Assembly (NCBI GenBank): GCA_002718455.1
Contig: PBER01000007.1
Coordinates: 62,206 to 100,609 of the forward strand
DNA length: 38,404 nt
Reading direction: 5' to 3'
Source of the DNA: Chloroflexota bacterium
Lineage (GTDB): Bacteria > Chloroflexota > Dehalococcoidia > Lucifugimonadales > Lucifugimonadaceae
Shown here: piece by piece, positions 1 through 38,404 of the stretch
Layout: every line of letters begins with the position of its first letter
Position numbering within the stretch: the stretch's first letter is position 1
The notes under the pieces: generated by a model
Databases searched by the model: none
Told to the model about the DNA's origin: nothing
Seen by the model: only the letters and a program-made list of their open reading frames with translations
Translations under genes and position numbers: made by a program

Positions 1-265
1 GAATGTGTTCCCTGTCTTCTTCATGGCAAAGTCTCCCTTTTTCTGGATTTCCTCCTACTCCCATGCCTCTGGCCAATCTATCTCCGACTCTTAATTTATG
101 TGGAACATCTGAATTAGATAAGGCCTGAGCATCAGTGTTTACAGCTACATACTGTATATGAGGGATCTTATTTCTATACATTCGATTAACTGCATTAGAA
201 CCACCCCCACCAACACCTATCACTGCAACTTGAGCTTGTCCTATTTCTATTTTTTCTTCAACCAA
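1..265 (-). CDS. ftsZ: Cell division GTPase FtsZ, N-terminal part (cut by window edge)
   Basis: Tubulin-like GTPase that polymerises into the division ring. It is not in the ORF track because it runs off the left edge. Translating the minus strand gives the FtsZ N-terminus: the nucleotide-binding stretch GVGGGGSNAVNRM, then AVNTDAQAL and a GGNPEKGR loop. An in-frame TAA lies just upstream, and the only usable start between that stop and the conserved region is TTG (codon at 265-263). It is preceded by AAAGGTAGAG, which also contains the ftsA stop codon. The gene follows ftsA with a gap of 7 nt, so it is the last visible gene of the rsmH-ftsA-ftsZ unit. The rest of the protein is outside the window. 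Confidence 0.93.
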   Translation of the reverse strand, partial: MVEEKIEIGQAQVAVIGVGGGGSNAVNRMYRNKIPHIQYVAVNTDAQALSNSDVPHKLRVGDRLARGMGVGGNPEKGRLCHEEDREHI

Positions 266-272
266 ATTTGCT

Positions 273-1565
273 CTACCTTTTTCCGATTGATTTTATTTTT
301 TTGAAAAGTTCTAATATATTCATTTTAACACTAGTTTGTATATTTGAGCCAAATTTAGTAATATTTGAGATCTCAATATTCCCCTTTATTCCTGTAGATA
401 TATTATTTATTTGACTGGTAAACTCTGCATTGTAATCGATATTATGCATATAATTTGCCATAGATAATGATGTTAATGACTCTAACGTAAGATTTTCTCC
501 TAAAAATTTCAAATTTTTTGTATCTGCTAATCTAGTCTTTGCTTGAAAAATATATCTCGCCTGTGCAACTATTCCTTCTGTTTTACTACCTCCTCCGGTT
601 AAAATAATTCTTTCAGGGAGATTTTGTTGTCCTAAATTTTCTACAATTTCTTGTTTTATCATGGTGAATATTTCTACAACTCTTTCCTTCATCACTTGCG
701 AAATTTGCCTTTTAGTTATTTCAGTTGTTTTAGTTGAATCTTTATCTTTAATGATTACCTTCTCTGCTATTCTTTCGTTTTCTGGGGTACAACTTGTTTC
801 AAGTTTCAATTGGTTTGCAAAGTCTAAATTTGTTGAAAAAGCGATAGATAAATCTGAAGTAAATTGATTTCCTCCAACGGGTATAGAACCTGTATACACA
901 GGATTCCCTTTCTTAGTTAAACAAAAATCAGTTGATGCTGCGCCTATATCTATGATTAATGAACCTATTTCTTTTTCATCAGCATTTAGAAGATAGGATG
1001 ATGAAGCGATTATTTCGGAAATCAAATATTTAGGTTGTAGTCCTGATTCTATTATCATAGATTGCACTAAATCTATTTGATTTTTCTCAATGTTTACATA
1101 AAGGTTATGAACTGCTATGTTTTTTGAATGCATCCCAAGAGGATGTCTAATTCCTTCCATACCATCTAATCTATATTCCAAAGGTATAATATGAGTAGTG
1201 TCATGGGTAATAAAAGAATTTATTTTAGGATTATTTTTTGATAATAAACTTATTTGTTCTTGTGTTATTATTTCATCATCTTTATCAGTCTGCATAGATG
1301 ATTGAATAATGACTGAATTATTTGAAGAGCCTCCAAATCCTATGTTGCAATAGTCGATTTCTTTCTCTATATTCCTGAAATCTCTTACAAGATTTTTTAG
1401 TTGGTTAGTAACTATAATTCTATTTTCTTCATTAAAAGTGTCTCGTACTGGTTCGGCATACGTTTTTTCTGCATAAAAGAGTATTTCAAAATTTGCGATT
1501 GATTTTTCCGTTAATAATAATCTACAAGAACTGGATCCTAAATCCAAAGATAATATTTTACTCAT
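273..1565 (-). CDS. ftsA: Cell division protein FtsA (actin-like ATPase)
   Basis: Actin-fold membrane tether for FtsZ. Seen: an N-terminal phosphate-1 motif in SKILSLDLGSSSCR, the phosphate-2 region SLIIDIGAASTDF near residue 205, the adenosine motif ILTGGGSKTEG near residue 320, and a short C-terminal basic amphipathic helix (ILELFKKIKSIGKR). The last matches the membrane-targeting helix typical of FtsA. At 430 aa the length is normal. Its ATG overlaps the 3' end of rsmH by 8 nt, and its stop lies within the ribosome-binding region of ftsZ, so the three are probably co-transcribed and translationally coupled. No ftsQ or mur gene separates it from rsmH, unlike the usual dcw cluster. Confidence 0.93.
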   Translation of the reverse strand: MSKILSLDLGSSSCRLLLTEKSIANFEILFYAEKTYAEPVRDTFNEENRIIVTNQLKNLVRDFRNIEKEIDYCNIGFGGSSNNSVIIQSSMQTDKDDEIITQEQISLLSKNNPKINSFITHDTTHIIPLEYRLDGMEGIRHPLGMHSKNIAVHNLYVNIEKNQIDLVQSMIIESGLQPKYLISEIIASSSYLLNADEKEIGSLIIDIGAASTDFCLTKKGNPVYTGSIPVGGNQFTSDLSIAFSTNLDFANQLKLETSCTPENERIAEKVIIKDKDSTKTTEITKRQISQVMKERVVEIFTMIKQEIVENLGQQNLPERIILTGGGSKTEGIVAQARYIFQAKTRLADTKNLKFLGENLTLESLTSLSMANYMHNIDYNAEFTSQINNISTGIKGNIEISNITKFGSNIQTSVKMNILELFKKIKSIGKR

Positions 1566-2514
1566 TTTTTATTCTCTCCGCTACTCTTAGTTTTGCACTC
1601 CTACTACGCCTGTTGTCCTGTAATTCATTTATTGAAGCGATTAATGGTTTTTTTGTAATAATTTTAATTTTTGGTTTATGGTTACATTCACATTTTGTTA
1701 TATTTGGTAGGCAAATACAATATTTTGATTCTTTTTTAAAAAAGTTTTTTACGATTCTGTCTTCTAGAGAATGATATGAAATAACGGCTATTCGTCCACC
1801 TTCTCCTAGAATATCCAATGATTGATCAAGAGCTTTGTGTAGTGAACTGAGTTCTTCATTGATATATATCCTTATTGCCTGAAAAGTTTTTGTTGCAGGA
1901 TGTATTTTGAAATTACTTGTTTTAATTCCTTTTTTTATTAAATCTGCTAATTCATCTGCGTATTCTAAAGGGCGATTATTTACTATAATTTCTGCAATTT
2001 TTCGTGCTTTTCTATCTTCTCCAAAGTCAAAAATAATATCCGCCAGTTCTTTTTCACTAAAAGTATTAATAATGTCTTTAGCAGATAATTTTTGTTCATA
2101 AGAAAATCTCATGTCTAGTGGATCGTGTCTTTTAAAAGAAAATCCTCTTTTTTCCGTATCTAATTGTAAAGACGAAACACCTAAATCGAATAAAATTCCA
2201 TGACAAGGAATGAAATTTTCTTTCATACAAATTCTTTTTATGTTTTTGAAATTATCATTTACGATTGTCGTTCTGTCAGAAAAATTAGTTAGTCGATTTT
2301 TTGAAACTTCTATTGCCTCATGATCTGCATCAATCCCTAAAATTTCTCCTCCCGGATCACTTGCTTTTAAAATTGATTTTGCATGCCCTGATTCACCAAG
2401 TGTTGCATCGACAAACCTACCTCCAGGTAATACGTTTAACATCTTAAGTATTTCTGGTATCATCACTGGTTTATGATGTATTCCCAAGTCTTCCAAAATC
2501 AATAAAATCTCCAA
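1558..2514 (-). CDS. rsmH: 16S rRNA (cytosine1402-N4)-methyltransferase RsmH (MraW)
   Basis: SAM-dependent methyltransferase that modifies C1402 in the decoding centre of 16S rRNA. Seen: HHKPVMIPEIL near the start, the SAM-binding GGRFVDATLGESGHA, the conserved DLGVSSLQLD and RGFSF, DPLDMR, and ISYHSLEDRIVK toward the C-terminus. The length fits the family (about 300-320 aa). The tracked start at 2514 is TTG. A second in-frame TTG at 2502 has GGAG six bases upstream and is the better start, giving about 314 aa. The gene heads the division unit. The usual upstream mraZ is absent; a molybdopterin gene diverges instead. Confidence 0.94.
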   Translation of the reverse strand: MEILLILEDLGIHHKPVMIPEILKMLNVLPGGRFVDATLGESGHAKSILKASDPGGEILGIDADHEAIEVSKNRLTNFSDRTTIVNDNFKNIKRICMKENFIPCHGILFDLGVSSLQLDTEKRGFSFKRHDPLDMRFSYEQKLSAKDIINTFSEKELADIIFDFGEDRKARKIAEIIVNNRPLEYADELADLIKKGIKTSNFKIHPATKTFQAIRIYINEELSSLHKALDQSLDILGEGGRIAVISYHSLEDRIVKNFFKKESKYCICLPNITKCECNHKPKIKIITKKPLIASINELQDNRRSRSAKLRVAERIKNE

Positions 2515-2640
2515 TAAATGAAATTATTTTCCAATTATAAAGTATTAATGATCTCATTTTTTATGTTTTTATTTCAATTGAACTTCAAAACGACTTTATG
2601 TAAATTATTAATTAATGATTTTAAATTTTAACTATTATTA
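2515..2640. promoter_or_regulatory. Divergent intergenic region between rsmH and moaB/mog
   Basis: This very AT-rich 126-nt gap separates two divergent transcription units, so it should hold both promoters. On the plus strand TTGAAC (2578-2583) lies 17 nt before TAAATT (2601-2606), a weak sigma-70-like pair with four of six matches in each box. No operator-like inverted repeat stands out. The promoter call rests mainly on gene orientation. Confidence 0.3.
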
Positions 2641-3123
2641 ATGAAAAAATTAGCTGTTATAACGATTTCGGACTCACGCTCCGCTGATGGACAACTTAAA
2701 GATTTAAGTGGAGACAAAATAATTAAAATACTTTCTGAAAAGAATTTTTCCCTTCATGAAAGAATCCTTGTTTCAGATGAAAGAGCTGAGATTTCCCGTA
2801 GTTTTAAAAAATGTCTTAGTAATAACGAAGTAGATTTTATTATAACAACAGGTGGTACTGGTATTTCACCTAGAGATATAACGCCAGAAGTGACCAAAGG
2901 TTTTATCGATAAAGAAATCATTGGCGTATCAAATGAAATTAGGACTCGATTTCAGAAAAGATTACCCACATCTATTTTATACAGAGGTTTATGTGGAATT
3001 TCAGGAAATAAATTGATTTTGAATTTACCAGGTAGCCCAAATGGAGTAGAGGAAGGATTATCTGTAATTTTTCCTCTATTGGATCATATTTTTGATTTGT
3101 TGTCCGGAAACACGGAGCATTAA
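2641..3123 (+). CDS. Molybdopterin biosynthesis protein, MoaB/Mog family
   Basis: Member of the MoaB/MogA family, which binds molybdopterin and (in MogA) adenylates it during molybdenum-cofactor synthesis in the cytoplasm. Seen: N-terminal [13 protein letters not shown], the hallmark [15 protein letters not shown] near residues 76-90, and [15 protein letters not shown] near the C-terminus. At 160 aa it is a stand-alone single-domain form, not a MoeA fusion. MoaB and MogA cannot be told apart safely here. The ATG start at 2641 gives the normal N-terminus. Its 3' end contains the ribosome-binding site of trmD, so the two are coupled. No other moa or moe gene is in the window. Confidence 0.88.
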
Positions 3124-3124
3124 A

Positions 3125-3808
3125 TTGATTAATATTGACATAGTTACTTTGTTTCCAGAAATTTTTGATCAATTTTTTATTTCTTCACCTTTAAAAAAAA
3201 CTTTTGACCAAGGATCCATAGAAGTGACAATTCATCAATTGAGAGATTTTACAAAAGATAAGCACAATAAAGTTGACGATAAGCAATATGGAGGTGATCC
3301 AGGAATGGTTTTGATGGCTCAGCCTCTTATAGATTGTGTTGAATACATTGAAAAGATTAGAAATTCAGAGGTTTTTACAGTTCTTTTATCTCCTCAGGGA
3401 GAAAGAATCAACCACGGTATAATACAAAAAATATCCTTATCAAAGAATGTAATTTTAGTATGTGGTAGATATGAAGGAGTAGATGAAAGATTTATAGAAG
3501 AAAAAGTTGATTGTGAATTGTCGATAGGAGATTTTATTTTATCAGGAGGAGAATTGCCTGCTTTAATTGTTTTAGAGGCTATGTTAAGATTAATTCCCGG
3601 TGTTGTAGGTGATCATAAATCTACCTTGAATGACTCTTTTGGAGTAAATTTTTCAAATAAATTAAAAGGTCCCGTTTATACGAGGCCTAAAGAAGTTAGA
3701 AACAAGAAAGTTCCAGATGTATTGCTTTCAGGAGATCATAAAGAAATAAATAAATGGAGAAATAATATATCTAGTTATCGAACCAAAATCAGAAGAAAAG
3801 ATTTATAA
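3125..3808 (+). CDS. trmD: tRNA (guanine37-N1)-methyltransferase TrmD
   Basis: SPOUT-class enzyme that methylates G37 next to the tRNA anticodon, preventing frameshifting. Seen: DIVTLFPEIFDQFF at the N-terminus, YGGDPGMVLMAQP, LSPQGERINHG, the knot region LVCGRYEGVDERFIEE, and SIGDFILSGGELPAL. All are diagnostic of TrmD. The ORF track extends it upstream to 3092, overlapping moaB, but TTG at 3125 is preceded by GGAG (3114-3117) at a 7-nt spacing and gives the standard N-terminus, so it is preferred (227 aa). It sits just upstream of rplS, as in the common trmD-rplS arrangement. Confidence 0.95.
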   Translation: MINIDIVTLFPEIFDQFFISSPLKKTFDQGSIEVTIHQLRDFTKDKHNKVDDKQYGGDPGMVLMAQPLIDCVEYIEKIRNSEVFTVLLSPQGERINHGIIQKISLSKNVILVCGRYEGVDERFIEEKVDCELSIGDFILSGGELPALIVLEAMLRLIPGVVGDHKSTLNDSFGVNFSNKLKGPVYTRPKEVRNKKVPDVLLSGDHKEINKWRNNISSYRTKIRRKDL

Positions 3809-3900
3809 TAAAGAAGAACAAAATTTACTATCTATTAAATTCACTTAGATGTTATTATTAATTCTTTGTGTGTTTAATAAATTAATTTAGAAATCATCCG

Positions 3901-4449
3901 ATGGCAGAAGAAAAAAATAAAGAAGAACCCAAGTCAACAGAAGCTAAAGAAGAAGCTCCTGCAGAAGAACCCAAGTCAACAGAAGCTAAAGAAGAAGCTC
4001 CTGCAGAAGAACCCAAGTCAACAGAAGCTAAAGAAGAAACTCCTGCAGAAGAACCCAAGTCATCAGAAGCTAAAGAAGAAACTCCAGCAGAAGAGCAAAT
4101 AATCGATTATTTAGGAAAAATAAATAGCAACATGAAAATTGATTCTTTTTCAAGTGGAGATACTGTGATTGTTAATTTATTAATAAGAGAAGGAGAAAGA
4201 GAAAGAATTCAATCTTTTCAAGGAAACGTCATCAAAGGTTCACATATAAATGGTAAAAAAGTCTTTCCTGGCAAATCATTTACTGTTAGAAGAATTTCCT
4301 CAGGAGTAGGAGTTGAAAGAACTATCCCAATGTCTTCCCCCTTTCTTGACTCATTGAAAGTTGTAAGAAGGGGAAAAGTAAGACAATCTAGATTATATTT
4401 TCTTAGGTCTCTTACTGGTAAAAAAGCAAGAATAAAAGAAGCAAAATAA
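3901..4449 (+). CDS. rplS: Large ribosomal subunit protein bL19 with acidic repeat extension
   Basis: Ribosomal protein of the 50S subunit near the 30S interface. The core begins around residue 80 and is typical: FSSGDTVIVNLLIREGERERIQ, FQGNVIKG, FTVRRISSGVGVERT, then VRRGKVRQSRLYFLR. The core alone would be about 110 aa. The first 63 residues are unusual: a short leader plus four copies of a 14-residue unit close to EEPKSTEAKEEAPA, rich in Glu, Lys, Pro and Ala and probably disordered. The repeat is in frame with a good ATG and the codons are clean, so it appears to be a real part of the protein. The gene follows trmD after a 92-nt gap that may hold its own signals. Confidence 0.95.
   Translation: MAEEKNKEEPKSTEAKEEAPAEEPKSTEAKEEAPAEEPKSTEAKEETPAEEPKSSEAKEETPAEEQIIDYLGKINSNMKIDSFSSGDTVIVNLLIREGERERIQSFQGNVIKGSHINGKKVFPGKSFTVRRISSGVGVERTIPMSSPFLDSLKVVRRGKVRQSRLYFLRSLTGKKARIKEAK
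3922..4089 (+). repeat. Four tandem 42-bp repeats inside rplS
   Basis: Exactly four head-to-tail 42-bp units (3922-3963, 3964-4005, 4006-4047, 4048-4089) starting GAAGAACCCAAGTC. The first two are identical. The third differs by one base (the Ala codon becomes Thr), and the fourth carries a few more changes. Every unit keeps the reading frame and encodes 14 residues. High identity implies recent expansion by slippage or unequal recombination, so copy number could vary between strains. Confidence 0.97.
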
Positions 4450-4460
4450 TTTGGTGTCAA

Positions 4461-5093
4461 ATGACAATATTACCCATTCGATTATTCCCTGATCCAATTT
4501 TGAGAAAAAAATCAAAAGAAATTGATAATATAGATTTAGAAATTCTTGAATTCAGTAATAACATGTTGGAAACAATGCAATATGCAAAAGGTATAGGATT
4601 AGCAGCACCTCAAGTGGGACGTCTTGTACGACTTATTACTATACAAGTACCGGAGTGTGAGCCTCTTATAATGTTTAATCCATACGTAAACAAAAAACTA
4701 GGTAAAAGAATGATTCCTGAAGGTTGCTTAAGTGTACCTGGATTTACAGGAATTGTTGAAAGATCTATATCAATATCAGCAACATATATCGATAAAAATA
4801 AAGGAAAAATACAACTTTCAGCTACAGAATTGTTATCACAGGCAATTGAACATGAAATTGATCATCTTAATGGCATTATGTATTTAGATCATTTAGAAAG
4901 TCATGAGAAATTACATAAAACTGGAATTACTCCAGATGACATACACTGGCATGATGTAGCCTATAAGGTTAGCATTAACAAAGATAATGCAACAAAAATG
5001 GATTTAGAAACAGAAGGAATCATTGAAAGAAAAATTGAATTGTCTAAAATAAAATCAGACGGTTCAATTGAAGAAGCTTCTTTCGATGTATAA
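4461..5093 (+). CDS. def: Peptide deformylase with extended C-terminus
   Basis: Metalloenzyme that removes the formyl group from nascent proteins. All three family motifs are present: GIGLAAPQVG, EGCLSVPG with metal-binding Cys89, and HEIDH with ligands His131 and His135 and catalytic Glu132. Most bacterial deformylases end 30-50 residues after the last motif. This one continues for about 75, ending in a tail rich in Lys, Glu and Ser without a recognisable domain. It starts at ATG 11 nt after rplS, so it is likely in the same operon. Its substrate emerges at the ribosome, which fits the translation-related neighbourhood. Confidence 0.95.
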   Translation: MTILPIRLFPDPILRKKSKEIDNIDLEILEFSNNMLETMQYAKGIGLAAPQVGRLVRLITIQVPECEPLIMFNPYVNKKLGKRMIPEGCLSVPGFTGIVERSISISATYIDKNKGKIQLSATELLSQAIEHEIDHLNGIMYLDHLESHEKLHKTGITPDDIHWHDVAYKVSINKDNATKMDLETEGIIERKIELSKIKSDGSIEEASFDV

Positions 5094-5115
5094 ATATATT
5101 TAATTATGTAGAGGT

Positions 5116-6981
5116 ATGATTTTGCTTAGATTTAAAGGGATTGTAATAGTAATAATTTGTATAATAATTGCTGCTTTGGTTATATCAATTAATCCATTAA
5201 AAATTAATAATTGGGAAAGAGGAAACAAGGATACAATATTTGGTATGGTCTTAGGTTTAGATCTTATTGGTGGAACGCATTTGGTCTATGAAATCAAATC
5301 TAAGACAGGAGAGAATCCTTCTGTTGAAGATGCCGAAGGTGTTAGAAAAATAATTGAAAGAAGAGTCAATGAATTTGGAGTGAGTGAAGCTAATGTGCAA
5401 CTAATAGGTTCTCCGCCAGATAAAATTCTTATTCAAATACCATCTCAAAGTCAAGACAAAATAACTTTTTCTTTTAGTAATAAAGACCCAGATGCAAGTC
5501 TAATTACTGACAAACTACATCAAATGGGAATTGAGGATTTTCAAATTGAAAAAGTAGAAAATGATTTTGTTTTGACATTTAACACTTCCCTTGATCAACA
5601 AAAGATAGATGAAATAAAAAATTTTCTTATGAACTCTCTTGAAGTTGTAATAAAAATCAATTTTTCTCCCAAAAGAATTGAATTACCAACTGGAGAGACA
5701 AAATTAGAGTTCCCTAATAAATTAGACATAGACGCAGTATTGGAGGATGAAAAGATTGAATACTTGTCGTTTACTTCAAAAGAATTTGGAGCATTCGAAT
5801 TTACCATCAATAACTATGGATATGATAAAGATAGTATGAACGATGAGATTGTATCTGCACTTTCAAAACTTGATTATAATTTTGTGAATTTAGAGGCTGA
5901 TGGAGCATTGAATACTTTTGTAGCCAGCGGAGGAATTCAATCTGCAAAAAGATTAATTGGTTCAACTGCACAACTGGAATTTAGAATTAGAGAATGTGGA
6001 GATACCAAACCAGAAGATTTGGATGAAAGTGTTTGGGAATTGGTTAAATGTTTTGATCCTCAATTCTACAATGAAGTAGCTACTGGGTTAGAATCAAAAA
6101 ATTTGACTGATGCTTCCCCAGGAACAAATGCAGAAATTGGACAACCAGTTGTCAATATAACTTTTGATGATGAAGGATCTGATACTTTCTATGAAATAAC
6201 AGATAGAATTTCAAGAACAGGAGATCTTTTGGCCATTTATCTAGACAATGAAGAACTCATAACACCTGGAGCTGACAAAGCTATTTCTGGTGGAAGTGCT
6301 TACATATATGGAAGAGATATCAATGCTACAAGAGCACGAGAAATAGCTATCCAATTAAGATCAGGTGCATTACCCGCAACATTAACTTTAGTTCAAGAGA
6401 GAAATGTTGATGCAGTTTTAGGATCAGAATCTTTATCTAAGAGTCTTTTTGCGGGAACTATAGGATTTGTATTGGTTTTGTTATTTATGATGGCTTATTA
6501 TAAAGTTCCGGGGGTTGTTTCATCTTTAACTTTGATAATATATGTGGGTTTTGTTTTGGCCATATTCAAAATCATACCTGTCACATTAACTTTGTCCGGA
6601 GCAGCCGCTCTAATTTTATCGATAGGTTTCGCAGTTGATGCTAATATACTAATTGCCGAAAGAATCAAGGAAGAATTGCTATCTGGTAGGAATCTATTAA
6701 ATTCTATATCTATTGGTTTTAATAGAGCATGGCCATCAATAAGAGATGGCAATGTTTCTACAATAATTACAGCTATTGTTTTATTTTGGTTTGGTTCAAG
6801 ATTTTCAACTTCAGTTATGCAGGGATTTGCTTTGACATTGGGACTTGGGGTTTTGATCAGTATGATTACTAGTTTTTATGTGAACAGGATCCTTATTGTT
6901 ATTGTATCTAGATTCAATATTGTAAGTAACACTAATTTGTATATCCCAGTTGTAAAGAAAAATAAAAATTTTGGAGATTAA
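5116..6981 (+). CDS. secD: Protein translocase subunit SecD
   Basis: Inner-membrane partner of SecYEG that uses the proton motive force to help export proteins. Seen: one N-terminal transmembrane helix (residues about 5-25), the conserved LGLDLIGGTHLVYE, a large extracytoplasmic P1 domain, then five C-terminal helices from about residue 440. The latter include LSIGFAVDANILIAERI, the family's conserved membrane motif with Asp-Ala-Asn. The length of 621 aa is normal. The ATG at 5116 sits only a base or two after GAGGT; an in-frame TTG at 5122 has better spacing and may be the real start. secF follows after 2 nt. Confidence 0.95.
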   Translation: MILLRFKGIVIVIICIIIAALVISINPLKINNWERGNKDTIFGMVLGLDLIGGTHLVYEIKSKTGENPSVEDAEGVRKIIERRVNEFGVSEANVQLIGSPPDKILIQIPSQSQDKITFSFSNKDPDASLITDKLHQMGIEDFQIEKVENDFVLTFNTSLDQQKIDEIKNFLMNSLEVVIKINFSPKRIELPTGETKLEFPNKLDIDAVLEDEKIEYLSFTSKEFGAFEFTINNYGYDKDSMNDEIVSALSKLDYNFVNLEADGALNTFVASGGIQSAKRLIGSTAQLEFRIRECGDTKPEDLDESVWELVKCFDPQFYNEVATGLESKNLTDASPGTNAEIGQPVVNITFDDEGSDTFYEITDRISRTGDLLAIYLDNEELITPGADKAISGGSAYIYGRDINATRAREIAIQLRSGALPATLTLVQERNVDAVLGSESLSKSLFAGTIGFVLVLLFMMAYYKVPGVVSSLTLIIYVGFVLAIFKIIPVTLTLSGAAALILSIGFAVDANILIAERIKEELLSGRNLLNSISIGFNRAWPSIRDGNVSTIITAIVLFWFGSRFSTSVMQGFALTLGLGVLISMITSFYVNRILIVIVSRFNIVSNTNLYIPVVKKNKNFGD

Positions 6982-6983
6982 AT

Positions 6984-7865
6984 TTGAATATCAACTTTAA
7001 AAGATTATATGTTTTGTATATTTCGGGGTTATTAATGATGATTGCAATAATTCTATTGATTTTTCCCGGGTTGCCTTTAGGAATTGATTTTACTTCTGGA
7101 TCAACAATTTCTTACCGATGGGTTGATAAAAATCCTACTCAAGAAGATATAATGTTTGCTTTGAATCAAGCAGGTTTTGAAAACTCTATCGTTCAGTCTA
7201 TGGGAGAGAAAGAATTTTTTATTCGTACTTCAGATATAGGAAATAGTGGTAAAGAAAAAATAGATAAAATACTCTTAGAAAGAATACAAGAAAAACCTAT
7301 AACTCTTGATACTAATACAGTGGGTAGCTCTGTAGCTGAAAATACTATAAGAAATTCTATAATTGCTGTATTTGTAGCTTCTTTGTTCGTTATGCTGTAC
7401 ATAATCTACGCCTTTAGAAACATTGAACGATCTTTCCTTTATGCGATAGCAGCAATATTAACATTAATACATGATGTTTTATTAGTTATGGGTATTTTCA
7501 TAATTTTAAGTTTGATAATTGGATCTCAAGTAAATTCTATTTTCATTGTTGGCATTCTGACAGTTATTGGATATTCTGTAAATGATACAATTGTGATTTT
7601 TGACCGCATACGAGAGAATCAGATTCTTAACCGATCAAGAGAGTTTTTTGATACTGTTAATAAATCAGTAAAAGAATCTATTACAAGATCATTGGGAACT
7701 TCTATCACTACTTCTACGGTGATATTATCAATGCTTTTGTTTGGAGGACAATCTTTAAGAGATTTTTTGATAGTTTTATTACTGGGTGTAATAATAGGTA
7801 CCTATAGTTCGATATTTGTTGCTTCAAATCTACTCATTTTGTGGAGATATGGTCCAAAGAAATAA
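6984..7865 (+). CDS. secF: Protein translocase subunit SecF
   Basis: Partner of SecD in the SecDF export accessory complex. Seen: N-terminal membrane helix, GIDFTSGSTISYRW (the SecF counterpart of the SecD GG motif), a short P1-like domain, then five helices including TVIGYSVNDTIVIFDRIREN, the typical SecF motif. The start codon is TTG at 6984, with GGAG seven bases upstream inside the end of secD. It ends one base before the convergent selB stop, leaving no room for a separate terminator. Confidence 0.95.
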   Translation: MNINFKRLYVLYISGLLMMIAIILLIFPGLPLGIDFTSGSTISYRWVDKNPTQEDIMFALNQAGFENSIVQSMGEKEFFIRTSDIGNSGKEKIDKILLERIQEKPITLDTNTVGSSVAENTIRNSIIAVFVASLFVMLYIIYAFRNIERSFLYAIAAILTLIHDVLLVMGIFIILSLIIGSQVNSIFIVGILTVIGYSVNDTIVIFDRIRENQILNRSREFFDTVNKSVKESITRSLGTSITTSTVILSMLLFGGQSLRDFLIVLLLGVIIGTYSSIFVASNLLILWRYGPKK

Positions 7866-7866
7866 A

Positions 7867-9660
7867 CTAAGTTTTAGTTCTTATTATTAATTTTTCTTCT
7901 TCCATTTTATCCAATATAGCTAAGCAATATTTTCTACTGATTTTTAAATTTTCTCGGAGAATATTGATGTTGATTTTTTTATGCTTTTTATTGAGTTCAA
8001 GTACTTTATCTTTGATTTTATTGAAGGAATTAAAAGAATAATAAATATTATTAGAGGATTGTATTATCGCTCCAATTTTTATTAAATAATTTAGTAATTC
8101 TTTGTTAGGATGTTTATCTGTAGGAGGATTAAATGGATTTTCTTCTAGTGATTTTATGTAAGCATCAATTTCTCTTTTATCTTTAGCTGGGATACCTATT
8201 CTAAAATTAAGATTGCTGATTACTCCTTCTTTTAAAACTATCTTTTTAAGATTAATTAATTGAGTAATGGATATTCTGTTTTCAATACTTTCGTTAATAA
8301 TAGAGGCTGATATTCCACGTCTTAAGGGATATTGTTTATGGTATTCATTTATTTTTAAAAACATTCCTTTAGATAACTCCATTATAAAATGTTTCTTAGC
8401 TAAATATTGATTCTTATTTTTAATTTGAAATGTAGTTATTTCTGTTTTTTCAATATTATCAAATATATTGTTTTTAGATAATCCAGACAAGGTTTGCAGT
8501 CTTTCAATGCTAATGATCTTTTTTTCTCGAATAATAGTTTCTATTTTTTTTTCAACATCTGCATTTATATTTCTTAGATAATCGGTTAATTTTTCATTAT
8601 TCAAATTACTTAGATTTTCAACACATATTATTTTGCCTCCACCAACTGTTCCCATATTATTTCTAATTATAAAATTGTCATTATTAAAAATTGCTAGATC
8701 CTTTTTCAATATTATTTTGTAGATTTTTTTTCCACTATTTATTTCATATATAATTCTAATTTTTCCTGGAGACCTATTCGTTCCACTATGAAAAATTATT
8801 TCTGAATTGTTTTTGAGTTTCTTATTTGGATTTATTGTTGAAATTTCACCATAAAAAGTGTTTGCTTTTACAAAATAATTTTCTGAACAAATTATATCTC
8901 CCTTTTTGATTTCATTTTTTTCAATACTATGTAAATTTAATGCACATCTAGATCCAGGCTTAACTTTCTCTATATTTTCATAAAAAGATTCTATTTTTTT
9001 TATTTTTATTTTTTTGTTTGCTGGCATCAATCTTAATTGAGTATTTATTTCAAGATCGCTTCCAAGTAAAGTACCAGTTACTATTGTTCCTTTTCCAGGT
9101 AATGAAAACACTCGATCTATTGGTACCCTAACTGGTAACCCTTCAAAAGTTTTTTTTGCATTGAACATTTTTTTTATTTCAGATTCTAAGATTGTCATTC
9201 CTTCTTTAGTTACACAGGATAGGTTTATTATTTTAGATTTCTTATATTTTCCATTTAAAAAAGATTTTTTTATTTCACTTTCTGTTTTTTCTATTTGTTC
9301 ATTATGGGATAAATCTATTTTATTTATAACAATAATTAAGTTTGCAATATCAAGAGATTTTATAATTTCAAAATGTTCTATGGTTTGTCTTTGGATTCCT
9401 TCATTGGCTGAGATTACTAACATAACCAGATCTACACCGTAAGCACCTTTAATCATATTATGTACAAAATTTTCATGCCCTGGAGCATCTATTATGGAAC
9501 AATAATTTTTTTTATCAATTTTGTATTTTGCATAACCTAGCTCAATAGAAATCCCTCTCGCATTTTCTTCAGGTAAGCGATCTGTATTGATGCCAGTTAA
9601 TTCTTTAGCTATTGCAGTTTTTCCATGGTTTATATGACCAGCAATACAAATTGAAAACAA
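7867..9660 (-). CDS. selB: Selenocysteine-specific elongation factor SelB
   Basis: GTPase that delivers selenocysteyl-tRNA to UGA codons marked by a SECIS hairpin. Seen: G1 GHINHGKT (residues 8-15), the SelB-type switch sequence NTDRLPEENARGISIELGY, G3 DAPGHE (58-63), G4 NKID (113-116), two beta-barrel domains up to about residue 340, and a C-terminal region of about 250 residues where family members carry winged helices that bind SECIS RNA. The length of 597 aa is close to E. coli SelB. It starts at TTG, one base after the hemW stop, and is the last gene of a five-gene unit. selA, selC and selD are not in the window, and no in-frame UGA-interrupted gene was found nearby. Confidence 0.93.
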   Translation of the reverse strand: MFSICIAGHINHGKTAIAKELTGINTDRLPEENARGISIELGYAKYKIDKKNYCSIIDAPGHENFVHNMIKGAYGVDLVMLVISANEGIQRQTIEHFEIIKSLDIANLIIVINKIDLSHNEQIEKTESEIKKSFLNGKYKKSKIINLSCVTKEGMTILESEIKKMFNAKKTFEGLPVRVPIDRVFSLPGKGTIVTGTLLGSDLEINTQLRLMPANKKIKIKKIESFYENIEKVKPGSRCALNLHSIEKNEIKKGDIICSENYFVKANTFYGEISTINPNKKLKNNSEIIFHSGTNRSPGKIRIIYEINSGKKIYKIILKKDLAIFNNDNFIIRNNMGTVGGGKIICVENLSNLNNEKLTDYLRNINADVEKKIETIIREKKIISIERLQTLSGLSKNNIFDNIEKTEITTFQIKNKNQYLAKKHFIMELSKGMFLKINEYHKQYPLRRGISASIINESIENRISITQLINLKKIVLKEGVISNLNFRIGIPAKDKREIDAYIKSLEENPFNPPTDKHPNKELLNYLIKIGAIIQSSNNIYYSFNSFNKIKDKVLELNKKHKKININILRENLKISRKYCLAILDKMEEEKLIIRTKT

Positions 9661-9661
9661 T

Positions 9662-10861
9662 TTATTCTACAAAACTTTCCGCGACTTCATTTGCAAAAAG
9701 CTTTCCCTTCTCTGACAAGTAATATCTATCACTATTTTTGATCAAAATTTCATTTTCTATGTATTTTTTTATTTTATTATAGTATGAATTATCAAAATCT
9801 ATGCCAAAATACTCTGAAAATTCTTTTTTTGATATTCCATCTGACAATCTTAGCCTAAGCATTAAATATTCAATAATATGATTTTTTTTTGTTTGATTTT
9901 CATATAGATCTAACATTCCATTATTATTCAAATATTCTATTTTTTCATTTATGGATTTTTTATTTTGTTTTTGACCAAAAAAGTCTATATATCTTTTTGG
10001 TGATTTCACAATGCTAAATCTTTTGTTATTTATGTAAGAATGAGCCCCTGGGCCAATCCCAATGTACGGGTCTAATTTCCAATATTTCATATTGTGGAGC
10101 GATCTTTTTCCTTTTAATGACCAATTAGAAATTTCGTATTGTTCATATCCATTTTCTTTTAATACTTTCATTGTTTTCTCATACATTGTTGCTGACAACT
10201 CATCACCAGCTACCTCTAAATTCTTATTTGTCACCTGTTTTTCAAGTAATGTACCTCTTTCGACCTGTAGAGAGTATGAAGAGAAATGATCGGGTTGCTC
10301 ATCTATTAGTTTGTTAAGAGTATTTGTATATGAATTTATACTTTGATTTGGCAAACCATATATTATATCTACTGAGCAATTATCAAAAATAGATTGCAAA
10401 GTTTTCAAAGAATTTATCGCGGTGTTTGCATTGTGTCTTCGGTTGATAATCTTTAATTCTTTGTCATCTAGTGATTGAATTCCTATTGAACTTCTATTTA
10501 TTCCAGATTTTTCCCATAATAAAGCCTTATGGTGAGTTACATCCTCAGGATTTATTTCAATAGTTATTTCACTTTTATTATGTAAATTAAAATTTCCTTT
10601 AATATGTTCGATAATGTTATTTATAATTCTTTGATCTATGTATGAAGGTGTCCCTCCTCCTATAAATATTGAATTGACAATGTAATTACTGTTGGTAATA
10701 GACCAAAATTCTATTTCTTGATAAAGGGCTTGACTAAAATCATTAATTGAATTTTCAATTCCCGTATATGTATTAAAATCACAGTAGGTACATTTAGTAT
10801 GACAAAAAGGAATATGCACATATATTCCTAAGTTAGAAATATTATCTAATTTGGCGTCCAT
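9662..10861 (-). CDS. hemW: HemW-like radical SAM heme chaperone
   Basis: Radical SAM protein of the HemN/HemW family. Seen: GIYVHIPFCHTKCTYCDF with the iron-sulfur ligands Cys20, Cys24 and Cys27, IGGGTPSY (SAM-binding), GIQSLDD, and IIYGLPNQS. The CxxxCxxC spacing and the 399-aa length favour HemW (a heme-binding chaperone) over true coproporphyrinogen dehydrogenase HemN, which is longer and has extra N-terminal residues. Its ATG lies 16 nt inside the end of the upstream unknown gene. The C-terminal part looks like the usual HemN_C winged domain. Confidence 0.9.
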   Translation of the reverse strand: MDAKLDNISNLGIYVHIPFCHTKCTYCDFNTYTGIENSINDFSQALYQEIEFWSITNSNYIVNSIFIGGGTPSYIDQRIINNIIEHIKGNFNLHNKSEITIEINPEDVTHHKALLWEKSGINRSSIGIQSLDDKELKIINRRHNANTAINSLKTLQSIFDNCSVDIIYGLPNQSINSYTNTLNKLIDEQPDHFSSYSLQVERGTLLEKQVTNKNLEVAGDELSATMYEKTMKVLKENGYEQYEISNWSLKGKRSLHNMKYWKLDPYIGIGPGAHSYINNKRFSIVKSPKRYIDFFGQKQNKKSINEKIEYLNNNGMLDLYENQTKKNHIIEYLMLRLRLSDGISKKEFSEYFGIDFDNSYYNKIKKYIENEILIKNSDRYYLSEKGKLFANEVAESFVE

Positions 10862-11568
10862 AAACCACTATCAGTTTTGTCAGATTCGTCTTTTTGTTCT
10901 TTTTCTTGTTGAGCATTATATTGATTCCTAATTTTTTCTTCCATTTCTTGTTGAGCTTTTTTAATCCATTGAGCAACCATATCTAGTTCTGGAGGTGAAA
11001 TGATAAATTTTTCTATATTTTCTGGAATCTGTATGTCTTGATTACCAGTAAAAATTAATGCCGACTCTCCTTCATCTATATTATTAATTAAAGAATTTTT
11101 TATATAATTTAACCTTTTTTCTGATTCTTCTTTTAGTTCATTTGTAATCGTATCAGCAACTTGTTGGCTCATTAAACCAACATTTAAACATTTAGACCAA
11201 TCTACGACTTTTAATAATATTTCTTTATCTTCAAGTTGTTCAAAAATAGCTCCTGATTTTGTTCGAATTTCTGATATTTGCCAGGCTCCTAAGCTTGCTT
11301 CTTTAATTCCCATAGAAACATCTTCTCCTTTACCTGGGATTCCTTCGACAAATATCTTGTTTATTACTCCAGCCTTTTTCTCAAGATTTGAGAGATTTAT
11401 TTCGACTGCGTCCCAGTATTTTTGTATGATATCATGAAGTTCTTTTGGAGCTTCCGCTGGAGCCTGAATCAGTATGCATACATAAACTTTTTTTTTACCT
11501 AGTATATTTCCTACAGAAGGTTTTTGTACTTTTCCTAATTTATCATTCAAATTTATTTCCTTATTCAC
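10846..11568 (-). CDS. Conserved-looking protein of unknown function (240 aa)
   Basis: I do not recognise this protein. It is cytoplasmic in appearance (no signal peptide or membrane helix), begins with a short polar region, has an alpha/beta core (VYVCILIQAPAEAPKE; ESALIFTGNQDIQIP; IEKFIISPPELDM), and ends in a charged Gln/Glu-rich helix followed by a polar tail. The tracked start is GTG, overlapping the ychF stop by 4 nt. A TTG at 11550 with AAGGA upstream is an alternative. Tight coupling between ychF and hemW suggests a housekeeping role, perhaps connected with translation; that is inference only. Confidence 0.75.
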   Translation of the reverse strand: MNKEINLNDKLGKVQKPSVGNILGKKKVYVCILIQAPAEAPKELHDIIQKYWDAVEINLSNLEKKAGVINKIFVEGIPGKGEDVSMGIKEASLGAWQISEIRTKSGAIFEQLEDKEILLKVVDWSKCLNVGLMSQQVADTITNELKEESEKRLNYIKNSLINNIDEGESALIFTGNQDIQIPENIEKFIISPPELDMVAQWIKKAQQEMEEKIRNQYNAQQEKEQKDESDKTDSGLWTPN

Positions 11569-12635
11569 ACCGAAAACAAAAAATTTATAATATCACCATC
11601 TTTAACTATATAATCTTTGCTTTCTTGTTTTAATTTTCCTAGTTTTTTTGATTCTACTAATGAACCAATGCCTATAAAATCATTGTAATTGATAACTTCT
11701 GCTCGTATAAATCCTTTTTTGATATCTGAGTGAATTTTTGCTGCAGAATTTACAGCATTTGTTCCGTTTTGTATTGACCAGGATCTAACTTCATCCTGTC
11801 CGACTGTCATAAAAGAAATCAATTGAGAACTTTTACATGCAATATCTGTAATTTTATTTATAGCTGATTCACCTAATTTGTAATCTTTTCTATATTCTTG
11901 TTCTTCTTTTTCATCTAGTTGGTTTAACTCTTCTTCAAGTGTAGAATTTATTATTGTCACATTTTCAACAGTAATTTTTTCAATACTGTTCAATGTATCA
12001 TTTAATAAATCTGAATTATCATCAGATGAGTTAATAACTATACTTATAGGAAGTTTCGATATAAAGAAAGTGTCTTTTATCGCTTCTTTTTGTATAGTAC
12101 TTAATTTTATATCTTTTATTAAAACTCCTTTCTCTAATTCTTGTTGAATTGATTTCAATGAATCAATCATATCGTCTATTCTTTTTTGTGCTACTGATTT
12201 CAATCCTTTTTTATCATTTGCTAATCTTTCAATTCTTTTTTCAATTAATTCAATATCTGCGAATGCTAATTCAAACATAATGGTTTTCAAATCTCTAATA
12301 TAATCTACGGTGTTCAATTCGTGAGGAACTGCATCATTGTTAAATGCTCTAATAACTATCATTAATTGATCAATCTTTTGCATCTCTTGAAGCAAATATT
12401 TAGGTATAAAATAATCTTTTAATGTTGACATAGATTCTTTGAAATCTATAAATTCTAATTCTGAATAAGTCGTTTTTTTTGGTTGGAAAACATTTTTCAA
12501 CTTTTTGATTCTTATATCAGGTACTTTAGCAATCCCTATGGAATTTACTCTATTATTATCTGTTTTGTTATTTGTCATGTTATTGAACAAACTAGATTTT
12601 CCTGAAAAACTCAAACCCACAATTCCTATTCTCAT
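11565..12635 (-). CDS. ychF: YchF/Obg-like NTPase with altered nucleotide-binding motifs
   Basis: YchF-family P-loop NTPase with a C-terminal TGS domain, associated in known members with ribosomes and stress responses. Seen: P-loop GLSFSGKSS at residues 7-15, a coiled-coil helical insertion around 125-180, and a very typical C-terminus (TVGQDEVRSWSIQNGT, GFIRAEVINYNDF, YIVKDGDIINFLF). The N-terminal half is divergent. Where YchF proteins carry a DxxG switch II followed by a Gly-rich loop, this one has FIDFKES, and the usual specificity motif is also not evident (INSSDDN in its place). It may therefore bind or hydrolyse nucleotide poorly. Normal length (356 aa). Confidence 0.85.
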   Translation of the reverse strand: MRIGIVGLSFSGKSSLFNNMTNNKTDNNRVNSIGIAKVPDIRIKKLKNVFQPKKTTYSELEFIDFKESMSTLKDYFIPKYLLQEMQKIDQLMIVIRAFNNDAVPHELNTVDYIRDLKTIMFELAFADIELIEKRIERLANDKKGLKSVAQKRIDDMIDSLKSIQQELEKGVLIKDIKLSTIQKEAIKDTFFISKLPISIVINSSDDNSDLLNDTLNSIEKITVENVTIINSTLEEELNQLDEKEEQEYRKDYKLGESAINKITDIACKSSQLISFMTVGQDEVRSWSIQNGTNAVNSAAKIHSDIKKGFIRAEVINYNDFIGIGSLVESKKLGKLKQESKDYIVKDGDIINFLFSV

Positions 12636-12647
12636 AAATATACTTTC

Positions 12648-12956
12648 TTAGTCTAAGTTTTTAAATTCTCCGTCAATAATTTTTTCATTTTCATCTTTGT
12701 CTTTTTTAGACTTATACTCGTTTTTAGTTAATAGATACTTGTAGATTAGAGATGAAAGTGAGAAAACAATCAGATCATCTATTTGTCCTAGTATAGGTAT
12801 TAGATCTCTTATTAGATCAAAGGGCCAAATTACATAAAATATACCTACCAAAAATATAATTTTTTTAGAAAATGGAATCGATAAATTAAATAGACTTATA
12901 ATCAAATTGATTATGAAAATTATCAATCTTGGTATTATTAATACAAAATTATTCAT
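12648..12956 (-). CDS. Small membrane protein, DUF1232-like
   Basis: A 102-aa protein with an N-terminal hydrophobic helix, then GIFYVIWPFDLIRDLIPILGQIDDLIVFS. This resembles the DUF1232 (YkvA-type) signature in which a Pro-Asp-Leu-Ile-Pro-Asp core is followed by Gly-x-x-Asp-Asp. The function of this family is unknown. A charged Lys/Asp/Glu-rich tail follows. It heads the minus-strand unit that continues into ychF 12 nt later. It diverges from holA, with which it shares a short AT-rich promoter region. Confidence 0.75.
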   Translation of the reverse strand: MNNFVLIIPRLIIFIINLIISLFNLSIPFSKKIIFLVGIFYVIWPFDLIRDLIPILGQIDDLIVFSLSSLIYKYLLTKNEYKSKKDKDENEKIIDGEFKNLD

Positions 12957-13031
12957 TTTATTTGTCTAACATATTTATATATCTATTTTAAATTAAAAAG
13001 TAATAATTATTTATAAACAACTGGGTAAGAT
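12957..13031. promoter_or_regulatory. Short divergent intergenic region (DUF1232 gene / holA)
   Basis: A 75-nt, almost entirely A/T gap between divergent genes, which must contain or overlap the promoters of both units. GGGTAAGAT just before the holA TTG can serve as its ribosome-binding site. No convincing -35/-10 pair could be chosen because nearly any hexamer is TA-rich. Confidence 0.25.
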
Positions 13032-13985
13032 TTGATTAACTTATTACATGGTAATGATGAATTTTCTTCAAATCAATTTCTAAAAGGGATTGTTGAACAA
13101 AAAAATATATCTGAATTTGATTTAAACGTCGTTGATACTAATGATCTAACAGAAAATAAATTCAAAGAAAATATTTGTACAATTTCTTTATTTGGAACGA
13201 ACAGGTTGATAATTTTTAATTATTTACTTTCAAAAATAAATTCAACTAAAGAAAAAAACTGGGAAAATTTTATAGATATTCTACTAAACAAACCCTCTAC
13301 AAATGAAGTAATTTTTTTTGAAAAAGAAGAGATAAATTTAAAAAAGAATTATTTTGCTAAATTAAATGATATATGTCAAATTACTTTGTCAAATATACCT
13401 TCTGGTAGAGGTTCTTGGGATTTAAATAGAAAATGGATCATAGAAAGGCAAAAGAAATATAATTTAAATATCTCTAACGAAGGAATAAATAAATTAGTAG
13501 AATTGCTGGGAAGTAATTATAGGTACATTGATAACGAATTGCAGAAACTAAGTAATTATAATCCAGATGGGAATATAGTCATTGATGACATAGAAATAAT
13601 GGTCTCTGGAATTAAAGAAGATTCCATTTTTGAATTGATTGATTCAATTATGGTAAAAGACAATTTGAAGGCATCTAAAATATTGGATAATTTGATTGAA
13701 CAAGGAAATAGTTTCTTCAACATTATAAATATGATCGCAAGACAATTTAGACTTATTTTGATAACCAAAGATTTACTTAAAATGAAGATTGATTATTCCG
13801 ATATAAAACGTCAGATTCAAATTTCTTCTGACTATGCATTTAACAAAATCATTGCTCAATCTAAAGAAACTGATGAAGTTAGATTAAAAAATAGTTTGAG
13901 ATTATTGTTAGACATAGATGTTGATATAAAAAGTGGGTATAAATCTGAAAAAGAATATATTAAAAAATTGATTTTTTTACTATGA
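13032..13985 (+). CDS. holA: DNA polymerase III delta subunit (clamp loader)
   Basis: Delta subunit of the clamp loader, which opens the beta clamp. The match is to family architecture, not strong motifs, as is normal for HolA: MINLLHGNDEFSSNQFL at the N-terminus, ISLFGTNRLIIFNYLL, a middle region ending in IERQKKYNLNISNEGINKLVELLGSNYRYIDNELQKL, and a C-terminal helical domain with IINMIARQFRLILITKDLL. The length of 317 aa fits. It begins with TTG. The stop overlaps the next gene's ATG (ATGA). Confidence 0.87.
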   Translation: MINLLHGNDEFSSNQFLKGIVEQKNISEFDLNVVDTNDLTENKFKENICTISLFGTNRLIIFNYLLSKINSTKEKNWENFIDILLNKPSTNEVIFFEKEEINLKKNYFAKLNDICQITLSNIPSGRGSWDLNRKWIIERQKKYNLNISNEGINKLVELLGSNYRYIDNELQKLSNYNPDGNIVIDDIEIMVSGIKEDSIFELIDSIMVKDNLKASKILDNLIEQGNSFFNIINMIARQFRLILITKDLLKMKIDYSDIKRQIQISSDYAFNKIIAQSKETDEVRLKNSLRLLLDIDVDIKSGYKSEKEYIKKLIFLL

Positions 13986-14764
13986 AGTTTCTTTTATTAT
14001 TATTAATCTTTTCTTTTGTTTCTTGCGAAAAAAATGAGGAACAAAATGTTTTATTTGATGATAATTCATCAAATGTCTATTCTGCAGAAGCATCACTTTC
14101 TTTGTACTTAAAATCACAAAATTTAATGAAACAACAAAAATATAAAGAGGCAGAAAAATCTTACGAAAAATTACTTAATATTGAACCAAATTTCTCTAAA
14201 GCATGGGAAGGACTTGCAGAATCTAAAATTATGCAAGGAGATCTTGAAATCTCAATAGAACATTTGAATAAAGCTATTATACTTAATTCTAATATTTCGA
14301 CTCATTATTCAATAAGGGCACTCGTAAATTATTATTTAAACTTGTTTGATAAAGCTACAAAAGATGCAACCCTAGCTAATTCAATAGATCCAAAAGATAC
14401 ATTAGCCTTAATTGTTTTGGGAGCTATAAAATCTTTCGAAGGTGACACTGTAACTTCAAATAATTATTATGAAGAAGCTATTCAAATATCACCAGATGAT
14501 TCTTCTATATATTTTTGGAGAGCTAAGAGTTTAAGGTTCAATGGAATGTATGAAAATGCATTAATTGATTTTAATAAAGCAATAATTATGGATAGATCTC
14601 GAGCTTCTTATTTTTATGAACGTTCGGTGTTATATATACAAATAAATGAACTTGATAAAGCAAAATCGGACTTAGAGGAAGCCATTGAAATCTCTAAAAA
14701 CCCCAGGAATTCATTGATGTTAGAAAAATCAAAATTATTATTAAATTCTTTAAATAATGAATAA
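13982..14764 (+). CDS. TPR-repeat lipoprotein
   Basis: Predicted membrane-anchored lipoprotein: a hydrophobic signal ends in the lipobox FSFVSC (Cys15), followed by a polar linker. From about residue 40 to the end there are roughly six tetratricopeptide repeats (examples: YKEAEKSYEKLLNIEPNFSKAW; YENALIDFNKAIIMDRSRA), a scaffold for protein-protein contacts. The partner is unknown. It overlaps holA by 4 nt and the next small gene by 8 nt, so the three are translationally coupled. The link with holA probably reflects operon packing and not shared function. Confidence 0.85.
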   Translation: MKFLLLLLIFSFVSCEKNEEQNVLFDDNSSNVYSAEASLSLYLKSQNLMKQQKYKEAEKSYEKLLNIEPNFSKAWEGLAESKIMQGDLEISIEHLNKAIILNSNISTHYSIRALVNYYLNLFDKATKDATLANSIDPKDTLALIVLGAIKSFEGDTVTSNNYYEEAIQISPDDSSIYFWRAKSLRFNGMYENALIDFNKAIIMDRSRASYFYERSVLYIQINELDKAKSDLEEAIEISKNPRNSLMLEKSKLLLNSLNNE

Positions 14765-15062
14765 AATCTTTATATATATTTTATTGTCAATTTTTGTATT
14801 TCTAAATGTTTGTTCTAACACATTAGCATTTGAAGGAAAAATTTATAGTATAGAATCAAATGATTTTTACAATATAGATTACATTGAACTGATAAATGAA
14901 AAACAAATCATACAAAAGTTTAAGATTATTAAGCAGCTTGATGCACATTTTTCACCTTCACATATGAAAGAACATATGCTTAACGCAGATAATGTTATAG
15001 TTGAATACAAAAATATTAATGGTGAAAAAATTCTAGATACATTAGAAATATTAGGGCATTAA
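14757..15062 (+). CDS. Small exported protein of unknown function
   Basis: Not recognised. The first 24 residues form a hydrophobic signal sequence (MNKIFIYILLSIFVFLNVCS...); cleavage is likely near NTLA-FEGK, or it could be lipidated at Cys19. The mature part is about 77 residues of mixed beta character, with two close Met/His-containing stretches (SPSHMKEHML) that could bind metal or heme; that is speculation. It overlaps the TPR lipoprotein gene at its 5' end, and its stop overlaps the convergent stop of the next gene. Confidence 0.65.
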   Translation: MNKIFIYILLSIFVFLNVCSNTLAFEGKIYSIESNDFYNIDYIELINEKQIIQKFKIIKQLDAHFSPSHMKEHMLNADNVIVEYKNINGEKILDTLEILGH

Positions 15063-15880
15063 TTTTTCAATATGTCTTTTTTGATTTCCTCATAGTTCGT
15101 AAATCCTTGGTATCTTTCTACTATAAATCCATTTGAATTTATCAAGAAAGTCCAAGGCTCATCTTCTAGCCCAAAACTCTCAACTGCTTTATTTACTATG
15201 CCCACAGATAAGTTGCCTTCCTTTTTGATCTCTTCAAAATTACTCCAAATTTCAACGTGAATAAAGATTAATCTGTCCGAGAATTCTTCATATAATTTTT
15301 TCATCTCTACAATTTGCGGACCGCAAGTTCCTGTTTGGCATAAACCAGGAGTTGTAAAAAAAATAACTATTGGTTTATCTAAATTTAAAGCATCATCTAG
15401 ACTATATTTGTAAAATATTTTATACGGTGTAGGATCAGTGGTTATAGAATTTATATCTGATAAATTTGTATTTGGTGTTTTTATGTTTGAAATTTTGTCT
15501 CCAATGAATGGAACTTTACTGTCAGTTTTAACTAAAAGTGTAGCTTTATTAGTTAAATTATTGTGTTTGTCTTTAGCATAAATTTCCCAGTATCCTTCAG
15601 AAGGAAAATTAATTTTAGTAATTAAAACATATTTATTGTTTGGCCAATTAACTACATTGAAATTTTCTATTTTATTTCTATTTTCTTTGTCTAATTTTTT
15701 ATATGATAATTCGATATTTTCTTTTAAACTTGTCCCTTCACTATCTATTATTGACAGGGCGATTCTATTCTGACCTATATTGATTTCATTTGTTATAAGA
15801 AATAAAGAGATAAATTTATCATTATTTCCACAAGAAATAGAGATAAATATTATAATTATCAATAATATTATTTTGCTCAT
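15059..15880 (-). CDS. Thioredoxin-like lipoprotein with CX4C motif
   Basis: Predicted lipoprotein: hydrophobic signal ending in FISISC, then an Ig-like beta region (residues about 25-125) and a thioredoxin-fold domain (about 150-270). The redox site reads FFTTPGLCQTGTCGPQ, in which two cysteines are four residues apart instead of the usual CxxC. Downstream come LIFIHVEIW and the strand EPWTFLINSNG, in the position of the cis-Pro loop. It probably handles thiols or metal outside the cytoplasm. Its ATG overlaps the stop of the phosphotriesterase-like gene (TAATG), making it the last gene of that unit. Confidence 0.82.
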   Translation of the reverse strand: MSKIILLIIIIFISISCGNNDKFISLFLITNEINIGQNRIALSIIDSEGTSLKENIELSYKKLDKENRNKIENFNVVNWPNNKYVLITKINFPSEGYWEIYAKDKHNNLTNKATLLVKTDSKVPFIGDKISNIKTPNTNLSDINSITTDPTPYKIFYKYSLDDALNLDKPIVIFFTTPGLCQTGTCGPQIVEMKKLYEEFSDRLIFIHVEIWSNFEEIKKEGNLSVGIVNKAVESFGLEDEPWTFLINSNGFIVERYQGFTNYEEIKKDILKN

Positions 15881-16935
15881 TACTTTATGGTTAACATTTT
15901 GGTGGGATTAGTATCTACCATTTTGGTTATATTTTCTTTATCAATTTTTCTAGCTATCATCCAAGGGATTATATGGTTAATAATGTGATCAAATCCGTGG
16001 CCACCAAATTTTTTGAGTCTATGTTTGGTACAGATATCATGTGCTAGTAGTATTTTATCTTCAAATCCTTTATCTATTAAAAATTCGATCATATTTATCC
16101 TCTCATGATCGCCTGGCATATATGTTTCAGGTGCAAGTGGATAGAAAGGGCTATCATGTCCCCATAGATCTAAATTAAGATAGACACCAGTATCTGCAGT
16201 TTCTTTTAGTATAGTATTGTCAAAAATTGTTCTATCAATATGTCCCATTACTACATTATCTAAGTCAGCTCCTAATTCATCTATATATTTTATTATTTCC
16301 AAAGGGGCAATTTGATTCCTTCCGGGATGAATCAATAATGGTAATCCTGTTTCCTTATGAGCTAAAACAGAAGCTTCCATTGAAAGTTTTTCATTTTTGG
16401 TCCATGGCCAAGAACAGCCTACTTCACCTATGATTCCAGATTTAACTGTTGAATTATCTACACCAATTTTTATATCGTTAATAATATTTTCATACAATCC
16501 TTCTATACCATCTTTTGTATATCCCTTATTTTGTGCTAATTCAACGTAATACCCTGTACCCATAACTATATTTAAACCTGTTTTTTTACTTATGCTTTGT
16601 AATTTTATTGGATTTCTGCCGAGTCCTATATTTGTAACATCAACAATAGTTTTTCCTCCAGCATTTTTAAAGTAATTTAACTCATTGATAGCTAAGTTTT
16701 CATCATCATAAACCAAATTATCTTTTGAAGATGCCCAATTGAATCTTATCCATCCCATATTTTCTAATGAAAGCTTTTTATTCATCATGGATTTTTCTTT
16801 AGGATTAATAGGTTCTGTTAGTATAGCTTCAAAATTTATCAATATATGGTCATGTGTAGAAGTAATACCGATTTCTAGAGGATCAATTGTGCCCAAAACA
16901 GTCATTACTTTTCCAAAATTTTCATTATTTGACAT
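15880..16935 (-). CDS. Phosphotriesterase-family metal-dependent hydrolase (Glu-bridged type)
   Basis: Amidohydrolase-superfamily TIM barrel of the phosphotriesterase/PHP group, whose natural members are mostly lactonases or esterases. Seen: HDH (His28, His30) after the typical VLGTIDPLEIG, the bridging position GIIGEVGCSW with Glu where true phosphotriesterases have carboxylated Lys, LLIHPGR, DNVVMGHIDR, and LLAHDICTK supplying the last Asp. The length of 351 aa is normal. It lies in an operon with an enolase-superfamily enzyme and a hydroxyacid dehydrogenase, which suits hydrolysis of a sugar or hydroxyacid lactone. The substrate is not determinable. Confidence 0.88.
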   Translation of the reverse strand: MSNNENFGKVMTVLGTIDPLEIGITSTHDHILINFEAILTEPINPKEKSMMNKKLSLENMGWIRFNWASSKDNLVYDDENLAINELNYFKNAGGKTIVDVTNIGLGRNPIKLQSISKKTGLNIVMGTGYYVELAQNKGYTKDGIEGLYENIINDIKIGVDNSTVKSGIIGEVGCSWPWTKNEKLSMEASVLAHKETGLPLLIHPGRNQIAPLEIIKYIDELGADLDNVVMGHIDRTIFDNTILKETADTGVYLNLDLWGHDSPFYPLAPETYMPGDHERINMIEFLIDKGFEDKILLAHDICTKHRLKKFGGHGFDHIINHIIPWMIARKIDKENITKMVDTNPTKMLTIK

Positions 16936-16936
16936 G

Positions 16937-17635
16937 TTAAAATTCAGGCTCCATACTCACATCTAATATTCCAATAGGCTTTCTATCGTCACAGTACCAT
17001 AAAGTATTGTCTTTGATGGTCATTCCATGTACTTGTACAGGATGAGGAACTCTGAAACTATCATAAACCCTAGAATCAGAAAGTCTTATTCTAGTTACAA
17101 TTCCCATTGCTGTATCTGCTACCCAAATGTATCCTTCTTCTTTTGACCAAGCAATTCCATGTACTCTATATCCAGGAACTTTTGTACGACTTATTTCTTT
17201 CCAATTTTCTGGATCCATGACGTGTATATATTGTGAAGGAGGAGATGCGACATAAAGTAAACCTTCTTTCCATTCCAATCCGTGATCTCCTGTATTTTGA
17301 TAATTTTCAGAATCGTGTTCTCTTGTAGCATTCATTCCTTGTCCAGGAGATTCAAATTTCTCTATAGTCTCACCCGATTTTGAATCAATTTTGTAAATCT
17401 TACAATTATATGTAGATGCTATCCAAATATTTCCCTCGTCATCTAATGTTATACCTGAAGATTTAACTGTTTCTGTTTCAAAACTTTTTATAGTCTTACC
17501 ATTTGTCCAATCTAAGAGATAAACATAATTATTTCCTTGATCAATCACCCATAGACCTTCTTCGGATGCCTGTAAACCATTAGGTTTAGGGCCAGGACAA
17601 TTGAAAAGTTGAACCGGATCTGCAATTTTTGTCAT
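16937..17635 (-). CDS. NHL/SMP-30-like beta-propeller protein
   Basis: Repeated strand-turn units with the alternating pattern GLWVIDQGNNYVYLLDWTNG, GNIWIASTYNCKIYKIDS, GLLYVASPPSQYIHVMD, GYIWVADTAMGIVTRI and NTLWYCDD. This is typical of NHL or SMP-30/gluconolactonase-type beta-propellers. No signal peptide, so cytoplasmic. At 232 aa it is short for a six-bladed propeller but adequate for five. A clear GGAG precedes the ATG. Between the dehydratase-like and hydrolase genes, a lactonase role is plausible, but the metal ligands of SMP-30 cannot be assigned with confidence. Confidence 0.75.
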   Translation of the reverse strand: MTKIADPVQLFNCPGPKPNGLQASEEGLWVIDQGNNYVYLLDWTNGKTIKSFETETVKSSGITLDDEGNIWIASTYNCKIYKIDSKSGETIEKFESPGQGMNATREHDSENYQNTGDHGLEWKEGLLYVASPPSQYIHVMDPENWKEISRTKVPGYRVHGIAWSKEEGYIWVADTAMGIVTRIRLSDSRVYDSFRVPHPVQVHGMTIKDNTLWYCDDRKPIGILDVSMEPEF

Positions 17636-17659
17636 ATTATTCTCCTATATTTATTTTCT

Positions 17660-18874
17660 TTATAAAACTATAACTTTTTTCTCTGTATCTTTATTTGATA
17701 GAAATTCATCAGACAGATTAACACCACATCCAAAATCATCACTTGCATAAGCATATCCGTTTTCAATTTTTGGTACTTTACTAACAATTTTTTGATACCA
17801 TGTATTATTAAATGCCCTCACAGTTTCCTGAATTATTGTATTAGGAACATTTAATGAGAGCTGAATCGAGAAAGCTAGAGTTACAGGACCAACACAGTCA
17901 TGAGTTGCTATGGGTATATTATATGATTCAGCCATTGTACTAATCTTTTTAGCTTCAGAAACTCCTCCTACCCAAGATATGTCAAACATACATATTGTTG
18001 CTGCCCTTTTTTCGAACATCTCTCTAAACTGCCACCTACTAGCTAAGGTTTCAGATGCAGTTGTAGGAATGAAAGTTGATTTTTTAAATTGATATAACGT
18101 ATCAAAATTATCCATAGGAATAGGGTCTTCTATCCAGAATGGATTATATGGTTCAACTGATTTTGCGATTCTTATTGCAGATGGTAGATTCCAAAATGAA
18201 TGTAATTCAAGCATAACTTCCATTTTGCTTTTAAGTTTTTCTCGAATTAATCTAAATGGTTCAGATCCTTCTTCTAATTCAACGAGATCAATCATATTTC
18301 CATCATTATTTGGAACGAACTGATCAAAAGGCCAAATTTTCATTGCTGTAAAACCATCCTCTAGTAAGCTTTCAGCTAATGCAATGGGATCATTCATAAA
18401 AGCATACTGATCTTCATAGGGTTGATCTTTCTGGTAGTCTATATCTCCTGGTAGTTTAGAACCAGCGCGGTTAACTCCATAAGAATATCCTGCACAAGTA
18501 TTATAAACTTTTATTTTTTCTCTTGATAATCCTCCTAATAGATCATACAAAGGGACTTTTAGTCTTTTAGCTTTTAGATCCCAGAGAGCCATATCTATTG
18601 CAGATAATCCTCTCATTTCACCAGAATTACCTATTTTTATATGTGCTCCGACTTTAGATAATTTTTCCCAATGCAAATCTATCTTAGAAGGATCTTTGCC
18701 TAAAAGATAATTAGAACCCTCTCCCATAATGAACGCTTCTACCGTAGTTGGATCGTATGAAGTTTCTCCAATACCTTCAAGTCCATCATTTGTTTTGATC
18801 AAAACCCAAATAATTTTTGGATAACTTGGGTTTCGTATAGTTGTTATTTGTTCAATTAATAGATTCCTTGGCAA
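17660..18874 (-). CDS. Enolase-superfamily enzyme (mandelate racemase/dehydratase type)
   Basis: Two-domain enzyme that abstracts the proton alpha to a carboxylate, typically a sugar-acid dehydratase or racemase. Seen: N-terminal capping domain (LIKTNDGLEGIGETSYD; SAIDMALWDLKAK; LYDLLGG), then the barrel with MKIWPFD, metal-ligand strands VMLELHSFW, FWIEDPIP and TASETL, DISWVGGVSEAKKI, and IATHDC with a likely catalytic His-Asp dyad. The first ligand position is Glu in ELH, where many members have Asp. The length of 404 aa is normal. Start codon TTG, 9 nt after the dehydrogenase gene. A paralog is encoded at 29277. Confidence 0.9.
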   Translation of the reverse strand: MPRNLLIEQITTIRNPSYPKIIWVLIKTNDGLEGIGETSYDPTTVEAFIMGEGSNYLLGKDPSKIDLHWEKLSKVGAHIKIGNSGEMRGLSAIDMALWDLKAKRLKVPLYDLLGGLSREKIKVYNTCAGYSYGVNRAGSKLPGDIDYQKDQPYEDQYAFMNDPIALAESLLEDGFTAMKIWPFDQFVPNNDGNMIDLVELEEGSEPFRLIREKLKSKMEVMLELHSFWNLPSAIRIAKSVEPYNPFWIEDPIPMDNFDTLYQFKKSTFIPTTASETLASRWQFREMFEKRAATICMFDISWVGGVSEAKKISTMAESYNIPIATHDCVGPVTLAFSIQLSLNVPNTIIQETVRAFNNTWYQKIVSKVPKIENGYAYASDDFGCGVNLSDEFLSNKDTEKKVIVL

Positions 18875-18883
18875 AATTTTTCC

Positions 18884-19906
18884 CTACAGAACAGGTTTAT
18901 TTGCAGGCATTGCTTTCAGCATTTCCAATTGAGATGTAACAGAAGGATTTTGAAGAGCAGTTGGTCTTTCTCCTCTTAATACTGCTGCAACCTGTTGAGA
19001 AGCTCTTCTTCGTGATAACCAGGCCGAACGAGTAGATTGACCTGCAACGTGTGGAGCAACTATTACATTGGGCATACTGAACAATGGATTGTTAGGATCT
19101 GCTGGCTCTTGTTCAAAGACATCTAAACCAGCTCCACGAAACTTTTTATTGTTTAATGCATCAATCATTTCTTTTTCAACTACTACAGCTCCTCTACAAA
19201 CATTAATGAAATAAGCACTTGATTTCATAAGGTCAAATTGTTCTTTTCCAATCATATGGTGGGTTTCAGGATTAAGAGGTACAATTGTGACTACATAATC
19301 AGACTTTTTAAAAATATCGTTTAAATTCCATACTTGTTCTACTCCATATTCTTTGATTAACCATGGAGGACAATAAGGATCATATACCAAAGTTTTCATT
19401 CTCCACGCTCCCAATTTTCTAGCAATTTGTCTTCCTATATTTCCAAATCCAATAATACCAAGAGTTTGTTCATCTATTGGGTCTATTGGACTAAATTCTG
19501 AGGCGTTCCATTTACCTCCATTCCTTAATTGCAGAGTATATTGAACTGTTTGTCTATTAAGTGCTAAAGCAAAAGTAACAGCTTGATTAGAGACTTCTTC
19601 TGCACACATACCTGCGCCATTTGTTATCATAATTCCATGTTCCGTAGCTGCTGCTGCATCAATATGATTAAACCCATGTGAATATACTGCTAATACCTTA
19701 CATTTTTTAGTGGACTTGATGAATTGTTCACTACCCCAACCTGCTCGATTCATAATTGCATCTGCATCTTTAACAACCTCCATTGCTTCTCCTTCAGAAG
19801 CTGGATTTGCTTTTACGAATTCTATATCTAGATCTGCCATTTCAGCTCTTTCATATTCTAATTTGTCATCTTCAGGCCCTAGAAATACTACCTTATATTT
19901 AGCCAT
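18884..19906 (-). CDS. NAD-dependent D-2-hydroxyacid dehydrogenase
   Basis: Oxidoreductase of the D-isomer-specific 2-hydroxyacid dehydrogenase family, interconverting 2-hydroxy and 2-oxo acids. Seen: Rossmann motif LGIIGFGNIGRQIARKLG, the substrate-binding Arg in NVCRGAVV, catalytic Glu in LDVFEQEPAD, and catalytic His in IVAPHVAGQS. The domain order (catalytic halves around a central NAD domain) and the length of 340 aa are typical. It heads a five-gene minus-strand unit with an enolase-superfamily and a phosphotriesterase-like enzyme. It could reduce or oxidise a keto/hydroxy-acid intermediate there. GGAT lies seven bases before the ATG. Confidence 0.92.
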   Translation of the reverse strand: MAKYKVVFLGPEDDKLEYERAEMADLDIEFVKANPASEGEAMEVVKDADAIMNRAGWGSEQFIKSTKKCKVLAVYSHGFNHIDAAAATEHGIMITNGAGMCAEEVSNQAVTFALALNRQTVQYTLQLRNGGKWNASEFSPIDPIDEQTLGIIGFGNIGRQIARKLGAWRMKTLVYDPYCPPWLIKEYGVEQVWNLNDIFKKSDYVVTIVPLNPETHHMIGKEQFDLMKSSAYFINVCRGAVVVEKEMIDALNNKKFRGAGLDVFEQEPADPNNPLFSMPNVIVAPHVAGQSTRSAWLSRRRASQQVAAVLRGERPTALQNPSVTSQLEMLKAMPANKPVL

Positions 19907-20064
19907 TTATAATCCTTTCGTATTCATGTTCTGTTTTCATATAATTTATTCTAATTGCATATATCGTATAAAATTATTTTTAAAAATATATTCCATTTAG
20001 TTATAAAAAATAACATTTTCTACTTGTTTTTATATAAATTAAAATAAAAAGAAAAAAAATACCT
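19907..20064. promoter_or_regulatory. Divergent intergenic region (hydroxyacid dehydrogenase / M42 peptidase)
   Basis: A 158-nt A/T-rich gap between two divergent catabolic units, the most likely place for promoters and any operator controlling both. TATA-rich tracts occur throughout (for example ATATAA and TATAAA), so single boxes cannot be chosen. No strong inverted repeat was noticed. Confidence 0.3.
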
Positions 20065-21183
20065 ATGTCAAATCAACTATTAGATACTTTTAGGGAACTA
20101 TCGAACCTCCCTACAACTTCGTTTTATGAACAAAAAATTTTGGAATACATAAAAACTAAACTTGATTCCTATAAAATAGAATTTCACCAAGATTCCTGGG
20201 GAAATATTTTTGCTGAAGTTAATGGTAAAACTCCAAATGAAATAGTATTTATATCTCATACGGATCATCCGGGATTTGAAATCATATCTAAACATAAAAA
20301 GAACATTTATTTAGCAAAAGCTCTAGGAGGGTTACCAAAAAATTGTGTAACCAATCAAACGAATGTAAAAATAATTTCAAATAAATCTGATTTATATAAA
20401 GGAAAAATTATAAATTTTTATTCTAAAGAAAATAAAAAACCAAAAATCCCAAAGAATTATAGATGGATGACTTCAGAGTTTGTTTTAATTGAATCTGAAT
20501 CTGAAAATATTAAATTACCAAGTTTTGCCGTATTTGATTTACCAGAAACTAAATATTTTGGAGAAAGAATTGTAACTCCTGTGGCCGACGATTTGGCTGG
20601 ATGTGCTCTAATTATTGAAACATTGAATAAATTAAATAAAAGTTCTAATGAATATTCTTTTAAGGCTATTTTCTCTAGAGCTGAAGAAGTAGGACTTATA
20701 GGGGCAAGATTAATTGCAGCTAATGAATTGATCAGCAAAAATTCTATAATTATTTCTATTGAAACTAGTAGTGAATTACCTGGAGCAAATTTCGGTAAAG
20801 GTCCAATAATAAGGACTGGAGATCGGCTAACAACTTTTGACAATAAAGCTGAACTTGTACTATTACAATCTGTGAAAGAAATATTACGAAGAGATGTAAA
20901 TTTTGCTTATCAAAGACAACTCATGAGTGAAGGTGGATGTGAAGCATCCGCTTTTGCAGTTTTTGGATATTCAGTTACAGGATTAGCATTACCTTTGCGT
21001 AACTGGCATAATGGTAATGAACAAGGTGATGTTGAACCTGAAGAGATAAGTTTGTTAGATTATGAGAATGCATATAAAATTATGACAAACTTAGGAAAAT
21101 TAGATATTGTAAAAATAAAAGATTATTTTAAAAATCTTATGATGATTCCTGAAGATGCCAAAAAATTAATTAATGAGGAGTAA
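20065..21183 (+). CDS. M42-type metallopeptidase / aminopeptidase-like protein
   Basis: Dinuclear-zinc exopeptidase fold of the M42/M20/M28 clan. Seen: SHTDHPGF (His65, Asp67), VADDLAG (Asp175/176), the general-base and ligand pair AEEVGL (Glu207, Glu208), IISIETSS in the place of the fourth ligand strand, and NWHNG (His315) near the C-terminus. The apical-domain insertion after residue 85 fits M42. Families of this type include aminopeptidases and deacylases, so the substrate is open. It is followed after 2 nt by a ThDP-dependent enzyme whose ribosome-binding site GAGGAG lies in this gene's end. Confidence 0.85.
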   Translation: MSNQLLDTFRELSNLPTTSFYEQKILEYIKTKLDSYKIEFHQDSWGNIFAEVNGKTPNEIVFISHTDHPGFEIISKHKKNIYLAKALGGLPKNCVTNQTNVKIISNKSDLYKGKIINFYSKENKKPKIPKNYRWMTSEFVLIESESENIKLPSFAVFDLPETKYFGERIVTPVADDLAGCALIIETLNKLNKSSNEYSFKAIFSRAEEVGLIGARLIAANELISKNSIIISIETSSELPGANFGKGPIIRTGDRLTTFDNKAELVLLQSVKEILRRDVNFAYQRQLMSEGGCEASAFAVFGYSVTGLALPLRNWHNGNEQGDVEPEEISLLDYENAYKIMTNLGKLDIVKIKDYFKNLMMIPEDAKKLINEE

Positions 21184-21185
21184 TT

Positions 21186-22820
21186 ATGCCTGAGATTGAT
21201 GGATCTTATTTGGTTGCAAAAACGCTTAAAGATGAAGGTGCAGAGTGTTTATTTTATCTAATGGGAGGACCAAATTATGAAATTATAAATAATTCTGAAG
21301 ATTTTGGAATAAAGACGTATGATTTTCGACACGAACAGGCTGCTGCAATGTCAGCACACGCATATACTAGAGTAACAGGCAAACCAGGTGTAACAACAGC
21401 TGCTTCAGGTCCAGGAACCTTAAATTTATTGACTGGACAATATAATGCTTTCGTTGATTGTGCTCCTATGATCACTTTGGGTGGTGCAGGACCATTGAAA
21501 GATTTTTACAGAGGTGGATTCCAAGAAATAGATCAATTGTCCATTTTTGAAAAGGTATCTAAAGCCACCTTTAGACCTACCTCCGCTAAACAATACCCTC
21601 AAATAGTTTCTCATGCTTTCAGAATTGCAACATCCGGAAGGCCTGGACCTGTTTATATAGATTGTAATGAAGATGTCTTATATGAAAAAGTTAGCGAAAA
21701 AAATTTAAACCAGCCCACTAGATCTTCTGAAAAATCATCTCCTATTGGTGATCCTGAATTAATTTCAAAATCTATAAATTTATTAAAAAAAGCTAATGCT
21801 CCAATTATACTTGCAGGAGGAGGCACTTTTTGGTCTGACTCATCAAGTGAATTGAAACAGTTAGTAGATAATTCTGGAATTCCATTTTATACGACCCCAA
21901 TGACTAGAGGAATAGTATCTGATGATCATCCTTTTTCCTATCCTGCAGCCAGATCTAGTGCTTTTAGGGAAACAGATTTTGTCTTAGTTTTAGGAACAAG
22001 ATTTAATTGGATTATGACTTATGGCAATAGAATAAATCCGGACGCAAAAATCATACAGGTAGACATTTTTGAGGAAGAAATTGCACATAATAGAGAAGTG
22101 ACATTAGGAATTGTAGGGGATTGCAAAAATGTAATAAATCAATTAAATGAAGAATTATTAAAACAAAATATAAAGTCAAATCAATGGGAAACATGGAGAA
22201 ATAATTTGTCAAAACTTGAAAAATCTAGACTAGAAAAAGTAAAGCCTTTAGAAGAATCTTCCCAATCTCCGATTCATCCCTTAAGACTATGTAAAGAATT
22301 AAGAGAAGTCATGGATCCTTCGTCAATAATTAGTATAGATGGAAATGAAATATTACATTATGGTAGACAAAGTATTCCTTGTTACAAACCGGGACATTCA
22401 ATCAACTCGGGCCCAACCGGATGTATGGGGGTAGGATTGCCTTACGCAATCGGAGCTAAAATAGCAAAACCTAATAATCAGGTATTTTCTTTACATGGCG
22501 ACGGATCATTAGGAATGAATATTCAAGATTTTGATACCGCTGTAAGACACAATCTACCAATTGTAATAGTGGTATCTAACAATGAAGGATGGACAGCAAG
22601 AGTTGAAGGAATTAGAAAACCGGGAAGAGAGTTAGGTTTTACTAGGTTTGATTTGATTGCAGAATCGATGGGAGGTTACGGTGAATTAGTTGAAAAACCC
22701 GAAGAAATCAAACCAGCAATTGAAAGAGCGATAAATTCAAACCTTCCTTCTATAGTAAATGTTCACACAGATCCTACTGCTAGAGCTATTTCCAAATTTG
22801 TTGGATCAAAAATGGAGTAA
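21186..22820 (+). CDS. Thiamine-diphosphate-dependent enzyme (acetolactate synthase-like)
   Basis: Three-domain ThDP enzyme of the acetohydroxyacid synthase / 2-oxoacid decarboxylase group. Seen: the cofactor-activating Glu50 in FRHEQAAAMSAHAYTR, AASGPGTLN, a central domain from about 190 to 330, and the ThDP/Mg motif starting HGDGSLGM (GDG at 438-440) and ending NNEGW. The length of 544 aa is normal. Its pairing with a peptidase-like hydrolase and not ilvN (regulatory subunit) argues against a biosynthetic acetolactate synthase. Decarboxylation or carboligation of a 2-oxo acid from nearby catabolic genes is a reasonable guess. Confidence 0.88.
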   Translation: MPEIDGSYLVAKTLKDEGAECLFYLMGGPNYEIINNSEDFGIKTYDFRHEQAAAMSAHAYTRVTGKPGVTTAASGPGTLNLLTGQYNAFVDCAPMITLGGAGPLKDFYRGGFQEIDQLSIFEKVSKATFRPTSAKQYPQIVSHAFRIATSGRPGPVYIDCNEDVLYEKVSEKNLNQPTRSSEKSSPIGDPELISKSINLLKKANAPIILAGGGTFWSDSSSELKQLVDNSGIPFYTTPMTRGIVSDDHPFSYPAARSSAFRETDFVLVLGTRFNWIMTYGNRINPDAKIIQVDIFEEEIAHNREVTLGIVGDCKNVINQLNEELLKQNIKSNQWETWRNNLSKLEKSRLEKVKPLEESSQSPIHPLRLCKELREVMDPSSIISIDGNEILHYGRQSIPCYKPGHSINSGPTGCMGVGLPYAIGAKIAKPNNQVFSLHGDGSLGMNIQDFDTAVRHNLPIVIVVSNNEGWTARVEGIRKPGRELGFTRFDLIAESMGGYGELVEKPEEIKPAIERAINSNLPSIVNVHTDPTARAISKFVGSKME

Positions 22821-22821
22821 T

Positions 22822-23619
22822 TTATCTTTCAGTAATGATTCCTCCATTTATATTAATTGACTGGCCTGATATATATTTTGATTTATTTGATGCAAGAAAA
22901 TATATCAAATCTGCCACTTCGAAATCTTCACCTATTCTTTTTAATGGGATTGTATTCTTTAGTTTTTGAAGGTTTTTTTTACTTAATTTATCTAATCGAG
23001 AGGTTCGTATTGGTCCAGGGGCTACACAATTAACTCTTATATTTCTGCTTGCTAACTCCATTGCCAACGCTTGACTAAAACCCTCTAAACCAAAATTAGC
23101 TGCATTATACGCAGCCATATTAGCATTTCCAGATTTTCCAGCGGTTGAAGAAATATTTATGATTGATCCTTCAATTTTGCTATCAACCATGTATCTAGAT
23201 ACTAATTTTGTAATATAAAAAGCACCAAATAATTTTACTTTAATAACCTTCATAAACTCTTTATTGTCTAAATTTATTACTGGAACTCTATCTTCACCTA
23301 TACCCGTTGAAGCATTATTAACAAGAACGTCTATTCTATTAAATTTTTCTATAATGATACTGAATGCTGATTCTACTTCATTTTCGTTGGAAATATCTAA
23401 TTCTATTGGTAACACCTCTATATCAAATTTTTCTAACTTTTTTGCCAAAGAATTTACTCCGGTCCAATTGATATCCTTTTCATATTTTGGGAATGATTTT
23501 TGATCTCTTTTCGTTCCGGTTATAATTATGTCATAATTATTTTTTGCAAATAAAAATGCAGTAGATGCTCCGATTCCCTTTAATCTACTTGCTCCTGTTA
23601 TAAAAGCTACTTTTCTCAT
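22822..23619 (-). CDS. Short-chain dehydrogenase/reductase-like protein with Lys-to-Asn change at the active site
   Basis: Classical SDR fold. Seen: cofactor motif TGASRLKGIG (residues 8-17, the form with a two-residue insert), LVNNAS, the catalytic Ser in NISSTAGKSG, Tyr171, and the C-terminal ISGQSININGG typical of FabG-like SDRs. In the YxxxK active site the Lys is Asn: the sequence reads YNAAN (171-175), confirmed in the codons TAT AAT GCA GCT AAT. That Lys normally positions NAD(P) and lowers the Tyr pKa, so activity may be altered or lost. It stops one base from the convergent ThDP gene. Length normal. Confidence 0.88.
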   Translation of the reverse strand: MRKVAFITGASRLKGIGASTAFLFAKNNYDIIITGTKRDQKSFPKYEKDINWTGVNSLAKKLEKFDIEVLPIELDISNENEVESAFSIIIEKFNRIDVLVNNASTGIGEDRVPVINLDNKEFMKVIKVKLFGAFYITKLVSRYMVDSKIEGSIINISSTAGKSGNANMAAYNAANFGLEGFSQALAMELASRNIRVNCVAPGPIRTSRLDKLSKKNLQKLKNTIPLKRIGEDFEVADLIYFLASNKSKYISGQSININGGIITER

Positions 23620-23669
23620 AATGAAATTTTATAATGATTTCTATATTAATTATTTTACAGGCTTAATAA

Positions 23670-24179
23670 ATGGAAATTAATTTTAATAAACCAGATTTAG
23701 ATTCAGATACAGTTAAATCAATAATTCGTAAATATTCTCGAAAGAATTTTATTCTATTAAAAGACGAACACCTAACGGCTGATGAGTTTCAAGAATTATC
23801 AAATGAAATTGATTTCAACATCACTGAATTGTCATTTACCTCTTCTTCAATTTATTCAGATAGGATGGATTTAGATCTATGTACAAAAATTTTTGAATGT
23901 ATTTGTACCATTTATGATTCAATTGAAACATTCATAAATTTAGATAAAAGATTATATTTTAACATTTCTGAAAGTCGTAGATATGAAAAAGTAAAAACCT
24001 CAATTCTTCCGTATATAGAACAAATAGGAAAACTTATATGTATGTTTCCTATTACTGATTTGGCAAATATACCTTTTATGGACACTAAAATTCTTCTAGA
24101 AATACAAAAAAAGTTTAATGAACTTAATCATGGTGATATAAGATCGATAATATCTTTATGGGAATCCGATGAAATATAA
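23670..24179 (+). CDS. Protein of unknown function (169 aa)
   Basis: Not recognised. A soluble, acidic protein without signal peptide or membrane segment. The N-terminal third is mixed alpha/beta (KNFILLKDEHLTADEFQELSNEIDF); the rest is mainly helical and contains a Cys pair (FECICTIYDS) and LICMFPITDLANIPF. Coding character is supported by a full-length ATG ORF, normal codon use and the absence of any competing frame. It stands alone between divergent and same-strand neighbours. Confidence 0.65.
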   Translation: MEINFNKPDLDSDTVKSIIRKYSRKNFILLKDEHLTADEFQELSNEIDFNITELSFTSSSIYSDRMDLDLCTKIFECICTIYDSIETFINLDKRLYFNISESRRYEKVKTSILPYIEQIGKLICMFPITDLANIPFMDTKILLEIQKKFNELNHGDIRSIISLWESDEI

Positions 24180-24249
24180 TATTTTCTAAGTAATAGATAT
24201 TTTTAAATTTCATTTATAATTTAATTTGTAAATTACAAAACAACAAAGT

Positions 24250-24735
24250 ATGTTTCATTGGATAAATCATAATTCTCTTTATATTATTACTTTTTTATTT
24301 CCAATTATTGTATCTATAATTTTTTATAATTATTTAAGTAAAAATAAATTAATATTATTATCCGTATTTGTATTATTATTAGTGATATCTATTAGCACTA
24401 AAATTCTTATTGAACCAGGAAATAAAACAAATTCACTAGAAATAAATTCTATTCTATCCGTTGATAAACCTATGGTTATAGAATTTTATTCACCAAACTG
24501 TATGGGATGTGTAATAAGTGAAAAACCATTTTTAAACTTTCAACAATCATACTCTGAAATATTTGCTACCTTTCAAATTGACATCTATGATAAAAATTAT
24601 TCTGATTTAATTCGAAAATATGAGATAACTTCAACCCCGACTTTTGTATTAATTCATAAAGGTAAATTAGTTGATAAATATGTGGGATTACTGACTAATA
24701 AAGAAAAACTTTATATAAGGTTTAAGAATAAGTAA
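24250..24735 (+). CDS. Membrane-anchored thioredoxin-like protein (CMGC)
   Basis: Two N-terminal hydrophobic helices (about residues 9-28 and 32-50) anchor a C-terminal thioredoxin domain. The redox site is EFYSPNCMGCVISEKPF, a CxxC disulfide motif, and the cis-Pro loop is TSTPTFVLIHKGKLVDKYVG. The domain probably faces outside the membrane and exchanges disulfides or maintains thiols there. The 161-aa length covers a complete thioredoxin fold. It ends 2 nt from a convergent gene. A second extracytoplasmic thioredoxin-like protein is encoded at 15059. Confidence 0.85.
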   Translation: MFHWINHNSLYIITFLFPIIVSIIFYNYLSKNKLILLSVFVLLLVISISTKILIEPGNKTNSLEINSILSVDKPMVIEFYSPNCMGCVISEKPFLNFQQSYSEIFATFQIDIYDKNYSDLIRKYEITSTPTFVLIHKGKLVDKYVGLLTNKEKLYIRFKNK

Positions 24736-24737
24736 AT

Positions 24738-25859
24738 TTATAAAATTTCATTAAGTTTTTCGGCGATTATATCTATTTCAAATTCATTTAAACTATGAAC
24801 AACAATATTGATTTCTTCATCATAATTATGTTTCCCTACAAAAATTTTTGGTTCTCCATTTTCTAAGAATTGCCTAATTTCTTTTGTAGTTGGCCCTTCA
24901 TAATTCTCCTTTTGAAAAGACAAAATAGTATTTGAGCCTTGCCTATTTGGATAATCATTTTCAATATTTATTACCATTCCTTTTTTAGGGTGAATTTGTT
25001 TTTTAAGAGATTTTGCTTTTCCCAACCAAAGTTTATTTTCCGTGCTCTCGTCTTCTTCAATGAAAAGCTTGATTGCTGTTATCAATCCTATGACATTTTC
25101 TTTAGAAACTTTCATGGGTCGTCCAATCCCTGACCATTCAGGTTTAAGATTTTGAAAGCTATTAATAAATGCTGCATCTATAATCTCTCTAGTTCCAGCC
25201 AAAATTCCCGTTGATTGAGGACCTCCGATACCCTTTCCGCCACTGAAGGCCACTCCATCTGCTCCCAATTCTATGAACTTAGAAAGATTTTCTCTAGGAG
25301 GAAGCTCTGCAGCTGCATCGACTAAGAAATACAACCCTTTTTCATGTGCTATTTCAATAGTTTTTTTCATTCCTAAACCTTTGTCAAAAAATGGAGCAAC
25401 AACATATGCAATAGCACAAGTTTTATCGGTTATTTTGTCAAATAGATTCTCATTTGTGTATTCTACTAACTTAGATCCTGGAATTTCAAAAGCACTATCA
25501 TATCTATTTCTTTGACCTTTATGTATAAGAATTTCATTTCTTTTATGTTCTTTATTGGGCAATTTTTTTGCTTCTTCAATATCGGTACCTGTTAGGCAAG
25601 CAGCAGACATCAGAACAATAGCAGATGCACAACCATTTGTGACCATTGCTCCATCAGATTTACATATTTTAGCAATAAATTTTCCTGCTTCTTCATTTAA
25701 TTTTTCAAGTTCTACAAATACCGTACTTGCTTCTTCAATGGATTTAATTACTTCAGGTTTCATAATGCTTCCACCTAAAGATGTAACCCAGCTTTGTGCA
25801 TTTATAATTGGTTTTATACCCAAATCTTTATAAACGTTTGGCCAATTTCTATATTTCAT
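24738..25859 (-). CDS. SelA/DgaE-like PLP-dependent enzyme
   Basis: Fold-type I PLP protein related to SelA and to D-glucosaminate-6-phosphate ammonia-lyase (DgaE). Seen: PIINAQSWVTSLGGSIMKPEV near the N-terminus, DGAMVTNGCASAI, the cofactor Asp in YFLVDAAAELPP, and the PLP lysine in FSGGKGIGGPQSTGIL near residue 208. It lacks the N-terminal domain of true SelA (373 aa against about 460), so it is unlikely to be the missing selenocysteine synthase despite selB in this window. Better guess: a lyase or aminotransferase acting on an amino sugar or amino acid. AAGGAA precedes the ATG. Confidence 0.82.
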   Translation of the reverse strand: MKYRNWPNVYKDLGIKPIINAQSWVTSLGGSIMKPEVIKSIEEASTVFVELEKLNEEAGKFIAKICKSDGAMVTNGCASAIVLMSAACLTGTDIEEAKKLPNKEHKRNEILIHKGQRNRYDSAFEIPGSKLVEYTNENLFDKITDKTCAIAYVVAPFFDKGLGMKKTIEIAHEKGLYFLVDAAAELPPRENLSKFIELGADGVAFSGGKGIGGPQSTGILAGTREIIDAAFINSFQNLKPEWSGIGRPMKVSKENVIGLITAIKLFIEEDESTENKLWLGKAKSLKKQIHPKKGMVINIENDYPNRQGSNTILSFQKENYEGPTTKEIRQFLENGEPKIFVGKHNYDEEINIVVHSLNEFEIDIIAEKLNEIL

Positions 25860-25913
25860 AACAAATTCCTTATTAAAATAATATTAAATAATTAAAACAT
25901 TAATTTTTCAAAT

Positions 25914-26318
25914 ATGGACAATAATACTCAGAAAATTATATTTGTACAGAACCAATTTTCTATAATTTTGCTTGGTTGGGGATTAATATCTATATTGATG
26001 GGTGCAACATTATTTTATTTTAATAATGACTTTATTAGAGGGATCGGGACTCAATTTCTTGCTTGGGGTCTTGTGAATTCTTTAATTGGAATTTTTGTAA
26101 TCTTAAGAAAATCACAACAAAATTCAAAAAAATTAGCGAAAATATTGTTATTTAACTCATTTTTAGATTTGATTTATTTATCAGTTGCAATAGTTTTAAT
26201 TTTTGAGATATTTATAAATGGAGATTCCTCAGTAGGCCATGGATTTGGAGTTCTGTTTCAAGGGTTCTTTTTATTAATTTTAGAAATGTATTATGGTATA
26301 AGAATTTTGAGAATTTAA
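25914..26318 (+). CDS. Four-helix membrane protein of unknown function
   Basis: A 134-aa integral membrane protein with four hydrophobic helices, in two similar halves: FSIILLGWGLISILMGATL, FLAWGLVNSLIGIFVIL, LLFNSFLDLIYLSVAIVLIF and GFGVLFQGFFLLILEMYYG. The repeated GWG/AWG and the amphipathic basic loop between helices 2 and 3 (RKSQQNSKKLAK) resemble a small uncharacterised membrane family (DUF6992-like, uncertain). It is flanked by a divergent PLP-enzyme gene and a convergent DinB-like gene, with no obvious functional link. Confidence 0.75.
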   Translation: MDNNTQKIIFVQNQFSIILLGWGLISILMGATLFYFNNDFIRGIGTQFLAWGLVNSLIGIFVILRKSQQNSKKLAKILLFNSFLDLIYLSVAIVLIFEIFINGDSSVGHGFGVLFQGFFLLILEMYYGIRILRI

Positions 26319-26322
26319 ATTT

Positions 26323-26838
26323 CTATTTGTTTAAACCTCTTATCATACCTCTTATATATGCCATTTGGCCTAAATGTTGTGATTCTTCAACTATTACGTG
26401 CCCCAAAATCCATTTGCCTGTGACCTTTCCTCTCGAAGGAGAAGTGTATGAATTTTTCAAATCGTCAGAGTTTAAATTTTCTATTACATTAAAAATCTCA
26501 ACTCTCTCCTCGTTATAGTAATTTAGTAATTTCTTCATCTCCATTTTTGGCATTTTTGATATATCTTCTTTATTGTATCCTTTACCATAATCTTCCTGAT
26601 CTACTCCAAATTTTTCATTCCAATTATTTTTATCCCAAACAGTTTCTTTACCTCCAACAATAAAATTAATCCATCTGTCTTCGACTCTAGCCATATGCCA
26701 TACCAACCAAGTAATATGATTTGATTCTAGAGAAGGTTGCCAATATAACTCTGGTTCTGTAAGTCCGTTTAAACATTTAAGTAATCCCTCAAAATATTCA
26801 TTTAAAGCTGACTTGATAGATTCTTTAAATTCATTCAT
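26323..26838 (-). CDS. DinB-like (four-helix) putative metal-dependent protein
   Basis: DinB/YfiT-type four-helix bundle, a family including thiol-dependent S-transferases and many uncharacterised proteins. Seen: LVWHMARVEDRWINFIVGG and, near the C-terminus, ILGHVIVEESQHLGQMAYIRGMIRG. His in WHMA, plus HVIVEESQH, form the expected three-histidine metal site. At 171 aa it is a typical single domain. A near-perfect Shine-Dalgarno (AGGAGG) sits just before the ATG. It starts 15 nt after the epimerase gene stop, so it is probably in that unit; its role there is not evident. Confidence 0.85.
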   Translation of the reverse strand: MNEFKESIKSALNEYFEGLLKCLNGLTEPELYWQPSLESNHITWLVWHMARVEDRWINFIVGGKETVWDKNNWNEKFGVDQEDYGKGYNKEDISKMPKMEMKKLLNYYNEERVEIFNVIENLNSDDLKNSYTSPSRGKVTGKWILGHVIVEESQHLGQMAYIRGMIRGLNK

Positions 26839-26853
26839 TTGTTCCTCCTGGAG

Positions 26854-27651
26854 TTAATACGAATCTTCAACATGATTATTTGATTTTTTAATTTTTTTAG
26901 TCCACAAGTTTTCAAGTGAATATTTTGGTCTCCATCCTAAAATATCGAAAGTTTTAGAGCTATTAAATTTATTGTGGGGAGGCATAGGACTTACAAAAAA
27001 AGTTTCGGAATTTGACTGTAATTTTGATTTGTCTATTTCAACTGCACATCTTACAGCCTCTCCACAGTCAATCCAAGACGTAGTAAAAGGAACCATATCA
27101 TTGTGTAAAACTGCTTTTTCTTCATTTGGAGTGGTAAGATCGTAGTGATGTCTCATATTGTAATAGAGAAGAGTTATGAGGTTTATTCCAAAATAATCTG
27201 CATATCTTTCTGCTATTTCTTGACCCAAAAACTTACTTATTGCATAAAGCCTAGTCCCTGGTTGAGGTGGCATTTCTGGATTTAAATTAAAATCCCATTC
27301 CTCATATGATTGTCCTAACATTTGGAAGTGCGGGCCGGTATTTATAACCCTTTTAATATTATGAATTTTTGCAGCATTCATCATGCTGTAATTTCCTTTT
27401 GTAGAAACATCAAATGCGAGTTTTCTATCATGTCTTAATACAGAAAGATTGATTATACAATCCATGCCTTCAGCAGCATTTATCACACCATTTATATCGT
27501 CAACGCTTAATTTTAAGAAGTCACCTTGATATTTTTTCGGAGGCTCATTAATATCTGTTAGTAATAATTGATGTTTGTTTTTCAATGCTTTAACAACCCA
27601 TGGCCCCAGCATTCCAGTTCCTCCCAATATAAGAATTTTCATTTTACTCAA
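26854..27651 (-). CDS. NAD-dependent epimerase/dehydratase (extended SDR)
   Basis: Extended SDR of the sugar-nucleotide epimerase type. Seen: GGTGMLGPWV cofactor motif near residue 10, DCIINLSVLRHDRK, the active-site Tyr and Lys in LYAISKFLGQEIAERY, and WIDCGEAVRCAVEI toward the C-terminus. At 265 aa it is shorter than classic epimerases, with a reduced substrate domain. The tracked start is TTG at 27651; ATG at 27642 is preceded by GGAG at a better spacing. It overlaps the end of the upstream degenerate SDR by 4 nt (or adjoins it if the later start is used). Confidence 0.87.
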   Translation of the reverse strand: MSKMKILILGGTGMLGPWVVKALKNKHQLLLTDINEPPKKYQGDFLKLSVDDINGVINAAEGMDCIINLSVLRHDRKLAFDVSTKGNYSMMNAAKIHNIKRVINTGPHFQMLGQSYEEWDFNLNPEMPPQPGTRLYAISKFLGQEIAERYADYFGINLITLLYYNMRHHYDLTTPNEEKAVLHNDMVPFTTSWIDCGEAVRCAVEIDKSKLQSNSETFFVSPMPPHNKFNSSKTFDILGWRPKYSLENLWTKKIKKSNNHVEDSY

Positions 27652-28334
27652 ACTCCTATCAAATTATCAATTTTATTAGTTAAAAATTTTTGACCTTCAA
27701 ATGTATCTTGTAAGTGCAAATTAATCCAGTTAGGGCCTTTCTTTCTCGCAGAATTAAAAGGATTTTTTGTCTGTTTTAACTCTTCTGAACTAAAATCTAA
27801 ATCTACCATTAAATTAATGCTTTTCTTAAATTTTTCTTCAGATAATCTTGTATCACTATTTTCTCTCAGATCTCCTAGCCTTAGATTTATTACTTCAAAT
27901 ACTTGATCTCTAGCGAATTCTTTACATACTTTTTCTGATAAATTTGCACATAAAAGTTCTGGTTGATCCAAAGGAAATTTAGTTTCCCAGTTTTCACTAA
28001 CAGTAAGATTGGCTTCATAATCTTTGTACAATTCCAAAGTAGAAATAGATATAACTTTTTCTACATTTTTTTTCCCTGCAGCAAAAAGCAAATCGTACGT
28101 TATTCTAGTGTGATAATCAATAAGCTCCATTTCATCTTTTGCTAAAAACCCTTTAAACCCTATATGAACATAAACATCTATTTTTTCAAAAAGTTTTTCC
28201 AGTTCCTTTGAATTTGAATAAATTAAATCTTTGTCATTAATAAAGTTTATATTGTGTGAAACTAGACAATTCGAAAGTATTTTGGCAATTGATGAACCAT
28301 TTGAAGAAATTAGTATATTTTTTTTCTTTTCCAT
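27648..28334 (-). CDS. Degenerate extended-SDR paralog, probably without catalytic activity
   Basis: A 228-aa protein with the general layout of an NAD-dependent epimerase: beta-strand start ILISSNGSSIAK, DVYVHIGFKGF, KVISISTLELYKD, and a helix CANLSEKVCKEFARD where the YxxxK site is expected. The Gly-rich cofactor loop is replaced by SSNGSS, and the catalytic Tyr is missing (CANLSEK). It is therefore likely an inactive or repurposed homolog. It lies immediately upstream of the intact epimerase and overlaps it, suggesting a partner or regulatory role, such as a heterodimer; that is inference. Confidence 0.7.
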   Translation of the reverse strand: MEKKKNILISSNGSSIAKILSNCLVSHNINFINDKDLIYSNSKELEKLFEKIDVYVHIGFKGFLAKDEMELIDYHTRITYDLLFAAGKKNVEKVISISTLELYKDYEANLTVSENWETKFPLDQPELLCANLSEKVCKEFARDQVFEVINLRLGDLRENSDTRLSEEKFKKSINLMVDLDFSSEELKQTKNPFNSARKKGPNWINLHLQDTFEGQKFLTNKIDNLIGV

Positions 28335-28408
28335 TATGAATTTTTCTTATTTAGTTGTTTAATAGTAACTGTAACAACAAATCTTTCAAATATTCAAAGG
28401 AAAGTTTA
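28335..28408. promoter_or_regulatory. Short divergent gap before the RraA-like gene
   Basis: A 74-nt A/T-rich gap between divergent genes. AAAGGAAAG just before the ATG at 28409 is a good ribosome-binding site and decides the start of the RraA-like gene; the ORF track begins 54 nt too early. Promoters for both units should lie here or in the 5' end of the opposite gene. Confidence 0.3.
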
Positions 28409-29164
28409 ATGAATAAAAGTGAATTTGAAAAAATTAAAAATATAGAAAGACCACAAAAAGAATTGATTGAAAAATTAAAAAAAGTAGGAACAGCCACTGC
28501 TTCAGGTGAACTAAATAAATTGGGAATAAAAGATTGTTTCATACAAGGCCCAGTATCATGGACTCCTGGTAAAGTAATAGCAGGTCCAGCAATAACCTTG
28601 CAATTTTTGCCTATTAGAGAAGATGTGTTTCAAGATAATCAAGAGATGGATCCTGAACTTCAATACCATAGACATGCGTTGTACTTAGCCAAAGAAGGAG
28701 ATGTAGTGGTAGTAGACGCAAGAGGAAATTTACGAAGTGGAGTTTTTGGAGAAATGATGCTTACTTATTTTCAAGGAAAAGGAGGTGCAGGTATAGTGGT
28801 TGATGGAGCTATTAGAGATTTTACTAATGCTAGAGATCTAGATTTAGGGATGTGGCTTCGTGGTGTTACTCCTAATTATCATACACAGACTTCAATATTC
28901 CCTAATGCTGTAAATATCCCAATTGCTTGTGGAGGGGTACTTGTAAACCCTGGAGATATTATTATTGCGGATGATGATGGTGCGGTAGTTGTTCCAAAGA
29001 CCTTGGCCGAGCAATTAGCAGAAAATGCTTCAGGTCATGCAGAATGGGAGATCTTCGCTCGAAAGAAATTATCAGAAGGAGGAGAATTGAAAGATTTTTA
29101 TCCTAGAATAGCTTGGTCAAATGAAACTGAAAAAGAGTATGAAACATGGATAAATAACAAATGA
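28409..29164 (+). CDS. RraA-family aldolase-like protein
   Basis: Member of the RraA/HMG-CHA aldolase family, in which many members are class II pyruvate aldolases or oxaloacetate decarboxylases and RraA itself inhibits RNase E. Seen: GTATASGELNKLGIKDCFIQG, PGKVIAGPAITLQ, DVVVVDARGNLRSGVFGEMM, AGIVVDGAIRDF with the substrate Arg and metal Asp, and DDDGAVVVP. The catalytic residues of the aldolase branch are present, so enzymatic function is favoured over RNase inhibition. Start taken at ATG 28409 (251 aa), supported by AAAGGAAAG. It heads a catabolic unit that includes a dehydratase. Confidence 0.87.
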   Translation: MNKSEFEKIKNIERPQKELIEKLKKVGTATASGELNKLGIKDCFIQGPVSWTPGKVIAGPAITLQFLPIREDVFQDNQEMDPELQYHRHALYLAKEGDVVVVDARGNLRSGVFGEMMLTYFQGKGGAGIVVDGAIRDFTNARDLDLGMWLRGVTPNYHTQTSIFPNAVNIPIACGGVLVNPGDIIIADDDGAVVVPKTLAEQLAENASGHAEWEIFARKKLSEGGELKDFYPRIAWSNETEKEYETWINNK

Positions 29165-29186
29165 TGATTGTTGTCTTTCCTCGGTG

Positions 29187-29192
29187 TATAAT
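29187..29192 (+). promoter_or_regulatory. Candidate -10 box upstream of the enolase-superfamily gene
   Basis: TATAAT occurs 84 nt before the next ATG in a 112-nt gap that is less AT-rich around this site than other gaps. No convincing -35 hexamer lies 16-18 nt upstream. It could give a second transcript starting with the dehydratase gene, or be chance in an AT-rich genome. Confidence 0.25.
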
Positions 29193-29276
29193 CTCCGGAT
29201 CATAACACAATGTTTAATTCTCTGATAACATAAACCAGTAATAAAAATCTAATTAAAAGTATCTTGAAGGTAAAAT

Positions 29277-30425
29277 ATGAAAATCACCAAAATTACTCCA
29301 TATGCTGCAGATTATGAACAAACATCCAAAAGCAAATTGGGTAGAAAATGGGTATTTTTAAAAATGGAAACAGATGAAGGTATTCATGGTTGGGGAGAAG
29401 TAGGTTCTTCTGTAGCAGTAAGTGAAAATTTTATGGCTACTGCTATCAAAGAAGTATCTGAAAATCTTATAGGTGAAAACCCAATGGATACTGATCGGTT
29501 ATGGAATAAAATTTTTCGTCTTTTTTCTTATATGGGGTCTAGAGGATTTACAACTTCATTAACTGCTGGTTTTGATATAGCTTTGTGGGATATAAAAGGG
29601 AAAGTAAGTGGACTACCGATATATGATTTACTTGGAGGAAGATATAGAGATCCAGTAAGGCTTTACTGTAATGCTTGGTTTCCAGATTGTTCGACCCCTG
29701 AAGATTATGCAAAGGCTGCGAAAGCTAATTTAGTTGAAAACGGACACAGTGCATGTAAACTCGATCCATTTCTAGAAATGACACAATTTCATACTATGTA
29801 TCAAGATGGCTTTATATCACAAAAAGGAGAACAATTAGGATACGATATTGTTGCAGCAGTAAGAGAAGTGGTCGGTCCCGCTTTTGAAATTTTGATAGAT
29901 GCTCATGGACATTACAATGTACCTAATGCTATTAGGCTATCTAATAATCTTTTTGAACAATCTAATATAACTTGGTTTGAAGAACCAGTTCCACCAGAAG
30001 GAATAAACGCTTTAAAACAAGTAAAGGAAAATACGAATGCTCCAATTTGTGTTGGAGAAAGACTTTATACTAGAGCAGACTTTATTCCAATCCTTGAAAA
30101 TAATCTTGCAGATTATATTATGCCTGATACTATCTGGACGGGTGGAATCTCAGAAATAAAGAAAATTGCTACAATGGCTGAGGCATATTATATTCCTATA
30201 ACACCTCACGTTATTCCGGGTGGACCAATAGAATTGATTTCTGCCGCACATGTAGTAAGTTCTGTCCCGAATTTTTATAGATTGGAACACTCCCATGTTT
30301 TTATTCCTGAACATAATAATTACTTAGAGGAACCATATTTAATCAAAGACGGACATATTCATTTAAATGATAAACCAGGACTTGGATTTGAATTAGATGA
30401 AACTAAACTTGATAAATTAATATAA
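29277..30425 (+). CDS. Enolase-superfamily sugar-acid dehydratase (galactonate dehydratase-like)
   Basis: Mandelate-racemase-subgroup enzyme with the layout of D-galactonate/D-mannonate-type dehydratases. Seen: capping domain (LKMETDEGIHGWGEVG), FDIALWDIKGK, LYDLLGG-type loop, HSACKLDPF, metal ligands in ILIDAHGHYN (Asp and the DgoD-type His), WFEEPVPPE and CVGERLY, then DTIWTGGISEIKKIA and the catalytic His in ITPHVIPGGP. All expected active-site residues are present. Such enzymes dehydrate a sugar acid to a 2-keto-3-deoxy acid, a substrate for the neighbouring aldolase families. 382 aa, normal. Paralog of the protein at 17660. Confidence 0.92.
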   Translation: MKITKITPYAADYEQTSKSKLGRKWVFLKMETDEGIHGWGEVGSSVAVSENFMATAIKEVSENLIGENPMDTDRLWNKIFRLFSYMGSRGFTTSLTAGFDIALWDIKGKVSGLPIYDLLGGRYRDPVRLYCNAWFPDCSTPEDYAKAAKANLVENGHSACKLDPFLEMTQFHTMYQDGFISQKGEQLGYDIVAAVREVVGPAFEILIDAHGHYNVPNAIRLSNNLFEQSNITWFEEPVPPEGINALKQVKENTNAPICVGERLYTRADFIPILENNLADYIMPDTIWTGGISEIKKIATMAEAYYIPITPHVIPGGPIELISAAHVVSSVPNFYRLEHSHVFIPEHNNYLEEPYLIKDGHIHLNDKPGLGFELDETKLDKLI

Positions 30426-30434
30426 AAGTAGGGA

Positions 30435-31115
30435 ATGAGAATGAAAATAATTTTGTCGGGAATAGAATATGTTGGAACAACTACTATTGCAAATTTAATG
30501 AAAGAATGGAAAGTTAAAACTACTGGAACTCCGTTTTATGATAATAATCTACATGATCATATGAAAATTCCACATACATCAGGACATCCGGATGATACAA
30601 CTTCAGAAGAACAACAACAGATTTTAAACTTGTCACCAAAGCTAAAAGAAATGTATCACAGATATCATATGTATTATCATTTGCATCATTATTTTCAAAG
30701 AGATGACTTAACTGTGGGTTTTCACATCGAGGAAGCTGTATTAGCTAGAAGATATTATGGTTATGGCTTAGATGGTGAAACTTTCGATAGAGAAAATGTA
30801 GTTTTCGATAGAATTGAAAACAGGATTAAGCAAATCACATCTGATCCGATTATAACTGTTCATATGAAAGCAGAAACGTCAATTATTGAAAAAAGAATGG
30901 ATTCATTAAAAAGAAACCCTGAACATTCTAATAGCCCCCTAAAAAAAGAAGATATCCCTGCAGTTATGGCTGAATATAAACATTTTGTAGATAAAAGTAA
31001 TATTGGTCCTAAGGTTGAAGTTGATACAACAGTAGATACTCCTGAAGAAACATTAAATAAAGTGGTAGAGTTAATCAAGCCACATCTAAGCGAAGCAGAT
31101 TTAAATAATCATTAA
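30435..31115 (+). CDS. P-loop kinase-like protein lacking the Walker A lysine
   Basis: N-terminus MKIILSGIEYVGTTTIANLM looks like a nucleotide or sugar kinase P-loop, but where GxxxxGK(S/T) is expected it reads GIEYVGTTT (residues 9-17): the essential Lys is Thr15 (codon ACA). The rest is compatible with a P-loop kinase fold: a helical lid rich in His and Tyr (MYHRYHMYYHLHHYFQRD), DRIENRIKQI, IITVHMKAETSIIEKRMDSL (a common kinase LID-like pattern) and a C-terminal helix. The family is unfamiliar to me. Two ATGs (30435, 30441) are possible starts. It is tightly packed between the dehydratase and the PLP-enzyme genes. Confidence 0.75.
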   Translation: MRMKIILSGIEYVGTTTIANLMKEWKVKTTGTPFYDNNLHDHMKIPHTSGHPDDTTSEEQQQILNLSPKLKEMYHRYHMYYHLHHYFQRDDLTVGFHIEEAVLARRYYGYGLDGETFDRENVVFDRIENRIKQITSDPIITVHMKAETSIIEKRMDSLKRNPEHSNSPLKKEDIPAVMAEYKHFVDKSNIGPKVEVDTTVDTPEETLNKVVELIKPHLSEADLNNH

Positions 31116-31133
31116 TATTGAAAGGCTAAAAAA

Positions 31134-32231
31134 ATGTTCACAAATTACAAAATCAATAATATCGAAAACTTTGAAACACCTGAGCACCTGATTTTTGAGT
31201 CAAAAGTCAATCACAACATTTCAACATTAATCTCTATGGTTCAAGATGTTAATAGATTAGTGCCTCATGCAAAGACGCATAAGTCTAAAGAGATGTTGAA
31301 TCATTTAATTGATCGAGGAATTACTAGACATAAAACTTCAACTATAAATGAACTAGAAATTTTAGGAGAATGTGAACCTCAAGAGTTGATTTTATCTTAT
31401 CCAATTGCCTCAAAAATCAAAGCCCAAAGACTTCAAAAGATAATAAATAAATTTTCCAAAACAAATTATTCTTCAATAGTTTCATCCATTTATCACGTTG
31501 AATTACTGAATGATTTAGAAGGAATCCACGGAGTATATATCGATTTAGATACGGGGATGCATAGAACAGGGATTTCTATAAATGAACTAGATGATTTACT
31601 TGATTTTATTATGAGTAAAAGTAATTTAGATTTGCGAGGAATTCATGCTTATGATGGGCATATGCATGCAGTTAATAATGACAAAGAAAGATCAAATCTT
31701 GCGGCGCAAACATTGAGAGATATAAGACAATTACAAGAAAAGATCTATTCAGCTTATAAATTCGAAACCTACGATATTATAGTTGGAGGATCTTGGTCAT
31801 TTCATTTTTATCTTGACCAAAAAGATATTAAACTTTCACCAGGAACGTGGATCTATTGGGATGCAACAAATGCGGAACAAAAAGAATTAAATTTTCAAAT
31901 TGCTGGAGTAGTGTTAGGTCAAGTAGTTGATAATGATGAACTCGAAGGAACTGCAACTATAGATATAGGTGCGAAAGCCATTTCTTGTGATCCTCCCACA
32001 GAAAAAAGACTAAAATTAATAGATAAACCCAATGCAATTCTGGTTCACCAAAATGAAGAGCACGGTGTAATTAAATTGAATGGTGAAACCTTAAATATTG
32101 GTGATTATGTTTTGGCAGAACCAGGGCATGCGTGTACAGTAACTCCAAAATATCCTCATGCAATAAAGATAGATGCAAATGGGGATATATCAGGTAAAAT
32201 AAATTCAGATGCAAGAGACAGAAAAATCTAA
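31134..32231 (+). CDS. PLP-dependent D-serine dehydratase / D-threonine aldolase-like enzyme
   Basis: Fold-type III (alanine racemase-like) PLP protein. Seen: PLP lysine Lys47 in LVPHAKTHKS, VYIDLDTGMHRTGI, GIHAYDGHMH, VGGSWSFHFYL, and a metal site PGHACTV near residue 330. The His-x-Cys pair matches eukaryotic-type D-serine dehydratase, while D-threonine aldolases usually have His-x-Asp. This suggests beta-elimination or aldol cleavage of a D-3-hydroxy amino acid. The barrel and C-terminal beta domain are both complete (365 aa). AAAGG lies upstream of the ATG. Its 3' end overlaps the next gene by 23 nt. Confidence 0.87.
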   Translation: MFTNYKINNIENFETPEHLIFESKVNHNISTLISMVQDVNRLVPHAKTHKSKEMLNHLIDRGITRHKTSTINELEILGECEPQELILSYPIASKIKAQRLQKIINKFSKTNYSSIVSSIYHVELLNDLEGIHGVYIDLDTGMHRTGISINELDDLLDFIMSKSNLDLRGIHAYDGHMHAVNNDKERSNLAAQTLRDIRQLQEKIYSAYKFETYDIIVGGSWSFHFYLDQKDIKLSPGTWIYWDATNAEQKELNFQIAGVVLGQVVDNDELEGTATIDIGAKAISCDPPTEKRLKLIDKPNAILVHQNEEHGVIKLNGETLNIGDYVLAEPGHACTVTPKYPHAIKIDANGDISGKINSDARDRKI

Positions 32232-33159
32232 ATTTATCAATTCAGTATTAGGTCCTATAGATATAAATACTTTAGGATTTACGCTTTCACATGAACATGT
32301 ATTAACAGCATCAGCTGGATTAGGAATTTCTTACCCTAAATTAATTGATAAAAATGATTTAATTTCTCGAGCCACTAAAGAATTTATTAAGCTGAAATCA
32401 TCAGGGATAGATTCAATTATCGATGTGACTACTATGGATCTTGGTAGAGATGTTGAAATATTAAGGGAAGTGTCTATAAATTCTCATGTCAATATAATTT
32501 GTGCTACTGGAACTTGGAGAGATATCCCTCGATCTTTTTGGTATTTACGGCCATCCCAAATCGCAGAATTATATATCGATGAAATAAATAAAGGTATTGA
32601 TCAAACGCAAATAAAAGCAGGAATAATTAAGGTAGCAAATGATTCTGAAGGAATAACTGAAGAAGGTGAAATTATTTTGAAAGCAGCTGCAATAACTTGT
32701 AAGCAAACTGGAGTTCCAATATCAACTCATTCGTATGCTAGAAATAAAGTTGGGCTTGAACAAATACATATTTTCAATTCTGAAAATGTAGATATAAATA
32801 AAGTTTATATAGGTCATAGTAATGATTCAACGGATGTTGATTATTTGGAAGATATTATACAACATGGTGCCTGGCTTGGATTAGATAGATTACCGGGAAG
32901 AAACCCTGATTGGAAGGAGAGAGCAGATGTTACTTTTCAACTAATTAACAGGGGCTTAGAAGATAAAATAATGCTTGGTCATGACTGGAATTATAAATCC
33001 TTAATTTCAAATTTAAGTGAGCAAGAGAGACTGTCCGCAAATCCTGAAGGTTTTTTATTTATAAAAAACCAATTTATACCTCTCTTGCAATCAATGGGAG
33101 TGAGTGAAAAATCAATAAAAAAAATTATGATAGATAACCCTAGGAGTTTTTTTTCCTAA
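32209..33159 (+). CDS. Phosphotriesterase-family metal-dependent hydrolase (Lys-bridged type)
   Basis: Second phosphotriesterase-like TIM barrel in the window. Seen: SVLGPIDINTLGFTLSHEH with His28 and His30, the bridging position AGIIKVAND with Lys (carboxylated in characterised phosphotriesterases and lactonases), STHSYA, VYIGHSND, and IMLGHDWNY with the final Asp. The Lys separates it from the Glu-type paralog at 15880. Length 316 aa, slightly short but complete. It overlaps the PLP-enzyme gene by 23 nt; no later ATG, GTG or TTG gives a sensible start. Probably an esterase or lactonase in the same pathway. Confidence 0.88.
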   Translation: MQETEKSKFINSVLGPIDINTLGFTLSHEHVLTASAGLGISYPKLIDKNDLISRATKEFIKLKSSGIDSIIDVTTMDLGRDVEILREVSINSHVNIICATGTWRDIPRSFWYLRPSQIAELYIDEINKGIDQTQIKAGIIKVANDSEGITEEGEIILKAAAITCKQTGVPISTHSYARNKVGLEQIHIFNSENVDINKVYIGHSNDSTDVDYLEDIIQHGAWLGLDRLPGRNPDWKERADVTFQLINRGLEDKIMLGHDWNYKSLISNLSEQERLSANPEGFLFIKNQFIPLLQSMGVSEKSIKKIMIDNPRSFFS

Positions 33160-33164
33160 TTGGT

Positions 33165-34244
33165 TCATTCCCATTTGAAAGTCTTTATTCCAATAATAAA
33201 ACAAATTATTATCCATAGGATTATAAGCCCTAATTCTGGTAACAAATCTAGTGTGTTTGTTCCATAAAGTGAAGATTCACGCATTCCTGTAACTAGAGGG
33301 GACAATGGTAGGTTTTGTCCAATGATTTTAATCCAAGAAGGTAAAACATCATTTTCAAAAAATACTCCTGATAAAAACATCATTGGAAAAGTAATTAAAT
33401 TTGCAATAGGAGCAGCGTAATCTTCATTGGGTGATGCTCCAGATATTGCTAGCCCTATCATCAAAAAAAGAATTGATCCAAGTAAAGAGAATATTAGAAT
33501 ATTAACCCAGGCTAAAATACTACCTTGCCCTATATTGATTTTTAGTACTAGTATCCCAATAATAAATAATAAAATAGTTTGAATTGTTATAATTACTAAT
33601 CTGCTAGCTAATTGACCTATTAAAAAATGAGCTGAAGATATTGGAGTAGCTTGTAAGCGTCTTAATACACCCTGAGTTTTATAGCTTATCAAGGTAAATA
33701 CTACTCCTAAAATCCCACTTTGCATTATGGCTAATGAGACTATTCCTGGAACTAAAAATCCTTTGTACCCTTGATTGCTATTATTTTTTATTTTTGTAGA
33801 GAGATTTTGAGTATTATTGTTTGTTTTTTTCGAATCAATTATTTCTATAACCGAGTTTATAGTATCTTGAAATGCATGGGCAATAATTTCTTTTGATTCT
33901 TCAAATTCAAGGGTTATCTTTTCTTTATTGTTGTGATTATACTTATCATGTATAACTAATACACTGTCAATTTTCCCTTCTAAAACTTTTTTATCTAACT
34001 TTTCTCTAGTATTTATTTCAATTTCAATATATTTTTTTTCTGACACTGCTTTGATTAATTCTTTGGAATATTGATTTTTTGCATTATCAATTACTCCTAA
34101 TTTAGAAGGTGAAAATTCTCCAAATCCATAGAATCCTAACCCAATCATCAATACAACAGGAAAAAACAGAGACCAAAATAATGATTGTGATCGTCTAAAA
34201 TACATTTTCATAGTTGCTATCGCAATTGCAAAAGAGATTTTCAT
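33165..34244 (-). CDS. ABC-2-type transporter permease
   Basis: Integral membrane half of an ABC exporter. Seen: an N-terminal helix (SLFWSLFFPVVLMIGLGFYGF), an extracytoplasmic domain (about residues 45-150), and a C-terminal block of five or six helices, including IVSLAIMQSGILGVVFTLISYKTQGVLRRLQATPIS, the typical ABC-2 coupling region. The length of 359 aa is normal for this family, which exports drugs, lipids or polysaccharides. Its ATG overlaps the stop of the ATPase gene (ATGA), so the two form one exporter. It stops 5 nt from the convergent phosphotriesterase gene. Confidence 0.9.
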   Translation of the reverse strand: MKISFAIAIATMKMYFRRSQSLFWSLFFPVVLMIGLGFYGFGEFSPSKLGVIDNAKNQYSKELIKAVSEKKYIEIEINTREKLDKKVLEGKIDSVLVIHDKYNHNNKEKITLEFEESKEIIAHAFQDTINSVIEIIDSKKTNNNTQNLSTKIKNNSNQGYKGFLVPGIVSLAIMQSGILGVVFTLISYKTQGVLRRLQATPISSAHFLIGQLASRLVIITIQTILLFIIGILVLKINIGQGSILAWVNILIFSLLGSILFLMIGLAISGASPNEDYAAPIANLITFPMMFLSGVFFENDVLPSWIKIIGQNLPLSPLVTGMRESSLYGTNTLDLLPELGLIILWIIICFIIGIKTFKWE

Positions 34245-35008
34245 TAATTTTCCCTCAAATTTTTACCTGTAAGGCTAAGAAAAACATCTTCTAAGTTTGC
34301 TTCTTTTATTTTGTGTTCCCCTTTAAATCCTGAATTTAAAAGTTCCAATATCAAATTATTTGGAGTATTAATAGAAATTATCTTTCCAGCATCGATAATT
34401 GCTACTCTGTCACACAATTCTTCTGCTTCTTCCATATAATGTGTTGTTAAAATCATTGTCTTCCCTTCTGATCTTATATTTTTTATTAATTCCCACATGT
34501 TCCTTCTAGCTTGAGGATCCAAACCTGTTGTTGGTTCATCTAAAAAAAGTACTTTTGGATCATTGACTAGGGCGACTGCAATAGACAATCTTTGTTTTTG
34601 ACCTCCTGAGAGTGGCTTATAAAATGATCCAAATTTATCCTGAAGTCCGACTTTTTCTAAAATAGACTTTGAATCAATTTTTACCGAATAGAAAACTCCA
34701 AACATCTCAATAATTTCTACTAAAGTTAACTTATCGAAAAATGCAGCTTGCTGAAGTTGAACTCCTATGATTTCTTTGACTTTTTTTGTCTCTTTTGCAA
34801 CATTGATACCGTTTATCAAAGCTTCTCCAGAAGTCTGAGTTCTTATGCCCTCCAATATTTCTACAGTAGTTGTTTTTCCTGCACCATTAGGACCCAACAA
34901 TCCAAATATTTCACCTTCATTAACGCTAAAATCTATTCCATTTACAGCAATAAAGTCGTCATATTTTTTTATTAGTTTTTTGACTCGAATAATTTCTTTT
35001 GAAGTCAT
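34244..35008 (-). CDS. ABC transporter ATP-binding protein
   Basis: Nucleotide-binding subunit. Seen: Walker A GLLGPNGAGKTTT near residue 40, Q-loop IGVQLQQAAFF, signature LSGGQKQRLSIA, Walker B VLFLDEPTTGLDP, and switch His in LTTHYMEEAEE. All catalytic residues are intact. The DrrA-like C-terminal extension ends in LEDVFLSLTGKNL, the pattern common to ABC-2 exporters. The permease follows with a 1-nt overlap. The substrate is unknown; there is no nearby antibiotic or capsule gene, so drug or lipid efflux are both possible. Confidence 0.93.
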   Translation of the reverse strand: MTSKEIIRVKKLIKKYDDFIAVNGIDFSVNEGEIFGLLGPNGAGKTTTVEILEGIRTQTSGEALINGINVAKETKKVKEIIGVQLQQAAFFDKLTLVEIIEMFGVFYSVKIDSKSILEKVGLQDKFGSFYKPLSGGQKQRLSIAVALVNDPKVLFLDEPTTGLDPQARRNMWELIKNIRSEGKTMILTTHYMEEAEELCDRVAIIDAGKIISINTPNNLILELLNSGFKGEHKIKEANLEDVFLSLTGKNLREN

Positions 35009-35010
35009 AT

Positions 35011-35787
35011 TTATTTGATTTTTCTAATCTTGCTTTGCCATTCGAGTGCAGACTCTTGTAATAGAGAAAGAGCAGTTATTGATAATACTCTTGATCCCAA
35101 TCTATGGAAATGTTCATATTCTTCAAAAAGTTTAGGTCCTGAATGGGTTGCTGCAGAAATTTTCCCTTTATCTATAGTTCTTTTGACTACTAATTCAAGA
35201 TTTACGTCTATTTCTTCTTTTTCTGGGAGCCCCATAGACAAAGCCATATCCGATGGTCCTAGCCATGTTGCATCAATGCCATCAACTGATAAAATTTCAT
35301 CAATATTTCCAACAGCTTCTTGTGATTCAATTAAAGCAAATAGAATTGTATTATCATTAGCAAATTTATAATATTCTTCAGTTTTTTTTATTAAAGATCC
35401 GTACTTATTATTTCGTCCTGTTCCATAGTTAGATCCTCTTTTTCCTAAAGGAGGGTATTTAGCTGCATCTCTTGCCTTGATTGCATCTTCAACATTATCA
35501 ATGTGTGGAACTACTATACCCTTTGCTCCAGCATCCAACATTTTTAAAATCAGATATGGTTCATTTGCTGGTACTCTTACAACAGGAGCAATTCCATATA
35601 AATCTGCAGCTCTTATCATATTTTCTGCTTCAGAATCAGTCATTGAGCCATGTTCGCAGTCTATAAAAACCCAATCAAAACCCATTGATCCAAAAAATTC
35701 AACCAAATGAGGAGAATTTATAGGTATGTTAAGTCCTACGGCGGTTTTTCCTGATTTTATTTGACTAAGAATTTTATTGTATTCCAT
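35011..35787 (-). CDS. HpcH/HpaI-family 2-keto-3-deoxy acid aldolase
   Basis: Class II, metal-dependent pyruvate aldolase, cleaving 2-keto-3-deoxy or 4-hydroxy-2-oxo acids to pyruvate and an aldehyde. Seen: GLNIPINSPHLVEFFGSMGFDWVFIDCEHG with the active-site loop, VVRVPANEP with the substrate Arg, AGAKGIVVPHID, ALIESQEAVGNIDEI with the metal Glu, and DATWLGPSDMALSMG with the metal Asp. All catalytic residues are present. The ATG at 35787 is preceded by GAGGTG at correct spacing and is preferred over the tracked GTG at 35796. A COG3618-type hydrolase is just upstream on the same strand, an association expected in a deoxy-sugar-acid pathway. Confidence 0.9.
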   Translation of the reverse strand: MEYNKILSQIKSGKTAVGLNIPINSPHLVEFFGSMGFDWVFIDCEHGSMTDSEAENMIRAADLYGIAPVVRVPANEPYLILKMLDAGAKGIVVPHIDNVEDAIKARDAAKYPPLGKRGSNYGTGRNNKYGSLIKKTEEYYKFANDNTILFALIESQEAVGNIDEILSVDGIDATWLGPSDMALSMGLPEKEEIDVNLELVVKRTIDKGKISAATHSGPKLFEEYEHFHRLGSRVLSITALSLLQESALEWQSKIRKIK

Positions 35788-35802
35788 AATTTTCACCTCA
35801 AT

Positions 35803-36822
35803 TTATTTTATGTTATAAATTTTTGCAGCAGTATCATGAAACATGGCTGATCTTTCTGATTTAGAGAAATCTCTGGAATATTTTTTAAAAGCGTTATATA
35901 GAACACTATATGAAAAAGACACTTTATCTACTGGAAAATTGCTTTCAAACATTCCTCGATTAGGTCCAAACTTTTCAATACAATAATCTAGATAAGGTTT
36001 CATTTGTCCTGATAATTCGTCTGAATCGACTGGTTTTTCTCTTAGGTGCCAATCATGCCCCGTAATTGGCATTCCTAACCCTCCTAATTTTATTGACACA
36101 TTTGGACATTCTGACAAATCTGAAATGTTTTTTTTCCATGTTTCAATCACTTCTTCTTTTCTTTCTGCGTAAGGACCAACTTGAAGCAATCCTCCTATAT
36201 GATCAACAATTATGGGAAGCTCAGGAATTTGTTTTGCTAAATTTAATAGTTGTGGTAATTGGTGAAAATACATCCAAGAATCAAATGTTAAACCCATTTT
36301 GTTTAGAACTTTAGCTCCTTCAATAAATTTTTTTGTAGACATTTGTTGTTCAAGGTTATAGACACGAGTAGTTGCAACTTCTTTATTTTTATCCCAAGCC
36401 ACAATATGTCTTATTCCATTAAATCTATTTGGACTTGCTGCAATTAATGCTTCCAAAACTGGTTCTACTTTTGATCCTAAGTTCAAATTAGCATGTCCAA
36501 TTATTGAGGAAGCAGCTCTACTTTTCCCATACAACCCACTGGCACTTGCTGCCGCTAGCCCTTGTACAAACTCCACTTCTCCAACAGGTTTGAAATTTTC
36601 AGATGCATTCTCGTTATACATTGCCCTTGCTTCTATAAAAACTGTAGATTGAACATTGTGAGTATTTATATCGTTTATAAGTTCTTGAAGTAGATATCTT
36701 TGGTAGGGTAGACGTTCATTTTTATAATCCCAAAAATGATGATGAGGATCACATATGGGGATTTCTGGTTCAATAGCTTCCTCTTTAGTTAATTCAAGCC
36801 AATCATTTCCTCCGTAAGGCAT
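35803..36822 (-). CDS. COG3618-like amidohydrolase (sugar lactonase type)
   Basis: TIM-barrel metal-dependent hydrolase of amidohydrolase family 2, the group that includes L-fucono- and L-rhamnono-lactonases. Seen: PICDPHHHFWDY with the HxH metal motif, FNGIRHIVAWD, LPIIVDHIGG, and GMFESNFPVDK near the C-terminus. The last holds Asn where related enzymes have a metal-binding Asp in SDWP, a variant I recall from one branch of the family. The ORF track starts 96 nt too early. ATG at 36822 has GGAG six bases upstream and gives MPYGGNDWLEL and 339 aa. The aldolase gene follows 15 nt later. Confidence 0.85.
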   Translation of the reverse strand: MPYGGNDWLELTKEEAIEPEIPICDPHHHFWDYKNERLPYQRYLLQELINDINTHNVQSTVFIEARAMYNENASENFKPVGEVEFVQGLAAASASGLYGKSRAASSIIGHANLNLGSKVEPVLEALIAASPNRFNGIRHIVAWDKNKEVATTRVYNLEQQMSTKKFIEGAKVLNKMGLTFDSWMYFHQLPQLLNLAKQIPELPIIVDHIGGLLQVGPYAERKEEVIETWKKNISDLSECPNVSIKLGGLGMPITGHDWHLREKPVDSDELSGQMKPYLDYCIEKFGPNRGMFESNFPVDKVSFSYSVLYNAFKKYSRDFSKSERSAMFHDTAAKIYNIK

Positions 36823-36949
36823 ATATATCTCCACTTTTATATATTTTATGTTTTTTTTTATCATATAATGTTCTACAAATAAAATAATCATTAGAAGATT
36901 TGTTTTTATATGAAACAAAACATAAACTTCTTTTTTTATAGGAAATTTA
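36823..36949. promoter_or_regulatory. Divergent intergenic region (amidohydrolase / glycosidase-like gene)
   Basis: A 127-nt AT-rich gap between divergent genes, expected to hold both promoters. It contains a run of T (TTTTTTTTTA) and AGGAAA just before the TTG at 36950, which serves as the ribosome-binding site of the right-hand gene. Nothing else distinct was seen. Confidence 0.3.
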
Positions 36950-38404
36950 TTGTCAAAACATCGGACAACAATTATAGACCCTCTTAGTAATAAGCAGCTT
37001 TTTCTTGATGATTATGCGATTGAAAACCTTGATGGATTAGTTAAGGTTTTGCATCAACCTAAGAAATGTGGAACGATTATAGCCCCAGACCGATCAAAAG
37101 AACAAACTCTGGTACAGAGTTCTTCTTCTCCAAATTGGAACCCTGATATTAATCGATGGGAATGGTGGTATGCTGGATTTTATGATGAAGCACCTGTTCA
37201 AGGGCCAGTTGATCCAGTATGGGGAGAGTATCACTATACCACTTCTATTGATGGAATAAACTGGGAATATCCAACACTTGGTCTTTATGAATGGAGAGGA
37301 TCTTGGGAAAATAATCTTGCATATCACTCCAGACTTGACTTCATAAGAAGAAGAGGTGAAAAAAATCCACCAGGTATTGAAGAAAGACGTTTTCATCACA
37401 TTGTAAGAGATCAAAATGATCCAGATGAAAACCGTCGGTACAAAGCATTATTCAGTAATTCTGACAACCAAAGAAGATACCCAGCTTTCTCTCCTGATGG
37501 TTTCAAATGGTTGTTTCCATATGTTGATGGGATTTATAGTGAAGACACTTCTCAAATGATTTTCGACAACATACAAAATCAATATGTCGCTACAGTAAAA
37601 AAAAGAACTGAATGGGGCCGATCTTTATGGCTTTCAACAAGTAAGGACTTTTTAGAATGGACAGATCCTCAATTAGTCCTCCATACAGATGAGATTGACC
37701 AGATAAACCGAAAAGAAAGAATAAAAAAAGCAGTTGAAGATCCTGATTATCTTTCTCCTCCTACAATAGATTCAGAAGCAGACTATATTGCACAGCTTTA
37801 TATGATGCCTTTGATGACTTATGAGGGGATATATGTAGGTTTTCCATTATTGTTCAATCCAGCTGGTCCCGACTTACCACAAATGAATCACTGTGGTCTA
37901 AATCAAACTGAATTGGCCATGTCTCGAGACTTATATCAATGGAAAAGAGTAGCTGATCGGTCAATATTTTTGGGAATTGATCCTTGGGATGGAAAAAATT
38001 ACGATACATGTCAAGTAGCAGTTTGTGGATCACCCATAGTAAGAAATAATGAAATATGGATTTATTACGAAGGAGCAAGATTTAGAGGTGTTAAAGAAAG
38101 TTATCCTGAAAAATTTCGTCCATATTTCAGAGATATGGGAGCATTAGAATTGGCTAAACTCAGACTAGATGGCTTTGTTTCACTGACTGCAAAAAATAAA
38201 GGCGAATTTCTAACTAAGCCATTTAATGTAACTAATGAAACACTAAAAATTAATGTGAACTCATCAAAAGGGCAATTAGATGTAGAGATTATAGATGCAA
38301 ATACGTTAGAACCATTACCTAACCTTTCTTTCTCAAATTGTGATCCTATAAGATCTGACAGTATAGATACTTTGGTTACTTGGAAAGGATTATCACTTTT
38401 AAAC
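36950..38404 (+). CDS. GH32/43-like beta-propeller glycoside-hydrolase family protein (cut by window edge)
   Basis: This open frame of 485 codons reaches the window edge and is absent from the ORF track. The frame is closed upstream by TAA at 36923; the only start is TTG at 36950, preceded by AGGAAA. Seen: NKQLFLDDYAIENLDGLVKVLHQPKK at the N-terminus, then propeller-like blades rich in Trp and Tyr (RWEWWYAGFYDE, YHYTTSIDGINWEYP, NRRYKALFSN, SLWLSTSKDFLEWTDP, IWIYYEGARFRG). The same opening pattern occurs in GH32/GH43-like proteins of Planctomycetes and similar bacteria. No signal peptide, so probably cytoplasmic. The visible C-terminus enters a beta-sandwich-like region. Specific substrate and catalytic acids are not assigned. 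Confidence 0.82.
   Translation, partial: MSKHRTTIIDPLSNKQLFLDDYAIENLDGLVKVLHQPKKCGTIIAPDRSKEQTLVQSSSSPNWNPDINRWEWWYAGFYDEAPVQGPVDPVWGEYHYTTSIDGINWEYPTLGLYEWRGSWENNLAYHSRLDFIRRRGEKNPPGIEERRFHHIVRDQNDPDENRRYKALFSNSDNQRRYPAFSPDGFKWLFPYVDGIYSEDTSQMIFDNIQNQYVATVKKRTEWGRSLWLSTSKDFLEWTDPQLVLHTDEIDQINRKERIKKAVEDPDYLSPPTIDSEADYIAQLYMMPLMTYEGIYVGFPLLFNPAGPDLPQMNHCGLNQTELAMSRDLYQWKRVADRSIFLGIDPWDGKNYDTCQVAVCGSPIVRNNEIWIYYEGARFRGVKESYPEKFRPYFRDMGALELAKLRLDGFVSLTAKNKGEFLTKPFNVTNETLKINVNSSKGQLDVEIIDANTLEPLPNLSFSNCDPIRSDSIDTLVTWKGLSLLN

Follow-up and report, generated by a model that had tools for sequence, protein, structure and literature searches.

The window, the whole stretch of 38,404 nucleotides that was analyzed, carries two opposed gene units that on balance appear to be two of several parallel non-phosphorylative sugar-acid loci: an old cassette on the minus strand and a conserved core on the plus strand, the latter with an optional entry through a PLP enzyme and the hydrolase PTE2. 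We infer the reactions, the substrates, and their order. The minus unit is an old, conserved SAR202 cassette, although not a rigid one, as its parts separate in some genera. In the plus unit, the pairing of the PLP enzyme and PTE2 with the enolase ENO2 is a recent, poorly conserved, accessory addition. The features of both loci are listed in Table 1.

Table 1. Features of the minus unit and the plus locus, with positions in the window
Feature	Position	Strand	Basis
Thioredoxin-like lipoprotein, 3' end of minus unit	15059..15880	-	Sequence reading: lipobox-like N-terminal and thioredoxin-like C-terminal part
PTE1, phosphotriesterase-family metal hydrolase, presumed lactonase/esterase	15880..16935	-	Pfam PTE 3.4e-76; nearest solved 9EFA, 3K2G
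PROP, short beta-propeller, 232 aa	16937..17635	-	Weak SGL/Vgb matches; AlphaFold model
ENO1, mandelate-racemase-subgroup enolase, presumed sugar-acid dehydratase	17660..18874	-	Pfam MR_MLE; nearest solved 2POD/4DX3
2HADH, D-isomer-specific 2-hydroxyacid dehydrogenase, first gene of minus unit	18884..19906	-	Pfam 2-Hacid_dh_C 4.5e-57
EPIM1 and EPIM2, NAD-dependent epimerase/dehydratase family, possible sugar 1-dehydrogenases	26854..28334	-	Pfam Epimerase; divergent from plus unit
RraA-like, presumed aldolase/decarboxylase	28409..29164 (start approximate)	+	NCBIfam PRK08245 subfamily above cut-off; closest solved 5X15
ENO2, mandelate-racemase-subgroup enolase (D-A-H), presumed galactonate-dehydratase-like sugar-acid dehydratase	29277..30425	+	Pfam MR_MLE
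KIN, P-loop NMP/deoxynucleoside-kinase-fold protein without Walker-A lysine	30435..31115	+	Predicted model, fold match
PLP enzyme, fold-type III, D-threonine-aldolase/D-serine-dehydratase group	31134..32231	+	Pfam Ala_racemase_N, D-ser_dehydrat; nearest solved 3LLX, 7DIB
PTE2, phosphotriesterase-family hydrolase, bridging Lys141	32209..33159	+	Pfam PTE 5.4e-69; nearest solved parathion hydrolases
HpcH/HpaI-type aldolase, convergent neighbor	35011..35796	-	Pfam HpcH_HpaI
Amidohydrolase-2, L-fucono-1,5-lactonase-like, candidate lactonase of plus locus	35803..36918	-	Pfam Amidohydro_2

The window, positions 62206-100609 of contig C7, belongs to the small genome of a streamlined marine SAR202 bacterium of the Dehalococcoidia (1.30 Mb, 83% complete), and the named relatives of its genes were SAR202 or Dehalococcoidia MAGs. 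A total of 31 MR_MLE_C matches, including two small fragments, was found in this genome, amounting to approximately 30 enolase-superfamily genes, while both of its PTE-family genes lie inside the window. The enolase expansion in SAR202 has already been described (PMC6946804, PMC10444878), and no group is known to carry a higher proportion of enolase paralogs than SAR202 group I (PMC10444878). Assuming approximately 1300 genes in the genome, a given PTE gene would have an enolase no more than four genes away with a probability of about 0.18, and both PTE genes would with a probability of about 0.03. With a chance of about 3% for both pairings, their observation in a single genome is weak, and conservation must therefore decide. 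The genus was represented by nine genomes (G000-G008), the congeners being incomplete MAGs. Against G002, all genes tested had dN/dS values of 0.04-0.25, consistent with purifying selection, with 2HADH at 0.04. Promoter and terminator predictions were no more numerous than in shuffled sequence, Rfam and tRNA scans were empty, and a repeat search returned no notable repeats.

The genes of the minus unit are separated by gaps of 9 nt (2HADH-ENO1), 24 nt (ENO1-PROP), and 1 nt (PROP-PTE1). The dehydrogenase, enolase, propeller, and PTE genes listed in an earlier note on this DNA were all present and intact, while a fifth gene, encoding a thioredoxin-like lipoprotein, had been omitted from its list. 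This gene overlaps PTE1 by 1 nt and adjoins it in the congeners as well; its product had no match in a Pfam search and is probably not catabolic. The PROP match to SGL covered 57 residues and was barely above the cut-off, and the best folds for its AlphaFold model (pLDDT 91) were the plant-type glutaminyl cyclases, followed by virginiamycin B lyase. An assignment of PROP as a clear SMP-30 lactonase was unsupported, with glutaminyl cyclases rather than sugar lactonases as the best fold matches. The minus cassette holds in PROP a second candidate hydrolase or lyase.

Both enolases included the N- and C-terminal MR_MLE domains. In ENO1, the metal ligands E223, E249, and E275 and the dyad D298-H325 were identified along with Lys179 and the E223-L-H225 motif (Glu223-x-His225), and the catalytic residues were invariant among 12 orthologs. 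ENO2 similarly carries D/E/E metal ligands and a D-H dyad. The metal ligands, Asp-His dyad, and acid His of both proteins resemble those of the galactonate, mannonate, and arabinonate dehydratases of the mandelate racemase subgroup, but both scored below every equivalog cut-off. The best NCBIfam model for ENO2 was galactonate dehydratase, at 258 bits vs. the 311 needed. ENO1 differs from these dehydratases in its Glu at metal site 1, and its nearest structures (2POD, 4DX3, and 3DIP) are entries that name no specific function. The difference at this site described in the earlier note, E-L-H in ENO1 vs. D-A-H in ENO2, was confirmed. Glu at metal site 1 was found in approximately six of the 30 enolases of the genome and in the solved relatives 2POD and 4DX3; the Glu/Asp difference was rejected as a marker of two modules because Glu recurs among the enolases of this genome.

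The PF02126 domain of both PTE1 and PTE2 contains the HxH motif, the bridging residue, two His, and an Asp. In PTE1, the residues H28, H30, E171 (bridging), H203, H232, and D300 were invariant among 19 orthologs. The bridging residues had been read correctly as Glu in PTE1 (Glu171) and Lys in PTE2 (Lys141), and the latter occupies the position of the bridging Lys in alignment with true PTEs. A Glu bridge is also present in E. coli PHP. PTE1 shares the full metal-ligand set and the Glu bridge with PHP/9EFA-like proteins, and PTE2 shares the full set and the Lys bridge with OPH/parathion-hydrolase-like proteins, yet each missed the equivalog cut-off. The PTE family includes known lactonases, namely the PLLs and the phospho-furanose lactonases, and PTE1 and PTE2 are putative lactonases. 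The PTE proteins are 26% and the enolases 30% identical to each other, and each has closer relatives elsewhere, in agreement with the earlier view that the two modules are not duplicates; an origin of one module by duplication of the other was rejected on these identities.

Orthologs of ENO1, PROP, and PTE1 were mapped across 61 family genomes, and linkage within 4 kb was tallied from their distances, where contig breaks bias the counts downward and not upward. Among the 41 genomes with both genes, ENO1 and PTE1 were at most 4 kb apart in 22, comprising all of those from the genera g1 (5/5) and g5 (8/8) and most of those from g10 (5/6) and g12 (4/6), while this family-wide tally found no such linkage in g9 or g11. 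ENO1 and PROP, which were conserved together across the family, were linked in 24 of 42 genomes from six genera (g1, g6, g8, g10, g11, and g12), and PROP and PTE1 in 27 of 41 genomes from eight genera. The linkage of these orthologs throughout the family identifies the minus pairing as a real SAR202 cassette. In a separate count, ENO1 orthologs were present in 48 of the 100 relatives searched, and 2HADH orthologs in eight of the nine genus genomes, with an identity of 86-98% in other congeners. The locus also looks ancestral, since its neighbors PolD, TPR, YchF, HemN, and SelB were often kept unchanged.

The composition of the cassette varied among genera. In g6, ENO1 and PROP were kept together while a PTE was lacking in all four genomes, and PTE1 is therefore not essential to ENO1. 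In g5, ENO1 directly adjoins PTE1 in all eight genomes, with PROP at another place or lacking and no 2HADH present. In the window's genus, G003, G005, and G008 lack ENO1 and place PTE1 directly after 2HADH, and G003 retains PROP on another contig. Many relatives from several genera encode an NAD-dependent epimerase/dehydrogenase between PROP and PTE1, of which no close copy was found in the window's genus. Genes of these kinds also occur in other combinations outside SAR202: an ENO1 relative in Gemmobacter occurs with an SMP-30 propeller, an NAD oxidoreductase, an arabinonate dehydratase, and RraA, another in Paroceanicella lies beside an SDR and a 2HADH, and a PTE1 relative in Roseovarius adjoins a 2HADH. 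PTE1 thus keeps other company than ENO1, with 2HADH as its neighbor in three congeners and in Roseovarius.

These arrangements could also be explained by a minus unit composed of two sub-modules, ENO1-PROP (with the NAD dehydrogenase) and 2HADH-PTE1, in which PTE1 would not act on the substrate of ENO1. The retention of ENO1-PROP without a PTE in g6, the occurrence of 2HADH-PTE1 without ENO1 in the three congeners, and the separate PTE1-2HADH and enolase-SMP-30-oxidoreductase groupings of Roseovarius and Gemmobacter are in line with such a division. We nevertheless consider it rather unlikely, as the g5 genomes join ENO1 directly to PTE1 with PROP displaced or missing and 2HADH absent, and linkage of 2HADH to PTE1 within SAR202 was confined to g1.

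The plus unit is tightly spaced except for a gap of 112 nt between RraA and ENO2. All of its genes reported in the earlier note were recovered intact at their positions, while the description of one as kinase-like is doubtful, given a P-loop without the lysine. The RraA-like protein contains the PF03737 domain and the G-x-IRD motif, read as GAIRD in the sequence. The closest NCBIfam family of the HpcH aldolase was HpaI/GarL/2-keto-3-deoxyrhamnonate aldolase, below the cut-off, and the amidohydrolase-2 matched FuconLaconase with 95 bits vs. the 400 needed. In the PLP enzyme, the PHAKTHK motif with the PLP lysine aligned to PHAKSHK of 7DIB, while the metal motif was H-x-C as in 3LLX and not H-x-D; its putative substrate is probably a D-3-hydroxyamino acid.

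The usual core of the plus locus in the genus was RraA-ENO2, with EPIM1 and EPIM2 divergent on one side and an ABC-HpcH-amidohydrolase group convergent on the other. This core was found beside the HpcH and amidohydrolase genes in G000, G001, G002, G004, G007, and G008, with an ENO2 identity of 85-97% among congeners. ENO2 was also present in G005, where the fetched stretch ended within RraA, and RraA was at a contig edge in G006, while both genes were missing from the locus in G003. KIN occurred in most but not all congeners, being absent from G005 and G008. The PLP gene at this locus and PTE2 were found in two of the nine genomes only, G000 and G002, that is, the window's species and its nearest relative; the other congeners carry a PLP relative with 62% identity at a different locus. 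In the PTE2 phylogeny, the protein grouped, at a support of 94/98, with G093, which belongs to another family, and not with homologs from its own family; this suggests a horizontal arrival but falls short of proof. Among 23 other loci of the PTE2 family, an enolase was within five genes in four, with 26-35% identity to ENO2, and an ENO2 ortholog was found within this range in none. The conserved-neighborhood check proposed in the earlier note thus upheld the minus unit, while the conserved part of the plus locus was RraA-ENO2 with the aldolase/fuconolactonase-like pair; likewise, its pairing of one enolase with one PTE per module held for the minus unit, linked over four genera, and not for the plus unit.

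An alternative in which each unit is a complete lactone-opening and dehydration pathway, with the PTE as the dedicated lactonase of its enolase, would account for the tight gene spacing in both units and for the minus pairing in four genera, and it draws on the lactonases known in the PTE family. It is nonetheless unlikely, since seven of the nine congeners lack PTE2 while most retain RraA-ENO2, only four of the 23 other PTE2-family loci have any enolase within five genes and none has an ENO2 ortholog there, and the constant neighbor of ENO2 is an amidohydrolase that is itself a lactonase candidate. Finally, the pairings as products of chance, owing to how densely SAR202 genomes are packed with enolase genes (31 matches in 1.3 Mb, and a probability of about 0.03 for both PTEs), are highly improbable given the linkage of ENO1, PROP, and PTE1 orthologs across genera far above chance, while chance pairing is largely right for PTE2.

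The KIN family is the oddest element of the window. Pfam and NCBIfam searches returned no match, and a PDB sequence search returned no credible one. The predicted model (pLDDT 87) resembles deoxynucleoside and thymidylate kinases in fold, with moderate matches (TM approximately 0.57-0.60) and a best E of 1.5e-4, to the dNK 8PUU. Its P-loop, G-x-E-Y-x-G-T-T-T, departs from the Walker-A pattern GxxxxGK[ST] in that the lysine is replaced, which sets KIN apart from those kinases. Thr was at this position in 75 of the 85 homologs fetched, with Ala, Ser, Gly, and Asn as the other replacements, while a minority of paralogs at the order level carry Lys (GK[TRH]T). KIN is under purifying selection despite the missing lysine. 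A premature stop considered for KIN of G003 was rejected, as the frame is open from residue 3 and the stop precedes it. When bacterial and archaeal genomes were scanned with two peptide patterns, an approach that may miss distant members, all 72 KIN-family loci found were titled Chloroflexi, Dehalococcoidia, or SAR202, including Candidatus Lucifugimonas marina; the nearest relative, in Dehalococcoidia bacterium PW8.metabat2.98, was 90% identical. Several genomes of the order contained seven to 14 matches each, some of them fragments. In other families, a KIN homolog lies directly upstream of a PTE2-type gene at one locus (L080) and two genes from one at a second (L081). The RraA-ENO2-KIN arrangement was not found outside the genus, with L152 having only distant RraA and enolase relatives nearby. 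Tentatively, KIN may represent an undescribed kinase-fold family centered on SAR202 in which the Walker-A lysine was mostly lost, with members that are perhaps non-canonical phosphotransferases or ligand-binding partners and not kinases.

Under the favored reading of two parallel sugar-acid loci, PTE1 of the minus unit would hydrolyze a lactone or ester to the free hydroxy-acid, and ENO1 would use the Asp298-His325 dyad, with His225 serving as the acid, to dehydrate this product to a 2-keto-3-deoxy acid. Downstream, 2HADH would interconvert keto acid and hydroxy acid, and PROP may hydrolyze the same substrate further or carry out an elimination on it. In the plus locus, EPIM would oxidize a sugar to the lactone, the amidohydrolase resembling fuconolactonases, or PTE2 in genomes that have it, would open it to the acid, ENO2 would dehydrate the acid to a keto-deoxy acid, and RraA or HpcH would cleave the latter into pyruvate and an aldehyde, with the PLP enzyme and PTE2 as a possible optional entry in G000 and G002. 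The gene set of a non-phosphorylative pathway, assigned at the family level only, is contained entirely in the conserved plus block (EPIM1/2, amidohydrolase, ENO2, and HpcH/RraA).

The proposed order of dehydrogenation, lactone opening, dehydration, and cleavage is that of the non-phosphorylative sugar catabolism proposed for SAR202 (PMC10444878). Lim et al. (2023, PMC10444878) proposed pathways of this type for L-fucose and L-rhamnose in SAR202 group I, with growth data from the cultured strain JH545 only, and these pathways resemble the plus locus in coming from the same clade and in including a COG4948 enolase, NAD dehydrogenases, a COG3618-type lactonase, and a COG3836-type aldolase. The statement in the earlier note that no described pathway has the second gene set was therefore too strong. 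Neither "phosphotriesterase" nor "lactonase" appears as a word in the main text of that study (PMC10444878), whereas the minus cassette employs a hydrolase of the PTE family together with a propeller. Within the literature library searched, no relevant work on PTE-enolase gene clusters or on PTE in SAR202 was found.

The conserved cassette with a PTE and a propeller is thus an addition to the known picture of SAR202 rather than a new kind of system. Almost no SAR202 enolase paralog has an assigned substrate, and ENO1, the propeller, the NAD dehydrogenase, and PTE1 form a short list for joint assay. In these enolase-rich genomes, conservation shows which gene pairings are meaningful and which are due to chance.

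The minus unit varied among the congeners of the window. Its enolase gene, ENO1, was missing in three of them (L065, L068, and L071), where PTE1 was found directly 3' of 2HADH. The beta-propeller gene PROP was absent too from G005 and G008, and G003 keeps it on a different contig.

Other differences separated the window and its nearest relative, G002, from the other congeners. The former two carried an SDR gene as well as a small ORF, while the latter lacked both at that site. Conversely, a regulator adjoins EPIM1 in the other congeners, and it was lacking in the window and G002.

A relative of the PLP enzyme of the plus unit, 62% identical, was found in other congeners (L208-L210, L224), divergent from another enolase operon. 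A further PLP enzyme near the plus unit was retained in congeners, and its NCBIfam score was below the cut-off. The KIN family, which has no named entry in Pfam or NCBIfam, was SAR202-centred, with at most 14 matches in any one genome.

Locations of the features discussed
Feature	Position	Strand
KIN, P-loop protein, kinase fold, without Walker-A lysine	30435-31115	+
SelA/DgaE-like PLP enzyme	24738-25859	
SDR gene and small ORF	22822-24179	
Helix-turn-helix regulator	L066:10923-11705	
YchF-like gene	11565-12635	
SelB-like elongation factor	7867-9660	

A tRNA scan found no tRNA genes within the window, which holds the SelB-like gene. The YchF-like gene, whose sole Pfam match was the C-terminal domain, shared about 30% identity with the same-place gene of other congeners, and its neighbours about 45-60%; it may have been replaced or may be diverging fast.

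Follow-up and report, generated by a model that had tools for sequence, protein, structure and literature searches.

Layout of the locus and selection on its genes

The window analysed here, a 38,404-nucleotide stretch from a Chloroflexota bacterium, contains five intact open reading frames at 28409-33159, all on the plus strand and tightly packed in the order RraA-MR-KIN-DSD-PTE. The genes and their immediate flanks are:

27648..28334, minus strand: SDRa, NAD-dependent epimerase-like gene; left flank, divergent, at the site in 8 of 8 genus loci
28409..29164, plus strand: RraA-like protein, 251 aa, NCBIfam PRK08245 subfamily
29277..30425, plus strand: MR, mandelate-racemase-family sugar-acid dehydratase, galactonate dehydratase-like, 382 aa
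30435..31115, plus strand: KIN, nucleotide-kinase-fold protein of an uncurated family, assigned by fold match
31134..32231, plus strand: DSD, fold-type III PLP enzyme, with both Pfam domains and the lysine and metal motifs
32209..33159, plus strand: PTE-like hydrolase (amidohydrolase superfamily), from PF02126 and ligand alignment
33165..34244, minus strand: ABCp, ABC permease; right flank, convergent, at the site in 8 of 8 genus loci

The intergenic gaps measure 112 bp (RraA/MR), 9 bp (MR/KIN) and 18 bp (KIN/DSD), and the DSD and PTE frames share 23 bp. An in-frame TTG is also present for RraA at 28355, with the ATG at 28409 providing the better fit. The ABC permease gene forms the boundary at which the variable segment ends.

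An assembly artefact could be excluded: the window's own genome (G000, a 1.3 Mb draft, 83% complete) shares an identical gene order with a second MAG (G135, a draft, 92% complete), the five proteins being 90-97% identical. Comparison of the two yielded dN/dS values of 0.10 for RraA, 0.06 for MR, 0.26 for KIN, 0.09 for DSD and 0.12 for PTE, at a dS of approximately 0.2. Purifying selection acts on all five genes, as on neighbouring genes and, taken with the intact reading frames, this demonstrates that the five genes do not constitute a chance run of ORFs. The sequence-only reading of this DNA, which had proposed a five-gene unit here, is confirmed on that point by the reading frames, the family matches and the selection. 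A scan for promoters and terminators returned no more sites than were found in shuffled sequences. In both species the five genes look selected and, we infer, co-transcribed.

Family assignments and active-site motifs

The family searches back every assignment except that of KIN. RraA matches PF03737 (E = 1e-33) and scores 264 bits against NF006093, above the cut-off of 208. Its subfamily carries E-X20-R-D throughout, with the Arg-Asp present, where the aldolase has D-X20-R-D; work by Mazurkewich in 2014 reportedly described the latter as the metal/substrate motif of the HMG/CHA-type class II pyruvate aldolase, which has the RraA fold. Judging from its families and recurring context, RraA is probably a class II pyruvate aldolase or a decarboxylase of 2-oxo acids. 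MR matches MR_MLE_C (5e-59) and PDB entry 2qq6 (6e-71), and the alignment reveals the D-x-H motif (DAH), the E-E metal ligands and the His-Asp dyad all to be present. Its 258 bits against the galactonate dehydratase equivalog PRK14017 fall under the cut-off of 311, a score that identifies a superfamily member and does not give the function. The 1.3 Mb genome contains 33 MR-family matches. The SAR202 cluster bacterium OSU_BB06 has the same DSD neighbourhood as one congener (G128), which would place the genus in the SAR202 clade. Large expansions of the MR family are a known trait of SAR202 group I genomes (PMC6946804; PMC10444878), so that a sugar-acid dehydratase is ordinary in this setting.

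DSD contains both domains of its superfamily, Ala_racemase_N (PF01168, 4e-13) and D-ser_dehydrat (PF14031, 2e-11), and its PLP-lysine motif PHAKTHK fits the PHxKTxK pattern, which makes it a member of the DSD/D-threonine aldolase superfamily. The His-x-Cys metal pair noticed in the sequence-only reading is indeed present as in D-serine dehydratase (GHAC, H332/C334), and both motifs are kept in the aligned Chloroflexota relatives (40-96% identical; one row has X at the Cys). D-threonine aldolase uses His347/Asp349 together with the base His193, and D-serine dehydratase has a metal His and Cys without the base His193 (PMC4401734). DSD has Ala in the His193 column (PDB numbering checked), and this absence, combined with the HxC site, makes it look like a D-3-hydroxy-amino-acid dehydratase of the dehydratase branch, on the basis of the active site and not of overall similarity. 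BhcC and the second DSD paralogue of the same genome have HxD, not HxC. Profile searches match BhcC, D-threonine aldolase, D-serine dehydratase and D-threo-3-hydroxyaspartate dehydratase, and neither these nor a Foldseek search with the DSD AF2 model told dehydratase and aldolase apart, the enzyme being roughly equally close to both; against the BhcC equivalog NF045642 it scores 52 bits, the cut-off being 690. DSD could alternatively be a D-threonine or D-3-hydroxyaspartate aldolase, as BhcC and D-threonine aldolases are its best matches by profile and fold. However, the Cys in place of the aldolase Asp ligand and the loss of the catalytic base render this improbable.

KIN has no Pfam or NCBIfam match, and a sequence comparison with the PDB gave nothing significant (best E 0.02). 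Its AF2 model (pLDDT 91.6) retrieves 3kb2 and thymidylate kinases with Foldseek (best E 4e-5), and on this model the family folds like nucleoside monophosphate/thymidylate kinases. The Walker A pattern GxxxxGK[ST] is not found: KIN reads GxxYVGTTT, with the lysine replaced by threonine, and nearly all relatives shown read GCEYxGTTT, the Lys being kept (GKTT) in one alone. In other families, KIN adjoins proS, ferrochelatase, RimK or asparaginase genes. We rejected KIN as a sugar-acid kinase of the pathway, given the missing lysine, these unrelated neighbours and a likeness to kinases that is limited to the fold. Of the enzyme types assigned in the sequence-only reading, the RraA-like protein, dehydratase, PLP enzyme and hydrolase stand; "kinase-like" holds for the fold of KIN and not for its Walker A lysine.

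PTE matches PF02126 (5e-69) and PDB entry 6gbj (4e-63). Alignment with the latter reveals intact binuclear metal ligands (HEH, bridging Lys, His, His and Asp), as in phosphotriesterase-like enzymes, and by these resemblances PTE is probably a lactonase. Among the matches listed, no close homologue occurs within the genus, the best relatives (56% identical) belonging to other families. We discounted a neighbouring KIN-PTE pair in one further genome (G143), which carries 12 KIN paralogues and a PTE of just 45% identity.

The site across the genus and beyond

Protein searches covered 250 genomes of the order for each query, and the stronger matches among those listed were compared. Within that set, the full five-gene order occurs in G000 and one close congener, G135, only, none being seen in unrelated genomes, and KIN, DSD and PTE lie near one another in the same two genomes only. 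The site was then compared between conserved flanks, consisting of epimerase-like genes on the left and of ABC permease, ABC ATPase, HpcH aldolase and amidohydrolase genes on the right. Its content is:

G000, G135: RraA-MR-KIN-DSD-PTE
G128, G130, G132: RraA-MR-KIN
G131: RraA-MR
G134: MR alone
G133: opposite-strand SDR gene, then KIN

G129 yielded neither an ABC permease nor a KIN match and lacked a close MR. A tblastn search of the congener site loci found no DSD, no PTE and no overlooked RraA or KIN.

The other seven congeners each have one close DSD (61-64% identity) away from the site, adjoining an FMO-like flavoprotein gene and mostly also accompanied by a zinc alcohol dehydrogenase, GDPD, another MR and a transaldolase-like gene. 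The flavoprotein-hydrolase pair is retained in G000 and G135 with no DSD beside it. The identity of DSD to its congener counterparts matches that of flanking genes (62-66% for ABCp, for example), and the simplest reading is that DSD is an old gene that changed place; with an unrooted genus tree, this holds for either direction of the move and for gain or loss at the site. Given the searches of 250 genomes of the order and the syntenic comparison, we rejected a conserved five-gene unit; a patchwork operon found in two species, with the common RraA-MR pair at its core, fits the evidence better.

The one combination from this unit that reappears in distant bacteria is RraA with a sugar-acid dehydratase. 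In Bosea and Microvirga an RraA of the same subfamily comes after MR, and in Martelella and Agrobacterium it is grouped with a mannonate dehydratase and a sugar transporter (57-64% identical to the window's RraA in all four). Roseomonas has an operon that combines an RraA of 30% identity with an MR 46% identical to that of the window. RraA and a sugar-acid dehydratase thus form a real module. The sequence-only reading had named a gene order unique to this contig, lacking conserved co-occurrence, as the outcome that would speak against it; an order restricted to two species comes close to that outcome, with the RraA-MR pair as the exception.

Interpretation and comparison with known systems

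We favour, as the probable explanation, a lineage-specific catabolic operon accreted at one variable site of a SAR202-type genome over a conserved five-gene pathway. MR would dehydrate an aldonic acid to a 2-keto-3-deoxy acid, and RraA would cleave or decarboxylate a 2-oxo acid to pyruvate and a small product, as its families and recurring context suggest. KIN would be an independent gene, found by chance behind the RraA-MR core in some congeners. DSD, carried by every genus member but located elsewhere in the other seven congeners, is joined with a PTE-type hydrolase in the lineage of G000 and G135. DSD most likely performs a metal-assisted beta-elimination on a D-3-hydroxy-amino acid, releasing a 2-oxo acid and ammonia, with D-serine, D-threonine or a 2-amino-2-deoxy-aldonate as candidate substrates; the likeliest reaction for PTE is the opening of a lactone. 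Convergence on pyruvate-type 2-oxo acids would be common to the MR, RraA and DSD steps, as possibly would co-transcription.

A sub-case of accretion, to which we give somewhat less than even odds, is D-amino-acid salvage, whereby DSD is a D-serine/D-threonine dehydratase and DSD and PTE merely share a transcript with the unrelated RraA-MR pair. DSD relatives elsewhere point, by their gene neighbourhoods, to D-amino-acid use: the order is GntP-RidA-DSD-dipeptidase in Parabacteroides (with a GntP transporter and a membrane dipeptidase) and RidA-DSD-dipeptidase in Hymenobacter, L018 is among the Bacteroidota loci with one of these two orders, and Proteobacterial relatives have glutamate cyclase and RidA nearby, in the order glutamate cyclase-DSD-RidA in Paraburkholderia. 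Salvage would also agree with the HxC type, shared with D-serine dehydratase, and with the single M19 dipeptidase and single RidA of G000, both encoded elsewhere in the genome. However, identity to these Bacteroidota and Proteobacterial relatives is just 28-34%, and PTE is not known as an enzyme of D-amino acids.

The sequence-only reading suggested that the five genes could act in a single pathway. There is a precedent for a DSD-like enzyme in a sugar-acid pathway. OngC of the oxidative chitin (ong) pathway is a fold-type III, D-serine-deaminase-like PLP enzyme that operates in sugar-acid metabolism and feeds KDG (PMC9537276), and by analogy it offers, as a hypothesis, a way for DSD, MR and RraA to converge on one intermediate. 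In such a route, PTE would open an aminoaldonolactone, DSD would deaminate the 2-amino-2-deoxy-aldonate to a 2-keto-3-deoxy acid as OngC does, MR would form the same product from the non-amino acid, RraA would cleave it to pyruvate, and KIN would be accessory. The DSD and MR products would then converge, the operon is tight and under selection in two species, and DSD lies near MR, transaldolase-like and GH32 genes in most congeners. RraA lies within approximately 2 kb of DSD in two of the five closest plasmid relatives (adjacent in Cupriavidus, 2 kb away in Bradyrhizobium); these RraA proteins belong to other subfamilies (31-33% identical), and the two loci are the best remaining hint of a functional DSD-RraA link. 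Two Vibrio plasmid homologues (L149, L150) were rejected as OngC stand-ins, their surroundings not being ong-like as far as examined. Against such a route, DSD is apart from RraA and PTE in seven congeners, RraA is near none of 18 Chloroflexota DSD loci outside the operon within the stretch fetched, and the unit has neither deacetylase nor KDG kinase. We consider this route unlikely, and slightly more so the related proposal that in this SAR202 lineage all five genes serve a single route into which an amino-sugar acid or its lactone enters, so that the operon would handle marine sugar acids from organic matter with and without an amino group.

Both species keep the genes tightly packed and DSD overlapping PTE, which leaves room for real co-function in them. 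The single pathway as proposed is nevertheless weakly supported: the congener site has one, two or three of the genes, DSD is elsewhere, PTE has no close counterpart and KIN accompanies unrelated genes. Rather than a conserved new pathway, the unit is probably an ordinary patchwork of catabolic enzymes. It illustrates how a small marine genome may build up catabolic operons at a single site, one gene after another, several different stages having survived in congeners. For the biochemistry, the question comes down to two enzymes: a dehydratase of D-hydroxy-amino acids, with amino-sugar acids among its possible substrates, and an aldolase of the RraA type, repeatedly found next to sugar-acid dehydratases.

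Among known systems, the non-phosphorylative sugar-acid catabolism of SAR202 group I (PMC10444878, PMC6946804) resembles the locus in its many MR-family dehydratases and its dehydratase-plus-aldolase logic, and the window's unit has an HpcH/HpaI aldolase and a fuconolactonase-like gene close by. In contrast, RraA, DSD, KIN and PTE fall outside its seven proposed paralogue sets. The Alphaproteobacterial RraA-MR and RraA-mannonate dehydratase operons (Roseomonas, Bosea, Microvirga, Martelella) share a same-subfamily RraA or same-group MR with its partner; they lack KIN, DSD and PTE, and have transporter (usually ABC) and regulator genes that are absent from the window's unit. The D-serine and D-threo-3-hydroxyaspartate dehydratases (3ANU, 3WQC) share the fold, PLP-lysine motif and HxC metal site of DSD, although identity in the structural alignment is approximately 19% and DSD is as close in fold to HxD aldolases. 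The ong pathway differs in having a D-aminoacylase-like deacetylase, RidA, KDG kinase and a symporter, where the window's unit has MR, RraA and PTE; no OngB-type deacetylase, RidA or KDG kinase was found in the five genes or their immediate flanks, and the genome's only RidA match is on another contig. OngC itself, set beside DSD by description, is likewise a fold-type III PLP enzyme in a sugar-acid setting. A D-serine-dehydratase-like enzyme in sugar-acid metabolism has therefore already been described and, given also the distant DSD relatives near RraA genes, the assertion that such a PLP enzyme is rare next to sugar-acid enzymes was too strong.

Conserved features of the kinase-like family

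30435-31115, + strand: KIN, the kinase-like third gene of the five-gene unit, with relatives across loci L003-L059

None of the Pfam and NCBIfam models searched covers the KIN family, which has a predicted nucleotide-kinase fold. The Walker A lysine is replaced by threonine in the window KIN and nearly all aligned relatives; His40, His42, Arg76 and Arg154 are invariant across the family (window KIN and relatives, L003-L059). KIN copy number reaches 14 in one genome, and the genes were found as tandem triplets at L047, L049 and L050.

Other genes of the window

In an ORF resembling ribosomal protein L19 in sequence (3901-4449), a 42 bp unit is repeated in tandem at the N-terminal end (4.1 copies, 97% match) and encodes repeats such as EEPKSTEAKEEAPA. 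A second cluster of apparent sugar-acid character (15880-22820) putatively encodes a phosphotriesterase-like hydrolase, an SMP-30-like beta-propeller, a mandelate-racemase-family protein, a D-2-hydroxyacid dehydrogenase and a thiamine-diphosphate enzyme. A long ORF (36950-38404) continues beyond the window end; the part inside the window yielded no Pfam or NCBIfam matches.

Gene content of the variable site

27600-33200: site bounded by epimerase-like genes and an ABC permease; syntenic loci L021-L024, L123 and L124

Outside this site, the flavoprotein gene adjoining the PLP enzyme gene (DSD) is broken into two ORFs in one congener (G133; L086, 9434-11046) and unbroken in the congeners of G133. 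Gene content between the epimerase-like genes and the permease is strongly variable within the genus, with five different versions among eight genomes.
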